From Buxus sempervirens (Eukaryota; Streptophyta; Magnoliopsida; Buxales; Buxaceae), in assembly GCA_947561395.2 (NCBI GenBank), contig OX387182.1, forward strand, positions 47,051,949 through 47,115,948: a stretch of DNA of 64,000 bases, read 5' to 3'. Below the pieces are notes generated by a model. That model was not told the DNA's origin and ran no database searches. It was given only the letters and a program-made list of their open reading frames with translations. The position numbers were made by a program, and so were the translations under genes. Below are positions 1-64,000 of the stretch, one piece after another. Within the stretch, counting starts at the first letter, position 1. Each line of letters starts with the position of its first letter.

Positions 1-1181
1 ATTAGTGAATGCTTAGCTGATCTAGCTCATGTGTCTGCCACTTTTTCAACACCACGTTTAATCCATGTCTTGAACAATCTTTATGTTGGGACCTTGCCTT
101 CTGTATGCAGAACGTTTGCTCTCTGAATTCTTGCCGCGAAACTATTGAGTTGCGTTAAAGCTTTTATCTGACGTCAAATCTAGTGTTGTTGCCTCGCTTT
201 TTAATCCCTTTTGTATTTTCCCTTTAATTTGATCTTTGCAATTGTTCTTGTAACGTAGATGTTTTGTATTTCACCCATACCCAATATACATCATCAGGCC
301 TTTTCATAACGGACCCAGAAGGTTCGTTGGTGGGGCCCGAAATTTTGGAGCGCTAGTTGGGTGGAGTTGAGTTCTAGGGTTGCAAGTTGAGTTCGTGAGA
401 TTTTGGGATTTATACGGTGAGGAACAGTTTTGTATCTTGCATCCAGATTCTAGTGAAATCTTCTCGTCATCGTCTCCCATGGATGTAAGCTTTCAAGCCA
501 AACCACATGAATCGTTTGTCTTGTTCTTGATTTTCGTTTATACTTTTACTGTTTTATGCTATCTCGATTTAGGTTATTCCGCAACAGTTTTCTTGTTCCC
601 TCAGATCAAAGGCTGTGAATAATGAGAAACACATGGTTGTTTACGTTAATACTGGAATGATGCATGCACCAGCATATGAGATTCTACCATAATTCTTATG
701 CTAACACAAATTAATGATACAAACTAAGCTCATCTGAAAGACAGAAAGTTCATTTCAGATCTTCTTTTTCTTCCCTCTAGTTACTCTTTCTTGCACATAT
801 ATGGTAAATGATTCACAGACACACATAAATGAGGTCACTGTTATCACAATCAAAGGAAAACAATAAAGATGGGTTAGATGAAATAGAGAACTCAGCCACA
901 ATGACAAAAAAAATGTGTGTTATGTGTATACCTTCACATGGGATTCTGGATTCTTTTCCTCAGCTGAGATCTTATTTGTTTGATTAAAGGAAAACAGAAG
1001 ATATGAGTTAGCTAGCTGGATGAAATTGAGACCTCAGACATGAAGACAAACAAAAGCTGTATTAGGTTTGTACCTTCACATGGTGTTCTGCAATGTTGTT
1101 CCCAACTGAAATCTTGTAAGCTTGTTTTCATTTTCCTTTGGAGGCTTTGATTTTGAGTCTCTAGAGCTTTACATGAGAAGA
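1..1181. other. Host flanking DNA upstream of MIR169 pair
   Basis: No protein gene is recognisable here. A possible transcript leader is visible: a good donor (GTAAGC) follows ATGGAT at 484/485 and a pyrimidine-rich acceptor (CTTGTTCCCTCAG) ends at 604, giving a plausible 120-bp intron. The joined exon reaches a stop after a few codons, so it would suit a non-coding leader, perhaps of the miR169 precursor transcript downstream. That link is inference. The rest is AT-rich intergenic-looking sequence. Confidence 0.35.
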
Positions 1182-1290
1182 AGAGAGCCCACTGTAGCCA
1201 AGGACAACCTGCCGGCCGGGTACTGTCGTATCAGGCATTTAGCATCTTGAGCGATGCCGGCAAATCATCCTTGGCTGCACTCCACTCTCT
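1182..1290 (+). ncRNA. MIR169: MIR169-family microRNA precursor hairpin
   Basis: The 5' arm carries AGCCAAGGACAACCTGCCGG at 1196-1215, with T at 1195 giving a 21-nt mature-like sequence. It matches the miR169 family, which starts C/UAGCCAAGGA and guides cleavage of NF-YA transcripts. The 3' arm at 1256-1278 (GCCGGCAAATCATCCTTGGC and on) pairs with it through the whole miRNA region, with G:U pairs and a few mismatches. The lower stem continues as AGAGAG (1182-1187) against CTCTCT (1285-1290). The loop is about 40 nt. Duplex position, 21-nt size and conserved family sequence together support a genuine precursor. Expression cannot be judged from sequence. Confidence 0.85.
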
Positions 1291-1438
1291 ACCTCATCAT
1301 GCAAGGAACTTAGACAAATGCTGCATGTCTACGGCTAACCTCGCGTGGTTTGATTACATAATTGAAATATAATGTTCTCCAGTTGGGTTGCTGCAGGTAT
1401 TGTTAAATCATCATCTAGGCACTACTGAGAAGGGAGGA

Positions 1439-1531
1439 CAATGTAATCAAGAACAACTTGCCAATAATTTGCAGACGACGCATACTCATCTATTCGTTCA
1501 CGCCGGCAAGTCATTCTTGGCTGCATTACAC
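1439..1531 (+). ncRNA. Second, diverged MIR169-like hairpin (tandem copy)
   Basis: The 3' arm GCCGGCAAGTCATTCTTGGC (1502-1521) is a good miR169-star-like sequence. The 5' arm (about 1444-1464, containing AAGAACAACTTGCC) pairs with it but has lost several bases at the mature 5' end (the AGCC of AGCCAAG). The flank after the 3' arm (ACTCTCTACCTC..TCATGCAAGG..CTTAGAC, 1530-1561) repeats that after the first hairpin (1281-1317), so this is a tandem duplicate about 246 bp away. It may be a decaying copy or make a variant small RNA. Confidence 0.6.
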
Positions 1532-1561
1532 TCTCTACCTCTTCATGCAAGGCCCTTAGAC

Positions 1562-2818
1562 GAAAACTATCAAAGAATTCTACCTCTGCAAGAAATAGTA
1601 GCAGGGTCTGGGAACTCCCTATCCTGTCTTTTGATCTCTCTGCCTAATTCTGGTCTAATTTGCAGTGATGGTTTACATATATATAGGAGCAAGGTGATGA
1701 TTTTGGTGCTTATTCTCAGGCTGACCAGCTTTTGTTGGGGATCAACAAGAATCCTTAAAAGGTCAAGTGACTGTCCATATCATCCAAGCCTTTCCTTATT
1801 TGGTTAAAGTGTAGGCCTAATTCCGATATCTTGGTCCTATATCACAATATAGTAAAAAGTGTATGGAGTGGTGCAAGTGCTTGATTGGCTATACTGTAGG
1901 AATAGAATCTACATTGGGGGTGGGGTTGGTAGGGAGGATCATCATCATAATCATGATGTATGGAGCATGAATTGAGATGGGAATTAGCTGTAATGTATTT
2001 ATGGTAACCAAAAAGAGAATTGACTTTTGTTGAAGGCATACGTAATGGGCGGTGGTGGGGTTGGTTCCATTTTCTTTCTCTTTGTTGGGGTTATTCTGGA
2101 TGTCTTTTAGACATGCTGATTTTAAGGCTTTGTAAGAGGCAGGACTACTTGAGGTGATTTCTTCATGAATGTGTAAAGTCTCTCATGACTCTTTAATTAG
2201 TCATTTCATTGAATTTTGCTGGTTATATGGTTAGTGCAGAAAGCCCATTTCTGCAGCTTCCTGAACAGCTTTTGGCTACCAAAAATTGAGGAAGGAGGCT
2301 TAACATGCTTTGGAGTACTTTTACTGAATTCATTGTTTCCATTTGCAAGCCAAACAAGGCAGGCCCAAAACAGGCCCTTAATTCTGAGATCTTTACGGTA
2401 CTCTCTTGTATAGCTTATTCCAAACCATAAAAAATGACTCTAATATTGCTGATTGACGTTCTTGAGCATATAAAATTGGCATCTATTCTTTGATACGATC
2501 ACCGACGATCAGCTTATCAAAAAAAAAAAATCACCGACGACCAGATTATGATATGGACGTCGGTCATAATCCAGCACAGGTCGAAACAATAATAGGCTGG
2601 CAGATTTATATTTCCTTGGTCTAATACTAACTTTGAAAGAGAAAGATGGTAATGCAGATTTTGACATCTATATTGGTCAAATTGGCAAGTCTAAATCAAT
2701 GACTGAGCTCAATAATCTAAGGGTAGATCAGTTTAACATTGAGATCTTCTCATAATTTAGTTACAATTGACAATGATTTTAGCGTGTGTTTAGCATCATT
2801 TAACGGCTAGTCAGGCAT
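1562..2818. other. Host flank, no gene recognised
   Basis: No coding or RNA gene can be supported. A direct repeat of ATCACCGACGA flanks an A-rich run near 2500-2545 (motif at about 2499 and 2531). Remaining ORFs are short and lack family similarity. Confidence 0.4.
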
Positions 2819-2853
2819 TAGAAGTACCCAGAGATGATTTGGAGAAAGAAAAA
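2819..2853 (+). pseudogene. Left part of a host exon split by the giant MULE (candidate)
   Basis: If the MULE and one copy of its target duplication are removed, an open frame starting at ATG 2834 runs across the junction into 44607-44739 and ends at TAA 44737-44739, about 45 codons. An AG at 2830 or slightly upstream could be a splice acceptor. The product is not recognised; it is lysine-rich at first, then acidic and serine-rich. The only support is the long in-frame continuity across the insertion site, so this is a candidate disrupted last exon and no more. Confidence 0.35.
2845..2853. repeat. 9-bp target-site duplication, left end of MULE
   Basis: AAAGAAAAA lies directly before the terminal GGGAAAATTTCAG. 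The identical 9-mer follows the other terminus at 44598-44606. A 9-bp duplication is the Mutator superfamily hallmark. Confidence 0.88.
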
Positions 2854-2860
2854 GGGAAAA

Positions 2861-2979
2861 TTTCAGAAAAGTGCTACTTTACAGCCAATATTCCAAAAAC
2901 GTGCCATAAAGATGCTTAATTTAAAAAACATGCCACTTTTGAGATTTAATTTCAGAAAGGGGTCATTGCACGTTTTCCC
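2861..2979 (+). repeat. Subterminal 30-bp repeat units (transposase-binding candidates)
   Basis: Four related units begin at 2861, 2890, 2920 and 2950, exactly about 30 bp apart. Each reads roughly TTTCAGAAA or TTTAAAAAA followed by A/C-GTGCCA-type sequence. The right TIR has three, missing exactly one unit. Tandem subterminal motifs are where Mutator-type transposases bind in known elements; the role here is inferred. Confidence 0.6.
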
Positions 2980-3012
2980 TATTTGCAATGCCCAAAATAC
3001 CCTTGAATATAA

Positions 3013-3014
<2 letters not shown>

Positions 3015-3058
<44 letters not shown>
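3015..3058 (+). repeat. 44-base poly-G run in left TIR
   Basis: This is an uninterrupted G44 homopolymer. The matching site in the right TIR has only six (near 44465-44470). It is either a real microsatellite expansion or a sequencing/assembly length artefact. It produces spurious poly-Gly/poly-Pro ORFs on both strands. Confidence 0.85.
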
Positions 3059-3059
<1 letters not shown>

Positions 3060-4352
3060 ACACGCTGACTCTCCTCTCCTGTGTGAAAAACCCTGGTTCG
3101 ACGAATGAACGCCGACGAAGAACGAACGCCGACTCCTTTCTTCGCCGGCGAACGAGGCTTGTTTTCCGAGTAACTTTGCTTCGTCTCCAAGGCCGACGAA
3201 CCCCGACCCCATTCTCCTACCCCATTGTCATCTTCTTCCCCAAAAACCGAAACCCTCTCCTTCCCCCATTCCTCTCTTCGCCGGCGAATGCGGGTGGTTT
3301 CCCCACTCAGATTTTTGTCTTCTTCAAGGTCGACGAAAGCCGACCAACTTTCCCCCACTCTCCTTCCCCATTGATCTGTTCTTCTCCAAAAACCCCTTCG
3401 CTACCTGGATGAAACCCTCTCCTCCTCCATTTGTTTCACGCATTGTTTCCCTCTCCATCGTTCATTAACCCTCTATAATCGAAAACCCTTTGTCTGTTTG
3501 CACACATTGAGGCATTGGTCGTTGGAGGGCCACCGCGGTTGAAGTTTGTCGACATGGGAGTGTTGTCGTCGACGACCCTGCTGTCTCATCGAAGTTGCTG
3601 TTCTGTTCGTCGCCATAGGGAGTGCTGCCGTTGGCGACCAGGTAGCTGCCGAGTGCCTCCCTTGAATTTGATTTTCCCCCAAACATTTGCATATTTAATT
3701 TAATTTGAATTTGCACATTTGCATATTTCCACCGATTTAAATGGTAATCTTGTTGCAAAAAAGGCTTGAATTTGAATATGAGTTGTTTGCCTTAGCGAAA
3801 TGGGGTTTTTCGAATTTGAATATAAGTTTATGGCATGTTTTTCGAATATTGGCTGTAAATGTTCAGACCATGGTTGTGGATGATTTTTGCTGTCCAGAGA
3901 AATATTTGAATGATAAATATTTTTGGTTGTTGATTTTGGTTGAACTTTCTTGACAAGCTAATTGGTTTTTTGTTGGTATTGTTTATTTGGGATTTTTTGT
4001 AGTGCTCTTTTTCTAGCATTGTCTAACTATTATTTAATTGACTTTCCTTAACTTTCATTTACTTTAATGTTGATAACATTCCTTAATTGCTTTGAGGTTC
4101 CTAAGCTGTCTTGGGCGCAATGCTTCTGATGGTCTTGATGCAAAGTTACACTTCTATAGCGGATGATGTTCATGATGTTTATACTGCATTTTGCAAAATG
4201 TGCAAGTATTTAATTTCCTTACCATGTTACTGCAATATGCTTTTCCATTTCTCTCATGGCAAGCAAGAGGGCATCTTACCTAATTTTGTTGTCAGTTGCT
4301 GCTTTGGGATCAGAATTATGCCATCTTAAGTATACGTTGAGACTTGCAATTT

Positions 4353-4357
4353 AACAT
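4353..4357. repeat. 5-bp TSD of the Tat retroelement (left)
   Basis: AACAT occurs at 4353-4357 and again at 21841-21845. The uninterrupted right TIR of the MULE (43070-43095) shows the empty site with a single copy, which proves the insertion. Confidence 0.92.
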
Positions 4358-6635
4358 TGTGAGACATGGGAAAAAATCACCGGAGTGATCATCCCTCCGT
4401 CAGCACACGGGCTCAACGCAAAAATTGGGAGAGTCGCCACCATTCATAATTTTGGGGTGAGAATGGACACCAAAGATTCAAAAGTAGGCAAAAATAGCCA
4501 AAAGAAACATTCTAGGGTAAAAATAACCCTACTTGAAAATCAAATCCAGAGATGGGTAAGGGGATTAGATTATGAACAGGGGAAGGTGTTAGGCACCCCC
4601 ATTCATCCACACAAAGTGGTTGCCAAGTGTATGTTCATGCAAAAACAAAGTAAGAAAGCTTGCTAAAAATCATGAAAAAGCCTTGAAAAAGGAACAAGTG
4701 TATGATATATTCACATGAAGATCTAAATGGATTTTAGATCCTCTCTTATGTCAATATCACTTCTGGAGTATTTCAAAAGATGGAAATCAAAGTAAAAGTG
4801 GCCAAAACCAAGTTGAGGCAAATCCGGGAATTTTGGTAAAAAGTAAGGTCCTTTGTCTTGAAATCATTCAAATCCAATTTCAAATTGATTCAAACCAACT
4901 CTATTTGAAAGATTATGATAAATAAGGAACTCACGCAAAATCTCAAGTTAATCCGATAAAAATCCTAGGAGTTATGTTCCTTTGAAGTTGCTGCTGGGGA
5001 TTTTTAAAAGTGGTAAGTGGGCAACTTTGGAAAATTGTCTAGAAAAATCCACTACACAAAAGTCCACGAAATTTGGTGTGATTGAATTTTGTATGGCCAT
5101 CTTTCAAAAGAAACTAGCCTCATACAAAAATCCCTTCGGATGTGCCTTGGGTGGTCTCCCGAACAGGCCCCGAAGATCACAGATTTACCCAGAAAAATGC
5201 AAATGAGCAGTTCTGAGTAAATCGGCTACCAATAATTCAAATGGAATCCAAAAATTATGAAACCAACTGGATTTGAAAATAGACTCATAAAGGAGTACTC
5301 AGAAACAAAAATCACTCGAATCGGACTTAAAACGAACACATGGCGGTCCGTCGAAGTGACAAGTTCTGTACTTGGACCTGAACTGTCCACTTAACTTCGA
5401 CAGAGAGGTGTCAAAAATCGGCTAGACAGAAAATCATGAAATTTGGTGGACATAAACTAGACAGCCTCACCTTTCCCATGGTTCTGGAATCGCCCCAAAA
5501 TTCATCCGAATGATGAAGTTACGGACGTCCGAAGTAGGGGTACAGGTGCTGTCAAGCTAAGCCATTTTTGAAGAAAACCAAGTCCGAAAATTGATAAAAA
5601 GTGTGTGATTCGTGTGAGATGAATCCAAAACCTTTGAAAAACATTTAAAAACACTCCAGAATTTGATTGAGGCCATTTATTTGAGTTTTATCACAATAAA
5701 TGCAATAAACCCCAAATATGAACCTATCCCGCCAAAATAATGATATGTATGTGCAAGTGTAAAAAACCAAACAAGATCAATACAACATGCATATAGATTC
5801 AACAAAATAGGTTCTAGCATAGCCTAGGGTTCCGTTCCATTATCGTTTCCCTCTGTTCTCTTTAAGATAATCAAGGGTACTTTGAATATGGAACGGTTTA
5901 CAATCAATCAAAAAGCCTTATGCTACATGGGTTCTAGCACTAGGGTCAATCCCCAGTCTCGTTTCTCCTAGATCCGCCTTCACGTTTTACGGCTAGGGGA
6001 GTCTTGAGATACTTTGAGCCGGGGAAGGATTTCCACACATACAAGCAAGGCTTTACACTACAGAAAGGTAGAAGAAGAGATCTAGATCTAGGAATGTAAA
6101 GACAGAAAATAAAAAGAAAATTTGAGGCTTACCTGAGTTCTGGAGACGATTCCACAGTGGTTTTCTTCTTCTCTTGGAGTTCTTCTTTGCGAGAATTCAA
6201 AACAAGAGTTGTGTGCCTTTTGCTCAAGGAGGAGGCTCCTATTTATAGGCAAAGACTAAGGTCATTGGTAGACACAACTTAATGTCTAGAACCCCTCCAA
6301 CCTAAACCCTAAGGTTATTTCCGCGATTTCCCCTCATTTAATGAGGGACATGATGGTAAAAGTGAAAAGCTCTCGGAAAACCCTAATTTTGAGCAAACTT
6401 AAGGTATCCGGTATATCAGACCGGATAACAAAGGGCCTTAAGGTATCCGGTACATGGTACCGGATCCACTAAGGCTCACATGTATCCGGTATGAGTATCC
6501 GGATACGGGAAAGGGTACTTGTATCCGGATTGAGTATCCGGATACAGGTAAAAGTTTATTTTCTTCAATTTCTGTGCTGGCTTTCCAGGAGATAATGATT
6601 TTTGATGATTGTTTGTGCAATTTGGGGTGTCTACA
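4358..6635 (-). repeat. 3' LTR of the Tat element (element is on - strand)
   Basis: It is 2278 bp, the same length as the right LTR at 19563-21840. On the - strand it starts TGTAGACACC at 6635 and ends ..GTCTCACA at 4358. It has a TATA-like TATAAATA (6240-6247, - strand) and the TATCCGG stem-loop array (6403-6547). By-eye differences from the partner are few (for example near 4590, 4993, 5052, 5086). Confidence 0.95.
6403..6547. repeat. Four-unit TATCCGG/CCGGATA stem-loop array in LTR
   Basis: Four successive short palindromes have arms TATCCGG(T) and (A)CCGGATA around 5-9 nt spacers. The same array is at 21608-21752 in the partner LTR, at 29019-29166 and 50156-50301 in family A solo LTRs, and as a related copy in the leader at 17933-18080. 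It lies in the U3 part, upstream of the TATA box in element orientation. Function unknown. Confidence 0.8.
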
Positions 6636-6655
6636 ACTGTCCCTCTTTGTGGGAG
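6636..6655 (-). promoter_or_regulatory. Polypurine tract of the Tat element
   Basis: Read on the - strand, the bases just before the 3' LTR are CACAAAGAGGGACAGT, a purine-rich tract in the position where plus-strand DNA synthesis is primed. It is not a perfect PPT, since two C residues interrupt it. Confidence 0.6.
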
Positions 6656-7036
6656 CTGCGAAGCAGTGAGCTGCAAAGAGTAGACAAGCCCAAATTGCAT
6701 TCCCTTGAGCATGATTTGCTCGGTTTAATTCAATTTCTGTAGAAAACCATTTTTGAGTGGAGATTTGCCAAAAAGTCCTCACTTTAAGGGGGCATCTCTC
6801 CAAGAGTTCTTAAATTCCACTGAGCCCTTTGTGGCTGTGAAGTGGATTTTAAGCCCAAAAATAGGATTTTTGAAAAACTGATTTTTTATCAAACCAAGTT
6901 GAAAATTGAGTGGATATCATCCTTTTGACCAGGCACATTTCCCAAAGTTGTCCCGAATTCCACAGAGCTCTCGTGGCTGTGAGGTGGATTTCAAGACAAA
7001 ATAGGATTTTGAGAAAATAGAAATTGTAGCACAATT

Positions 7037-7256
7037 TTGCTCTTTCCTTTTCCTTCTCTTTTTTCTTTTCTTCTTTTTTTTTCTTTTTTTCTTTTCTCTT
7101 TTTTTTTTCCTTTTTTTTTTTCATTTCCTTTTCTTTTTCTTTTTTCCTTTTCATTTCCTTTTCTTTTTTTTTTCTTTTCATTTCCTTTTTTCCTATTCTT
7201 TTCTGTTTTTTTCTCTATTTTTTTCTGTTTTTTTTTCTTTTTTTTTTTTATACAAT
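7037..7256 (+). repeat. 220-bp pyrimidine (T/C) tract before the antisense ORF
   Basis: This is almost pure T and C, mostly TTTTC-type units. It ends in TCTTCCTTTGCAG at 7270-7282, a strong splice-acceptor context. As read on the + strand it could be the polypyrimidine tract of an intron feeding the antisense ORF. Confidence 0.7.
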
Positions 7257-7282
7257 GCTGACATATCCCTCTTCCTTTGCAG

Positions 7283-8161
7283 CTTTGGCTACTTGATCAT
7301 TTGAGCCAGATTGAAGAGATCAATCGACACTTCTTCCCGAGTCTGAAAGTCCCTCTCTTGATGAGCAACAGGGGGTGCCCCGATATTCCAGGGGGCAAAC
7401 AGGGCTGGTTCACTTTCTTGGGCTCGCTTCAGGATGACCAGGTGAGATGGCCTGGTACTTATCAGCCTAATGCGGAGACAGTGATTAGCTTCCGAGACCG
7501 CAACTTTCTGATTCTGGCGGGCCTGAAGCATGCAGTGCTGTATCTTCCTCTGCGGGTCCTTCGTCAGTTCCGAGCGACCCAGGGGATTATCATCCCATGT
7601 GGATATGAGGATCGTCTTGGGCCCCTTTCTATGAAGCTGAATGCCTGGTTGATGAAGGAGTGGTCCTATGTCCGCTTTATGCATGGTCCAGTCTTCTCAG
7701 AAGCCCATGTGAAGGATTATCTCTTCTGGATCAAGGAACAGATACGGACTCAGGCCCCGGTACCCGAAGATCCTCCTGTAGTCTTGGCTCCCACCTATGA
7801 GGACATTCTAGAGTCTGAGCGGGCTTCTCATAAGCGGATTCAGCAGATATGGGTACGGGAGGCCCAGGAGCTCAGGATACATGGCACGTATCTGGAGAGG
7901 CAGCTTGAGGATCAGATCTCACGCCGTATTGCCGTGGAAGAGAAGCTGGAGGAGCTGAGGCAGGCCCGTTGCTTCGAGGTCCGTATGATCCGGCAGAAGT
8001 ACCAGGCTACTTTGGCCAGCCTTAGGAGTATGAGGATCAAGCAGGCCCTTTCAGATGAGGTCATTTCCTTCCTGAGTGATCCCGCTGCAGAGGGGGCTTT
8101 AGGAGTTATTGCAGCTCAGGCAGCTCGGATTCGGGAGCTTGAGGAGCGGCTAGGAGATTAG
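7283..8161 (+). CDS. Antisense extra ORF of the Tat element (plant-mobile-domain-like)
   Basis: The ORF is about 292 codons, opposite in strand to gag-pol, between integrase and the 3' LTR. There is no ATG at the start of the similarity; the frame begins right after a strong acceptor (TTCCTTTGCAG, 7272-7282), so it is probably a downstream exon. The N-terminal half has aromatic-rich, LPLRVLRQF-type sequence like the helical plant mobile domain / DUF7745-type proteins found in LTR retroelements. The C-terminal half (from about 7780) is a charged coiled coil ending RELEERLGD. Extra ORFs in antisense at this place are known in Tat relatives such as Grande (gene23) and Retand. Its role in transposition is unknown. 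The frame is intact, in keeping with the young insertion. Confidence 0.7.
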   Translation, partial: LWLLDHLSQIEEINRHFFPSLKVPLLMSNRGCPDIPGGKQGWFTFLGSLQDDQVRWPGTYQPNAETVISFRDRNFLILAGLKHAVLYLPLRVLRQFRATQGIIIPCGYEDRLGPLSMKLNAWLMKEWSYVRFMHGPVFSEAHVKDYLFWIKEQIRTQAPVPEDPPVVLAPTYEDILESERASHKRIQQIWVREAQELRIHGTYLERQLEDQISRRIAVEEKLEELRQARCFEVRMIRQKYQATLASLRSMRIKQALSDEVISFLSDPAAEGALGVIAAQAARIRELEERLGD

Positions 8162-9081
8162 CTTTATTTCCTGCACATTTTTCATTCCTTTGTACAAAAT
8201 TGAACTCCAATAGTGGAAATACAAAGGATTTAATTCAAAATAAAGTTTTTATATTATTGGCCTCAGAATGCTCAGATGCTTGTAAAAACAAAGGTTTTAT
8301 GAAAAGTATTTGATTTCTCATCACTGGCCAAAGTATAATTTTTTCTTTTTATATTTTTTTTATTTTTTTGAAATTTGGTCCATGCACTTAATCACCTATA
8401 ATTAAAGGAATTAAAAACCAGGTTAAATAATGAAAAGGGTAGTCCAAAAAATACTGAGGGATCAGAACCGTCCATCTTAGGATCTTTAGAGTCATCCCCA
8501 AAATGCCAAAACTGCCCCATTCTGCTCATGCCAACTTTGCTTAAAGCTCAGATCCCCATGATCAACTCAACCTCTGATTTTCTTTCATTTTTCTTATTTT
8601 TTTCTTTTTGCCAATATTGCCCCTAGCGCCAGTTACGGTTTTCACTAGGGCCGGCTTCTGAATTCCGTCATCACCCATCTTACTCTGATATTTGAATGAA
8701 CCAACTAAGATCACCAAGGGCTTAAAAAAATAGGACGAAATAAAGGCTAGGCTCAGTTTATGAAAGAAAGGGTATTAAAGGCCCAAAAATTTTCAAGTGT
8801 GGAAATAGGTCAACCGGATTTACAGTCATGATGAATTTAACCCTTTTTCCCCAAATTGCATTTTTTTTTGCATTTTTTTCTCACACTTGGCTTTCATTTG
8901 CCATTTCCATTGCTTTTCCTCTCTTTTTCTTTTCCTTTCCTCACTTTTGCCCCAATTTGACTGTAAATCCGGTTTGGGTTGATCAAAGAAACGAACCGGC
9001 TCAACTTGGCTAGACTAGGGATTAAAATTTTTGAAGGAAATAAAGAAAAATGGCCTCGGATCATTTCCTAGAAATATTCAC
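8162..9081. other. Tat spacer between antisense ORF and integrase
   Basis: This is non-coding sequence of the element between two convergent reading frames, rich in T runs. Near 8819-8975 there is an imperfect inverted arrangement of CCGGATTTACAGTCA and TGACTGTAAATCCGG (8814-8829 and 8957-8972), a 15-bp inverted repeat. No gene is seen. Confidence 0.6.
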
Positions 9082-10263
9082 TCAAGGAAAATACCTTTTT
9101 ACCGCATCAGAGTTAATGGGCTCAGGAAAATCTGACCCATCCATTTCTGCTAAGATGAGTGCACCCCCTGATAGGACTTTCTTGACGACATATGGGCCTT
9201 CCCAATTGGGCTTGAACTTACCACGAGGATCTTCCAAAAATGGTAAGATTTTCTTTAGCACTAAGTTTCCTTCTTGGAAAGTTCTAGGCCTCACTTTCTT
9301 ATTGTAGGCCCGGGCCATTCTCTTCTGGTACAACTGGCCATGGCAAAGCGCTTTCAACCGCTTTTCTTCTATCAGGTTAAGTTGATCATGTCTCGACTGG
9401 ACCCATTCGGCTTCTTCTAGTTCTGCTTCCATGAGCACTCGGAGTGATGGGATCTCCACTTCCACGGGCAAGACTGCTTCCATCCCATAGACTAGGGAGT
9501 ACGGGGTTGCCCCAGTTGAAGTTCGGATCGAGGTTCTGTATGCATGCAGAGCAAGTGGCAGCATTTCATGCCAATCCTTGTAGCTCACTACCATCTTCTG
9601 AATGATTTTCTTTATGTTCTTGTTTGCTGCTTCCACTGCCCCATTCATCTTTGGCCTGTACGGAGCTGACTTATGATGGGTGATCTGAAACTGCTCACAC
9701 ATTTTCTTCATGTCCTTGTTCTTAATATTTGAAGCATTGTCTGATACTATGGCATTTGGCAGTCCATAGCGACAAATGATGTTGTGCTTCAAAAATTTAA
9801 TAACATGGTTGCTTGTGATGTTCGCATATGAAGCTGCTTCCACCCACTTAGTGAAGTAATCAATTGCTACCAGGATAAATCTGTGCCCGTTCGATGCCTT
9901 AGGGGAGATCATGCCGATGACATCTATGCCCCACATAGAGAAGGGCCAGGGTGATGTCATGTTGTGCAGCTCACCTGGGGGTGCATGCTTGTTATCTGCA
10001 TATATTTGGCATTGATGGCACCTCCTGACATGTATACAGCAATCATGCTCCATGGTCGTCCAGTAGTATCCCAGCCTCAGGATCTTCTTTGCCAGCATGT
10101 ACCCACTCATATGGGGCCCACAGACTCCTCCATGTACAGTCTCAATCAGCCTTTCCGATTCAGCCTTGGCAACACATCTTAGCAGAATGTCGTTATGTGA
10201 CCTCTTGTACACATGTCCACCACTTAGCAGAAATTGACCAGCCAATCTCTGTATTGTCCTCTT
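9082..10263 (-). CDS. Integrase of the Tat element (3' part of pol)
   Basis: The zinc-binding HHCC domain (VHGG..GPH, then CHQC) comes first, then the catalytic core: Asp in WGIDVIG, Asp in VSDNAS and Glu in GAVEAAN with the standard 35-residue spacing between the last two. The C-terminal region contains the GPYVV-type beta domain. The same frame continues upstream into RNase H but is cut by a single TAG at 10264-10266, just after ..NATAT. This may be a point mutation in this copy. No ATG is expected because this is the end of a polyprotein. It acts in the nucleus to insert the cDNA. Confidence 0.93.
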   Translation of the reverse strand, partial: KRTIQRLAGQFLLSGGHVYKRSHNDILLRCVAKAESERLIETVHGGVCGPHMSGYMLAKKILRLGYYWTTMEHDCCIHVRRCHQCQIYADNKHAPPGELHNMTSPWPFSMWGIDVIGMISPKASNGHRFILVAIDYFTKWVEAASYANITSNHVIKFLKHNIICRYGLPNAIVSDNASNIKNKDMKKMCEQFQITHHKSAPYRPKMNGAVEAANKNIKKIIQKMVVSYKDWHEMLPLALHAYRTSIRTSTGATPYSLVYGMEAVLPVEVEIPSLRVLMEAELEEAEWVQSRHDQLNLIEEKRLKALCHGQLYQKRMARAYNKKVRPRTFQEGNLVLKKILPFLEDPRGKFKPNWEGPYVVKKVLSGGALILAEMDGSDFPEPINSDAVKRYFP

Positions 10264-12669
10264 CTAAGTAGCAGTGGCATTTTCTGGCAAACTCCGATTG
10301 TTCAAGAAATTTTTGATATCTTGAAACCATGGTGTTTCTTCTTCTGGTGCTCCCTCTAGAACGAGACAGTAAGCCGGTTCATCTCTAACCTCAATTTCCA
10401 GTGGTCTGATGTCTACTCCTTCTGATATGCTGACCATTGAAGCCAAGGTTGCTAGAGCATCCGCAAACTGATTCTTGGCCCTTGGCATATAGTTGAAGGA
10501 AATTCGAGTGAAATTTGTGCTTATTTCTTCCAAATACTGGTGATAGGGGATCAATTTGTGATCCTTGGTTTTCCACTCACCAGTTGTTTGGAAGATGATA
10601 AGACTCGAATCCCCGTATACGTCAAGTTCCTCTACTCCATGATCCATGGCTGCTTGCAATCCAATTATGCATGCCTCATATTCTGCTATGTTATTGGTGC
10701 ACTGGAATCTCAGCTTTACTGCAATCGGGATGTGAGAACCATCCGGTTTGACCAAGACTGCCCCTATTCCGTTCCCATTCATGTTGGCGGCCCCATCAAA
10801 GAACATCTGCCAAGAACTCTCACTGTCTTCCTCTTCAGTGTACAGAATTGCCTCATCTGGGAAGTTGGTCTTCAAGGGTTGATATTCTGGCAGAGGATGT
10901 GCAGCCAGGTGATCAGCTATGGCTTGACCCTTGATCGCCTTCTGGGTGATGTACGTGAGGTCAAACTCGGATAGTAGCAGTTGCCACTTAGCCGTTCTGC
11001 CAGTCAGTGCCGGTTTCTCAAATAAATACTTCAGCGGGTCCATCCGTGATATCAACAGTGTGGAGTGACTAAGGAAATAATGCCTTAGCCTCTGAGTGGC
11101 CCACACTAGAGCACAGCAAGTCTTTTCCAATGGTGAGTATTTGGCTTCATATTCTGTGAATTTTTTACTCAGATAGTAAATTGCTCTTTCTTTTCTACCA
11201 GTCTCATCATGCTGCCCCAAGACACATCCCATTGACGTTTCCAACACTGACAAGTACAGGATCAGTGGTCTTCCTGGAGTTGGTGGCACTAGCACAGGTG
11301 GGTTCAGCAAATACCTCTTTATTGTGTCAAATGCCTGCTGGCAGTCCTCATTCCAGACCGTAGGGTTATCTTTCCTTAAAAGTTTGAAAATTGGTTCACA
11401 GATAGCAGTGAGCTGTGCTATGAACCGGCTTATGTATTGAATCCTTCCAAGAAAACCCCTGACCTCCTTCTTGGTTCTGGGTGCTGGCATTTCAATTATG
11501 GCCTTGGCTTTTGCCGGGTCAATTTCAATTCCTCTTCGGCTCACTATAAACCCCAGTAACTTCCCTGATGTAGCCCCAAAGACGCATTTAGCCGGGTTAA
11601 GCCGTAGACTGTACTTCCTGAGCCGATCAAACACTTTCTTCAGATTGATCAAGTGGTCCTCCTCTTTGCATGATTTGGCAATCATATCGTCCACGTAGAC
11701 TTCCATCTCTTTGTGGATCATGTCATGAAATAGTGCAGTCATGGCCCGCTGGTATGTTGCCCCAGCGTTCTTGAGCCCAAATGGCATGACTGTATAGTGG
11801 AATGTGGCCCAAGGTGTGATAAATGCTGTTTTCTCTTGATCCTCCTTAGCCATCTTGATCTGATTATATCCTGAGAAACCATCCATGAAGGAAAACAAGC
11901 TATGTACCGCAGTATTATCGACCAGAATGTCGATATGTGGAAGCGGAAAATCGTCCTTTGGGCTTGCCCTGTTCAAGTCTCTATAGTCCACGCACATTCG
12001 GACCTTCCCGTCCTTCTTGGGTACCGGCACTATGTTTGCGAGCCACTCTGGGTACGTAGAGACTGCCAAAAATCCGGCTTGAAATTGTTTGACCACCTCG
12101 TCCTTGACCTTCAAGGTCCATTCCGGCTTCAATCTTCTCAGCTTCTGCTTAATCGGCTTAACCCCTGGCAAAATTGGCAACTTGTGCACCACCATGTCAG
12201 TGTCCAACCCCGGCATGTCCCGATATGACCAAGCAAACACATCCTTGTAATCTGCCAAGAACTGTGACATTTCATTTTTCTGCACATCAGACAAGCATGA
12301 CCCGATTTTTACAATTTTTGGGTCCTCTTTGGTCCCAAGATTTATGGATATGGTCTCTTCAATATTAGGTTGGACCCCCTTTTCATGACGTTCTAATTGG
12401 TATTCAATTTCTTTTGGAACATCTTCTTCTTCGACCTCGGTCTCTTCTTCGACCCCCATGAGATCAAAGTCGAGCTCAAGGTCGAAGTCATATTCAACCT
12501 GGTCCAATTCGGTCTGATTATATGGCTCATAAGTGGTTTGGACCTTTTTGAAAAAATTAAATTTCCTAGAAAAAATAGAAAAATCTTTTTGGTTTTTTTG
12601 TGGGCCTTCTAAACATAATTCCCCTGAAGACGAAGGCCCATTAGAACCTTCAGGGAAATGGCATTCCAC
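10264..12669 (-). CDS. Reverse transcriptase and dual RNase H of the Tat element
   Basis: An 801-residue frame. An acidic linker (residues 50-90) precedes RT with FSFMDGFSGYNQI (about 259-271) and the catalytic YVDD (325-328). The gypsy RNase H/connection follows (about 470-600), then a second, archaeal-type RNase H starting MFFDGAANMNGNG (about 622-634) and including NNIAEYEA. Two RNase H domains in tandem mark the Tat lineage. The frame begins without ATG in the -1 frame relative to gag-protease, so expression probably depends on frameshifting at the A-run at 12678-12686 or on a spliced RNA. It ends at TAG 10264. Confidence 0.93.
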   Translation of the reverse strand: MECHFPEGSNGPSSSGELCLEGPQKNQKDFSIFSRKFNFFKKVQTTYEPYNQTELDQVEYDFDLELDFDLMGVEEETEVEEEDVPKEIEYQLERHEKGVQPNIEETISINLGTKEDPKIVKIGSCLSDVQKNEMSQFLADYKDVFAWSYRDMPGLDTDMVVHKLPILPGVKPIKQKLRRLKPEWTLKVKDEVVKQFQAGFLAVSTYPEWLANIVPVPKKDGKVRMCVDYRDLNRASPKDDFPLPHIDILVDNTAVHSLFSFMDGFSGYNQIKMAKEDQEKTAFITPWATFHYTVMPFGLKNAGATYQRAMTALFHDMIHKEMEVYVDDMIAKSCKEEDHLINLKKVFDRLRKYSLRLNPAKCVFGATSGKLLGFIVSRRGIEIDPAKAKAIIEMPAPRTKKEVRGFLGRIQYISRFIAQLTAICEPIFKLLRKDNPTVWNEDCQQAFDTIKRYLLNPPVLVPPTPGRPLILYLSVLETSMGCVLGQHDETGRKERAIYYLSKKFTEYEAKYSPLEKTCCALVWATQRLRHYFLSHSTLLISRMDPLKYLFEKPALTGRTAKWQLLLSEFDLTYITQKAIKGQAIADHLAAHPLPEYQPLKTNFPDEAILYTEEEDSESSWQMFFDGAANMNGNGIGAVLVKPDGSHIPIAVKLRFQCTNNIAEYEACIIGLQAAMDHGVEELDVYGDSSLIIFQTTGEWKTKDHKLIPYHQYLEEISTNFTRISFNYMPRAKNQFADALATLASMVSISEGVDIRPLEIEVRDEPAYCLVLEGAPEEETPWFQDIKNFLNNRSLPENATAT

Positions 12670-15600
12670 TATTGGAGTTTTTTTTTGGAAGCCGCGTCAG
12701 TTTGCCGTACAGACGCTGCTTCAAAAGTAAGGGGAGTTTCCTCCCAATTGTTCAGTACAAAATTTTTGGGAGCAGGGGAAATAGGGAAAACCTGCTCCTC
12801 AAGCCCAGCATCCGATGCCATCATCACCGGGTGGGTACTGCCCTTTTCTGCTACGGGGCCCAATCCAGAAATGACCTCTTCCGGAATCTTTACTGCGGCC
12901 CAGTCAATAAACGGCAGTTCCATGTCTGTCCCTGTCTTTTCGCCTTCAGTCATGGCGAAGAATGCACCAACATCCTCAGAAAAGTCCACCTGCTGCTCGG
13001 GCTGTGGTCCAGGCCCATCCACTGCTCCCAGTATTGGAGATGGGTTATAGGGTTTTAGGGCCGAAACAGAAGGCTTTTGAAATGGGTTGACATTGTAGTA
13101 GGGAGGTTTTGATTGGTCCATAGGAGGAGAAATTTGGATTATATAAGCGGGTTTAGGGAAACTTTCCCTTAAATGAGGGAGTTTTCCTTTGCTTCTGCTC
13201 TCCCCTTCTTCGTGCTTCATTCTTCTCCAGCCTCTGGGCTTGAAGCCCAACCCTACCCTTGGGACTAGTTTCTTAGCCGTGATTGGCTCCACCATCCCTT
13301 GCAGATTGATCCCCAGGCCTTTCCCTGGGTGAAAGTGGTATTTCTCCATCACTTTCTTGACCATTTTTTCTGCAGTGGTCCCCTTTTCCTTCTTTTTCTC
13401 ATACCCCCCAGGTATGTAATTTACCGCCTCAAATTGAAATGAGTGGAATGCAATCTTGTCGACAGTTAGGTCCACATTGATCAAGGGTACATCGGGTGAC
13501 ACGATGGGTGGCACCAAGTTTTCAGCTAGGACTGTTATCACCCTTTGCCCTCTTATGTACTTCACTCTTTGGTGGAGCGTGGATGGTATTGCCCTAGCCG
13601 AATGTATCCACGGCCTTCCTAGGAGCAGATTGAAGGCTGTGGGTATATCCATCACCTCAAATGTGATGTTAAAGATATTCGGCCCAATTGTGACCGGCAG
13701 TTCAATCTCCCCTAAGGAGTGGGTCTTGGAGCTATCAAAAGCCCTCACTATCCGCCCATTCCGTTTGATCCTTGACTGGTCCAGACCCAGCTTGGTAAAA
13801 GTGATTAACGGGCAAACGTTTAACGCTGACCCGTTGTCAATTAAAACCCGTGCAACCATGCAGCCCTTACAAAGCACAGTTATGTGCAAAGGGTCCACAT
13901 GATAACACCCACCTGGGCTGATCTCACCCTCTGAGAAACTTATCACATTATGTGACAAGATTTGACCAACCATTTTACCAAGCTGGTCCGGATCAATGGT
14001 CTGGGATACGTGTGCACTCTGTAGCACCCTTAACAATGCATCCCTGTGCTTTTTAGAATTCAGCAAAAGGCCCAGTATTGAAATCTGGGCCGGGACCTTG
14101 TTCAGCTGATCCACAAGATTGAATTCACTTTTCTTTATTATTTTTATGAGGTCGGCTGCCTCATTTTCTGCACCCTGGGGGGTGTCTTCTCCCACTTTAT
14201 TTTTTCCTTTTTGTTTTCTTTTTTCATTTTCTTTTTCTATTTTTTCTTTTTCTGCTTCTGTCTCCTTTTCTTTCTCTTCACCCCCTGCACATCTCCCCGA
14301 CCTCGTCATGAGGTTCACCTCCTCCTGGTTCTGGTTCCTGACCATTGGAACCGTAGCCGTGATTCCCTCGCTGTAGTTCCATGGTACAGCGGCCTCTGAA
14401 TAGGCTAATTTAGGGATGTCAACCACTAGTGGCTGGAGTTTGGACCGGGATGTATGGGCCGGTTTAGGGATAGCATGGGCTGGCTGCACATTTACAACCA
14501 AGGGTTGAAGTTTGGAATTTGTGGGGACAGAAGAAGTGATGGAAGCAGTGGTGGGGTCAAGATTGATGACCAGGGGAGCCTTAGACGGCTTGGATGGAGA
14601 ATAAGTGGGTGGACTGCAATTGAAGACCAATGCGGGCCTTGCAGTATTCATCTGGGTCATAAGAGATGAGACCCGGTTCAAAGAGGAACTTATGTCCTCA
14701 GCAGCTGTATTATTTTTTTGGGAGACCATGTTGATCTCCTCTTTTTCCTCTTCTTGGAAGAAACGGACCTGGACAGTGGTCCCTACTGGTGCTATAAGCT
14801 GTGATGGGTCAAAGGCCCTTCTGGTGGTGGATATGGCAGTGATGGAGTTGGATGGGCCTGCCCCATTGTGGTAAGGCAGAGGATTCTGCCCAATATCATT
14901 CCCGGACGGGGCCGGTGCAGCAGTGTTGAACACCAAGGCCTTCTGGTCCAACAAATCCTGGACTGCATGCTTCAATACCCAGCAGGTATCAGTAGAATGC
15001 CCCGGTGCACCCATGTGGAAATCACAGGTGACCGATGTGTCAAAATTTCTCCCTTTCGGGGCATTTGGGTTAGGCTCCTTCAGAGTCAAGTATTCCCCTT
15101 TCAGCAGGGTTGGCAGTAGTTGGGACAGAGATATGGGTAGAGGGGTGAAAACCCGGTTCTTTCTTGCTGTGAACCAGGCATCCGGCTCCTCCTTAGAAAA
15201 AGTCCTCCTTGTGTTAGCTGGCACAGAGGGAGAGAAGTTGACATTCAGCGGGGTCTGGTACGACTGCTGGGCCTGCTGGGCCTGTTGGGGTGCCGAGATG
15301 TTGACGTGAAGTGGCTTCTTAGCTGGAGGGGCCTGGACCAGGTTCACCTCCCCTTCTTTTCGGGCCCCCGTCTTTTTAAATCCGGCCCCTTTTTTCTGGG
15401 CCATGGAGGCAGAGGAATCAGACTGCCCAGTCAGAGTAGAGTAGTCTATCAGCCGTCCTGACCTGACCCCTTCTTCAATCCGATCAGCCACCTGCACCAG
15501 GGCTGCAAAGTTGGTGGTTATCTGACCCACCAGATGGTTGTAAAAGGGCTGCCCCAGTGTGCCCATAAATGTGGAGATCATCTCCGGCTCTTGCATAGGT

Positions 15601-16499
15601 GGCCTGACCTGGGAGGCGGCCTCTCTCCATCTCTTGGCGTACTGCCGTACCGGTTCATCCTTCCCCTTGGTCATCCTCATCATGTCGTACCGGTCCGGCA
15701 CGATCTCAGAGTTGAACTTGTACTGGTCCAGGAAAGCATCGGCCAAGTCCTTCCACCTTCTAATCCTTCCATGGTCCACTGTAGCGAACCACTGAAGGGC
15801 TGACCCGGTCAGACTCCTCTGGAAGAGCTGGATCAGTATGCCATCGTCCCGGCCAAACTGGCACAGGGCCCCGCAGTATAGTTTCAGATGGCTCAATGGG
15901 CAGCCCGTGCCATCAAACTTGTCAAAATCCGGGCACCTGAACTTAGCCGGTAGACAGACGTCCGGGTACATGCACAGGTCCTCGAAGGTGGTGCCTGCAT
16001 GGCTGCCTCCCCCCTTCACCTCTTTCAGCTCTGCCTGGATTCTTTCTATCCTCAGCAGCATTTTCTTTTCCATCTCATCTCGGGCCTTTTCTTTTTCCAG
16101 CTCTTTCTCAGACTCTACTGTATTTTCCCTGATCAGAATGGGCTCAGGGACTGGTTCAGAAATGGGCTCAGGCATGGGCTGAGCTGAAGGCGGAATATAG
16201 GCCTGAGGTGGCGGTGCCGGATGAGAAGTCGACGCCTGATTTTGGGCTTGGGCCTGCTGGGCCTGAGCCGCCAGTAAGTCTCCTAGCATTTTGGCCAGAC
16301 CGGCCACTTGCTCCTGCAGCTGAGTAAAGTCCTGAGCGGGGACAGTAGCTTGGGCTTGGTTCTCTTCAGTATTCATGGCTCTTGCTTTGGATCTGGTCAC
16401 GGGAGCAATGACTGCAAATAAGTGCACCTGGGTCGAAAGTAAATGTACCTGACGAGAAAAATGAATAGAACATGTTAGCTTCCATTTAACTTGAGTCAC
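12669..16499 (-). CDS. Gag and aspartic protease of the Tat element
   Basis: A 1276-residue frame. The best start may be the internal ATG at 16376, as the first 41 residues look like leader. The order is a Gln/Ala- and Pro-rich N-terminus, retrotransposon gag domain (around ..HLKLYCGAL.., LQWFATVD, ..FNSEIVPDRYDM), a CCHC-like CDFHMGAPGHSTDTC knuckle, a Lys/Glu-rich charged stretch, and a protease with LIDNGSALNVCP in place of D-T/S-G and downstream LLGRPWIH. Next is a G-patch-like segment (GKGLGI..VGLGF). The Asn in DNGS is a variant of the usual DTG/DSG/DGG; such changes occur in this lineage but activity is uncertain. The stop is followed by RT in the -1 frame. Confidence 0.92.
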   Translation of the reverse strand: MTQVKWKLTCSIHFSRQVHLLSTQVHLFAVIAPVTRSKARAMNTEENQAQATVPAQDFTQLQEQVAGLAKMLGDLLAAQAQQAQAQNQASTSHPAPPPQAYIPPSAQPMPEPISEPVPEPILIRENTVESEKELEKEKARDEMEKKMLLRIERIQAELKEVKGGGSHAGTTFEDLCMYPDVCLPAKFRCPDFDKFDGTGCPLSHLKLYCGALCQFGRDDGILIQLFQRSLTGSALQWFATVDHGRIRRWKDLADAFLDQYKFNSEIVPDRYDMMRMTKGKDEPVRQYAKRWREAASQVRPPMQEPEMISTFMGTLGQPFYNHLVGQITTNFAALVQVADRIEEGVRSGRLIDYSTLTGQSDSSASMAQKKGAGFKKTGARKEGEVNLVQAPPAKKPLHVNISAPQQAQQAQQSYQTPLNVNFSPSVPANTRRTFSKEEPDAWFTARKNRVFTPLPISLSQLLPTLLKGEYLTLKEPNPNAPKGRNFDTSVTCDFHMGAPGHSTDTCWVLKHAVQDLLDQKALVFNTAAPAPSGNDIGQNPLPYHNGAGPSNSITAISTTRRAFDPSQLIAPVGTTVQVRFFQEEEKEEINMVSQKNNTAAEDISSSLNRVSSLMTQMNTARPALVFNCSPPTYSPSKPSKAPLVINLDPTTASITSSVPTNSKLQPLVVNVQPAHAIPKPAHTSRSKLQPLVVDIPKLAYSEAAVPWNYSEGITATVPMVRNQNQEEVNLMTRSGRCAGGEEKEKETEAEKEKIEKENEKRKQKGKNKVGEDTPQGAENEAADLIKIIKKSEFNLVDQLNKVPAQISILGLLLNSKKHRDALLRVLQSAHVSQTIDPDQLGKMVGQILSHNVISFSEGEISPGGCYHVDPLHITVLCKGCMVARVLIDNGSALNVCPLITFTKLGLDQSRIKRNGRIVRAFDSSKTHSLGEIELPVTIGPNIFNITFEVMDIPTAFNLLLGRPWIHSARAIPSTLHQRVKYIRGQRVITVLAENLVPPIVSPDVPLINVDLTVDKIAFHSFQFEAVNYIPGGYEKKKEKGTTAEKMVKKVMEKYHFHPGKGLGINLQGMVEPITAKKLVPRVGLGFKPRGWRRMKHEEGESRSKGKLPHLRESFPKPAYIIQISPPMDQSKPPYYNVNPFQKPSVSALKPYNPSPILGAVDGPGPQPEQQVDFSEDVGAFFAMTEGEKTGTDMELPFIDWAAVKIPEEVISGLGPVAEKGSTHPVMMASDAGLEEQVFPISPAPKNFVLNNWEETPLTFEAASVRQTDAASKKKLQ
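12677..12686 (-). promoter_or_regulatory. Candidate -1 frameshift site between gag-pro and pol
   Basis: On the - strand the gag-pro frame reads through nine A then C (AAAAAAAAAC), holding the classical slippery heptamer AAAAAAC. It stops at TAG 12671-12669. The RT frame is open exactly one base back (-1) across this site. The alternative is a one-base length error in the homopolymer. Confidence 0.55.
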
Positions 16500-16539
16500 A
16501 CCCCTATATATGTAAACCAGTAGGTTAGGTGAACACCAA

Positions 16540-17640
16540 TCCAGATTTTTTTGTTTTTTTGTTTTTTTGTTTTTTTGTTTTTTTTTGTTTTGATTTTGTG
16601 TTGGAATATTCTAGGGCTTCCAAGGGTCCCATAATTTTTTTTGATTTGATTGATAAAAATAACCAACCAAGGTTTTTATGGAATATTCTAGGGCTTCCAA
16701 GGGTCCCAATTTTTTTTTTTTTGATTTGATTGATAAAAATAACCAACCAAGGTTTTCATGGAATATTCTAGGGCTTCCAAGGGTCCCAATTTTTTTTTTT
16801 GATTTGATTGATAAAAATAACCAACCAAGGTGTCTTGGAATATTCTAGGGCTTCCAAGTATCCCACAAATGTTTTGATTTGATTGATAAAAATAACCAAC
16901 CAAAGGTGTCTTGGAATATTCTATCCAAGTATCCCACAAATGTTTTGATTTGATTGATAAAAATAACCAACCAAAGGTGTCTTGGAATATTCTAGGGCTT
17001 CCAAGTATCCCACAAATGTTTTGATTTGATTGATAAAAATAACCAACCAAAGGTGTCTTGGAATATTCTATCCAAGTATCCCACAAATGTTTTGATTTGA
17101 TTGATAAAAATAACCAACCAAAGGTGTCTTGGAATATTCTAGGGCTTCCAAGTATCCCACAAATGTTTTGATTTGATTGATAAAAATAACCAACCAAAGG
17201 TGTCTTGGAATATTCTATCCAAGTATCCCACAAATGTTTTGATTTGATTGATAAAATAACCAACCAAAGGTGTCTTGGAATATTCTATCCAAGTATCCCA
17301 CAAATGTTTTGATTTGATTGATAAAAATAATCAACCAAAGGTTTTCATTTTTTTTATTTGATTTGATTGATAAAAATACCCAACCAAGGTTTTCATGGAA
17401 TATTCTAGGGCTTCCAAGTGTCCCACTTTTTTTGATTTGATTGATAAAAATAACCAACCAAGGTTTTCATTTTTTTTTTGATTTGATTGATAAAAATAAC
17501 CAACCAAGGTTTTCATGGAATATTCTAGGGCTTCCAAGTGTCCCACTTTTTTTTGATTTGATTGATAAAAATAACCAACCAAGGTTTTCATTTTTTTTTT
17601 GATTTGATTGATAAAAATAACCAACCAAAGGTTTTTTTTT
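16540..17640 (-). repeat. Minisatellite in the 5' leader of the Tat element
   Basis: About 14 units share GATTTGATTGATAAAAATAA and CCAACCAAGG, followed by TGGAATATTCTA. Unit starts on the + strand are at 16643, 16723, 16801, 16876, 16947, 17023 and 17094, so spacing settles to alternating 71 and 76 bp, a higher-order dimer of about 147 bp. The difference is the presence or absence of GGGCT. The array sits between the primer-binding site and gag. Reading frames in it are repeat artefacts. Confidence 0.88.
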
Positions 17641-19542
17641 TCTTCTTCAAATTTGCTGAATTTTCTCAGTTTTCAAGTTCCAGAGTTTGATTGACACATG
17701 TTTGAGTTGAGTTGGTGTCAAAAAAATATGACACCTTGGTTTCCTCTTTGATTTTCAGACTTAGGTTAAACCCTGAAAGAATATTTTATTTTATTCTTTT
17801 TTTGTTTTTTGATTTTGTATTTTTGGGAACATTTCTTATGTTCTTTTCGGGGTGCCTAAGGATTATCCACAGTGTTTTAGGCATTTTATTCTGAAAACTT
17901 GGGCTGAAAAGCCAATTTGTGCATTTTTGAACGTATCCGGTATAACATTCCGGATAATAATATGCCTTATTGTATCCGGTCACCATAACCGGATTCATGC
18001 ATATGCCTTTGTATCCGGAAATATATACCGGATATGAACAGGGTTGTTATTAACCGGCCTGAGTTGCCGGTTATTGCCGGAATGGCCCTTTTTGACTCAT
18101 TTTTTCACCAGATTTGATTTTTTTTCATTCCCAATTGATGTTCACCTTAATTTGACCTTCAAAACTTGCCCCAAATTGGGCTTGGACATTATATTTGCAA
18201 AATCCCCAAATTTAAGAAAAGGACATGGCTTTACCTTGCCACCTTGTATTACCTTCATTCAATATGGTATTCACATTATACCTTGGTCTGTAAAACATGC
18301 AAACGGCCTTCCCACATTTACACCCAATTTCCCCAAACGCAATTGTGTGCTTTTAGCCGAAAACGTGTTTCTCCACCTTCAAGCGTATGGTTTTTGGGTT
18401 TTGGCTTAATTGGCAACTTAGAACTCAAGTCTAGTGATGCCCGGAATCGAATCACAGATCCCATTGTCATCACATCATTGACTCAAATTCTAAGGTAAAT
18501 GTTTTCACTTTCGCTTTCCGAAGTCACGACCTCGGTGCGCCAAGCTACACACATTCATGGTTCAACTTCCTAATAGGTAAAGGGTAGGCTGTGCAAATTG
18601 TTTCAAGTGCTCAAGTGCAATTTTAAAATTGTGGTAACATTCATAACGTCCCAGCCCCTTGCCACTCTTTTTCGTAGCCATGCATTCAATTTCAAGCCAA
18701 GGCATATATGACAAAATAATGAAGCTAAATACAAGCAAGCAAGCACCAAAGTAACCAAATATGCACAAAAAATATTACATGCCCAAAAAGTGTTATACAA
18801 AACATGTCATTTGTACAAACAACCATTAAATCATGTAAGCATGCTTGAAACTCAAAAGCATTCCCTAAAATCCCAGATTTCATGCTCTTTTTCATGCTCA
18901 AAGTGTACCATTTCTACCCCAAATTGGAGCCTAAAATTTTAGCACTACTTGACATGATACCAAAGTGTTTCAATGAGGTAAAACATGCTTAAGATCTCCC
19001 CAAAATACATTAAAATTTCCAGATTTTTTTTCTTCAATTGGATGCTCAAGTGACATGGTTTTATGCCCAAATCCAAGCCTAAAACCCAGAAGCTAACAAT
19101 ATGACATAAAAAGCTTTTAGCTTGGGAAACATATGCTTGAAAATCCCCACAATTCCCACTAAGCATTTCAGATTTTTTTTTTCATTGTTTTCATGCTCAA
19201 CTTATGTCATTCCATACCCCCAAGTTCAAATCATGGCATAAAACAACCATTAAGCACAAAAAGCATTATTCATGGGAAGCATGCTTGAATACTCAAAATT
19301 TACACCAAATTTCCAGATTTTGAAATTTTCTTTTTCATGGCATAACAACTTAAATCAAAGCATGTCATCACAAAACACATCCCAATCATGTTTCAAAATA
19401 GGCTTTGGATCCATACAAATTTCTAAGCATCCTAATCTGATTTGAAATATAACAATATGCACAAATGAAGTAAACAAAATAGCAAGCATTCAAAAAGTAA
19501 AGAAAAAGCATGAACATACAAAAAAAGGCTTAAATCCACAAT
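17641..19542 (-). other. 5' leader of the Tat element (non-coding)
   Basis: This is the untranslated region between PBS and minisatellite. It holds a second TATCCGG/CCGGATA palindrome array at 17933-18080, and several repeats of a TCATGCTCA..AAATTTCCAGATTTT type between 18880 and 19330, spaced roughly 100-130 bp. No protein gene is supported. Confidence 0.7.
17933..18080. repeat. Second TATCCGG palindrome array, in the leader
   Basis: The units are GTATCCGG..CCGGATA, GTATCCGG..CCGGATT, GTATCCGG..CCGGATA and AACCGGC..GCCGGTT, like the LTR array but more diverged. This suggests the array was duplicated between LTR and leader. Confidence 0.75.
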
Positions 19543-19560
19543 TCCCCAGCAGAGTCGCCA
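19543..19560 (-). promoter_or_regulatory. Primer-binding site of the Tat element
   Basis: On the - strand, two bases after the 5' LTR, TGGCGACTCTGCTGGGGA begins with the required TGG. It resembles the tRNA-Arg-type PBS described for Ogre/Tat elements; the tRNA assignment is from memory. It sets the element orientation as minus. Confidence 0.8.
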
Positions 19561-19562
19561 GT

Positions 19563-21840
19563 TGTGAGACATGGGAAAAAATCACCGGAGTGATCATCCC
19601 TCCGTCAGCACACGGGCTCAACGCAAAAATTGGGAGAGTCGCCACCATTCATAATTTTGGGGTGAGAATGGACACCAAAGATTCAAAAGTAGGCAAAAAT
19701 AGCCAAAAGAAACATTCTAGGGTAAAAATAACCCTACTTGAAAATCAAATCCAGAGATGGGTAAGGGGATTAGATTATGAACAGGGGAAGGTATTAGGCA
19801 CCCCCATTCATCCACACAAAGTGGTTGCCAAGTGTATGTTCATGCAAAAACAAAGTAAGAAAGCTTGCTAAAAATCATGAAAAAGCCTTGAAAAAGGAAC
19901 AAGTGTATGATATATTCACATGAAGATCTAAATGGATTTTAGATCCTCTCTTATGTCAATATCACTTCTGGAGTATTTCAAAAGATGGAAATCAAAGTAA
20001 AAGTGGCCAAAACCAAGTTGAGGCAAATCCGGGAATTTTGGTAAAAAGTAAGGTCCTTTGTCTTGAAATCATTCAAATCCAATTTCAAATTGATTCAAAC
20101 CAACTCTATTTGAAAGATTATGATAAATAAGGAACTCACGCAAAATCTCAAGTTAATCCGATAAAAATCCTAGGAGTTATGTTCCTTTGAAGTTGCTTCT
20201 GGGGATTTTTAAAAGTGGTAAGTGGGCAACTTTGGAAAATTGTCTAGAAAAATCCACTAAACAAAAGTCCACGAAATTTGGTGTGATTGAAGTTTGTATG
20301 GCCATCTTTCAAAAGAAACTAGCCTCATACAAAAATCCCTTCGGATGTGCCTTGGGTGGTCTCCCGAACAGGCCCCGAAGATCACAGATTTACCCAGAAA
20401 AATGCAAATGAGCAGTTCTGAGTAAATCGGCTACCAATAATTCAAATGGAATCCAAAAATTATGAAACCAACTGGATTTGAAAATAGACTCATAAAGGAG
20501 TACTCAGAAACGAAAATCACTCGAATCGGACTTAAAACGAACACATGGCGGTCCGTCGAAGTGACAAGTTCTGTACTTGGACCTGAACTGTCCACTTAAC
20601 TTCGACAGAGAGGTGTCAAAAATCGGCTAGACAGAAAATCATGAAATTTGGTGGACATAAACTAGACAGCCTCACCTTTCCCATGGTTCTGGAATCGCCC
20701 CAAAATTCATCCGGATGATGAAGTTACGGACGTCCGAAGTAGGGGTACAGGTGCTGTCAAGCTAAGCCATTTTTGAAGAAAACCAAGTCCGAAAATTGAT
20801 AAAAAGTGTGTGATTCGTGTGAGATGAATCCAAAACCTTTGAAAAACATTTAAAAACACTCCAGAATTTGATTGAGGCCATTTATTTGAGTTTTATCACA
20901 ATAAATGCAATAAACCCCAAATATGAACCTATCCCGCCAAAATAATGATATGTATGTGCAAGTGTAAAAAACCAAACAAGATCAATACAACATGCATATA
21001 GATTCAACAAAATAGGTTCTAGCATAGCCTAGGGTTCCGTTCCATTATCGTTTCCCTCTGTTCTCTTTAAGATAATCAAGGGTACTTTGAATATGGAACG
21101 GTTTACAATCAATCAAAAAGCCTTATGCTACATGGGTTCTAGCACTAGGGTCAATCCCCAGTCTCGTTTCTCCTAGATCCGCCTTCACGTTTTACGGCTA
21201 GGGGAGTCTTGAGATACTTTGAGCCGGGGAAGGATTTCCACACATACAAGCAAGGCTTTACACTACAGAAAGGTAGAAGAAGAGATCTAGATCTAGGAAT
21301 GTAAAGACAGAAAATAAAAAGAAAAGTTGAGGCTTACCTGAGTTCTGGAGACGATTCCACAGTGGTTTTCTTCTTCTCTTGGAGTTCTTCTTTGCGAGAA
21401 TTCAAAACAAGAGTTGTGTGCCTTTTGCTCAAGGAGGAGGCTCCTATTTATAGGCAAAGACTAAGGTCATTGGTAGACACAACTTAATTTCTAGAACCCC
21501 TCCAACCTAAACCCTAAGGTTATTTCCGCGATTTCCCCTCATTTAATGAGGGACATGATGGTAAAAGTGAAAAGCTCTCGGAAAACCCTAATTTTGAGCA
21601 AACTTAAGGTATCCGGTATATCAGACCGGATAACAAAGGGCCTTAAGGTATCCGGTACATGGTACCGGATCCACTAAGGCTCACATGTATCCGGTATGAG
21701 TATCCGGATACGGGAAAGGGTACTTGTATCCGGATTGAGTATCCGGATACAGGTAAAAGTTTATTTTCTTCAATTTCTGTGCTGGCTTTCCAGGAGATAA
21801 TGATTTTTGATGATTGTTTGTGCAATTTGGGGTGTCTACA
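19563..21840 (-). repeat. 5' LTR of the Tat element
   Basis: This 2278-bp copy carries the active promoter in element orientation. It starts TGTAGACACC at 21840 (- strand) and ends ..GTCTCACA at 19563. It has the TATCCGG array at 21608-21752. Confidence 0.95.
21445..21452 (-). promoter_or_regulatory. TATA box of the Tat 5' LTR
   Basis: CTATAAATAGGAGCC on the - strand is a strong plant TATA box. Transcription would start about 30 bp downstream, near 21410-21420, and read through the leader towards gag. The same box is in every related LTR here (6240-6247 -, 29331-29338 +, 49982-49989 -). Confidence 0.75.
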
Positions 21841-21875
21841 AACATGTAATAAATTCCTGATGGCCATAGGACATC

Positions 21876-22663
21876 TCCTTAGAAATCCAGAGTCATAGGT
21901 GCAGGCCCTCTTTGTCCGCATCAAAGTATAGAATCAAGTTTTATCTATTATTTTTCTCTTATATAAAGCTTTCATAATCCATTAGTATGCGAGAAACTTT
22001 ATTGACATCCTTTGCAGGTGGATTTTGATTTTGTGGGATAGGACCTTTTGCAGATATATTTGTCTTGAAATCATTCATTCTCTCATAAATATGTACTTAA
22101 ATACGCACACATTCACACTTATAATGGATATCTATGTACTTTAAAGTGGAACTAGATTTTGATTCTATTGGTATACATCCTTTGCAATGGTTATATGCCC
22201 TAATCATTTTGATTACTCACGATTCTCCCTACCCCTGGGCATGACATATCTTTGTTCTGGGGATAAAAAATCTGAATGTGTGATGCATTCCATGCTGTTT
22301 CAGAGTTTTTCAGCAGGTCCCAATAGGACACTGGTTTCGAATAAAGGTGCCAAGGTGCCTCTAGGTGGCAACGTGGCTCTAGGTGAATGCATCCTAACTA
22401 TTGTGAAGTTCAGACCATGGTGTTAGTCTAAAGCACAACCTTTATTTTTTATTTACAATTTTTTTTAGTCTAAAATCTTCCCCAACATCTATCTTCAATT
22501 AATTTGAGGGGATTTGAGGGGAATTGACTGACGTACCTGATCTGTTTATGTATTCTTGTCTTGTGAGCTATATTTATTTTAGTATGTTGTAATATTTCAA
22601 ATTAGATTTTTTCCATAATATTTTGATATGAAGAATTGAATTCAATTCGGTGGACAGTGCACA
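21876..22663. other. MULE interior between left TIR and transposase
   Basis: This AT-rich segment is the probable 5' UTR/promoter-proximal region of the transposase. No gene is seen. Confidence 0.5.
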
Positions 22664-24952
22664 ATGTCAGGTGAGATTCTATTCTATTTTTGTCACATTG
22701 GAGGACAAGTAATCACCAAGGAAGATGGGTCAATGGGGTATAGTGGGGGAAGTAGTAAGGGTATCGATCTAAATAGCAACATGAATTATACTGAGGTAGT
22801 TGAAGCTGTTTGTCGGTTATTGAATATATCCCCGGTGAGTGTAAGTATGAAGTACTCAGTCAAGTTTGACAAGAGCGTTCTACTGGCACTCACTGATCAA
22901 GATGCTTTATCGTACTATTTTGTTACAACGAGGGTTGGGCCAACATTTATGTCTATTATGATGAAGGATCATCACAAGAAAGAGACACTTGTCGGAGGTA
23001 ATTTTCATTAACCGTACATGGGATTATATTTCCTCCATATTACATGTAGTGATAGTCATATATTTTGTAATTTCAGGACGAGTGTACCTTTAAGTGGTCA
23101 CTCTGTACTTCCGTGCAATGACGATGAAGTAGAGGATCGGGAGACTCCGCTTCTTGAAAGTTGCACTGAAGTCAGCAGAGGTCCGCTTGTATCTAGCCTG
23201 TGGCAGGATGTAATTATTGAGGTCGAACTAATATTTAAGAGCCCTAAGGAGTTTAGAGAAGCAGTGTACAAGCATGCCATTGCCAATAGGTTTGAATATG
23301 TGATGAAAAAAAATTGTCCAGCATACATTAGTGTCCGTTGTGCAGGCACGGATTGTTCTTGAAAGGTAACTGCAAGACGTGTGAGGGATACGAGTTTTAT
23401 GAGGGTGATGAAGTTTGTGAAGGAGCATAGACACTCAGCCCAAGAGCAATTGTCTATGAAACCGGTTGTGAGAACGAAGTGGGTTTCGGGTGTGATTGAG
23501 AGGACAATTAGGAACACTCCAAGTTACTTGCCACGACAAATTGGCAAGGACTTTTATCATGATCATGCAATGCCATTGACATATTAGCAATGTTGGAGAA
23601 GCAAGGAAAAGGCGAAACAGAGGATAGATGGTAATGTGGAGGAGTCTTATAAGTTCATCCCTTGGATGTGTGAATGACTGCAAGAGACTAATACTGGCAC
23701 AGTGGCAAGTTGGGCAGCAAGTGAAGATGGAAAATTTAAGCAATTGTTTATTGCTTATGGTTGTTCCTTGAGGGGATTTCCGGTCGGTTGCAGACCACTG
23801 CTGTTCATTGATGGAAGTCATCTCAGCGGGCCATACCAGGGCACGTTGCTTTCTGCTACAGCCCTCGATGCTGATGACGGCATGTTTCCAGTTGCCTTTG
23901 CAATTGTTAGTGCTGAGAATAATGAGGATTGGATGTGGTTTCTACAACTTCTTAAGTCATCCATAGACGTCAGAGAGGATTTAGTCATTGTAAGTGATAG
24001 GAATCAAAGCATTATAACTGCAGTAAGTGCTACCTTTGGCGCTAGGAACCACTCTCATTGTCTTGGACATCTGAAGGAAAACTTTAGTAAATTTGTTGGA
24101 TCCTTTCATTTGAGGGAGGGAAAGAAATTTGCCTTACGGTTACTTGATGATATTGCTTACGCAAGGCTCCCTCGGGACTACGATAAGGCATTGGCTGCCA
24201 TGCATGAATATGCACCTGACCTAGCTGATTGGGTGAGGAGAAATGGGCCCGAACATTGGGCCAATTCATTGTTCCCTATGAAACGGTGGGATAAGCTGAA
24301 TTCGAATTTAGCGGAATCATTCAATGCTTGGACGGTGGAAGAAAGGAAATTGCCTGTAATGCGGTTTATTGATGCACATCGAATGAAGTTGACAGAGCTA
24401 TTGGTGAGGAAGCAGAGTTGTATTGACACGTGGGCGTCCAATGTCGGTGGTCGAATTGATGCCAAGATTAAGGAGAATCTCACTAGAGCATTGGGGCTGG
24501 GTGTCATTCAATGTGGGCAACACGAATACGAAGTTAGAGGTGATGAGATATATATCATGGTGCATTTAACTCGTCGTGAGTGTACGTGCAAACAGTGGCA
24601 GATGGTGGGCATTCCTTGTGCACACGCATGTGCCGTCCTGAACTTGGTAAGGCTCAATGTGTATGACTTTGTCGACCTATGCTACCACAAGGCAACGCAA
24701 GGGTTGATATACGACGAATTGATGCATGTTGTGCCAACACATGACTTCCCCATGGTTGAGGGCATCGACGTGGTTTCCATAGCAGATTCAAGTGAAACCC
24801 CATCTATCTCGTTCCCACCAAAGATAGCAAGACGTCCAGGGCGCCCTAAGCAGAAGCGCATTGAATCGCAATTCCAAGACAAGCGACAGGTTCATTGTTC
24901 CAGATGCAAGGGTATTGGACACAACCGAGCAAGTTGCAGAGCTTCAATATAG
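22664..24952 (+). pseudogene. MuDR-type MULE transposase, three in-frame stops
   Basis: Exon 1 (22664-23000) encodes a PB1-like N-terminal domain (GGQVITKEDG..). A short intron (GTAATT..TTTCAG, about 23000-23076) leads to the MuDR DNA-binding domain (IIEVELIFKSPKEFREAV). The MULE catalytic domain follows with a DDE triad: Asp in FIDGSHLSG (codon at 23810), Asp in VSDRNQS (23996) and Glu in NLAESFNAW (24314). It also has CLGHLKENF, a SWIM zinc finger (CTCKQW..CAHACAV) and a C-terminal CCHC knuckle (CSRCKGIGHNRASC). The frame is constant but stops occur at 23360 (TGA, probably Trp), 23585 (TAG, probably Trp) and 23675 (TGA, probably Arg). All three fit G:C to A:T change. The catalytic part is otherwise full length. 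Confidence 0.93.
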
Positions 24953-25404
24953 AGACTGGCATGCTATAATGTGCAGGTTGTTGTAGTCCACCTTACATCT
25001 ATTCATGCATCTAAGTTCTTGCTGTAGCCTGTAATTAACTTTGACTTACCGACGTCTAATTTGGAGGTTGGCGCGATGTGTTTTGCTGGGGGTCGTAGTA
25101 TGTGGCAACATTTGATCAACAACCCCACGATTCCTTATTTTTATTACTGTTTTATGAAGAACTGGTTTGCCACATAGTCGTGTTAGTAACATTGTGAAAC
25201 ATGTTGGTTGTGAAACATATTTTACTGCCAACGTTGGTGGTTTGTTAGTTGCATTGTGAAACATGTTTTTGTGTTTATTATGACTTTGGGTAGTTGTAAT
25301 GTTGCCTTACTATGACTGTTTGTGTTTGTAATCTTACCTGGTATGTAATTACTACTAACCTCCCTTGGTTTTAGTATCCGTGAGTTATATTATTTTAGTT
25401 GCAG
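24953..25404. other. Spacer between transposase and HMG gene
   Basis: This holds the transposase 3' region and perhaps upstream exons of the HMG gene. There is a repeat of TTGTGAAACATGTT (about 25191 and 25254). No coding exon is assigned. Confidence 0.4.
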
Positions 25405-26353
25405 TTCAATAAAGGGTAAGAACAAGAAGGATGTCGTGTCCAGTAGTTCTTCTAGTGGCCCATCGCGTCCTGCCAATGCCTTCCTCATATTCAGGTGATG
25501 AAGTATAAACTGATAAAGCATTGTTGTTTTACTCTCCAAACCCGAACTAAGTGGATTTCTAATGTTATGCTTACTTTTTACAGAAATGAGTACTTTGAAA
25601 CAATTCGGAAGAGTAGGTCTTGCATAAATGTCACGACGGTGAGTTGGTTAAAGTGCTATATATTAGTTGATAATGTTTACAGTGTCAATTGTAATAAATA
25701 CAGTTGCATCACTATTTTGTAGATCACGCAGGAGGCACAAGGGCTATGGAAAGCGATGGATGATAGTGCGAAGCAGAAGTATAAAGAATTATACAATGAA
25801 CGAATGATAGAGTGGTTGGTAGCGGCTCCGACTCCAACAGGAAAAATAAAAGGAAAGGTATAACTTGATTTCTTGAACATTATGAATGTTTTGTATGTAG
25901 TTGCTGTAGACACCCCAAAATTGCATGATTTTTGATAAATCTTGAAGGAGAGAAATATTTTATTGGAATTTTCAATTCTTTGCATTGGGTTTGAGATACT
26001 TAACCCATTTGAATCCAAAACCGTAAAGGAAAAGGCCCGAATTAAATCTTTTGTGCAAAGTCAAACTTTTTCCGGTTGAATTTTGTTGACTTTTGACCCC
26101 AGAAAATGAAATATTTTTTAAAGCCAGATTTCAAGATAATTTTTCCCGGTAATCAAGTTTTTAGCCATGTTATTGCATAAAAGAATTTTTTGAGATTTTA
26201 AATCTTGACGAATACCTTGGTTTTAACATATTGAACCTTTTTTTCAAGACCTGAAAAATCGGAATTTTGCCTAGAACTGGAAATTTGACTTTTTATTCAC
26301 TTGGAATTTGGGTCTGGATCTATTTTTAATGGATTCAAATGGGGGGGTGTTTG

Positions 26354-26419
26354 CTTATTTACATGTAATATCTTAAGTAAATGTCTACATTTACTTAAAC
26401 GATATTACATGTAAATAAG
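26354..26419. repeat. Long hairpin in family A LTR
   Basis: CTTATTTACATGTAATATC pairs with GATATTACATGTAAATAAG around a second stem AAGTAAATG/CATTTACTT. The arms are about 30 nt. It is conserved in the other family A solo LTR at 50340-50421. Confidence 0.8.
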
Positions 26420-26622
26420 TATTGCCTGTGTTAAAATTCGGAAAAAAGGCTTTTTTCCTTTGTAAGACCCTGATTTTTGGTGAGTTATTTATTTATTTAG
26501 TTATTTATTTTGATGTATAAACTGTGTTTATCAGGTGATTTTTGTGGTTTGAGGGCTTAGCCCATACTCGCATGTACAGGTGTTATATAGCCATTTTTTC
26601 GGGAAAATTATATTATTATTAG

Positions 26623-26627
<5 letters not shown>

Positions 26628-26711
<84 letters not shown>
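26628..26711. repeat. (TA)n microsatellite
   Basis: About 40 TA repeats lie in the family B solo LTR. The short ORFs across it are artefacts. Confidence 0.95.
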
Positions 26712-26712
<1 letters not shown>

Positions 26713-27418
26713 CTTGGGCACTTGTTAACCTAAGTGGCCGGAACATGTAGGATTTTCAGTGGGCCAGCGTGCATGGGATCGAGGAAATGGGAGAGGGATC
26801 GAGCGGCGTATGTATCAAGGTAAGTATACTAAAAAGGGAAGTAGGGTTTTGGGGTTTATGAGAATACGCGTACCATACTTACGGAAACATTTTTCGCTAG
26901 TCTGAGTATCAGGAGAACTGAGCGATTTCGGCTGGAGTGGCGATTAGGGCTCTGCTCGTGAAGAACAAGCATCGCAAGGGCTAAGGGAAGGATTTTGGAG
27001 TTGAAGTTCAGTGGGTTATCTCTCTCTGCTCGAGAAGTTTTGTTTGGAGAGAATTTTCATTCGCGTGCGTGGCCGGAGTAGTGATCGGCCGAGGTTTTAG
27101 TATTTTGGAATAAGCGCTTTCAGGTGAGTAGCACTGATTTACAACTGGGGTTTTGTGTTTTATGTTTTCGCGAGATTATTCTGATGCATGGTTGTAGTTT
27201 AAATGATCTCTGAGTTTTTTTCTAGTTTTCGGGAATGACATGAAACAGAGTCGGAGACCGAAATTTATCTTGAAATTAAATGTATTTAGATTAAATCCAA
27301 AAGTGATTGGGAAGTCTTCTGGGAGTACTAGGAGGGTATTGGAGCAATAACAGACCGAAACAAACCAGCCAGAGATATAGATCTCGAATTTACAGAGAAC
27401 TGAAAATCGCAGGGGGTA

Positions 27419-27685
27419 TTCGCGAACCTGGCGCCCACTTGCGTTCACCTAGGAGGTAAGCGCCTAGTTAGAGTTATTCCTACCGCCGAGCTCGAGCGAA
27501 CCTGCCGCTTAGCTCGCGCGCACTCGAAAACCTGCCGCTCAGCTCGCGCGAACCCGGCGCTCAGCTCGCGCCTATCTCGCGCTCACTTAGCGTCGAGTGA
27601 GCGCAAGCTACATTTTACCTTGTTTTCTTACCGCCGACCGACGTTAACCTGGCGCCCACTTCAGGAAGTGAGCGCTTACCCTGTT
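27419..27685. repeat. CpG-rich repeat cluster in family B solo LTR
   Basis: Degenerate repeats of CTGCCGCTCAGCTCGCGCG and GGCGCCCACTT-type units form a GC- and CpG-rich island in otherwise AT-rich DNA. It is not present in the same form in the other family B copy, which has its own GC-rich patch near 46680-46830. Confidence 0.7.
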
Positions 27686-28289
27686 ATACTTACTGAAATG
27701 GAAAATTTGATTTAACCAAGAGTAATTGGGTGTCTTAAGGGTTAAACCACTTCACTATTCACTTGTTTGGGAACTTTAGGATCTATTTTGCCTATGAAAA
27801 TATTAGAGGAAAATTTAGTGAACTTCTTAAAAGCTTCCAAGTTGAGTTTAGGTTATTTATGAGTGTTGTGCCGGATACCAAACCACTAAGAGTTACCAGT
27901 TACATTTACTTTGTTTTATACACTGTTTTGATTGAGGAGTTATCCTATTCTGGTTTCACTTGTTTGGAAACTTTAAATGTATTGTAAGGATTTCCTTGGT
28001 ATGAATGAATTGAGTTTTGTTTCTAAATGGCATGTATTACGGAAATGAGAAAATGCTGAAAGTACTTGAGGTACTGCTTGGTCCAGAGGGACAGGTGATG
28101 AACTGTGATGGGTTTTACATGATGTGGAATGAATGGTTTTACCTTGATATTGGAATTGTGATTATACGATGTTTTACTGTTTTGGTCTAGCTTGTCCTGG
28201 ATCCAGATGTTTAAGCTTAGTAATGTGATGTTATTGTTGGTTGTTGGAATTGCATGGCCTTGTGTGTTGCCACGACCGGTGTAGAGCAG

Positions 28290-28409
28290 CCAGAAATCCT
28301 GAGTAGGCCTGGTTGTCAATGCAGAAACCCGGGGAGTAGGCCTGCATTGGATGACGAAACCCTGAGTAGGCCGTCATTTCAGAGTTCCGAAACCCTGAGT
28401 AGGCCGGAA
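28290..28409. repeat. Four stem-loops with a constant loop in family B LTR
   Basis: Successive hairpins have different self-complementary stems (CCAG/CTGG, CAATGCAG/CTGCATTG, ATGACG/CGTCAT, TTCCG/CGGAA), each closing nearly the same loop, AAACCCTGAGTAGGC. The second family B copy (47413-47532) keeps the same layout. Confidence 0.82.
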
Positions 28410-31400
28410 TTGTGTACATGGAGGTGTGGAGTGTCTACTTGGCATGTTTAATTTATCAACTAAACGATAGTAATGACATTGACCAATCGATGTGTTGCCG
28501 TACTTAACTGAGATGTGATTTGTATGATTAGAACAAGTCTTGATTTCAATTTGGGAATTGATGTTGGTTGTTTAACCGTATTGAGTGTTTGTCGATACAT
28601 AGTTTAAATTGTGGTCAACTATTTCTGCATGCATGTGCTACTCGCTGAGATATTCGTATCTCACTCCGTTGTTTGTTTTGTTTGTTTTTCAGATACTTGT
28701 GGTGAGGCGATTACTGGGGTAGATCCTGCTGAGGCTTATAGGGAGGAGGATTACTATTACCTTCCTTAGACTTGTAGGTTATCTTGTTCTGAATTTGAGA
28801 ACTTTGAATAATCGAGATGTGTTAAAGTTAATTGGGGTTGAACCATATGATTCTAGTTCAGTTTTGAATGTTACAATTTTGAATAAATGAAATTGTGCAC
28901 TCTGTCAGGTTATAGCTAGATGATTATCCAGCGATCATAATTGATAAACGATCCTTGCCTAACCTCCGTGAGATGTGTTATATCTTTATTGAACAATACG
29001 GATCCGGGGCGTTACATCCTTGTATCCAGCAACTCAGGCCGGATACAAGTGTTTTTCTTTGTATCCGATGGAACATACCGGATACAAGGAAACCTCAGTG
29101 TATCCGGCGTTATATGCTGGATACATTAAGGTACTTGTGTATCCGGCCTGATATGCCGGATACATTAGTTTTGCTCAAAATTAGGGTTTTCCGAGAGATT
29201 TTCACTTTTACCATCATGTCCTTCATTAAATGAAGGGAAATCTCGGAAATAGCCTTAGGGTTAAGGTTGGTGGGCTATAGACATTATGTTGTGTCTACCA
29301 TTCTCACCAACCCTAACCCTAGCCTTTGCATATAAATAGGAGGCTCCTCCTCAAGCAAATGGCCATTAACTCTTGCCTTGAATTCTCGCCAAGAAGAGCT
29401 CCGAGAGAAGAGGGAAACCGCTGCAGAAGTGCTTCCAGAACCCAGGTAAGCCTCAACCCTCTTTTTAATTTTTGTCTTTACATTTCTAGATCTAGATCTC
29501 TTCTTCTACCTTTCTGTAGAATAAGGCCTTTTTGTGTGTATGAAAATCCTTCCCCGGCTCAAAGTATCTTGAGACTCCCCCTAGCCGTAAAACGTGAAGG
29601 CGGGATCTAGGAGAAACGAGACTGGGGATTGACCCTAGTGCTAGAACCTATGTAGCATAAAGCCTTTTTGAATGAGTGAAAACCGTTTCATATTCAAAGT
29701 ACCCCATGATTATCTTGAAGAACCGTGTTTAACGGGGAGAGAGAACAAAGGGACACGATAATGGAACGGAACCCTAGGTTGTTTTAGAACCTTATTTTGA
29801 TGAATATGTATGCATGCTATATTGTTATATTGATCTTGTATGATTTTTCACACTTGCACATACATAGCACTATTTTGGCGGGATAGGCTCACATTTGGGG
29901 ATTTATTACATTCATTGTGATAAATCACAAATAAATGGCCTCAATCGATTCTGGAATGTTTTTAAAAGGTTTTCAAAAGATTTGGATTCATCTTGCACGA
30001 ATCACACACACTTTATCACAGTTTTGAGTTGGTTTTATCCAAAAATGGCTTAGCTTGACAGCAACTGTACCCCAACTTCGGACACTCATAACTTCATCAT
30101 CCGGATGAATTTTGGAGTAATTCCAAAACCATGGGAAAGGTGAGGCTGTCTAGTTTATGCCTAACAAATTTCGTTAATTTCTATCAAGCGGATTTTTGAC
30201 ACCTCTCTGTCGAAGTTGATTGGACAATTCAGGTTTAAATACGGAACTTGTCACTTCGACGGAGCGCCATGTGTTCGTTTTAAGTCTGATTTGAATGATT
30301 TTTATTTCTGGGCACTCCTTTATGAGTCTATTTTTAAATCCAATTGGTTTCATAATTTTTGGACTCCATTTGAATTATTGGTAACGGATTTACTCAGAAC
30401 TGTTCATCAGTACTTTTCTGGGTAAATATGTGATCTTCGGGGCCTGTTCGGGAGACCACCCAAGGCACATCCGAAAGAATTTTTGTATGAGGCTAGTTTC
30501 TTTGGAAAGATGGCCATACAGACTTCAATCACACCAAATTTCGTGGGTTTTTATGGAGTGGATATTTCTAGGTGATTTTCCAAACTTGCCTACTTGCTAC
30601 TTTTGATTTTCTCCGGCAGCAACTTTAAAAGAGCCATAACTCTTAGGATTTCAACCGGAATTAATTGAAATTTTGCATGAGATTATTGTTTACCCTAATC
30701 TTTCAAATGGATTTGGTTTGATTTAATTTAAAATTGGATTTGATGAATTTCAAGAGAAATGGCCTTACTTTTTACCAAATTTCCCGGATTTGCCTCAACT
30801 TGGTTTTGTGCAACTTTGGCTGTGATTTCCATCTCTTTGTGATATTCCAGAAGTGATATTAATATAAAAGAAGATCTGGAATTCATTTGGATTTTCATGT
30901 GAAGATATCATATATTTGTCCTTTTTCAAGGTTTTCATGATTTTTTTAGCAAGCTTTCTATTTTATTTTAGCATGAATAACACTTGGCAACCACTTCGTG
31001 TGGATTAATGGGGGTGCTTAACACCTTCCCCCATTCATAATCTAATCCCCTTACCCATCTCTGGATTTGATTTTCAAGTAGGGTTATTTTTACTCTAGAA
31101 TTTGCCTTTTAGCTATTTTTGCTTACTTTTGAACTTTTTTGGTGTCCATTCACACTCCAAAATTCTGAATGGTGGCGACTCTCCCAATTTTACATCGAGC
31201 CCCGCGTGTTGACGAAGGGATGATCATTCCGGTGAATTTTTCCCGTGTCTCACAGTTTCGTTATACTAACACATGTTTATCTAAGTGTAGGCGTCTTTGG
31301 GAACAAGATGCTCCCCAAAGCGATTTGTGCATTTCATGACTTCGCTTGACGAGGACCAGCGACGTGTAGTTGTTGAGATAGGATTTGGTTCTCTTCTCCA

Positions 31401-32468
31401 GATGCGCTGCACATCCCTATGTGTGAAGCTTTGCGCCTGGTTAGTAGACCACATCGATGTACATAGTCGTAGTTTGAGGATTGGTTCCTCGGTTGTCCCC
31501 ATTACCCCCGCCGCTGTAAGTACCATCTTGGGCCTTAGGAGCGAAGGGCCCAAGGTTGTCATAGATGGTCCCATTGAGCAGCTTGCCCAGCTTCGTGCAA
31601 GCTTTACTTTTGATAGGCATGGCATAGCACTAAACGATATAGAGTCTAGATTGGCCACTCTAGGTTTCGGCCATGCCTTTCAACAGGCATTTGTACTATT
31701 TCTTGTGGGATGTTTGTTATGCCCAGGTTCGAATCCACACGTGAAGCTTCATTTTCTGCATGCCGTAGCTAATATTAGTAGGGTTAGGCAGTACAATTGG
31801 GCTGCTTTTGTACTTGATGTGTTGTTTAATGAAATTGTGAAATATCGGGAGAAAAAAAAAACCAACATTGGTGGATGCCTCCTATTTTTACAGGTATGTT
31901 CGTCTCTGATTTGTTTTTGGTTGTTTGGTTGTATTGGTTCAATGCGATAAGTATATGCTGAAAACACCATGACTTCCCATATTTTCTTAATGTTTCAACT
32001 TTTATACTATGAAGTTGTACGCCTTGGCGATATTGAATCAAGTCGTCCAACACCACGTCTAGGGTGGTGGGACGACGATCGTGTGAAGTCACGGGAGAAG
32101 GCTGAAAAATCAACAGGCGGGTATGGCAATGGGGAGGTAAAACATCATTTTCTATGCCCCTTCATATTCTACATGGTCTATTGTCGATGGGCTATTAATA
32201 TAGTGTAGTCGATGCAGGTGGTGGCACTCACGGTGCGTGCTGAGGAAGGAGTTAGAGATGTTGATGAAGGACCTATTCCAGGGATTGATCCGGTAAGACT
32301 TGTCACCCCCTACGTTGGTCGTCGGCGTTGTTGACATGTTTTACAATGTTCTAAATTATGAATACTTTGTTGTTAGGCATCCCAACAAGCGTTGGATCGC
32401 ATGCGTGCATCGTTGCGCATGATGTAGGACGAGTATAAGATGGCTATCACTTATGTATCAGGGTAGGC

Positions 32469-33035
32469 AAGATGGTATGTTCCGCACTAGACCTGGTTCT
32501 GAGAACCAAGTCTTGTAGATACGAGATTGTAGTAGAATTGTATAAATACTTAACATGTGCTTACTGTTCTTGTCATTCAAAATTGGTTTTGTTTCGTCTT
32601 TGTTCTTTATAATTACTTAAGTCAATGTCTGTGTCTGTGAATGCAGGTCCAGCTACAAAATGAGAAAGAACACTGGCTTTGTGAAATCTCCATCAAGTTA
32701 TCATTTGGGAGTAAAGGCTGCAGGTAGCATCGTGCTCCCAAGTGAATGTTTCGTATACTATTATATTTTTGTTTTTTTCCCCCTTTCCTACATCATAATA
32801 CCAATGAGCAAGTTTTTTTGGACATTTGTAATTCTTTCTTTCAGTTGCTCAATATGTTGAAGTTTATTTTAATCATATGCTTCTTGTACCATGTTTGTGC
32901 ATAATGAAGGATTATATTGTTTCAGACATCTCAATTTGAACCCAGTAGGCTCAAGAATGTAATTATTATTTGCTTTAAAAGAAGTGACATCATTGTCCAA
33001 TAAGCTTGTAAATAATATGAAATTTCTTTTACTTC
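32469..33035. other. MULE interior, no gene recognised
   Basis: AT-rich sequence with a short imperfect palindrome (AGACCTGGTTCTGAGAACCA, 32492-32511) that may lie in the 3' UTR of the HMG gene. Nothing else can be supported. Confidence 0.4.
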
Positions 33036-33290
33036 TTGGTATATTACCCTCTAATTCTATTGGAAGTCATGTTACATAAGGTGAATCTAGATAAGAGCAG
33101 TATGCTAGGAAATGATGTTGGGACTTGGTCGTTTCTTGGGTACGGGGTGAGTGCAGGCTTATTTAAAGATTTTCAGGTGGGTCTAGGATTCCTGTATGTC
33201 ATTTTCAATTCGCTGATGATATAATCCTATTCTCACACAAATGCCAGGAACAATTCAAGTTTCAGGTACGGAAGGTGTCGTGCTTCACTT
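33036..33290 (+). pseudogene. Scrambled LINE reverse-transcriptase relic
   Basis: Two small RT-like pieces are present: VNLDKSSMLG near 33080-33110, and an FADD-type segment (FQFADDIILFSHKC, about 33200-33250) in another frame. In LINE RTs the ADD motif precedes the VN..KS motif; here the order is reversed, so the piece is rearranged. Short similarities make this tentative. Confidence 0.4.
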
Positions 33291-33789
33291 ATATTCTACA
33301 TTGAAACCTCATTTTATCTCTCTCTTACTGTGTTTTTCTGGATTCTTTCCAGTTCTGGAATTAACAGGCTTGCCATTTTCGCCTTCTTCTTCACTGATAT
33401 CCATTAAGAGTCTGTTAATTTAAACTTTGATATGTATTATTTTCTTTTTCAATTGTTTTGTTGTCCTGCGTATATCTATCAGTTCTTGATGAATGCTAAT
33501 GGGGATCATGGTGGGCAGTTTCTATAGGGAAGACACAGTACCAAACTCAAGACAGGGGAGACTTCTCTTTGTGAGACATTCCTGTTTAGAACCCATTATT
33601 TTATTTTTCTGTTTTTGAAAATTTTTCTTAAGATCTGTTTATACTTGCAATTAAAAAACGTAGACTTCTCCTTCGGGGGTTTCATGACCAAATGATCTGA
33701 TATGTGTATGTGATCTTCTATTGCATAGGGCTTGTATGTAATTGGTCTGATGATAGGAGCTCATCTGAATTTTAGATAAGAAAGAAGCG

Positions 33790-34112
33790 ACATAAGAATA
33801 GGATGAGCATTATGGAATATACGCATTTTCAGATGGATAAGTGAGAAAACCGAGAAAAATAAGGTGAATGAGCAGATCCAAGAGTATTTATATGTTGCCT
33901 AAATTTTAGACTATAGAAAGGATAGGTTAAGATGGTTTGAACATATAAAGCAAAAAGACTTGAATGGATTCAGTCATTAAGGGTTTTGATTCTTATAATT
34001 TGATTGAAGATATGGCTTTTGACATGTTAGGACTGAGTAGTAAAGTTCGTGGACCCAGCTAATTGAGATAAGGAGTTTGCTGTTATTATTGTTGTTGCTT
34101 TATGGTAGGAGT
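33790..34112 (+). pseudogene. Decayed 3' end of an RTE-type LINE
   Basis: It contains RLRWFEHI, the C-terminal RTE signature, with NRMSIME-like sequence before it and DPAN..LIEIRSLL-like sequence after, in shifting frames. It ends in a TTATTATTGTTGTTG-type simple tail, as RTE elements do. Many stops are present. Confidence 0.5.
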
Positions 34113-34368
34113 CCTTTCCTTGCAGTAATATTTAAAAGTTCTGAGGAAAAACAACAAAAGCTGGAATCTTCGTGACCAACACTGCCTTTTTGCAACTATT
34201 AGGGGGTCTTTATGAATCTCCTCCTTTAGTTCCAGCCTATACAGATCGATACCTTCGGTCTCGTGAGAATCTTTGATGCTGATTTGGTGGAACCTATATT
34301 GGGTTACGGTAATAGATGAATGATATTCATGTCAACATACTTAGTACCTCATCACATTTCAACTTCAG

Positions 34369-34645
34369 GTTTTTGAGGTGGCTCCTTCTCTGCACATGGT
34401 GGAGCTCCGAAAGACAGGAGGGGACACATTGGGGTTTCACAAGGCATGTTTTTAATTCCTAAAATTATTTTAAGCTTTCTTTGCATGCCCTTCTTGATAT
34501 GAGTTTTGGTTCTTGAAAGACTAGGTATGTTAGTTGACTAATAGTAGGTATTACCCAACTCTCTGAGAATATGCAGTTCTACAAAAGTCTCTTCAGGATT
34601 AAAAGATATCGTCTGGAAGCCTGAATCAAACAGTGAAGAAACGAG
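34369..34645 (+). pseudogene. Captured CIPK kinase C-terminal exons
   Basis: Exon 34369-34443 encodes VFEVAPSLHMVELRKTGGDT and a few more residues, which is the regulatory C-terminus of CBL-interacting protein kinases (CIPK3/9/23 group). Exon 34577-34645 begins FYKSL and, after a small deletion causing a frameshift, matches the usual SSGLKDIVWK continuation. The donor of the first exon is GC. There is no kinase domain in the window. Its place inside a MULE, between MULE genes, indicates gene capture as in Pack-MULEs. It is most likely nonfunctional. Confidence 0.8.
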
Positions 34646-35686
34646 GTGCTTTCTCTCTCCCTCCCTCCCTTCCCCTTTCTATTTTTGTGTATAAGTCGAA
34701 ATCAGATTTCTGACACGCTTTTGCATATGCAGATCATAACATAAACAAAGCTATGGCTCCAGTACTGCATTGTTCCCTATGAGTGCTTCAAATCCCATTT
34801 ACACCTGTGGATTATAGAATGTACATAGTGGTCCATGAAAGTAGAACGCTTATCGGGTTACGGAGTTCAATGCTAAAAGAGATGCCTAAAATGAGGGAGG
34901 CCGGAAACACAGCTCATGGTTTGGTTGGCATTTGGTTTGAATTATATTTGATGGGGAGAAGATGAAATAAATTTATTGCGAGGTATCTAAAGGTGCCATT
35001 ATTCCTAGCCATGTTTTTCCTGCTCTAATGAGATGGAATTCTCCATTTGTTGCTGCATTTGAAGATGACTGCCTCAATTATGAAAGGGACACCTTTACAG
35101 CAGAGGGTGTTTTTCTTTTTCCTTTTTTCTTGTTTTTTGAGGTTGAGATTCTGTAACTTTATGAGGAGACAGTTATGATTCTTGTGAGTAACAACATTTG
35201 ATTTACCTTGAATGTTTTACCTTGCTTTTAAATACAGTTGGTCGTGGTACCACATGGTGGGAACTGCAATTATAAATATTGGATTTCTTCAGTCATATGG
35301 AATTTGGGGTGTCTCCCAAATTTATTGAGCCAGTGCTTTAAAAGTGCACCTAACGGCTACATTTCGTCAAGCTGCCACAACAAGATAACATTTAAAGCAA
35401 CTACTTTATCACAAGAAGTGCTTTGCAATTGGTCATCTGTAGCATTTATAGATTAATTTTTTTGGGTTTTGGTTTTTCTTATTGTTATATTATGTTATCT
35501 TCCCAAGGGTTTTTTGACTTTTTTGTTGTTGTGTTTTTTACTCTTTTTGCTCAATCCTTGTGGGTACCTTGTACTTTTTCCCCCTTTTAATATTTAGGTT
35601 CTGAAACATTCAAATGTACACATTTGTCGTAAGTGGAGTTTTCCAATCAACAACTATGGATTTCTGCAATAAGAAAATCTACAGAG
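34646..35686. other. MULE interior after the CIPK piece
   Basis: Probably intron/3' UTR carried along with the captured CIPK fragment. There is a CT-rich tract near 34645-34680. No gene is recognised. Confidence 0.35.
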
Positions 35687-35815
35687 TTGTGTGATTTAAA
35701 TGCCTGTATCTAGTTGTGTGATTTAAATGCCTGTAGCTGTGAGATTTAAATGCCTGTATCTAGCTGTATCTAGATACAGGATTCAAATGCCTGTATCTAG
35801 CTGTGTGATTTAATA
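35687..35815. repeat. Short tandem repeat, ATTTAAATGCCTGTATCTAG units
   Basis: About five imperfect units of 24-35 bp share GATTTAAATGCCTGTATCTAG, with a palindromic CTGTATCTAGATACAG in the middle (35764-35779). Confidence 0.8.
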
Positions 35816-36064
35816 GGTTACTTCACAGTCTTTGGAACCATGGTCCGGCAATGAATTGATTACAAAATTTATCTAGCTGTCTGAGTCATTAGATAAACCC
35901 AGAAAAATTGCTGAAGAAGATAAATCCTTTGTTTGTTGTTTGGAAATTTGTGTTATGTATTGAGATTGTGAGATCCTAAGATAGTAAAAGAAAGGGCGTT
36001 TCTTTGTTTTTTTTTTGGGTGGTACCTGCTGCATTTCTGAATGTGAGCTTCAATTGTGATACAG

Positions 36065-36139
36065 GTAAAAGCAATGGAGTTGATTAATCAAATGGAAGTC
36101 ACAAGGCGTGGGCCATACAGTGGTGGACTTATACAGGGG
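36065..36139 (+). pseudogene. Captured exon of anthranilate synthase alpha subunit
   Basis: After an AG acceptor (..ATACAG, 36064) the frame reads VKAMELINQMEVTRRGPYSG, the conserved chorismate-binding signature of anthranilate synthase component I (first step of tryptophan synthesis), then diverges into a stop. Only this exon is present. It is another host gene fragment inside the MULE, on the + strand. Isochorismate synthase is a less likely source because the V-T-RRGPYSGG form suits plant ASA. Confidence 0.72.
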
Positions 36140-36657
36140 TAGCGTTTTCATAATTTTGGGACAGGTTGAGAAGAACACTGGCTGTGTGAAATACTACATG
36201 TTTTGTTGCCAGTTCTTGCTTCATGTGCTCTAGTTTTTGCTTCCTAAATGTAGGGAAATAGTTTACACCCAAGGCTAACAGGCACCTCATAATTTCAACA
36301 AGTCTAAGATTTATCACCAGCTCTACTCATTAATTGTAGTTAACCAATGAAGAGTGATTGAGGCCTCCATTTTCACTTTTTCCTTTATTCCTATTTTCTG
36401 GGCACTATATGACCTAAGTTCTTTTTCATAAGACCTTTAGTGAATGTGAACATTGTATCAAACATAATGTTCTTTTTTTTTTTATGAAAATGGAAATAAA
36501 ACTACTTTTCGGTTCTCATACATGGTCTTTAGTTACATATTACATAATATTTACTAGGAACTTGTCTGACCAAATAAAACTACATTTAGTAGCACTTTTT
36601 AACCAAAACTCAACGATAACCACACCAAACATGCATCTCCATCACCGGTAAACCAAT
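36140..36657. other. MULE interior, 3' side of the GRF gene
   Basis: AT-rich with no gene. It is the convergence zone between + strand and - strand MULE transcription units. Confidence 0.4.
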
Positions 36658-37356
36658 TCATTCGTCCAGTTTAACTTTGTCAATGTCGTGAAGCAACTCA
36701 CGATATATGTCGGACATCCTTCTCGCATGGTCACGCTCCTCCTGCAATAGCCGTCGTTCTAGTTCCCATGCCCTTGGCTGTATTTGTTCAGTGTTTTCTG
36801 CATCGCATGAATTCGACGATTCACCCTTTTCTATCCCAACTTCATTCAACCAGGAGAAGAAATGGTAGCTTTGTTTGCCCTGGAAATACAATGACATGAA
36901 AATCAATTAGGAAGTCCCTATTTTGCAAAATATCTCATGTGGGAGGAATGTATTCGAGTGCTATACAACTCCACACATACTTCAAAAGGACATCGATAAA
37001 ATCTTCTCCCTTTGTTCGTTGGAGTTTTTGCGGTTAACACACGGCATGGTCCCCTCCCACATTCACACAGAAATAACTCATCGCACCAAACAAAATACCC
37101 ACATCCATTCCCACCATTGCCCTGTAAGAAATAATGCATTTAATTTAGACAGTCTTATAACAGTTGAATGTCCAGATTCGTAAAAATGCATACTTACAGA
37201 CGATGGACAAGTGAAAAAATAGCGCCCTGGATTACGTGAGGTGTGGGAGAGTTTTCTTTTAAACATCCCTTTCCCGCATGGACATGGGACTCGAGCGTGG
37301 GGATCGGTAGCCTTTGGCGAAACTTCCGTTCTTCCTTCACACAAAGTGTAGCGCAT
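36658..37356 (-). CDS. Double GRF zinc-finger protein of the MULE
   Basis: Three exons (37198-37356, 36981-37121, 36658-36879) with clean GTAAGT/GTATGT donors and CAG acceptors, all phase 0, give 173 residues. Exon 1 starts at ATG 37356 and holds the first half of a GRF finger (CPCGKGMFKRK..NPGRYFFTC). Exon 2 completes it (CGYFVWCDE) and contains a second finger core (CECGRGPCRVLT..GRRFYRC). Exon 3 completes that (YHFFSWLNE) and ends in a charged coiled coil (ELERRLLQEERDHARRM). GRF fingers in other proteins bind single-stranded nucleic acid or mediate protein contacts. No stop or frameshift is seen. It is transcribed in the same direction as the Ulp1 gene, away from the right TIR. An accessory role in transposition is inference. 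Confidence 0.8.
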
Positions 37357-37544
37357 AATTGACTCGCTTGAAACACTTGTATTTATAAACAAGTTGGAAG
37401 GCAGGCCCACGTGAAACACGTTGGTTGTATTAGAAGATGCGAGCGCGAAAAATATGAGGGGACTTGACCTATTTACTAAGGACTTGATTGTACTTGACGT
37501 ACGACTCAAGCACACCAACATAGGATTTTTAGTAGGAGGGACTC

Positions 37545-38390
37545 GAGCAATTTTACATGGGACTCGAGGTAAGGATAGGCGAGAGCACGGGACTCGAGCT
37601 ATTTTACACGGGACTCGAGCAAGTATACGTGCGACTCAAGCAATTTTACATGGGACTCGAGCTATTTTACATGGGAGTTGAACTAAGTATACATGGGACT
37701 CAAGCAATTTTACATAGGACTCGAGCAATTTTACATGGGACTCGAGCTAAGTATACGTGGGACTCGAGCAATTTTACATGGGACTCGAGCTAAGTATACA
37801 TGGGACTCGAGCAATTTTACATGAGACTCGAGTTAACGATAGGCGGGACCACGGGACTCGAGCTATTTTACATAGGACTCGAGCTAAGTTATATGTGGGA
37901 CTTGAGCAATTTTACACGGGACTCGTGCTATTTTACATGGGACTCGAGCTAAGTATATATGGGACTCGAGCAATTTACATGGGACTCGAGCTAAGTATAC
38001 ATGGGACTCGAGCAATTTTACATGGGACTCGAGTTAGCGATAGGCGGGACCACGGGACTCGAGCTACATTACATGGGACTCGAGCTAAGTATACATGGGA
38101 CTCGAACAATTTTACATAGGACTCGAGCTAAGTATACATGGGACTCGAGCTAAGTATACATGGGACTCGAGCAATTTTACATGGGACTCGAGTTAACGAT
38201 AGGCGGGACCACGGGACTCGAGCTATGTTACATGGGACTCGAGCTAACTATACGTGGGACTCGAGCAATTTTACACGGGACTCGTGCTATTTTACATGGG
38301 ACTCGAGCTAAGTATACGTGGGACTTGAGCAATTTTACATGGGACTCGAGCTAAGTATACATGGGACTCGAGCAATTTTACATGGGATAT
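37545..38390. repeat. CTCGAG minisatellite at the centre of the MULE
   Basis: About 40 units of 19-22 bp have consensus ATGGGACTCGAGCAATTTTA, alternating with GGGACTCGAGCTAAGTATAC. Three or more higher-order blocks carry GATAGGCGGGACCACGGG. Most units contain the palindrome CTCGAG. Peptides read across it (GTRAILHGTRA.. type) are repeat artefacts. It lies just upstream of the GRF gene start, so it may include its promoter. Confidence 0.93.
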
Positions 38391-38597
38391 GGACCCCTAC
38401 TAATACAATACCCTCTCTTGATACCAATATATTATATGCAAAGATAATAATAAAATATCAACAATTATAAAGATCTGATAATCATTATCACATGGTTTTG
38501 ATCAGTAGACAACCTTAAAGTTATGCCAATCGGACTTTACATCCATCCCTTCTTCTCCCCCATTTCTGTAATCCCCGTCCTTTTCGTATGGAAAACA
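38391..38597. other. MULE interior, no gene
   Basis: AT-rich sequence between the minisatellite and the ERD6-like fragment. Nothing recognised. Confidence 0.4.
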
Positions 38598-38639
38598 GTA
38601 CGCATCCACATTCTCATGAACGTTTAAGCATCTCAATTA
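38598..38639. repeat. Direct repeat flanking the ERD6-like fragment (copy 1)
   Basis: GTACGCATCCACATTCTCA then GTTTAAGCATCTCAATTA. It matches 39247-39288 with about three differences. The other copy overlaps the stop codon and 3' UTR of the Ulp1 gene, so this one is the duplicate. Confidence 0.85.
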
Positions 38640-38847
38640 ACCGTACTGGATAGATCCACACTTGCTTGCATACACAGAAAAATGTTGTAAGCAGACAAAG
38701 AGACATCATGAAGGACACGTAAAAGAAGGTCGAAGCTAGCATCAAGATCATTGGTGCTAAGACAAATGACTTAAAGTGAAAATAGACTTACAATAGGGAT
38801 TTTTCCTTATATTGATGTGGTAAACAATTTAAATAAACTATGCATAC

Positions 38848-39070
38848 CTCAGACATTATAATCCACGGAATGGGTCCCATTCCCAACGAGAATGCTATTA
38901 CAAAAGCCTGAAAGATAAAAGTTATGTAAAAATAATTTAAGAAATCATTAACAGAAAAACACTAACAAGGAAGACTTCAGAAAATTTCACATAAATAGAC
39001 ATACCACGAGTCCAACTAGGGACAGTATGCTCATAATGCTATAAAAGTGAGAATCTTCTGATACAACACT
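38848..39070 (-). pseudogene. Captured exons of an ERD6-like sugar transporter
   Basis: Exon 39005-39070 reads SVVSEDSHFYSIMSILSLVG and exon 38848-38907 reads AFVIAFSLGMGPIPWIIMSE. Together they match the conserved transmembrane segment and PWIIMSE motif of ERD6-like monosaccharide transporters of the major facilitator superfamily. Both exons have proper acceptor and donor sites in phase. Neighbouring exons are absent. The piece is bracketed by 42-bp direct repeats (38598 and 39247), which suggests acquisition by a copy-and-rejoin event near the end of the Ulp1 gene. Confidence 0.8.
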
Positions 39071-39949
39071 CTGACAGCAACAGGAACATCAGAAAAGGCA
39101 TTTCAAATAGAAGAATAGAAATCCCTTCTACTTAATTCCTGGATTTTTCATAATCTAATACAAAAGTAAACAAAAATTAGAAGGTCGCAGAATTAAGAGA
39201 CTTTAGAAAGAATGCAACTCAAGAAGGTCGAAATTGATCAACATTGGTACGCATCCACATTCTCAGGAAGGTTTAAGCATCTCAATTAGAACGGGTACTT
39301 GATTCCGTTTGCAGGATGGAGCAATAGGTATGCTAACAATTCCTGCCAAAAGTGTCCAATATTTTCCTGTTACAATTTAAATGAATCACTTGCTATAAAA
39401 AATTGTGTAAGTCTTAACCACATCAAGTTGCATAGGAAAATATATACTTGCCTGCCCAAACCTAGTCGACAATTGATGCCCATCTCAATATTCCATGTAC
39501 TTCATTACAAATACACCACAATCGTCACTACACAACAAATGGAAGAGATCAAGAGAAGGTAGACATGGCAAATAACTGGAAAATACAGGTGTTATTGGGG
39601 GTAAGGTAAAGCTATAATTCAATGTAGTAATTATTCATGATCGAACAATAATGATTTCATGTTTTTACCCACTGTATTTAATGCATGTAATATTATTGCA
39701 ACAATGAGGATACTTTTAATTTCATTTCAAGATTTATTCTTCAATAACTATCACCATTATTCAGATGATAATACCCAATGAATCTAGCTAAAATAATTTT
39801 AATAATCAGAATTACTAATAAAATCCAAATAAATTAGACTCCTCCAATACTTATCTTGCTAAAGAATTTTAACAATTGGAATTATTTATATCATAATACC
39901 CAATGATATACCTATAATATTTGAGTTTCAATCTCAACGACTAAAAGAA

Positions 39950-40260
39950 TGTAGCACCCCGAAACCAGGTCGACCCATATCAGGTTTATATTGGCTCCTG
40001 AGCGCTAGCTTAGGGCCCAAAGTAATGAAAACGGACTTCAGAACTAACCAAACACACAAAAATAACCTCCTAAATTTTTTTTCAAAAAAACGGCTATATA
40101 ACGCCTGTACATACGAGTATGGGCTAAGCCCTCAAACACAAATGATCACCTGATAAACACAGTCTATATATCCACTCAAAAAAACTAAACCATCCAGATA
40201 TACAACAAAAATAATCTCACTAAGTTTACATCCTCTCTCCATCTTCCCATCTACATCCTC
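39950..40260. mobile_element. LTR fragment inserted in a Ulp1 intron
   Basis: It begins TGTAGCACCCC and contains TATATAACGCCTGTACATAC and GGGCTAAGCCCTC, blocks shared (inverted) with family B LTR 26515-26585 and loosely with 55113. The right end is not defined. It lies between Ulp1 exons 7 and 8. Confidence 0.55.
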
Positions 40261-40273
40261 TTTGAGCTCCACA

Positions 40274-40307
40274 GGTTGCTTATTTGGAAATAACCAAATA
40301 AGCAACC
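40274..40307. repeat. Perfect 14-bp inverted repeat
   Basis: GGTTGCTTATTTGG and CCAAATAAGCAACC are separated by six bases. This is a small foldback in the same Ulp1 intron. Confidence 0.85.
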
Positions 40308-42292
40308 TAAGGGCATTATCCAATATCTGTATAATGCTCATGTAACTTATGGTAACATATGAGTGATAAAATTGGGAACTTACGAACTACTTTGACAGGG
40401 CACGGACACAGGCACCAGTGGCCACTCCTGCACTCTCTTGTCACAGCCAGGTTTAAGCTCCTCAAAGACTTTTGCAAAAAACGTTGTCTACAATGAAAAT
40501 TGAACCATTCAATATCAAATTATATAATACATTGAAACTATATAGTTCTTTACATACCAATTTTGTTGATACAGCACGATAATCAGCAGGCCGATTCTTC
40601 GGTACTAAATCTAGCACTTCGACCCGCTGCTCCTTGATGTTCAAAACAACCAGGAACCAATGGCTCCTCCTCAAGATCGGTAGGAAAACCTATCAAATGA
40701 CAATACAAGGTGTACTCGGCGTTAATAATTATGTAAATGAGAGTAATAAAATATTCGAAGTTTATCATACCATATGACATCGAAGCAAACTACATCCTAG
40801 AACATCTTGTGAAAATTGACTTTGTACAGCATCTTCTACAGTCAATGTTCCTTTTAGGATTGCACCCTGTAAATCACAAGTACAATATATTAGTCCGCTG
40901 TAGTACTCCATACGCATTGATAATTAATTATTGTAAGCGTCCTAACATACAATCTTGTATACATACAGATGTGTAGGGTGTAATATAATGACGACGGATA
41001 GTTGATGCATGTTCCCGCGTAGATTTGACACGGGCAAGCACATACATGTGCATAACCTATTCCACAATCACCTTAGTGAGAAAACTAATCCAAGTACCAT
41101 TGTAACCTAAAACAAATGATACACTTTTCAATACAAAAAACTTACCAAGTCGCTAACCCTTCGTCGTGGAAAAAGACCAAGTAGCTCAAATTGAGTCGCA
41201 TAGCAATCACCGAAATCAACAAGTTTTTCCCTGCATGCGTCAATTCCACTTATAAGGCCAAAAAAAAAAAAACAACAACCAACTATGAACACAATATTGA
41301 ATGGTGTAAATCTCTTAATTATTGTCAATCACAGAAGATATATACTTACATTGGCGACCCCCCTGTCATGGCATACATCCACGATTTTGTCTCTTGTTCA
41401 GGTAATGGGGGGAATCTATGCGTCTCTACAAAGGGTGACCTCAATTTATGTACAAGGTGCTTTACTCGCTTCCCTCTACCTCTGGGACAAGACTGCATCG
41501 TACTTGGACCCTCAGATGTAGTTGCGGGTTCATCGTGTGGCACACTTCCAGCAAAAGGAGGCGATGAAAACTCTGAGTGTGCATCAAAAGTGCCATTGCC
41601 ATCTGGAGGTGGTGGAGGAGGCACATCATCAGTAGAAGGCCAGTCGGGCTCAGCATCTGGAGGTGGTGGATGTGGAGTGGCTTAAAGAGGCAGCAAAGTC
41701 GATACAATGCCGTGTGAAGTCACGGGCAAAGTAGATCATACGAACAATATGACTTCGTAATACCTATGACAATGAAAACATATTGATGAAAGGAGATGTA
41801 TAGAAGAATGTGTAAAATAAAAAAAATAATGCAATGGCTTGCCTTACCGGATCTATATCTGTCGGCACGTGAGTCACATCATTTGCCCGCTCCTGATCCC
41901 GTGCAAAATCCATGCCTAAGGCACATAACATTCACATACAAAATATGATTTTAAACTTTAATACAAGATGCCACCTTGCCTCATTCCTGTTTAAACTCAA
42001 AAGAACATATCTCCATCTATAAAATAGGCTAGCTTCAAGAAAGCAGGACAAAAATGTTAAATGGTGGAACTGTGCAATCGGATTTTGTTAAGAATAGATT
42101 AAAATGTTCCATTTGATTTCAAGTTTCTTTTGTCTGATGAATGTCTCTTAATTTATATATTTTCATTTAGATCAACATTATGAATTTTTATTTTAGTTAC
42201 AAATGGAGTTTGATCCTTTTTGACTCTCTATATTTGAGTTACTGGATATCTTGCTAGATAGAAGCAACGTTAAAGGAATGTGTCAAACTTAG

Positions 42293-42640
42293 ATGGACAG
42301 CTTAATATATTGGAATGCTTCTCTAAATGCATGCAGGTATTCGACAGGTTTTGGGGTTTCTGGTGGTAGTGCATTGATTCATGAATTCTATTCTACTGAA
42401 GTACCAAATCCTGTTCATTTGACTGTTGACACGGGTTTCAGAAATGGTGAGCCTACCATCAAAGCTTTTGTTTCTGTCAGTTCGTCCCTTGGAGATAGGC
42501 AACTTGCAACACAATTTCAAGAAATCCCTTTGGATCTATGTATGGTTGAAGCTGAGCGAGTTGGATGTATGTATATAAAGCTATATTCACATTCTGACTT
42601 GATCTTACTCACCTTTTTTGTTTATTGGTGTACTTTGTGA
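42293..42640 (+). pseudogene. Open frame of 115 codons, probable captured exon
   Basis: Unlike its surroundings this stretch has codon-like composition and stays open; the central part (VPNPVHLTVDTGF.. KAFVSVSSSLGDR.. FQEIPLDLC) looks like real protein. A CAG acceptor candidate ends at 42335 and a GTATGT donor lies near 42569. I do not recognise the family. Because it sits inside the MULE near the right TIR, a host gene piece is the likeliest source. Confidence 0.45.
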
Positions 42641-43048
42641 CCTTGTATGTTTAAATAAAACTAAGTGAACATTTGCATTTTATGGCCAATACTTAAAAAA
42701 CTTAGTTACCATCAGATGTGCACTAATCCAACATGGGCTTAGAATTGCTATCTATGTCTGAATTGTGATATTTTCTTTGAAAATTAAGATATGAAATTTA
42801 TTCTTGATCTCAACTCCATGGCAATTTTTAGTTGACTGAACCATTGGCCACTTCAACTGAAAAACAAATTTTTTTTACAGGATAGCTATTATGTTTACTA
42901 TGATATATGGATTAGAATAGTGGGCATTATATGGTGAATTTTGCTAAAATGAGGACAATGAGATCAATGTGTAAGAAGACTAGATGAGCATTTAAGAGTG
43001 TATAGGTATTGTCCAATTAGGAGATCAAACAAACGAAAATAAATTCCT
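42641..43048. other. MULE interior between open frame and right TIR
   Basis: AT-rich with no gene. A small palindrome (AAATAAATTCCTGATG.. ..CATCAGGAATTTATT, 43038-43076) straddles the inner TIR edge. Confidence 0.45.
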
Positions 43049-44597
43049 GATGTCCTATGGCCATCAGGAATTTATTACATGTTAAATTGTAAGTCTCAAC
43101 GTATACTTAAGATGGCATAATTCTGATCCCAAAGCAGCAACTGACAACAAAATTAGGTAAGATGCCCTCTTGCTTGCCATGAGAGAAATGGAAAAGCATA
43201 TTGCAGTAACATGGTAAGGAAATTAAATGCTTGCACATTTTGCAAAATGCAGTATAAACATCATGAACATCATCCGCTGTAGAAGTGTAACTTTGCATCA
43301 AGATCATCAGAAGCATTGCTCCCAAGACAGCTTGGGAACCTCAAAGCAATTAAGGAATGTTATCAACATTAAAGTAAATGAAAGTTAAGGAAAGTCAATT
43401 AAATAATAGTTAGACAATGCTAGAAAAAGAGCACTACAAAAAATCCCAAATAAACAATACCAATAGAAAACCAATTAGCTTGTCAAGAAAGTTCAACCAG
43501 AATCAACAACTAAAAATATTTATCATTCAAATATTTCTCTGGACAGCAAAAATCATCCACACCCATGGTCTGAACATTTACAGCCATTATTCGAAAAACA
43601 TGCCATAAACTCATATTCAAATTCGAAAAACCCCATTTCGCTAAGGCAAACAACACATATTCAAATTAAAGCCTTTTTTGCAACAAGATTACCATTTAAA
43701 TAGGTGGAAATATGCAAATGTGCAAATTCAAATTCAATTACATATGCAAATGTTTGGGGGAAAATCAAATTCAAGGGAGGCACTCGGCAGCTACTTGGTC
43801 GCCAACGGCAGCACTCCCTACGACGACGAACAGCAACTTCGATGAGACAGCAAGGTTGCCCGCGGCAACACTCCACACCGTAACGAAAACCAACTTCGAT
43901 GAAACAGTAGGGTCGTCAACAACAACACTCTCACGGCGACAAACTTCAACCGCAGTGGCTCTCCAACGACCAATGCCTCAATGTGTGCAAACAGACAAAG
44001 GGTTTTCGATTATAGAGGGTTAATGAACGATGGAGAGGGAAACAATGCGCGAAACAAATGGAGGAGGAGAGGGTTTTGTCCAGGTGGAGAAGGGGTTTTT
44101 GGAGAAGAAGAGATCAATGGGGAAGGAGAGTGGGGGAAGTTGGTCAATGTTCGTCGGCCTTGAAGAAGACGAAAATCTGAGTGGGAAAACCACCTGCATT
44201 CGCCGGCGAAGAGAGGAATGGGGGAAGGAGAGGGTTTCGGTTTTTTGGAGAAGAAGATGACAATGGGTCGGGGTTCGTGGGGGTTCATCGGCCTTGGAGA
44301 TGAAGCAAAGTTGCTCGGGAAACAAGGCGCGTTCGCCGGCGAAGAAAGGAGTAGGCGTTCGTTCTTCGTCGTCGTTCGTTCGTCGAACCAGGGTTTTTCG
44401 CACAGGAGAGGAGAGGAGAGAACGACGATGAGAGGGAAACACGCACGTGTTTCCCTCTCTTTCCCCCCTTATATTCAAGGGTATTTTGGGCATTGCAAAT
44501 AGGGAAAACGTGCAATGACCCCTTTCTGAAATTAAATCTCAAAAGTGGCATGTTTTTGAAATTAAGCATCTTTATGGCACGTTTCTGAAATTTTCCC
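43049..44597 (-). repeat. Right TIR of the MULE
   Basis: A 1549-bp inverted copy of the left TIR, uninterrupted. It shows the pre-insertion state of the Tat target (AACAT once, near 43078). It differs from the left TIR by loss of one 30-bp subterminal unit, a short G run and about 70 extra bases near 43845-43925. It should hold the promoter for the - strand genes. Confidence 0.9.
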
Positions 44598-44606
44598 AAA
44601 GAAAAA
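44598..44606. repeat. 9-bp target-site duplication, right end of MULE
   Basis: AAAGAAAAA, identical to 2845-2853. Confidence 0.88.
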
Positions 44607-44739
44607 AGATGAAATAGAATCTATTGATGCTACATGCTTTTCGTCCATGTCGGTCAATGATAATTTGGCAGATCCTTCGTCATTGGATGGTGTTGTTCCA
44701 ACTCAGCTAGTGCACTATGGCTCAGAGCCTCAGAGATAA
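44607..44739 (+). pseudogene. Right part of the host exon split by the MULE (candidate)
   Basis: Continuing the frame from 2834, this reads ..DEIESIDATCFSSMSVNDNL.. to TAA at 44737. Serine- and acid-rich; not recognised. The stop lies inside the TSD of the adjoining MITE, so the exon end may also have been altered by that insertion. Confidence 0.35.
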
Positions 44740-44745
44740 AGTTAT

Positions 44746-45115
44746 GGGAGAATTGGGTTTTAGTGACACTTTTCCAAAATAATTTAGATTCAGTCGCCAA
44801 ATTCTTGTTAATTAAGAATTAGTGATAATTTTTTAAAATAATTGAGTATTTGTGTCATTTTACTATTCATGAAGAATTTCTTCTAAAAATACCCTCAAAA
44901 GTCTTTGAAAACCTTTTTACTCAATTTTGTTACAAGTGAAGTTTTCAAGTCTTTTGAGGGCATTTTCGGAAAAATTGTTTATAATTGTTTATAAGCAATT
45001 AAATGGCATTGATTCCTAATTATTTTAAGAAAGTGTCACTAATTCTCAATTAACAAGAATTTGGCAACTGAATCTGAATTATTTAGTAAAAGTATTACTA
45101 AAAACCAAATTTCCC
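44746..45115. mobile_element. MULE-type MITE with long TIRs
   Basis: A 370-bp foldback with termini GGGAGAATTGGGTTTTAGTG and GGGAAATTTGGTTTTTAGTA (inverted), and TIRs of about 180 bp each meeting near the centre. A perfect 9-bp TSD TAAAGTTAT flanks it (44737-44745 and 45116-45124). No coding capacity. Its termini share the GGGA start with the giant MULE 149 bp away but not the remaining sequence. Confidence 0.9.
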
Positions 45116-45124
45116 TAAAGTTAT

Positions 45125-45512
45125 TATGGTTGATGGAGCATTTTTTAAGAAGCACAGCTGAAAAATGAGACCCAAAATAGGGAAAAGAAAGGTGGAGAAA
45201 GGTTCTGTTAACGGGTGCAATTGTCTCTAGGATTCTTGGGCATTTTGATGGAGAATAAGAATCAAAAAAATCAATTTGCAAAACCTCTCTCTTTACTACT
45301 AGCTGATCAAATGGAATTTGACTTATTTAGTCCAAGCCATGCTCATTCATGCATTCTTATTAGTGCATCTTTCCTTATATATAATATGATTCTGGGTAAA
45401 TGAAATTGGAATTTTACTAAATATGGCACTCAATGAGCCGAGCTTGAGATGAAGAATTAATTAGGCTTATGGCTTGGAATAAAGGATTGAGATCATCTAC
45501 TGTCAAGCCGAT
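45125..45512. other. Host flank, no gene recognised
   Basis: Continues the 3' flank of the split exon candidate. AT-rich; nothing supported. Confidence 0.4.
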
Positions 45513-45660
45513 AAAAGGGGCTCGAACAGTATCCAACAGCTGCTTGCCACATCAGCAAGCAGCTACAATAAAAAAATTGAATTTTTTTCCACTTTTCATT
45601 AGAGAGAGAACGCTACTTGCTAATGTGGCAAGCAGATCTTGGGTGCTGTTGAGCCCTTTT
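45513..45660. mobile_element. Small foldback MITE
   Basis: Imperfect TIRs of about 50 bp: AAAAGGGGCTCGAACAG.. CTGCTTGCCACATCAGCAAG, and inverted AAAAGGGCTCAACAGC.. CTGCTTGCCACATTAGCAAG. Total about 148 bp. The TSD is not clear, so the superfamily is unassigned. Confidence 0.65.
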
Positions 45661-47412
45661 TACAGGATCTAAAGTTGTAAAACCCCAAATTTTAGCGATT
45701 ATTGTTTATGAGAATTAATAAGTCTATATGGGTGGAATTTTCAGAGATCCGTAAAGCAGGGGTAAATTGGGGATTTCTAGACATTAAGAGTGGAAACGAG
45801 ATGAATTAAGGTTAGTAGTGTGCTGATAATAATTTGAATTATTATTACTGGTTGAATTCAGTTGTTTAAAAAGTATTAATGTAGGTGATTAAGTGGAGAA
45901 TCAATTCAGTAGATCAAATGGCTGGGGAAGCTGCACATGTAGGGAGTTGCGTGGGCGAGCATCCAGCGAACCATGAACTTAGTTGGTTGAGTGCAAAAAG
46001 AGGGTGAGTATAAATACTTAGCTAATTTCTGTGCGTAGGTTTCGCACACTCTGAGATTGAAGAAAATTGCGGCTGGACTACAACCAGGGCCATTGGAGAA
46101 GAACAGAAGTGTGGTGTTGCTGCCGATCGGAGTTTGAAGTGGAGGAAGAACTGAATCGAAGGCTAAGTGAAGCTACTCGATTTAGCGACTTTTGTGGTTT
46201 CGGCTAACCTTCCTGCTGATCAGCGAGTGTTCAAGTCAGTATGAGTGGATCTATATTTCGTAAGAAATCATAGGAGGATCGACCTGTGAATCAGATCTAA
46301 TCGGAGTTGTATTTCCCTATAGAAAACATTATCCAAACAGAGGATAAATTGGGGCGGAATCGAGATTTGAACTTTTGGTTGCTGGAGTTGAAGCTGCAGG
46401 GATTTGAGCATAAATCATGTGAGTAGCACCACTTTTACTCCGTGTGTTGAAACCGATTACTTGAGATTAGCCAAAATGGTTTATTGTGGAATTTGTTAGA
46501 TACTGTATTGTGTTTCGAAGGGATTTGCGAGTCGGAGTATGTATTGTGTTAGAATTAATTTCGATTTAAGTTTGAATGTCTATTGAAGGTGGTAGAAGCA
46601 TAGATCAGCTATTGTGAAGGCTCGATTTTAGGATAGTCATATCTAAATTGATCTAACAGTGAGCGAAAAGTTGTACCGAGAAAGCAAGGGAGTATCCGCT
46701 GGGTGCCGCCTACTGTTTTCACCCGGCGGCAGCTTAGCGGATAAGCAAAATTAGGGTTTGCCAACTCGGTGCCTCCTGGTGCCTACTGCTTTGTAGTCAG
46801 GGCACCCACCCAAGTTTTAGTTGGAGTGCGGTTGACGATTTTGAGCCTATTTTCTCCAACCAAATGGCCCAAACACCTACCTTGGAGCTAGATTAGAATG
46901 CTCGAAGTGTTATAAAGTGGTAAAAAACCACGGGAATTATTCCATGAGTTCCAAAAGTCAAGTTTGAGGGGCTGTTAGTAGCTTAAATTGCTGTTCTTGA
47001 TACCATGAGTTAGTGATTTTGTGTTATCCCTGTTTACTGCTATTTTCCGGTTTGTGAAATTGTTTAACCTGAGTTTTAGCGAATTACAAGGTGCTGAGCA
47101 TAATTTATAAAAGTGCCTTGTGTGAGTAAAGGATTATACAAATGGGTTGGATTTGTGTTTTGGTTTAGAATATCAATTGGAGTTCCATGAGTTACTGTTC
47201 TGGTCATGGGTGACCCATGATAAGTTTTTTTTGCTTTATTGTTGGTGATGCCAGAGGTTGGTTTATTTTGTTGTTAATGATGAGTTTATGCATTTAGTAT
47301 TCTGTTTTGGTTTAGCTTATCCAGGATCCTTGACTAAGCTTAGTAATGTAATGTTATTGTTTATTGGTGTAATTGCATGGCCTTGTGTGTTGCCACTACC
47401 TGTGTAGAGCAG

Positions 47413-47532
47413 CCAGAAACCCTGAGTAGGCCTGGTTGTCAATGCCGAAACCAGGGGAGCAGGCCAGCATTGGATGAAGAAACCTTGAGTAGGCCGTCAT
47501 TTCAGAGTTCCGAAACCCTGAGTAGGTCGGAA
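47413..47532. repeat. Constant-loop stem-loop array, second family B copy
   Basis: Stems CCAG/CTGG, CAATGC/GCATTG, ATGA/TCAT and TTCCG/CGGAA close loops close to AAACCCTGAGTAGGC. The hairpin layout is kept despite point differences from 28290-28409. Confidence 0.75.
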
Positions 47533-48067
47533 CTGTGTACATGGAGGTGTGGATGTCTCCTTGGCATGTCAATTAACCAATTAAAGCAATAGGCATGACA
47601 TTGACATGATTGATCGGTATTGCTGTTGGTCTATTGTTGGAAACTGTTATTGGGATTTTTTTTGTATTTTAACTTCGGGATTGTCTCTCTATTGATTTAA
47701 TTGGGCTCGTTATTTATCGTGGCATATTTAGAACTGATGATAACTATTTCTGCATGCATGTGCTACTCGCTGAGATATTCGTATCTCATCCGTTTTGTTT
47801 TGTCTTGTTTTTAGATACTCATGGTGAGGAGATTGCTGGCGTAGATCCGACCGACACTTATAGGGACGATAATTATTTCTACATCCCATAGATTAGTAGG
47901 TTTATTCTGGATTGGGATCGTTGACTTATTTGTATTCGGAAAATGTAATAATTAGATTGATGGTGCATGGTTTGATGGTACTTTAATTAAATTCATGTTC
48001 ATGCTTCCTAGTAGATAGTTGTTTTGTGCACTCTGATATGGTATAACTTGTGTAATTATCCAGCGAT

Positions 48068-50882
48068 TGTGAGACACGGGAAAAATCACCGAAGTGATCT
48101 CCCCTCCGTCAACACACGGGCTCAACGCAAAAATGGGAGAGTCGCCACCATTCAGAATTTTGAGGTGAGAATGGACACCAAAAGTTCAAAAATAAGCAAA
48201 AATAGCACAAAAAGTGCTAAAAGGCAAATTCTAGGGTAAAAATAACCCTACTTGAAAATCAAATCCAGAGATGGGTAAGGGGATTAGATTATGAACGGGG
48301 AAAGGTGTTATAGGCACCCCCATTCATCCACACGAGGTGGTTGCCAAGTGTTTGTTCATGCTAAAAGAAAATAGGAAGCTTGCTAAAAATCATGAAAAAG
48401 CCTTGAAAAAGGAACAAGTGTATGATATATTCACATGAAGATCCAAATGGATTTTAGATCTTCTCTTATGTCAATATCATTTCTGAAATGTCATAAAAGG
48501 ATAAAAATCCAAGCAAAACAATGTACAAAGCCAAGTTGAATCAAATCCGGAAAATTCGGTGAAAAGTAATGCCATTAGTCTTGAAATCATTCAAATCCAA
48601 TTTTAAATTGAACCAAACCAAATCCAATTGAAAGATCTTAGTAAATAAGGGACTCATGCAAAATTTCAAGTCAATCCGGTTGAAATCCTAGGAGTAATGC
48701 TCCTTTAAAGTTGCTGCTGGGGATGATTAAAAGTAACAAGTAGGCAACTTTGGAAAATCACCTAGAAAAATCCACTCCATAAAAACCCACGAAATTTGGT
48801 GTGATTGAAGTCTGTATGGTCATCTTTCAAAAGAAACTAGCTTCATACAAAAACTCATTTGGATGTGCCTTGGGTGGTCTCCCGAACAGGCCCCGAAGAT
48901 CACAGATTTACCCAGAAAAGTACTAATGAGCAGCTCTGAGTAAATCTATTACCAATAATTCAAATGGAGTCAAAACATTATGAAACCAACTGGATTTAAA
49001 AATAGACTCATAAAGGAGTGCACAAAAACAAAAGCACTCGAATCAGATTTAAAACGAACACATGGTGCTCCGTCGAAGTGACAAGTTCTGTATTGGAACC
49101 TGAACTGTCCAATAAACTTCGACAGAGAGGTGTCAAAAATCCATTTGATAGAAGTTAATGAAATTTGGTGGACAAAAACTAGACAGCCTCACCTTTCCCA
49201 TGGTTCTGGAATCGCTCCAAAATTCATCCGGACGATGAAGTTATGAGCGTCCGAAGTAAGGGTACAGGTGCTGTCAAGTTAAGCCCTTTTTGAGTAAAGC
49301 CAATGCAAAAATGTGACAAAGTGTGTGAAATTCGTGCAAGATGAACACAAAACCTTTAAAAATCATCCAAAGACATTCCAGAATTGATTGAGGCCATTTA
49401 TTTGAGATTTATCACAATGAATGTAATAAATCCCCAAATGTGAGCCTATCCCGCCAAAATAGTGATATGTATGTGCAAGTGTGAAAAACCATACAAGATC
49501 GATAGCATGCATACATATTCATCAAAATAAGGTTCTAAAATAGCCTAGGGTTCCGTTCCATTATCGTTTCCCTCTGTTCTCTCTCCCCGTTAAACACGGT
49601 TCTTCAAGATAATCAAGGGTACTTTGAATATGAAACGGTTTACAATCAATCAAAAGGCTTTATGCTACATAGGTTCTAGCACTAGGGTCAATCCCCAGTC
49701 TCGTTTCTCCTAGATCCCGCCTCCACGTTTTACGACTAGGGGGAGTCTCGAGATACTTTGAGCCGGGGAAGGGTTTTCACACACAAAGAAGGCCTTATTC
49801 TACAGAAAGGTAGAAGAAGAGATCTAGATCTAGAAATGTAAAGACAGAAAATAAAAGAAAAGTTTGAGGCTTACCTGGGTTCTGAAAGCACTTCCGCAGC
49901 GGTTTTCCTCTTCTCTTGGAGTTCTTCTGGGCGAGAATTCAAAACAAGAGTTAATGGCCATTTGCTTGAGGAGGAGCCTCCTATTTATAGGCAAAGGCTA
50001 GGGTTAGGGTTGGTGAGAATGGTAGACACAACATAATGTCTATAGCCCACCAACATTAACCCTAAGGCTATTTCCGAGATTTCCCTTCATTTAATGAAGG
50101 ACATGATGGTAAAAGATGAAATCTCTCGGAAAACCCTAATTTTGAGCAAAACTAATGTATCCGGCATATCAGGCCGGATACAAAAGGGTCTTAATGTATC
50201 CGGCATATAATGCCGGATATACTAAGGATTGCTTGTATCTGGTATGTTCCACCGAATACAAAGGAAAATACTTGTATCCGGCCTGAGTTGCCGGATACAA
50301 GGAAAAAAGCCTTTTTTCCGAATTTTAACACAGGCAATACTTATTTACATGTAACATCGTTTAAGTAAATGTCCTCGTATTTTTTAATCTCCATTTACTT
50401 AAGATATTACATGTATATAAGCAAACACCCCCCCCCCCCCCCTCCCCCATTTGAATCCATTAAAAATAGTTCCAGACCCAAATTCCAAGTGAATAAAAAG
50501 TCAACTTTCCAGTTCTAGGCAAAATTCCGATTTTTCAGGTCTGGAAAAAGGTTCAATATATTAAAACCAAGGTATTCGCCAAGATTTAAAATCTCAAAAA
50601 ATTCTTTTATGCAATAACATGGCTAAAAACCTGATTACTGGGAAAAAGTATCTTGAAATCTGGCTTTAAAAAATATTTCATTTTCTGGGGTCAAAAGTCA
50701 ACAAAATTCAACCGGAAAAAGTTTGACTTTGCACAAAAGATTGAATTCGGGCCTTTTCCTTTTCCGTTTTGGATTCAAATGGGTTAAGTATCTCAAACCC
50801 AATGCAAAAAACTGAAAATTCCAATAAAATATTTCTCTCCTTCAAGATTTATCAAAAATCGTGCAATTTTGGGGTGTCTACA
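48068..50882 (-). mobile_element. Solo LTR, family A, nested in family B
   Basis: A 2815-bp LTR on the - strand (TGTAGACACC at 50882, ..GTCTCACA at 48068) with perfect TSD GCGAT (48063-48067 and 50883-50887). The copy at 26461-29016 gives the empty site (ATCCAGCGATCA near 28928). It has TATA at 49982-49989 and the TATCCGG array at 50156-50301. A run of C at about 50427-50446 is a small homopolymer. Confidence 0.93.
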
Positions 50883-51068
50883 GCGATCACATGAGTCATG
50901 GGCCCATACCTAACACTCTGTGAGACGTGTTATATCTTCATTGAACAACACAGATCCAGGGCATTACAAAAGTAGATGATCTCAATCCAAATGAGTTGTT
51001 AGTGAGCTTGATCTACATCAATATATTTTAACAACCCTATTGAAGCCCAAGCCTTGGCCATACTTGGA

Positions 51069-51494
51069 TAGAGCTGGCAACGGGGCGGGGCGGGTTGGGT
51101 CATAATCGGGTTGGGGGTTAAATCGGGTCGGGTTCGGGTTGGACTAAATTAAGGCGGGTTGGAAAACCCCCAACCTGCCAATAAACGGGTTCAACTTGCC
51201 AACCCGTTTGTTATTTTTCAAAAAAATATGATTAAAATAGGGTTGGGGGTTAATTGGATCGGGTTGTACCGGGTTCGGGTCTGGTTGGGGGTTAATCGGG
51301 TTGGAACGGGACACTTTTGTCGCTTTTTTTTTAATCGGGTTACCTGTTGGGTTGCCAGGTCATAATCAGGTTGACTCGATTACTGGTGGGTTGGGGAAAC
51401 CCCAACCCAATTAATAAATGGATCAACCCAAACCCGTTTAACTCGGGTCGGTTCGGGTTGAACTGTCGGGTTGGGTCGCATTTTGCCAACTTTA
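51069..51494. mobile_element. hAT-like MITE made of CGGGTTGGGT repeats
   Basis: Termini TAGAGCTGGCAA and inverted TAAAGTTGGCAA, with a perfect 8-bp TSD TACTTGGA (51061-51068 and 51495-51502), fit the hAT superfamily. The body is degenerate CGGGTTGGG and CGGGTTCGGG repeats in both orientations, strongly G-strand biased in places. No protein. Confidence 0.82.
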
Positions 51495-51502
51495 TACTTG
51501 GA

Positions 51503-52398
51503 GCTTGTGAACTCCATTGAATCGAATAGAAATCGGCTTGGTTTATTTGCAGCCCTAATCCTAACCCATGCTTACATGTGGTGAGAACAATGATTAATTA
51601 TTAATGATATATATTTAATTCTATCTTAGTAGTAACCTATCCTATTTTAAAGATTTTGGGTGGAGTTATAATTTTTACTAGTTAAGGATTAACAATATAG
51701 AATAGAGGAATTATACTTATAAAATAATAATTTTATAGGATCTATACTTATCTATTTTACTAATTAATACAAATTTAATAGGATTTTAATCTAAAGTTAT
51801 TAATTAATGATATATACTTATCTAGTGGGATTAATTAACAATATATATGTTATTTTATTAATTAATATAAACTTAGTAGGACTTTAATCAACATTTATTA
51901 ACATCTCTTTTATTTATTTATTAATATACATCTAATTTTTTAACTATATATTAATTAAATTAAATAAACTATTTAGATAGAATTCTAGAAAAGTAACAAA
52001 ATTTTAATATTAATAGAAAAATATAAGATAAGCACAAATAATCCATTTTGTTATTTCTCTCACTTTTTTTTTTCTTTAGGCATTGATAATATATCACTAT
52101 AAAAGAGCTAAATTATTTTTAATAAAAATAAGGTAAAATAAAAAATAAAATAGAACTAGTGGATTTACCCGTGCTAAGCACGGGAACATATATTTTCCTT
52201 TAATAACATTTTATTAAATAATTTAAAATACATTTTACTGTGTTTAAATATATTAGTAGGACATTTTAACAGCATATATGTTAAATAATGGACCGCATTA
52301 AAATAGATTAACCATAATTACATGTTATATTATATATATTATATTATATTTAAACTTGAATAAAATCCAAGAGACTAAAAAGATGATTTATTATAATA

Positions 52399-52464
<66 letters not shown>

Positions 52465-54825
52465 ACATTTACTATTATGGAAATATTTGTAATTTACCTT
52501 TATATAATAGTACATATATACTATTATTAAGTGAACTCTAGAGAATATTCCTAGATTGGCCTTTTTAGTAAAATCCTTCAAAATTTTCTTAATAGTGTAG
52601 AGACTATTTGTAATTTACTTTTTTTTTTTTTTTTATAATAGTAAATGTATACTATTATTAATTAAGGGGTGTTTCTCCATATAGACCTTATTTGAATCTT
52701 ATTCTTATCTTTTAAAAAATTCCTTTATCTTTATTTATTAAAATCTTTGTCCTACTTTTATTTACTATATACGTTTATTAACATATGTTTCCTATGTTTC
52801 ATAATATATATTTATATGTTTATGGTAAGCACGGGAACATTTTTATTCCTTTAATTTTTCTATTGTTTCTTTAACAGTTATATCATTATCTTTATATTTA
52901 TCTTGTTATTTCCTATATTATCTTAATAACATATATATCTTATTTCTATCTATACTAACTGATATTTCCTACACAAAATACCCCTCACTTTCAATTATAT
53001 TAACTTTTATCCCAAGGTTAGCTACTTATTTGAACATATCAATTAGTTACAAATTAAACTTGTAGTTTCAATTGAATATTTAAATATATAACTAATTTTT
53101 TTCTAATTTATATAAGTAAGCATTTATGTTTCAAGAGAGAATTTAGTTCTTCTAATTTTATATCGAATTCTAACATAAACCATATTTTCAAAATTCTCTT
53201 TCTTGTTTAAGATCTTAGACTCCTAGAACATTTACTAAAAGAATTAATGATATAAAATTATTTACAACATGAAATCTTTCAATATTTTAAAGTTGAATCT
53301 TATAAATTATAGATTATATATTATTTGATAGTAAACAGTATTATACAAAAATAATAATTTCTAATGGTTAAGAATCCTAATTTAAGAAATCATATTTTTA
53401 TATATTTATCCTTATCTTAAAATATATATTTTTCAGAATATATCTTTATCTTAAGATATGTATCCTAATTAAATATATATTATATATCGATATCTTTATT
53501 TTAAAATAAATTTTGTTTGGGACCCAAAAGGGCCGTTGGAGAAAGGAGAATATTTCCACTTGGAGGAGAGAGAATATGGTGTTTCAAGACTTTGCTTTAG
53601 TATATATATATTAGATTTCAAAAAAGGGATAAGAGGCTATAAATATTGATAAAATTTAAGATAAGAAAAAAAAATTATCTTCATACATTATTAATTAATA
53701 GTCAATCTTTGGTTAGTTAAAAAAAAAAAGATTTCTAATTTTAGTAGGATTTTCCTTTTCTTTTTTTTTTCGTTTTTTAATGATTCGATTAGTTTGGTTT
53801 CACTAGATAATGATTTGGAATTGATCATGTGAATTATCAATATGATATGACTCAAAAAGATAAATATCTTTAATTTAATGAATACAAATAATTTTTCTTT
53901 CATCTTGTCAGAATCGTAGAACAAAAGATTTTAGTTTATTTCTTTTAAAAAAGGATTCATTTGACCAAGTAGAGACTCTAAAATAAAACTTCAAATATGA
54001 AATTATAGTTTAAACTCTATAACATTAAATATACATATATTAATAACATACTATTTAAATTGAATAATTTTTCCTATTTAAACTATTTAATTATATATAC
54101 AAAAGGAAAAAATACTTCTTAAACTATTTAATAATGTATTTAGGGTTTTAGGAAAGGAAATTTTTATTTAGGGTTTGATTCCAAAGGATAAACATCTTTA
54201 ATTTAATGAATAAAAATAATTTTCCTTTCATCTTGTCAAAAGTTGGAAAGGAAGATTTAAAATTTTTTTTTTCGAAAGAGGAATTGTTTATCTAAGTAAA
54301 GATTCCAAATATAATGATTAATGATACATATGTAATCATATTTTAGCAAGTAACATATAATTTAAATAGATGTCTCTCTTGTTTATCTAATCAGTAGATA
54401 GTAATTTATTAATTGATGTCTATCTTGTTTAGTTAGTTAACGTCTCTCTTAGTAATTTAATTTTATGTTGTTACTTAAAACATTTTTAAATAGAGGAATA
54501 CGTGGAATTAAAGGCGAGGAGGGCATTTAAGGTATGTGAAAATAAAAAACACTTAAGGTAATAATAAAAAATGCAAAAAATATTAATAAATAAATTACTG
54601 AATCATGAGTCCTATTAAGTCAAACTTCTTCCTCTATACTTATCTAAATTGAAACAAAAATAGATAACAATCACTATATATTTAATACATAATTAATTAA
54701 TATCATTTTTATTATGCTCACTTTAGAACATTAATAGGTGTTACTTAAAAACATTTGTAAATAGAGAAATATGCGGTATTAAACAATATAGACGTCAATT
54801 AATAACGAGACATGAAAAACTGGAT
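51503..54825. other. AT-rich region without recognisable genes
   Basis: Very AT-rich sequence with a (TA)n run (about 52405-52461), a 17-bp palindrome CCCGTGCTAAGCACGGG (52168-52184) with a partial second copy (TAAGCACGGGAACAT at 52825), and decayed direct repeats (53853-53985 with 54185-54325; about 54468-54512 with 54738-54783). It looks like old, unclassified transposon sediment. Confidence 0.6.
52168..52184. repeat. CCCGTGCTAAGCACGGG palindrome
   Basis: A perfect 8+1+8 palindrome. Similar CCCGTGC..GCACGGG palindromes are common near ends of plant non-autonomous transposons. The half-site plus downstream GAACAT recurs at 52825-52840. Confidence 0.7.
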
Positions 54826-55112
54826 GGATGCGTGATCCCTTTGGTAACTGCAGCTTGTATGCTACTGGCCCCATTTTCTGCACAATCTGATAAGGTCCAT
54901 AAAAACGAGTAGCTAGTTTCAGATGAAAGGTGGATTGTTGTCAATAGGGTTGTAGCTTGAGGAACACCGTGTCCCCCACTTCAAACGTAATTTCTCTTCG
55001 AGCTTGATTTGTTGTCTGCTTCATACGATTAATGGACACTTCCAGGTTGGTCTTGAGTTGCTGCAGTAACTCATCTCTTGATACGAGGGTTTGATCCACC
55101 TCATGTACTGGT

Positions 55113-56804
55113 TGTAACACCCCAATAAGCCGCATCTCGTCCCTTTGGACTAAGATCAGCTAAAGGATGTTAACCAGATCCTAATAAACATGATGGTAAA
55201 ATTTTTCCTTTATTTTTTTTGACAAAAGGCGTATATAACGCCTAGAAAATGGACGATATCCAAGTGTGAAAAATGCCTGATAAACGTGGGTGCAACATAT
55301 ACTATATGTGTACAGTCAAACTAACTATAAAAGAGGCATTTAAAGTATAAACCATGAAGTAAAGGTATCAAAAGAACCCATTAAAAGTTATATACATAGT
55401 TTCACAAAAGTGGGTCATCTAAGCATCTCACATCTCTCTCTTTCTCTCTCTCTATCTACATAAATCCAAAATAAGATATACATTATCTAGGGAGACCTAG
55501 TAGGCCTAAAGAAATCCTCCTCTCGGTATCCCAAAGCTTTCTCCTTCCCCTTATCAGCTTTAGCTCCTGACGTCGATGGATCTAAAACAAAACCGATAAA
55601 CCACGTTTGATGAGACGAAGGGTCCCAGTAAGCAACACTATGCATGATTTTGCAAACCATAGTTCATGCCATATCTTTTCAAATCCATGATGCATAGCAA
55701 TACATCGGAAACCGATGCAATAATGCCAATATACATCTTTACATATCATTCATAACATTTAGCACAAGCATACAAGGGCATTCATTAATCAATGGACACA
55801 AGCATTAAAATCTACTAACTCTTTGCAACAACAACCATGTTGATCTCATTCCATTTATAGAGTTAATTAGGTGGTTTAATTGTAAATGTCATGACCACAT
55901 CTAACTCTATACATTTCCCATATAGGTTAGGCATCCAACCCGATTCCCCTTGGTATTGGGCATCCTAAGGCCGATTCCCCTTAGCGTAGGGCATCCAGAT
56001 GAAGCTTGGGCATCAGCCACCGATTCCCCTTGGTGCTGGAATTCAGTACAACCATCGGCTTCCAGCCGGCATCAATAGAAACCACACATGATGAAACCAC
56101 AGTATCCAAGGTCACGACATTTATAATTAAACACACCTACTTAAGTTATATGGATCCGCATCTTAAGTTAAAATTTTATGCCTTTCATTTTATTTGGTAT
56201 CTCACACAATCATTTCCATGTCAATAGAACTATGTTTCTCAAATACAGCCCGTAGGGCTACTAATTCACAATTATCCAGGCCATTGCCCCAGGGTTTACA
56301 TTTCATTTTCAGATCATGGGCCTATGCCCTCATGCTTCCATACATTTCATGTATAAATTCATGCAATGCTTTCTTATGCAAACAAAGCATCAAATTTATC
56401 TCAATTTGCAAACATACTATAGTCATATGCGTCTAAAATAAATTGCAACTCATTTAACAGCAACATATAATAATACTAATCTCATATTAGCAACAGAAAT
56501 CCGAAAATTCATTTTGAATTCAAGAAAACTAAATCAAGGTTTTCTTAGAAGGGTGCTGCTTACCTTGAAGCTATAATCACCTTCTTCTTAGCTTTAGCAA
56601 CCCAAATACGAAATCAAAATACTGTTTTCTTCAAATTTCCAACTTTGTCTTCTCTCCAAGCTTATGGTCCCTTCTTAATTTGAGGACTCTATTTCATAGT
56701 TCCAATCTAGGCCTCTGAAGGATCACCTTCACAATACAAACCCTGTGTCAGTTATAATATTACAACTACAACTTGAACATTGATTAGAGAATTGGGATCT
56801 TACA
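55113..56804. mobile_element. Solo LTR, family C, in the gypsy fragment
   Basis: A 1692-bp element from TGTAACACCCC to GGGATCTTACA with perfect TSD CTGGT (55108-55112 and 56805-56809). It splits the integrase C-terminal region from the core. It contains a stem-loop cluster with repeated CGATTCCCCTT loops (about 55933-56034). Confidence 0.88.
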
Positions 56805-57148
56805 CTGGTGATGTCCCACTGTGGTACACTGGAATGGTTGGTGGAAGAAGCCCATATAATGCTTGGAACGGGGTCATACTTGTGGACGCATGGTACATAG
56901 TGTTGTACCAAAAGTTGGCCCATGGGAGGTAGCTACTCCATTTACGTGGCCATTGATGAACAAAGCTTCGTAGATATTGCTCCACACAAACGGTTAACCA
57001 ACTCCAATTGACTGTCGGTGTGTGGATGGTAAGCCGAGCTAAGACAAAGCTTGGTGCCTGACATGGTGAATAATTCTTGCCAAAATTTACTAATAAAAAT
57101 TGGATCTCGGTCGCTGGTGATGGACTGTGGTAAACCATGCAACTTGAT

Positions 57149-57952
57149 TGTTAGATCTGTTAGTGATAAACTGAGATATTCTAAGAATAAGAACACATGA
57201 ACACAAGAAGATTTTTAACGAGGTTCAGTATTAACCTAATCCTTGGGACCACGTCCAGATGATAAACAATCCACTAAAGTTGAAAGATTACATGCACCAA
57301 TGTGGTCTTACACAAATAAAAGACTCCCTCTTTGATTTTGTCGCCAATGTGAAGAATCCCTTTAGTGTATTGTTCAGCGAGCTCCCCTCGACTTTAAACC
57401 AAATTGAACTCCCTTCAATCTACTATATGCAGCGAGCACCCCTTCGACTTATGCATGATTGAACTCCCTTCAATCAGTAGTCATCTTCTCTTGAAGACTT
57501 CAAATTCTTCTCCCGAAGAATGATGAACTAAAATATTCCTTATCAATTTGTTCTTTAACGACCAAAGGGTTGAGGCACTGTCAAACTCATATCAATATAT
57601 ATATAACCTGAAAAACACTCAATAGATTTGTTAAACATTGTAAAACTGTCACAACAGATAAGGACTTTCGTTTCCAACAGGTAAGATAATATCTTAACTG
57701 TTTTTATAGATTCAAAATTTTGCTATCTGGAAAGAAAATCTCTTAATTGAATAGTACAAATCAGATCTAAGAGATGCATATCAAATTTGAATTTAAATCA
57801 AAACTCTGTTAAGCTTAAAGATAAGAACTAAATCAAATCTAAATTCAAATCATGTTAATCCAAAATCTAATCAGAAAAACAACCTACCAGTTTTAAAAAT
57901 TCCACATCTAACAAACTAAATGCCACATCATCAAATGCCAACATACTTAACA
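57149..57952. mobile_element. Solo LTR, family D (copia-like), in the integrase core
   Basis: An 804-bp element from TGTTAGATCTG to ATACTTAACA with perfect TSD TTGAT (57144-57148 and 57953-57957). The gypsy integrase frame continues on both sides. The TGTTAG..TAACA-type ends and the AACGAGGTTCAGTATTAACC segment resemble Ty1/copia LTRs. No internal region is present. Confidence 0.82.
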
Positions 57953-58825
57953 TTGATGACTCCTTCTAGAAATTTCTCCGCCACTAATTTAGCTGTAAAG
58001 GATGAGATAAATAAAGGAAGTGTGCAGATTTACTTGGCCTGTCAACAACGACCAGAATAGTGTCTTTTCCGTTGGAAGATGGCAATCCTTCAATGAAATC
58101 CATAGTAATATCATCCAAATTTGGCAAGAAATGGGCAAGGTTGTAAGAGCCCGGCTGGAGCTAATGTTTCAGATTTCACATTCTGACAAACTTCACATCC
58201 TCTTACATATCCATGGACTGTTTTGTACATTTTGGGCCAAGAGAACTCTTGAGCGAATCTCTTAAATGTGCATAGAACCCCAGAATGTCCTCCAATGTTG
58301 GTGTTATGCATCTCATATAGTAACTTAGCTTTTAAGGAGGGATTTGAAGGGATTACCACACGGCTCTTGTAGAAAAGCAGCCCATCTTGCCAATTGTAGT
58401 TGCCTTCGGGCTGATCATATGCTAGCCGGCCCACTGATTTCACATATGGATCATCCTTTGAGGTTTGTTTGATCTCCTCCCATATATCAATGGTTGGTAT
58501 GTGGATTTGGTGGAGGATTGGGTTGTCGAGCTTGTCGGAGAGGGCATCGACTGATGAATTTTCACGTCCAGGTCGACAAATGATTTCATAATCATAGCCC
58601 AATAATTTAGCAACCCACTTTTGTTGTTCCAGAGTAAGCCACCTTTTGTTCCAAGTATTTGAGGCTCTTTTGGTCAGTTTGACAAAGTTCCTTCCTAACA
58701 AATAAGGTCTCCACAACCGAATTGCTTCTACAATGACTAGCATCTCCTTGGCATAGTTAGACCATGCTTGTTTTCAAATTCCAAGAGCACAACTCATGAA
58801 GGCAATGGGTTTGCGTTGATGAGCG

Positions 58826-59433
58826 TAGACACCCAATTTGGGTTGGACCACAAGGGAATAGATGGACCAAACCTAACCCAGGTGAACCCGATCTCTTTTA
58901 AAAAAAAAGAAGTGAGGAAAACGTGGAAAAGAGTATAAAGCACATGGGATAAAAGATAGAAGGGAGTGGGAGGTTTTATAGTTATCTATTAAAATGAATC
59001 CTTCCCTAATAATAGAACGATTCATATAATGGATAAACACTGTCTTCTTCACTTATCAGGTTGTTTCTTTCCTAATAAGTGAGAGGACCCTCCCTTTTCC
59101 TCTATAAATAGGGAAGCATTGTGACAGTTGGAGGCACCGTTGAAAGACAAAGAGGAGGCAAAGAGAGAACAAAAAGCATAGTGAGAGTTGAGGAGGGGAC
59201 GGAACGTTGGGAGAAAGCACAAGGGAAGAGAAGAACAGTGGAAGGCATCAAAGAAGGGACGATTAAGAAGAAAGGGAGACACGTTGGGGAAATCACAGCA
59301 GGTATATTTTATTAGTTCCATATGTATCGTTGGATTTGATAATCCCCTATTAATGAATAGACTGATTCAAGACTCTAGACATGCTTGGGAAATATTGAAT
59401 AGTTTTTATTTTTTCTTGAACAGTGTTACCTAG
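58826..59433 (+). mobile_element. 5' part of a Tat-like LTR, truncated by the LINE
   Basis: It begins GTAGACACCCAATTTGGG next to the gypsy fragment and carries CTATAAATAGGGAAGC (TATA at 59103-59110) followed by a purine-rich GAGAG leader-like stretch. The right end is cut at the LINE tail (59434). This is inferred from the TGTAGACACCC-like start and TATA only. Confidence 0.5.
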
Positions 59434-59473
59434 TTTTTTTTTTTTTGAAATGCAACCCAGATGAGGGAATAAA

Positions 59474-62400
59474 TTAAGATGGAACAAAATGGGGGGTAGA
59501 CCTACCCATACAATCATCGTGAACCAGGTGCTCCAGTAGTGGAGGAACCTTGTTCATCCAGCAACAAGAAAAAAATTTTAAAGCAAAGTTTGCCAATCCG
59601 TCAGCAAGGGAATTGGCTTCCTGGTAAACTTTTGTAAACTGGATAGCTGGAAAAAATGAACACAAATGTCTGGCTTCATCGAGGATGTGGTCGAGCCTCC
59701 AAATAGATGAATTTGGGTTGGTGAGAGAGCTTATGATTACTTGAGAATCACTCTCAAGAATCACCTTCGGAGCATTGATCGCCAAGGCGCACTTGAGACC
59801 TTCAAATACGGCACATGCCTTTGCATATAGAGCATCCTTCCATCCAATACTGAGCGCCACTGCACATTTCACTCTTCCATCTTCATCCCTTATAGCAATG
59901 CCAATGGCAGCCTCTCCAGGAGCTCCCCGAGCAGCACCATCGACGTTCACTTTAACCCATCCAGAAGTGGGTAGTTTCCAAATGACAAAAATTTCCTGTC
60001 CCCGCCTACTTGGCTTTTCTTTTTTCATTAACTGTTTGGAATCTTCCTGTAAAGAAAAGAAAAATGAAGAAGTAAGTTGAATGGACGGCCTAATGTTTTC
60101 AAAAACAAGTTTGTTTCTGGTGAGCCAGATTGCCCAGCATAAGTTAGCCCAGGCTGCCATCTGCTCACCCTTACCTTCCATTCGCATCAAGGAATTAAAC
60201 ATCCAATCTTTTGTACCTGTTACCTCACCCAATATGGGAATCCTACCACCCATACAGCCGAACCATAGAGCATGCAAGAAATCACACTTGAGGAAGAGGT
60301 GAACAGAAGATTCTTGCTCAGCGAGACAAAGGGGACAATCGGCTACCGGACTTCCAATTCTTGAGTGCAGAAGTTCGTTAGTCGTGTTGCCATTCCATAG
60401 CATTTTCCAAATGAAGAGTTTAATCTTTTGGGGGATGGGGAGGTGCCAAAGTGTAAGCCACTTTTTTTCTTCACCTTCATTGTTGGTAGAGTCTTCAAAC
60501 CTTGCAAGCATGTTATATGATGAAGAAACTGAAAATTTACCATAACTTGTTCCTTGCCAAATGATTCGATCCATTGCCACAAATTTGCTAATGGGAATGC
60601 TATAGATTTGCTCAGTAGTTTGCGGAGACCAGATTTGAAGTAAAATATTCCGATTCCATTGTCTTGAGTTCCGTTCAATCAAATCAGCGACCCTCATACC
60701 TTGGTAGTAGCCACTCAAATGATTGTTGTCATGCACTCGATCTTTCCACCACCTCGGATCACTTACCAGTATGCTGTGACCATCCGCAATGGAACATGTA
60801 TTGGAAGCATTGAATATCTTTCTAGATTTGCATACTTGCTTCCAAAGAGATGAGGATGATCTGGAAGAGTGAGCTTCATTAAAGTAACTGTTTGGATAAT
60901 ACTTGGCCTTTAGAAGCGTCTTCCATAATTTGTCTTCACCATTATTGAGGGTCCAGATGGGTTTGGTTAGCATGGCATCATTGAATTTTCTGCTGTCCTT
61001 GATACTAAGACCACCCAGCCGCTTAGGGAGGCAGACCCTTTCCCAACAAATGGTATGGAAAGACCGATGCCTGTCTTTCTTATACCAGAAGAAAGCTCGA
61101 GCCTCTCTGTCAAGAGAGTCCAGAATTTTACCTGGTAGTTTGGCAACTCCCATAACATACTGAGTAGAACTGATCAGGGATGCGTTGATCAAGGTTGCCC
61201 GGCCAACTTGAGTTAAAAGCTTGGCTTTCCATCCAGTAAGCCTCTTATTGATCCATTGAAGTAATTCCCTGAACTACCATGACTTAGGGGCATTAAGAAA
61301 AATTGGAATTCCAAGATACTTACCTGGAACCACCACCGGTCTAATGCCGAATAGACGAGCTATCTTGCCTTTCTCTGCTCCTATGATACATGGACTAAGA
61401 TATAATTCAGATTTGTCTCGATTCAACTTGTGTCCTGCCATTTCCACAAATTGGTCAATGATATGCAAAAAATTATGGATATTACTTTGGTTCGCACGAC
61501 CAAAAAGAAGAAGATCATCCGCAAACAGCAGATGATTGATAGAATCAGCCACATTAGAAGCTTTGATACCATGAATGATATGCTCATTTTCGGCTTTCAT
61601 CAGGGCAAAGGACAAAACCTGTTGGGTTAAGATGAAGATAAATGGAGAAATGGGGCCGCCTTGCCTGATCCCCCTAGAAGGCCAAATTTTTCCATAGGGG
61701 GATCCATTAACTAGGACGGAATACGACACCGAAGAGATACACCACATGATCATATTGACAAAGGTTTGATTAAAGCCAAAAGCATTCATGGTGTGCTTGA
61801 TAAATTCCCAGTTTAGCCTATCATAGGCTTTGGCCAAATCAAGTTTAACCGCAAAAAGTCCACGGTTTTTGCCTTTTTTTTTTTGGACTTTATGGTGTGG
61901 TACAATTCATTGGCCGCAAAGATGTTGTCTTGAATGACCCGGCCAGGAACAAGGCACATTGTTGAGGATATATCAGCTTTTTCATAATGGGTCTAAGTCT
62001 ATCCACAAGGAGTCTGGCAATAATTTTATAGATGAAATTACACAGACTAATCGGTCTAAAGTCTGAAGGTCTGAAGGTCTTCTAGGGTTCTCGATCTTAG
62101 GAATCAAAACAATATGGGTGTAATTGAGTTCAGGATCGAAGATACCCTCATTGAAGAACCCCGCAACCACCTGACAGACTTCATGTTTAATTATATCCCA
62201 GTATGTTTGGAAAAAGATGCCTTGGAACCCGTCGGGTCCAGGACTTTTAAGAGCACCCATTTTCTTAATAGTAACCCAGATCTCTTCCTCCGATACCCCC
62301 CTAGTGAGCCCTGCATTGTTAGCATCGGTAATAATCTTGGGAAGTAAATTAAGGAATGAGAAGTCCTTATCAATATGATCAGCATTGAACATACCTTGGT

Positions 62401-63586
62401 AATAATCAACAATTGTTTGTTCCACCTCCTTACAGTCAGTTGCCTCTTCATTGAATTCGTTTTTGAGAGAAACGATTTGATTTTTGTGCTTACGTGCAAC
62501 CGTGGTCAAGTGGAAAAATTTGGTATTGAGATCCCCTTCGTGGAGCCACTTAATCCTAGACCTCTGCATCCAGTATTGCTCTTGAGCTTTGAGGACTCTG
62601 AAATACTGACCCTGCAACTCCCTTTCTTTGGCTAACAGGTTGGGATCGTCTAAAGTCTCCAACTCTTTCTAGACCCATTTGAGCTCTTCATATAAAGAGC
62701 CGACCCTTCTATTAATATCGCCAACCGAGGTCTTGCTCCATTGTCTCAGGTCGCTTTTAAGCTTACCCAATTTCCTTTGCCAGTTACCAGTTCCTTTAAC
62801 CTAGCTCTGCCGAATAGTTTGAAGACAGTTGTCTTCCTCAATCCAATATTTTTCAAATCTGAATAAGTTGGTCTTCTTCGGAGGCCGGTCATTATTGAGG
62901 TTGATGCAAAGGGGGGTATGGTCAGATCCTATGATTGGGTCCTGCCAGACCACAACATTAAGGAACATGGTATTCCACTTGGTACACCCTAGAACTCTAT
63001 CGATCTTTTCCTTGATTCTGCCTAACCTAGCTCTCCCATTACACCAGGAGAATTTCATTCCTTTACTCGGAACATCCATTAGACAACATTCATTTATAAA
63101 TTCAGAGAACTGATGAGCTTTTCGAACCTGCAGTTTGTTTCCTTCGATTTTCTCATGGCTGTACAAGACAACGTTGAAATCCCCTATAGCACACCAGGGG
63201 ACTGGACAACGAGATTAAATGACTTTGAGGAACTCCCATTGGGATGCTTGGACTTGAACATTAGAACTGGCATGAATGAATGACATCTCAAAATGTATCA
63301 GATTAACAGATACCGACAGATGAACACACCAGTCTTTTACAATTTGCACATCCAACGTACAGCTACAATCCCAAAAAACACAAAATCCTTCGGCGTGATC
63401 CTTAGCCGCCAACCACCAATAGTTGGAAAAACCCAACTTCCTAGCAAAAAATTCAGAAGATTTATCATTAAGCAGCGTTTCAGATAACAAAAGTATATTG
63501 GGCTTATAAATACGTAATAAATTACGCAAGTGGAGTTTTGTCGGAGGCTGCCCAAGGCCCCGGCAATTCCATGCCAGAATTTTCAT
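59474..63586 (-). pseudogene. LINE ORF2: endonuclease, reverse transcriptase, RNase H
   Basis: It starts at ATG 63586, overlapping the ORF1 stop by one base (TGATG). In order: AP endonuclease (KILAWNCRGLGQPPT; GDFN near 63180), RT (KSPGPDGFQ, AKAYDRLNWEF, RQGGPISP, FADDLLLF, GKYLGIP), the zf-RVT region (LWHLPIPQKIKLFIWKMLW, CPLC) and RNase H (VNVDGAARGAPGEAAIG.. NSLADGLANF). The main frame is kept throughout, but in-frame stops occur near 63215, 62801, 62669, 61274 and others, and the segment between about 62080 and 61860 is shifted, with a small ACCTTCAG duplication at its start. The endonuclease nicks target DNA and the RT primes from the nick. Confidence 0.92.
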
Positions 63587-64000
63587 CAAGGAGGAAAGGA
63601 AATGGAGATTGGGGATGGGGAGGGGTTATTCGGAGAAGAAGATGAGTTGCCCATAGCAAATAGAGACTTAGAAAATTTTCTCTTCTTAGGAAGGTGGGGT
63701 TCATCCTCCCTGTGGATATCTTGGGTTGGGCTCTCATTAGGTGTGGCGACTGTTTTGGTTTTGGGTTTACGTTTCGGGTGGGCTTGACGAGTAGGGAGGT
63801 CCACATTCATTTTGGTGGGCTGGGTAATGTCTTGGATCGTAAGATGGGGGGAGGCATTAAGAACAATGGTTGGGTCAATGCTCATGGGCTGGGCACAGAA
63901 GGAGAAGAAATTAGAAACAAGTAAATTGGGCCCAGCCCATCTCGGCCCCATGCTTTCCCGCCAATACTTGCCGATACCAGATATTTCATTTTCACAATCG
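63586..64000 (-). CDS. C-terminal part of LINE ORF1 (gag-like), partial
   Basis: Open from the window edge to TGA 63588-63586. The tail is Pro/Lys/Ser-rich and hydrophilic (KRKPKTKTVATPNESP.. PKKRKFSK with a basic NLS-like PKKRK). The N-terminal RNA-binding part lies outside the window. Its stop overlaps the ORF2 ATG, so ORF2 could be translated by reinitiation. Confidence 0.65.
   Translation of the reverse strand, partial: DCENEISGIGKYWRESMGPRWAGPNLLVSNFFSFCAQPMSIDPTIVLNASPHLTIQDITQPTKMNVDLPTRQAHPKRKPKTKTVATPNESPTQDIHREDEPHLPKKRKFSKSLFAMGNSSSSPNNPSPSPISISFPP

Follow-up and report, generated by a model that had tools for sequence, protein, structure and literature searches.

The window analysed here is a 64,000-nucleotide stretch of Buxus sempervirens DNA (contig OX387182.1), in which positions 2854-44597 are occupied by a Mutator-like element (MULE) carrying four genes, a tandem array, fragments of host genes and later retrotransposon insertions. 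The features, in window positions, are as follows.

2845..2853, unstranded: left target-site duplication (TSD), AAAGAAAAA
2854..4361, plus: left terminal inverted repeat (TIR), resuming at about 21848-21875 past the Gypsy insertion
4362..21842, minus: Gypsy LTR retrotransposon, a later insertion foreign to the MULE, TSD AACAT
22664..24952, plus: mudrA transposase gene, three in-frame stops in the window copy
25405..25857, plus: HMG-box exons 1-3 of the HMG-PMD gene (25405-25494, 25584-25638, 25723-25857)
25905..31254, minus: solo LTR, a later insertion within an HMG-PMD intron, TSD 4/5
26461..29016: solo LTR nested inside the preceding one, TSD TCCTT
31291..32430, plus: plant mobile domain (PMD) exons of the HMG-PMD gene (31291-31893, 31999-32136, 32218-32292, 32377-about 32430)
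34340..34660, plus: captured CIPK23-like kinase gene fragment, frameshifted
36050..36150, plus: probable captured anthranilate synthase gene fragment, a weak match
36658..37356, minus: double GRF zinc-finger gene, three exons (37356-37198, 37121-36981, 36879-36658)
37538..38387, unstranded: tandem array, 33 units (most of them 21-22 bp) with the core GGGACTCGAGC, lying 5' of the GRF gene
39286..41913, minus: Ulp1/SENP-type peptidase gene of nine exons, the window copy having one apparent frameshift and one stop
42330..42580, plus: captured eIF3f gene fragment
43049..44597, minus: right TIR, 95% identical to the left TIR
44598..44606, unstranded: right TSD, AAAGAAAAA

A 9-bp TSD outside long TIRs, as is characteristic of MULEs, frames the element. 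The TSD is perfect and flanks termini reading GGGAAAATTTC and GAAATTTTCCC, although taken alone it is weak evidence because it is A-rich. The TIRs are about 1.54 kb long and agree at 1396 of 1464 aligned positions (95.4%), with a long G run inside the left one near 3016-3058. Subtracting the two later LTR insertions leaves a net length of about 18.9 kb, and both the perfect TSD with 1.5-kb TIRs and the roughly 19 kb of original element proposed in an earlier sequence-only reading were borne out. The Gypsy element encodes a gag with a G-patch and RT/RNaseH, and its LTRs are identical at 2268 of 2279 positions.

The transposase has the domain composition of a MuDR-type Mutator-like element, with Pfam matches above cut-off to PF10551 (MULE, 4.4e-16), PF03108 (DBD_Tnp_Mut, 9.5e-12) and PF04434 (SWIM, 1.1e-6), and its C-terminal part remains open over 424 amino acids (23678-24952). 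None of 93 transposase hits from other plants had HMG, PMD, GRF or C48 domains listed, and no transposase fusion was seen.

The second gene had been described as an HMG-box plus DUF1985-like protein. The HMG box (3.2e-11) stands, and both parts are now placed in a single spliced gene, but the DUF1985 label was dropped, as PF09331 scores 12 bits against a cut-off of 35.1 (E 0.21), whereas the plant mobile domain PF10536 scores 44.9 bits against a curated cut-off of 34.9 (1.2e-11). That HMG box and PMD form one gene is supported by proteins of Parasponia, Populus and Hibiscus that are colinear with it across the exon junction. The second PMD exon has a start (31999) set by homology, as no AG acceptor suits that frame in the window copy, and the apparent start codon is lost relative to sister copies. 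A first protein search with HMG-PMD gave no match at E<=0.001, while a denser search with the PMD part alone gave eight. The relatives in Populus, Parasponia and Hibiscus (P0094, P0098, P0100) are 31-35% identical over the alignment; these host-like proteins share the order of HMG box then PMD with the element protein but end in a C-terminal SINA zinc finger that it lacks. In a Prunus relative (P0101) PMD and DUF1985 match overlapping residues, neither reaching its cut-off. No relatives were found in the viral contigs searched. A structure predicted for the PMD exon had a mean pLDDT of 58.7 and gave nothing usable against the PDB (best Foldseek E 2.5).

The GRF gene matches its Pfam profile in two stretches (2.3e-21). 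Its neighbouring array, about 6 kb from the nearer element end, could possibly have arisen as a copy of GRF exon 1, since the two have an exact 15-bp stretch in common in the window, against a maximum of 11 in 91 other pieces; this is left as a possibility because the shared site differs in five of the eight GRF-bearing copies described below. The observed/expected CpG ratio of the array is high, which was not used as evidence because homogenised repeats give such values anyway. Minisatellites also arise in transposable elements without function.

The Ulp1 gene matches Peptidase_C48 (PF02902) at 1.8e-10 with its last exons included and at 0.003, below cut-off, without them. It aligns to SENP2 at all four positions H, D, Q and C, which are presumably catalytic as in SENP-type peptidases, and by this predicted peptidase the element is an Ulp1-bearing MULE. 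A derivation of Ulp1 exon 1 from the last HMG-PMD exons is not claimed (the DNA match was reached by 43 of 1000 shuffles, and the protein match was weak, 11/2000). The captured host fragments are passengers. The earlier inventory was right about the four genes but overlooked these fragments. The copy is also broken: judged from its reading frames, the window copy is dead because of the transposase stops, the lost HMG-PMD start and the Ulp1 frameshift and stop.

Searching the host genome with the transposase returned 63 matches of at least 84% identity, counting the window itself (family A), 21 of which have a 646-codon frame with no stop within the match. Ten further copies, K01-K10, were read from rows 2-11 of the table of these matches (10 of its 62 non-self entries at >=84%, two of which appear to be parts of a single copy), together with three copies of a sister family introduced below, B1-B3. 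The sequence-only reading had proposed looking for joint recurrence of the genes, and transposase, HMG-PMD, GRF and Ulp1 indeed keep the same order and orientation in 8/10 of the family-A copies; in the copies read we found neither TIRs enclosing none of the genes nor the genes in unrelated contexts. K03 is an internal-deletion derivative with TIRs present and HMG, PMD and GRF absent, and K06 lacks GRF and the array while having TIRs and a stop-free transposase frame. The CTCGAG array, in 21-22-bp phase, occurs in all eight GRF-bearing family-A copies (21-58 CTCGAG sites within the 20 kb read of each) and is absent from both GRF-less ones, K03 and K06. Stops or frameshifts interrupt accessory genes in several copies.

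A perfect 9/9 TSD was found in five of the 13 fetched copies (K04, K05, K07, K08 and B1), in the four family-A cases (4/10) outside the whole gene set; imperfect TSDs flank B3 (8/9), K03 (7/9) and K06 (6/9), and no pair of element ends was located for K01, K02, K09, K10 and B2. These observations support a recurrent multi-gene autonomous MULE. They also bear on whether unrelated mobile elements, nested by chance, could make up the gene set. LTR elements are nested in the window and Ulp1-like sequences are common in the host genome (144 profile matches among 150 scored of 509 candidates), but the same order at 8/10 other loci, the perfect TSDs outside the whole set and the absence of any inverted repeat longer than 23 nt in the element parts searched largely refute such an origin, which we regard as highly improbable.

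Selection was compared between family-A copies, window excluded. Omega was 0.32 for MURA, 0.29 for PMD (first two PMD exons only), 0.43 for HMG and 0.39 for GRF, with upper bootstrap limits below 1, and HMG, PMD and GRF show purifying selection (omega 0.29-0.43). For the peptidase exons of Ulp1, omega was 0.72 with an interval spanning 1 (133 of 1000 bootstraps gave 1 or more); this is not distinguishable from neutral evolution, and Ulp1 may be drifting within family A. Pairwise omega values are non-independent, stop codons were skipped, and K03 (HMG, PMD, GRF, Ulp1), K01 (PMD, Ulp1) and K06 (GRF) were excluded for the genes indicated.

Family B has a transposase with 67% identity to that of family A and was sampled as the first three rows of 33 matches at 64-69% identity. 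It retains MURA, a PMD with a weak HMG match (the B1 PMD scores 20.6 bits, under the cut-off of 34.9) and Ulp1, which in B3 is a single short weak match. A PF20167 gene stands where GRF would be; GRF was detected neither by tblastn at E<=1 in the three copies nor by Pfam on the B1 minus strand. Family B has a distinct array of 20/22-bp units with a GGATAC motif, small in B3 (eight sites). Between the families, PMD is about 45% and HMG about 31% identical, against 67% for MURA.

Could the accessory genes be transduplicated host genes, carried like Pack-MULE cargo without a role for the element? Captured fragments of CIPK, eIF3f and probably anthranilate synthase genes do occur, of which the CIPK fragment recurs in 1/10, eIF3f in 0/10 and the anthranilate synthase fragment in 7/10 other copies; host-gene-like HMG-PMD relatives with a SINA domain exist, and Ulp1 is near neutral in family A. 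However, independent passengers are not expected to persist in order in 8/10 copies, omega is below 1 for HMG, PMD and GRF, and PMD, Ulp1 (weak in B3) and a weak HMG match occupy corresponding positions in family B. We consider this explanation unlikely. The element itself shares captured fragments with Pack-MULEs but is set apart from these non-autonomous, transposase-less elements by its transposase gene.

In the available parts of the literature, Ulp1-bearing MULEs are recorded as Arabidopsis KI-MULE and from melon, rice and grapevine (Mutavine) (PMC2528002; PMC13317346). Like our element they combine a MURA transposase, an Ulp1-type peptidase (possibly in opposite orientation), a 9-bp TSD and large size, Mutavine-1 reaching 17.7 kb (PMC13317346). 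KI-MULEs, however, lack TIRs (PMC2528002), whereas those of the window element measure 1.54 kb, the longest in the grapevine table being 710 bp (PMC13317346), and the same parts of both papers make no mention of HMG-PMD, GRF or a motif array. PMD is reported as an accessory domain in most plant MUDR groups, namely MUDR, MUDRAVI2, MDR and VANDAL (PMC6446971; PMC5418596); here it is fused to an HMG box and encoded on the same strand as the transposase, and HMG, GRF and Ulp1 are absent from Table 1 of PMC6446971. The earlier statement that the four-gene set is undescribed holds within the literature searched, although Ulp1 MULEs and PMD in MUDR groups were already published (PMC2528002; PMC6446971). 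No description of HMG-PMD, GRF or the array in MULEs was found there.

A close parallel is the Arabidopsis VANDAL/VANC anti-silencing system, which as described in the available text (PMC5735166; PMC10398659) shares with families A and B a conserved transposase, a faster-evolving DUF1985/PMD-type protein and, in noncoding DNA, tandem arrays of short motifs that differ from family to family (small in B3). VANC diverges more than VANA (PMC5735166), as PMD and HMG here diverge more than MURA. VANC is a DUF1985 protein, whereas here PMD is joined to HMG (DUF1985 at 12 bits against 35.1), the gene set is different, and for families A and B anti-silencing is a hypothesis.

The best explanation of the locus combines its anatomy with an anti-silencing role, and as a whole we assign it a probability of about 0.5. 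In it, the window copy is the decayed remnant of one member of a large and recently amplified family of autonomous MULEs, which encode MURA and accessory proteins; this anatomy is nearly certain. MURA would act at the TIRs to move the element by the usual cut-and-paste, with TSDs of 9 bp. An anti-silencing mechanism for the accessory set is plausible at somewhat below even odds, by analogy with VANC. HMG-PMD or GRF would recognise the phased CTCGAG array, load on the element's own copies and strip silent chromatin marks, PMD may interfere with the MAIN/MAIL1 silencing complex of the host, and Ulp1 could take SUMO off silencing factors. MAIN and MAIL1 silence transposable elements, and PMD occurs in MULEs (PMC5418596, available text). 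Purifying selection on HMG, PMD and GRF and the motif array are compatible with anti-silencing. Counting against it are the GRF-less, array-less K06 with its TIRs and stop-free frame, the Ulp1 omega, the stops and frameshifts in accessory genes, the small B3 array and a sample of ten family-A and three family-B copies.

Alternatively, the accessory proteins might act within the transposition reaction itself, through HMG bending, GRF single-strand binding and Ulp1 processing. In favour of this, the genes stay next to the transposase; HMG boxes are DNA-bending modules, and single-stranded DNA is bound by tandem GRF domains of the NEIL3 kind. Many plant MULEs, however, move with MURA alone or one helper, the array is not at the ends used by the reaction, and K06 lacks GRF yet has an open transposase frame; such a role seems improbable. 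Within the anti-silencing reading, a more specific and tentative version, rather less probable than not, is VANC-like sequence-specific anti-silencing in a non-VANDAL lineage, in which a core of MURA, HMG-PMD and Ulp1 would be combined with an exchanged cassette of a helically phased motif array and a partner gene, CTCGAG array plus GRF in family A and GGATAC array plus PF20167 in family B, freeing own copies only.

On why plant transposons keep Ulp1 and PMD, an anti-silencing role of MULE PMD is only speculated in the available text of PMC5418596. The copies of families A and B, with open frames, a candidate target array, a deletion derivative, a copy lacking both GRF and the array, and a different array in the sister family, would make this question directly testable outside Arabidopsis, and the element family is a promising system for understanding how transposons escape silencing.

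The sequence-only reading had described a long-TIR element of about 19 kb with a duplicated flank, and this description was upheld for the damaged Mutator-like element (MULE) of the window. Its TIRs are 1.54 kb long and 95.4% identical over aligned positions, and it has been enlarged by two later insertions, net of which it measures ~18.9 kb. The principal features are as follows:

2854-44597: MULE, flanked on both sides by AAAGAAAAA
4362-21842: later insertion, Gypsy element inside the left TIR (TSD AACAT; LTRs identical at 2268/2279 positions)
~22664-24952: transposase gene with MuDR DNA-binding, MULE and SWIM domains
25905-31254: later insertion, solo LTR with a second solo LTR nested within
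37356-36658, minus strand: double-GRF zinc-finger gene (GRF 2.3e-21)
between the GRF and Ulp1 genes: tandem array of 33 units, mostly at 21-22 bp spacing, core GGGACTCGAGC
41913-39286, minus strand: Ulp1 peptidase gene, nine exons (1.8e-10 with the last exons, 0.003 without them)

The Gypsy element is young; its gag frame includes a G-patch domain, and a further open frame of 299 aa (7262-8161) gave no Pfam match at E<=0.01. About 1.3 kb left of the MULE end, on the minus strand, are two MIR169_2 microRNA precursors in tandem (1182-1288, 7.4e-22; 1431-1534, 1.6e-18). Elsewhere in the window are a strongly A+T-rich stretch (52001-54000, GC 20%) and, at 58111-62668 on the minus strand, a Gypsy fragment and LINE-like frames that encode zf-RVT and RNase H domains.

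Domain matches agree with the proposed MuDR transposase, double-GRF protein and Ulp1 peptidase. The predicted HMG-box plus DUF1985-like protein stands for its HMG box (3.2e-11), but DUF1985 falls far under its Pfam cut-off and a plant mobile domain (PMD, 1.2e-11) is found instead. This single gene, HMG-PMD, lies 3' of the transposase and has three HMG and four PMD exons; for the second PMD exon, the start position rests on homology because the window copy has no AG acceptor fitting that frame. The window transposase carries three in-frame stops. The closest solved structure to the GRF product is the NEIL3 tandem GRF, and in the alignment of Ulp1 to SENP2 the His, Asp, Gln and Cys positions, which we take to be catalytic, correspond. 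Captured host fragments, absent from the initial description, are passengers, a Pack-MULE-like part of the element: a CIPK23-like kinase (E 2.2e-17; in 1/10 other copies), eIF3f (E 4e-16; in 0/10) and, as a probable match only (E 0.055, weak), anthranilate synthase (in 7/10).

With the PMD part as protein query, eight proteins were found at E<=10 among 1099 candidates. Three of these, from Populus, Parasponia and Hibiscus (P0094, P0098 and P0100), have an HMG box, a PMD and then a SINA zinc finger in a single chain, with the Hibiscus PMD and Populus SINA matches under the profile cut-off. The alignment to these proteins continues uninterrupted across the HMG/PMD exon junction, which indicates an architecture common to the element and host-like genes; the host-like genes may represent the element gene's donor or else a domesticated relative. 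A literature search found no fitting plant account of the HMG box, PMD and SINA combination. In a Prunus speciosa protein (P0101), weak PMD and DUF1985 profile matches fall on overlapping residues, suggesting a relationship between the two Pfam families.

A transposase search of the host genome (676.5 Mb) gave at least 100 matches (99 of 923 candidates scored). Among those listed, 63 are at 84% identity or above (window included), 4 at 70-83% and 33 at 64-69%, with full-length frames free of stops in the match in 21 of the first group (646 codons) and 12 of the last (628-630 codons). Rows 2-11 of the match table were taken as further copies of the window element's family, family A (K01-K10). 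Recurrence of the gene set is supported. Transposase, HMG, PMD, GRF and Ulp1 occur together and in order in 8/10 copies, and perfect 9-bp TSDs surround K04 (19,021 bp), K05, K07 and K08; in K05 and K07 they are T- and A-runs and hence weak evidence. K03 is an 8.2-kb deletion derivative missing HMG, PMD and GRF with a partial Ulp1, and K06 is without GRF. In K01 the PMD part is interrupted and Ulp1 is located in 7 kb of additional sequence; paired element ends were sought in K01, K02, K09 and K10 and none were found. HMG could be located in nine sister copies, and in these an ATG stands in the reading frame at a position occupied by a different codon in the window copy, so the window HMG-PMD has probably lost its start codon. 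Scoring 150 of 509 candidates from the host genome also gave at least 144 matches to the Peptidase_C48 profile, and many of them agree in frame length and in the part of the profile covered, which points to further abundant Ulp1-bearing repeats.

Pooled, phylogenetically non-independent pairwise dN/dS between family-A copies (window left out, stop codons skipped, codon bootstrap limits) was 0.32 for MURA, the transposase (0.21-0.50; n=10 copies), 0.29 for PMD (0.18-0.51; n=8), 0.43 for HMG (0.25-0.75; n=9) and 0.39 for GRF (0.20-0.77; n=8; 3/1000 bootstraps at or above 1). These four look to be maintained by selection. Ulp1, at 0.72 (0.41-1.35; n=8; 133/1000 bootstraps at or above 1), is indistinguishable from neutral within family A at this sampling depth. 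Counting against function are stops in all five parts across some copies, such as HMG codon 50 of K01, K06 and K08, and a frameshifted PMD or GRF in K02, K01 and K09.

Of the 35 CTCGAG sites in the window, 30 fall in the array, which was found in 8/8 GRF-bearing family-A copies, with 21 to 58 sites per 20 kb read and a few outside it; the sequence of K01 ends inside the array, so its count is at least 32. K03 and K06, both without GRF, have one CTCGAG each. Spacings of 21, 22 and 43 bp, about two and four DNA turns, predominate (193/245).

A sister family, family B, was sampled as the first three rows at 67-68% transposase identity (B1, B2 and B3). At E<=1e-3 the TIRs of the three copies did not match the family-A TIR; a terminal GGGAAAATTTC is common to both. 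B1 has probably transposed recently, judging from TIR stretches 99.4% identical over 865 bp and its perfect TSD TTATAGTAT. Family B retains PMD at ~45% identity to family A, and the HMG match is weak (B1 5.4e-4, under the cut-off; the exon read contains a stop). PMD, HMG and Ulp1 keep the family-A order and orientation, Ulp1 being found in B1 and B2 and as only 24 residues in B3 (E 0.031). Neither GRF nor any CTCGAG site was found in B1, B2 or B3. The interval matching that of the family-A array holds an array whose spacing alternates between 20 and 22 bp (26, 21 and 8 sites, respectively), and in B1 also a 445-codon frame matching PF20167 (2.9e-18; the Pfam comparison covered B1), the counterpart of which is open in B2, in two pieces, and in B3.

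The suggestion that the gene set is undescribed survives in reduced form. Ulp1 is already known in MULEs, including in antisense orientation and in 16-18 kb elements (PMC2528002), and PMD is recorded for most plant MUDR groups (PMC6446971), but no account of HMG-PMD, GRF or a comparable array in MULEs was found in the accessible parts of the open-licence literature searched. VANDAL elements combine a transposase that is conserved, a DUF1985/PMD-type protein that evolves faster and a motif array specific to each family (PMC5735166), and their VANC proteins bind motifs repeated in tandem and cause DNA methylation loss (PMC5735166; PMC10398659). Families A and B resemble them in their conserved transposase, faster-evolving PMD-type protein and family-specific array. 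An anti-silencing role for MULE PMDs is a speculation, and MAIL1 and MAIN are shown to act in silencing, in PMC5418596. Because of this VANDAL-like pattern, that speculation and the MAIL1/MAIN result, and with all functional steps inferred, we tentatively prefer, at a probability of roughly 0.4, anti-silencing over a direct part in the transposition reaction as the role that the accessory genes may serve.
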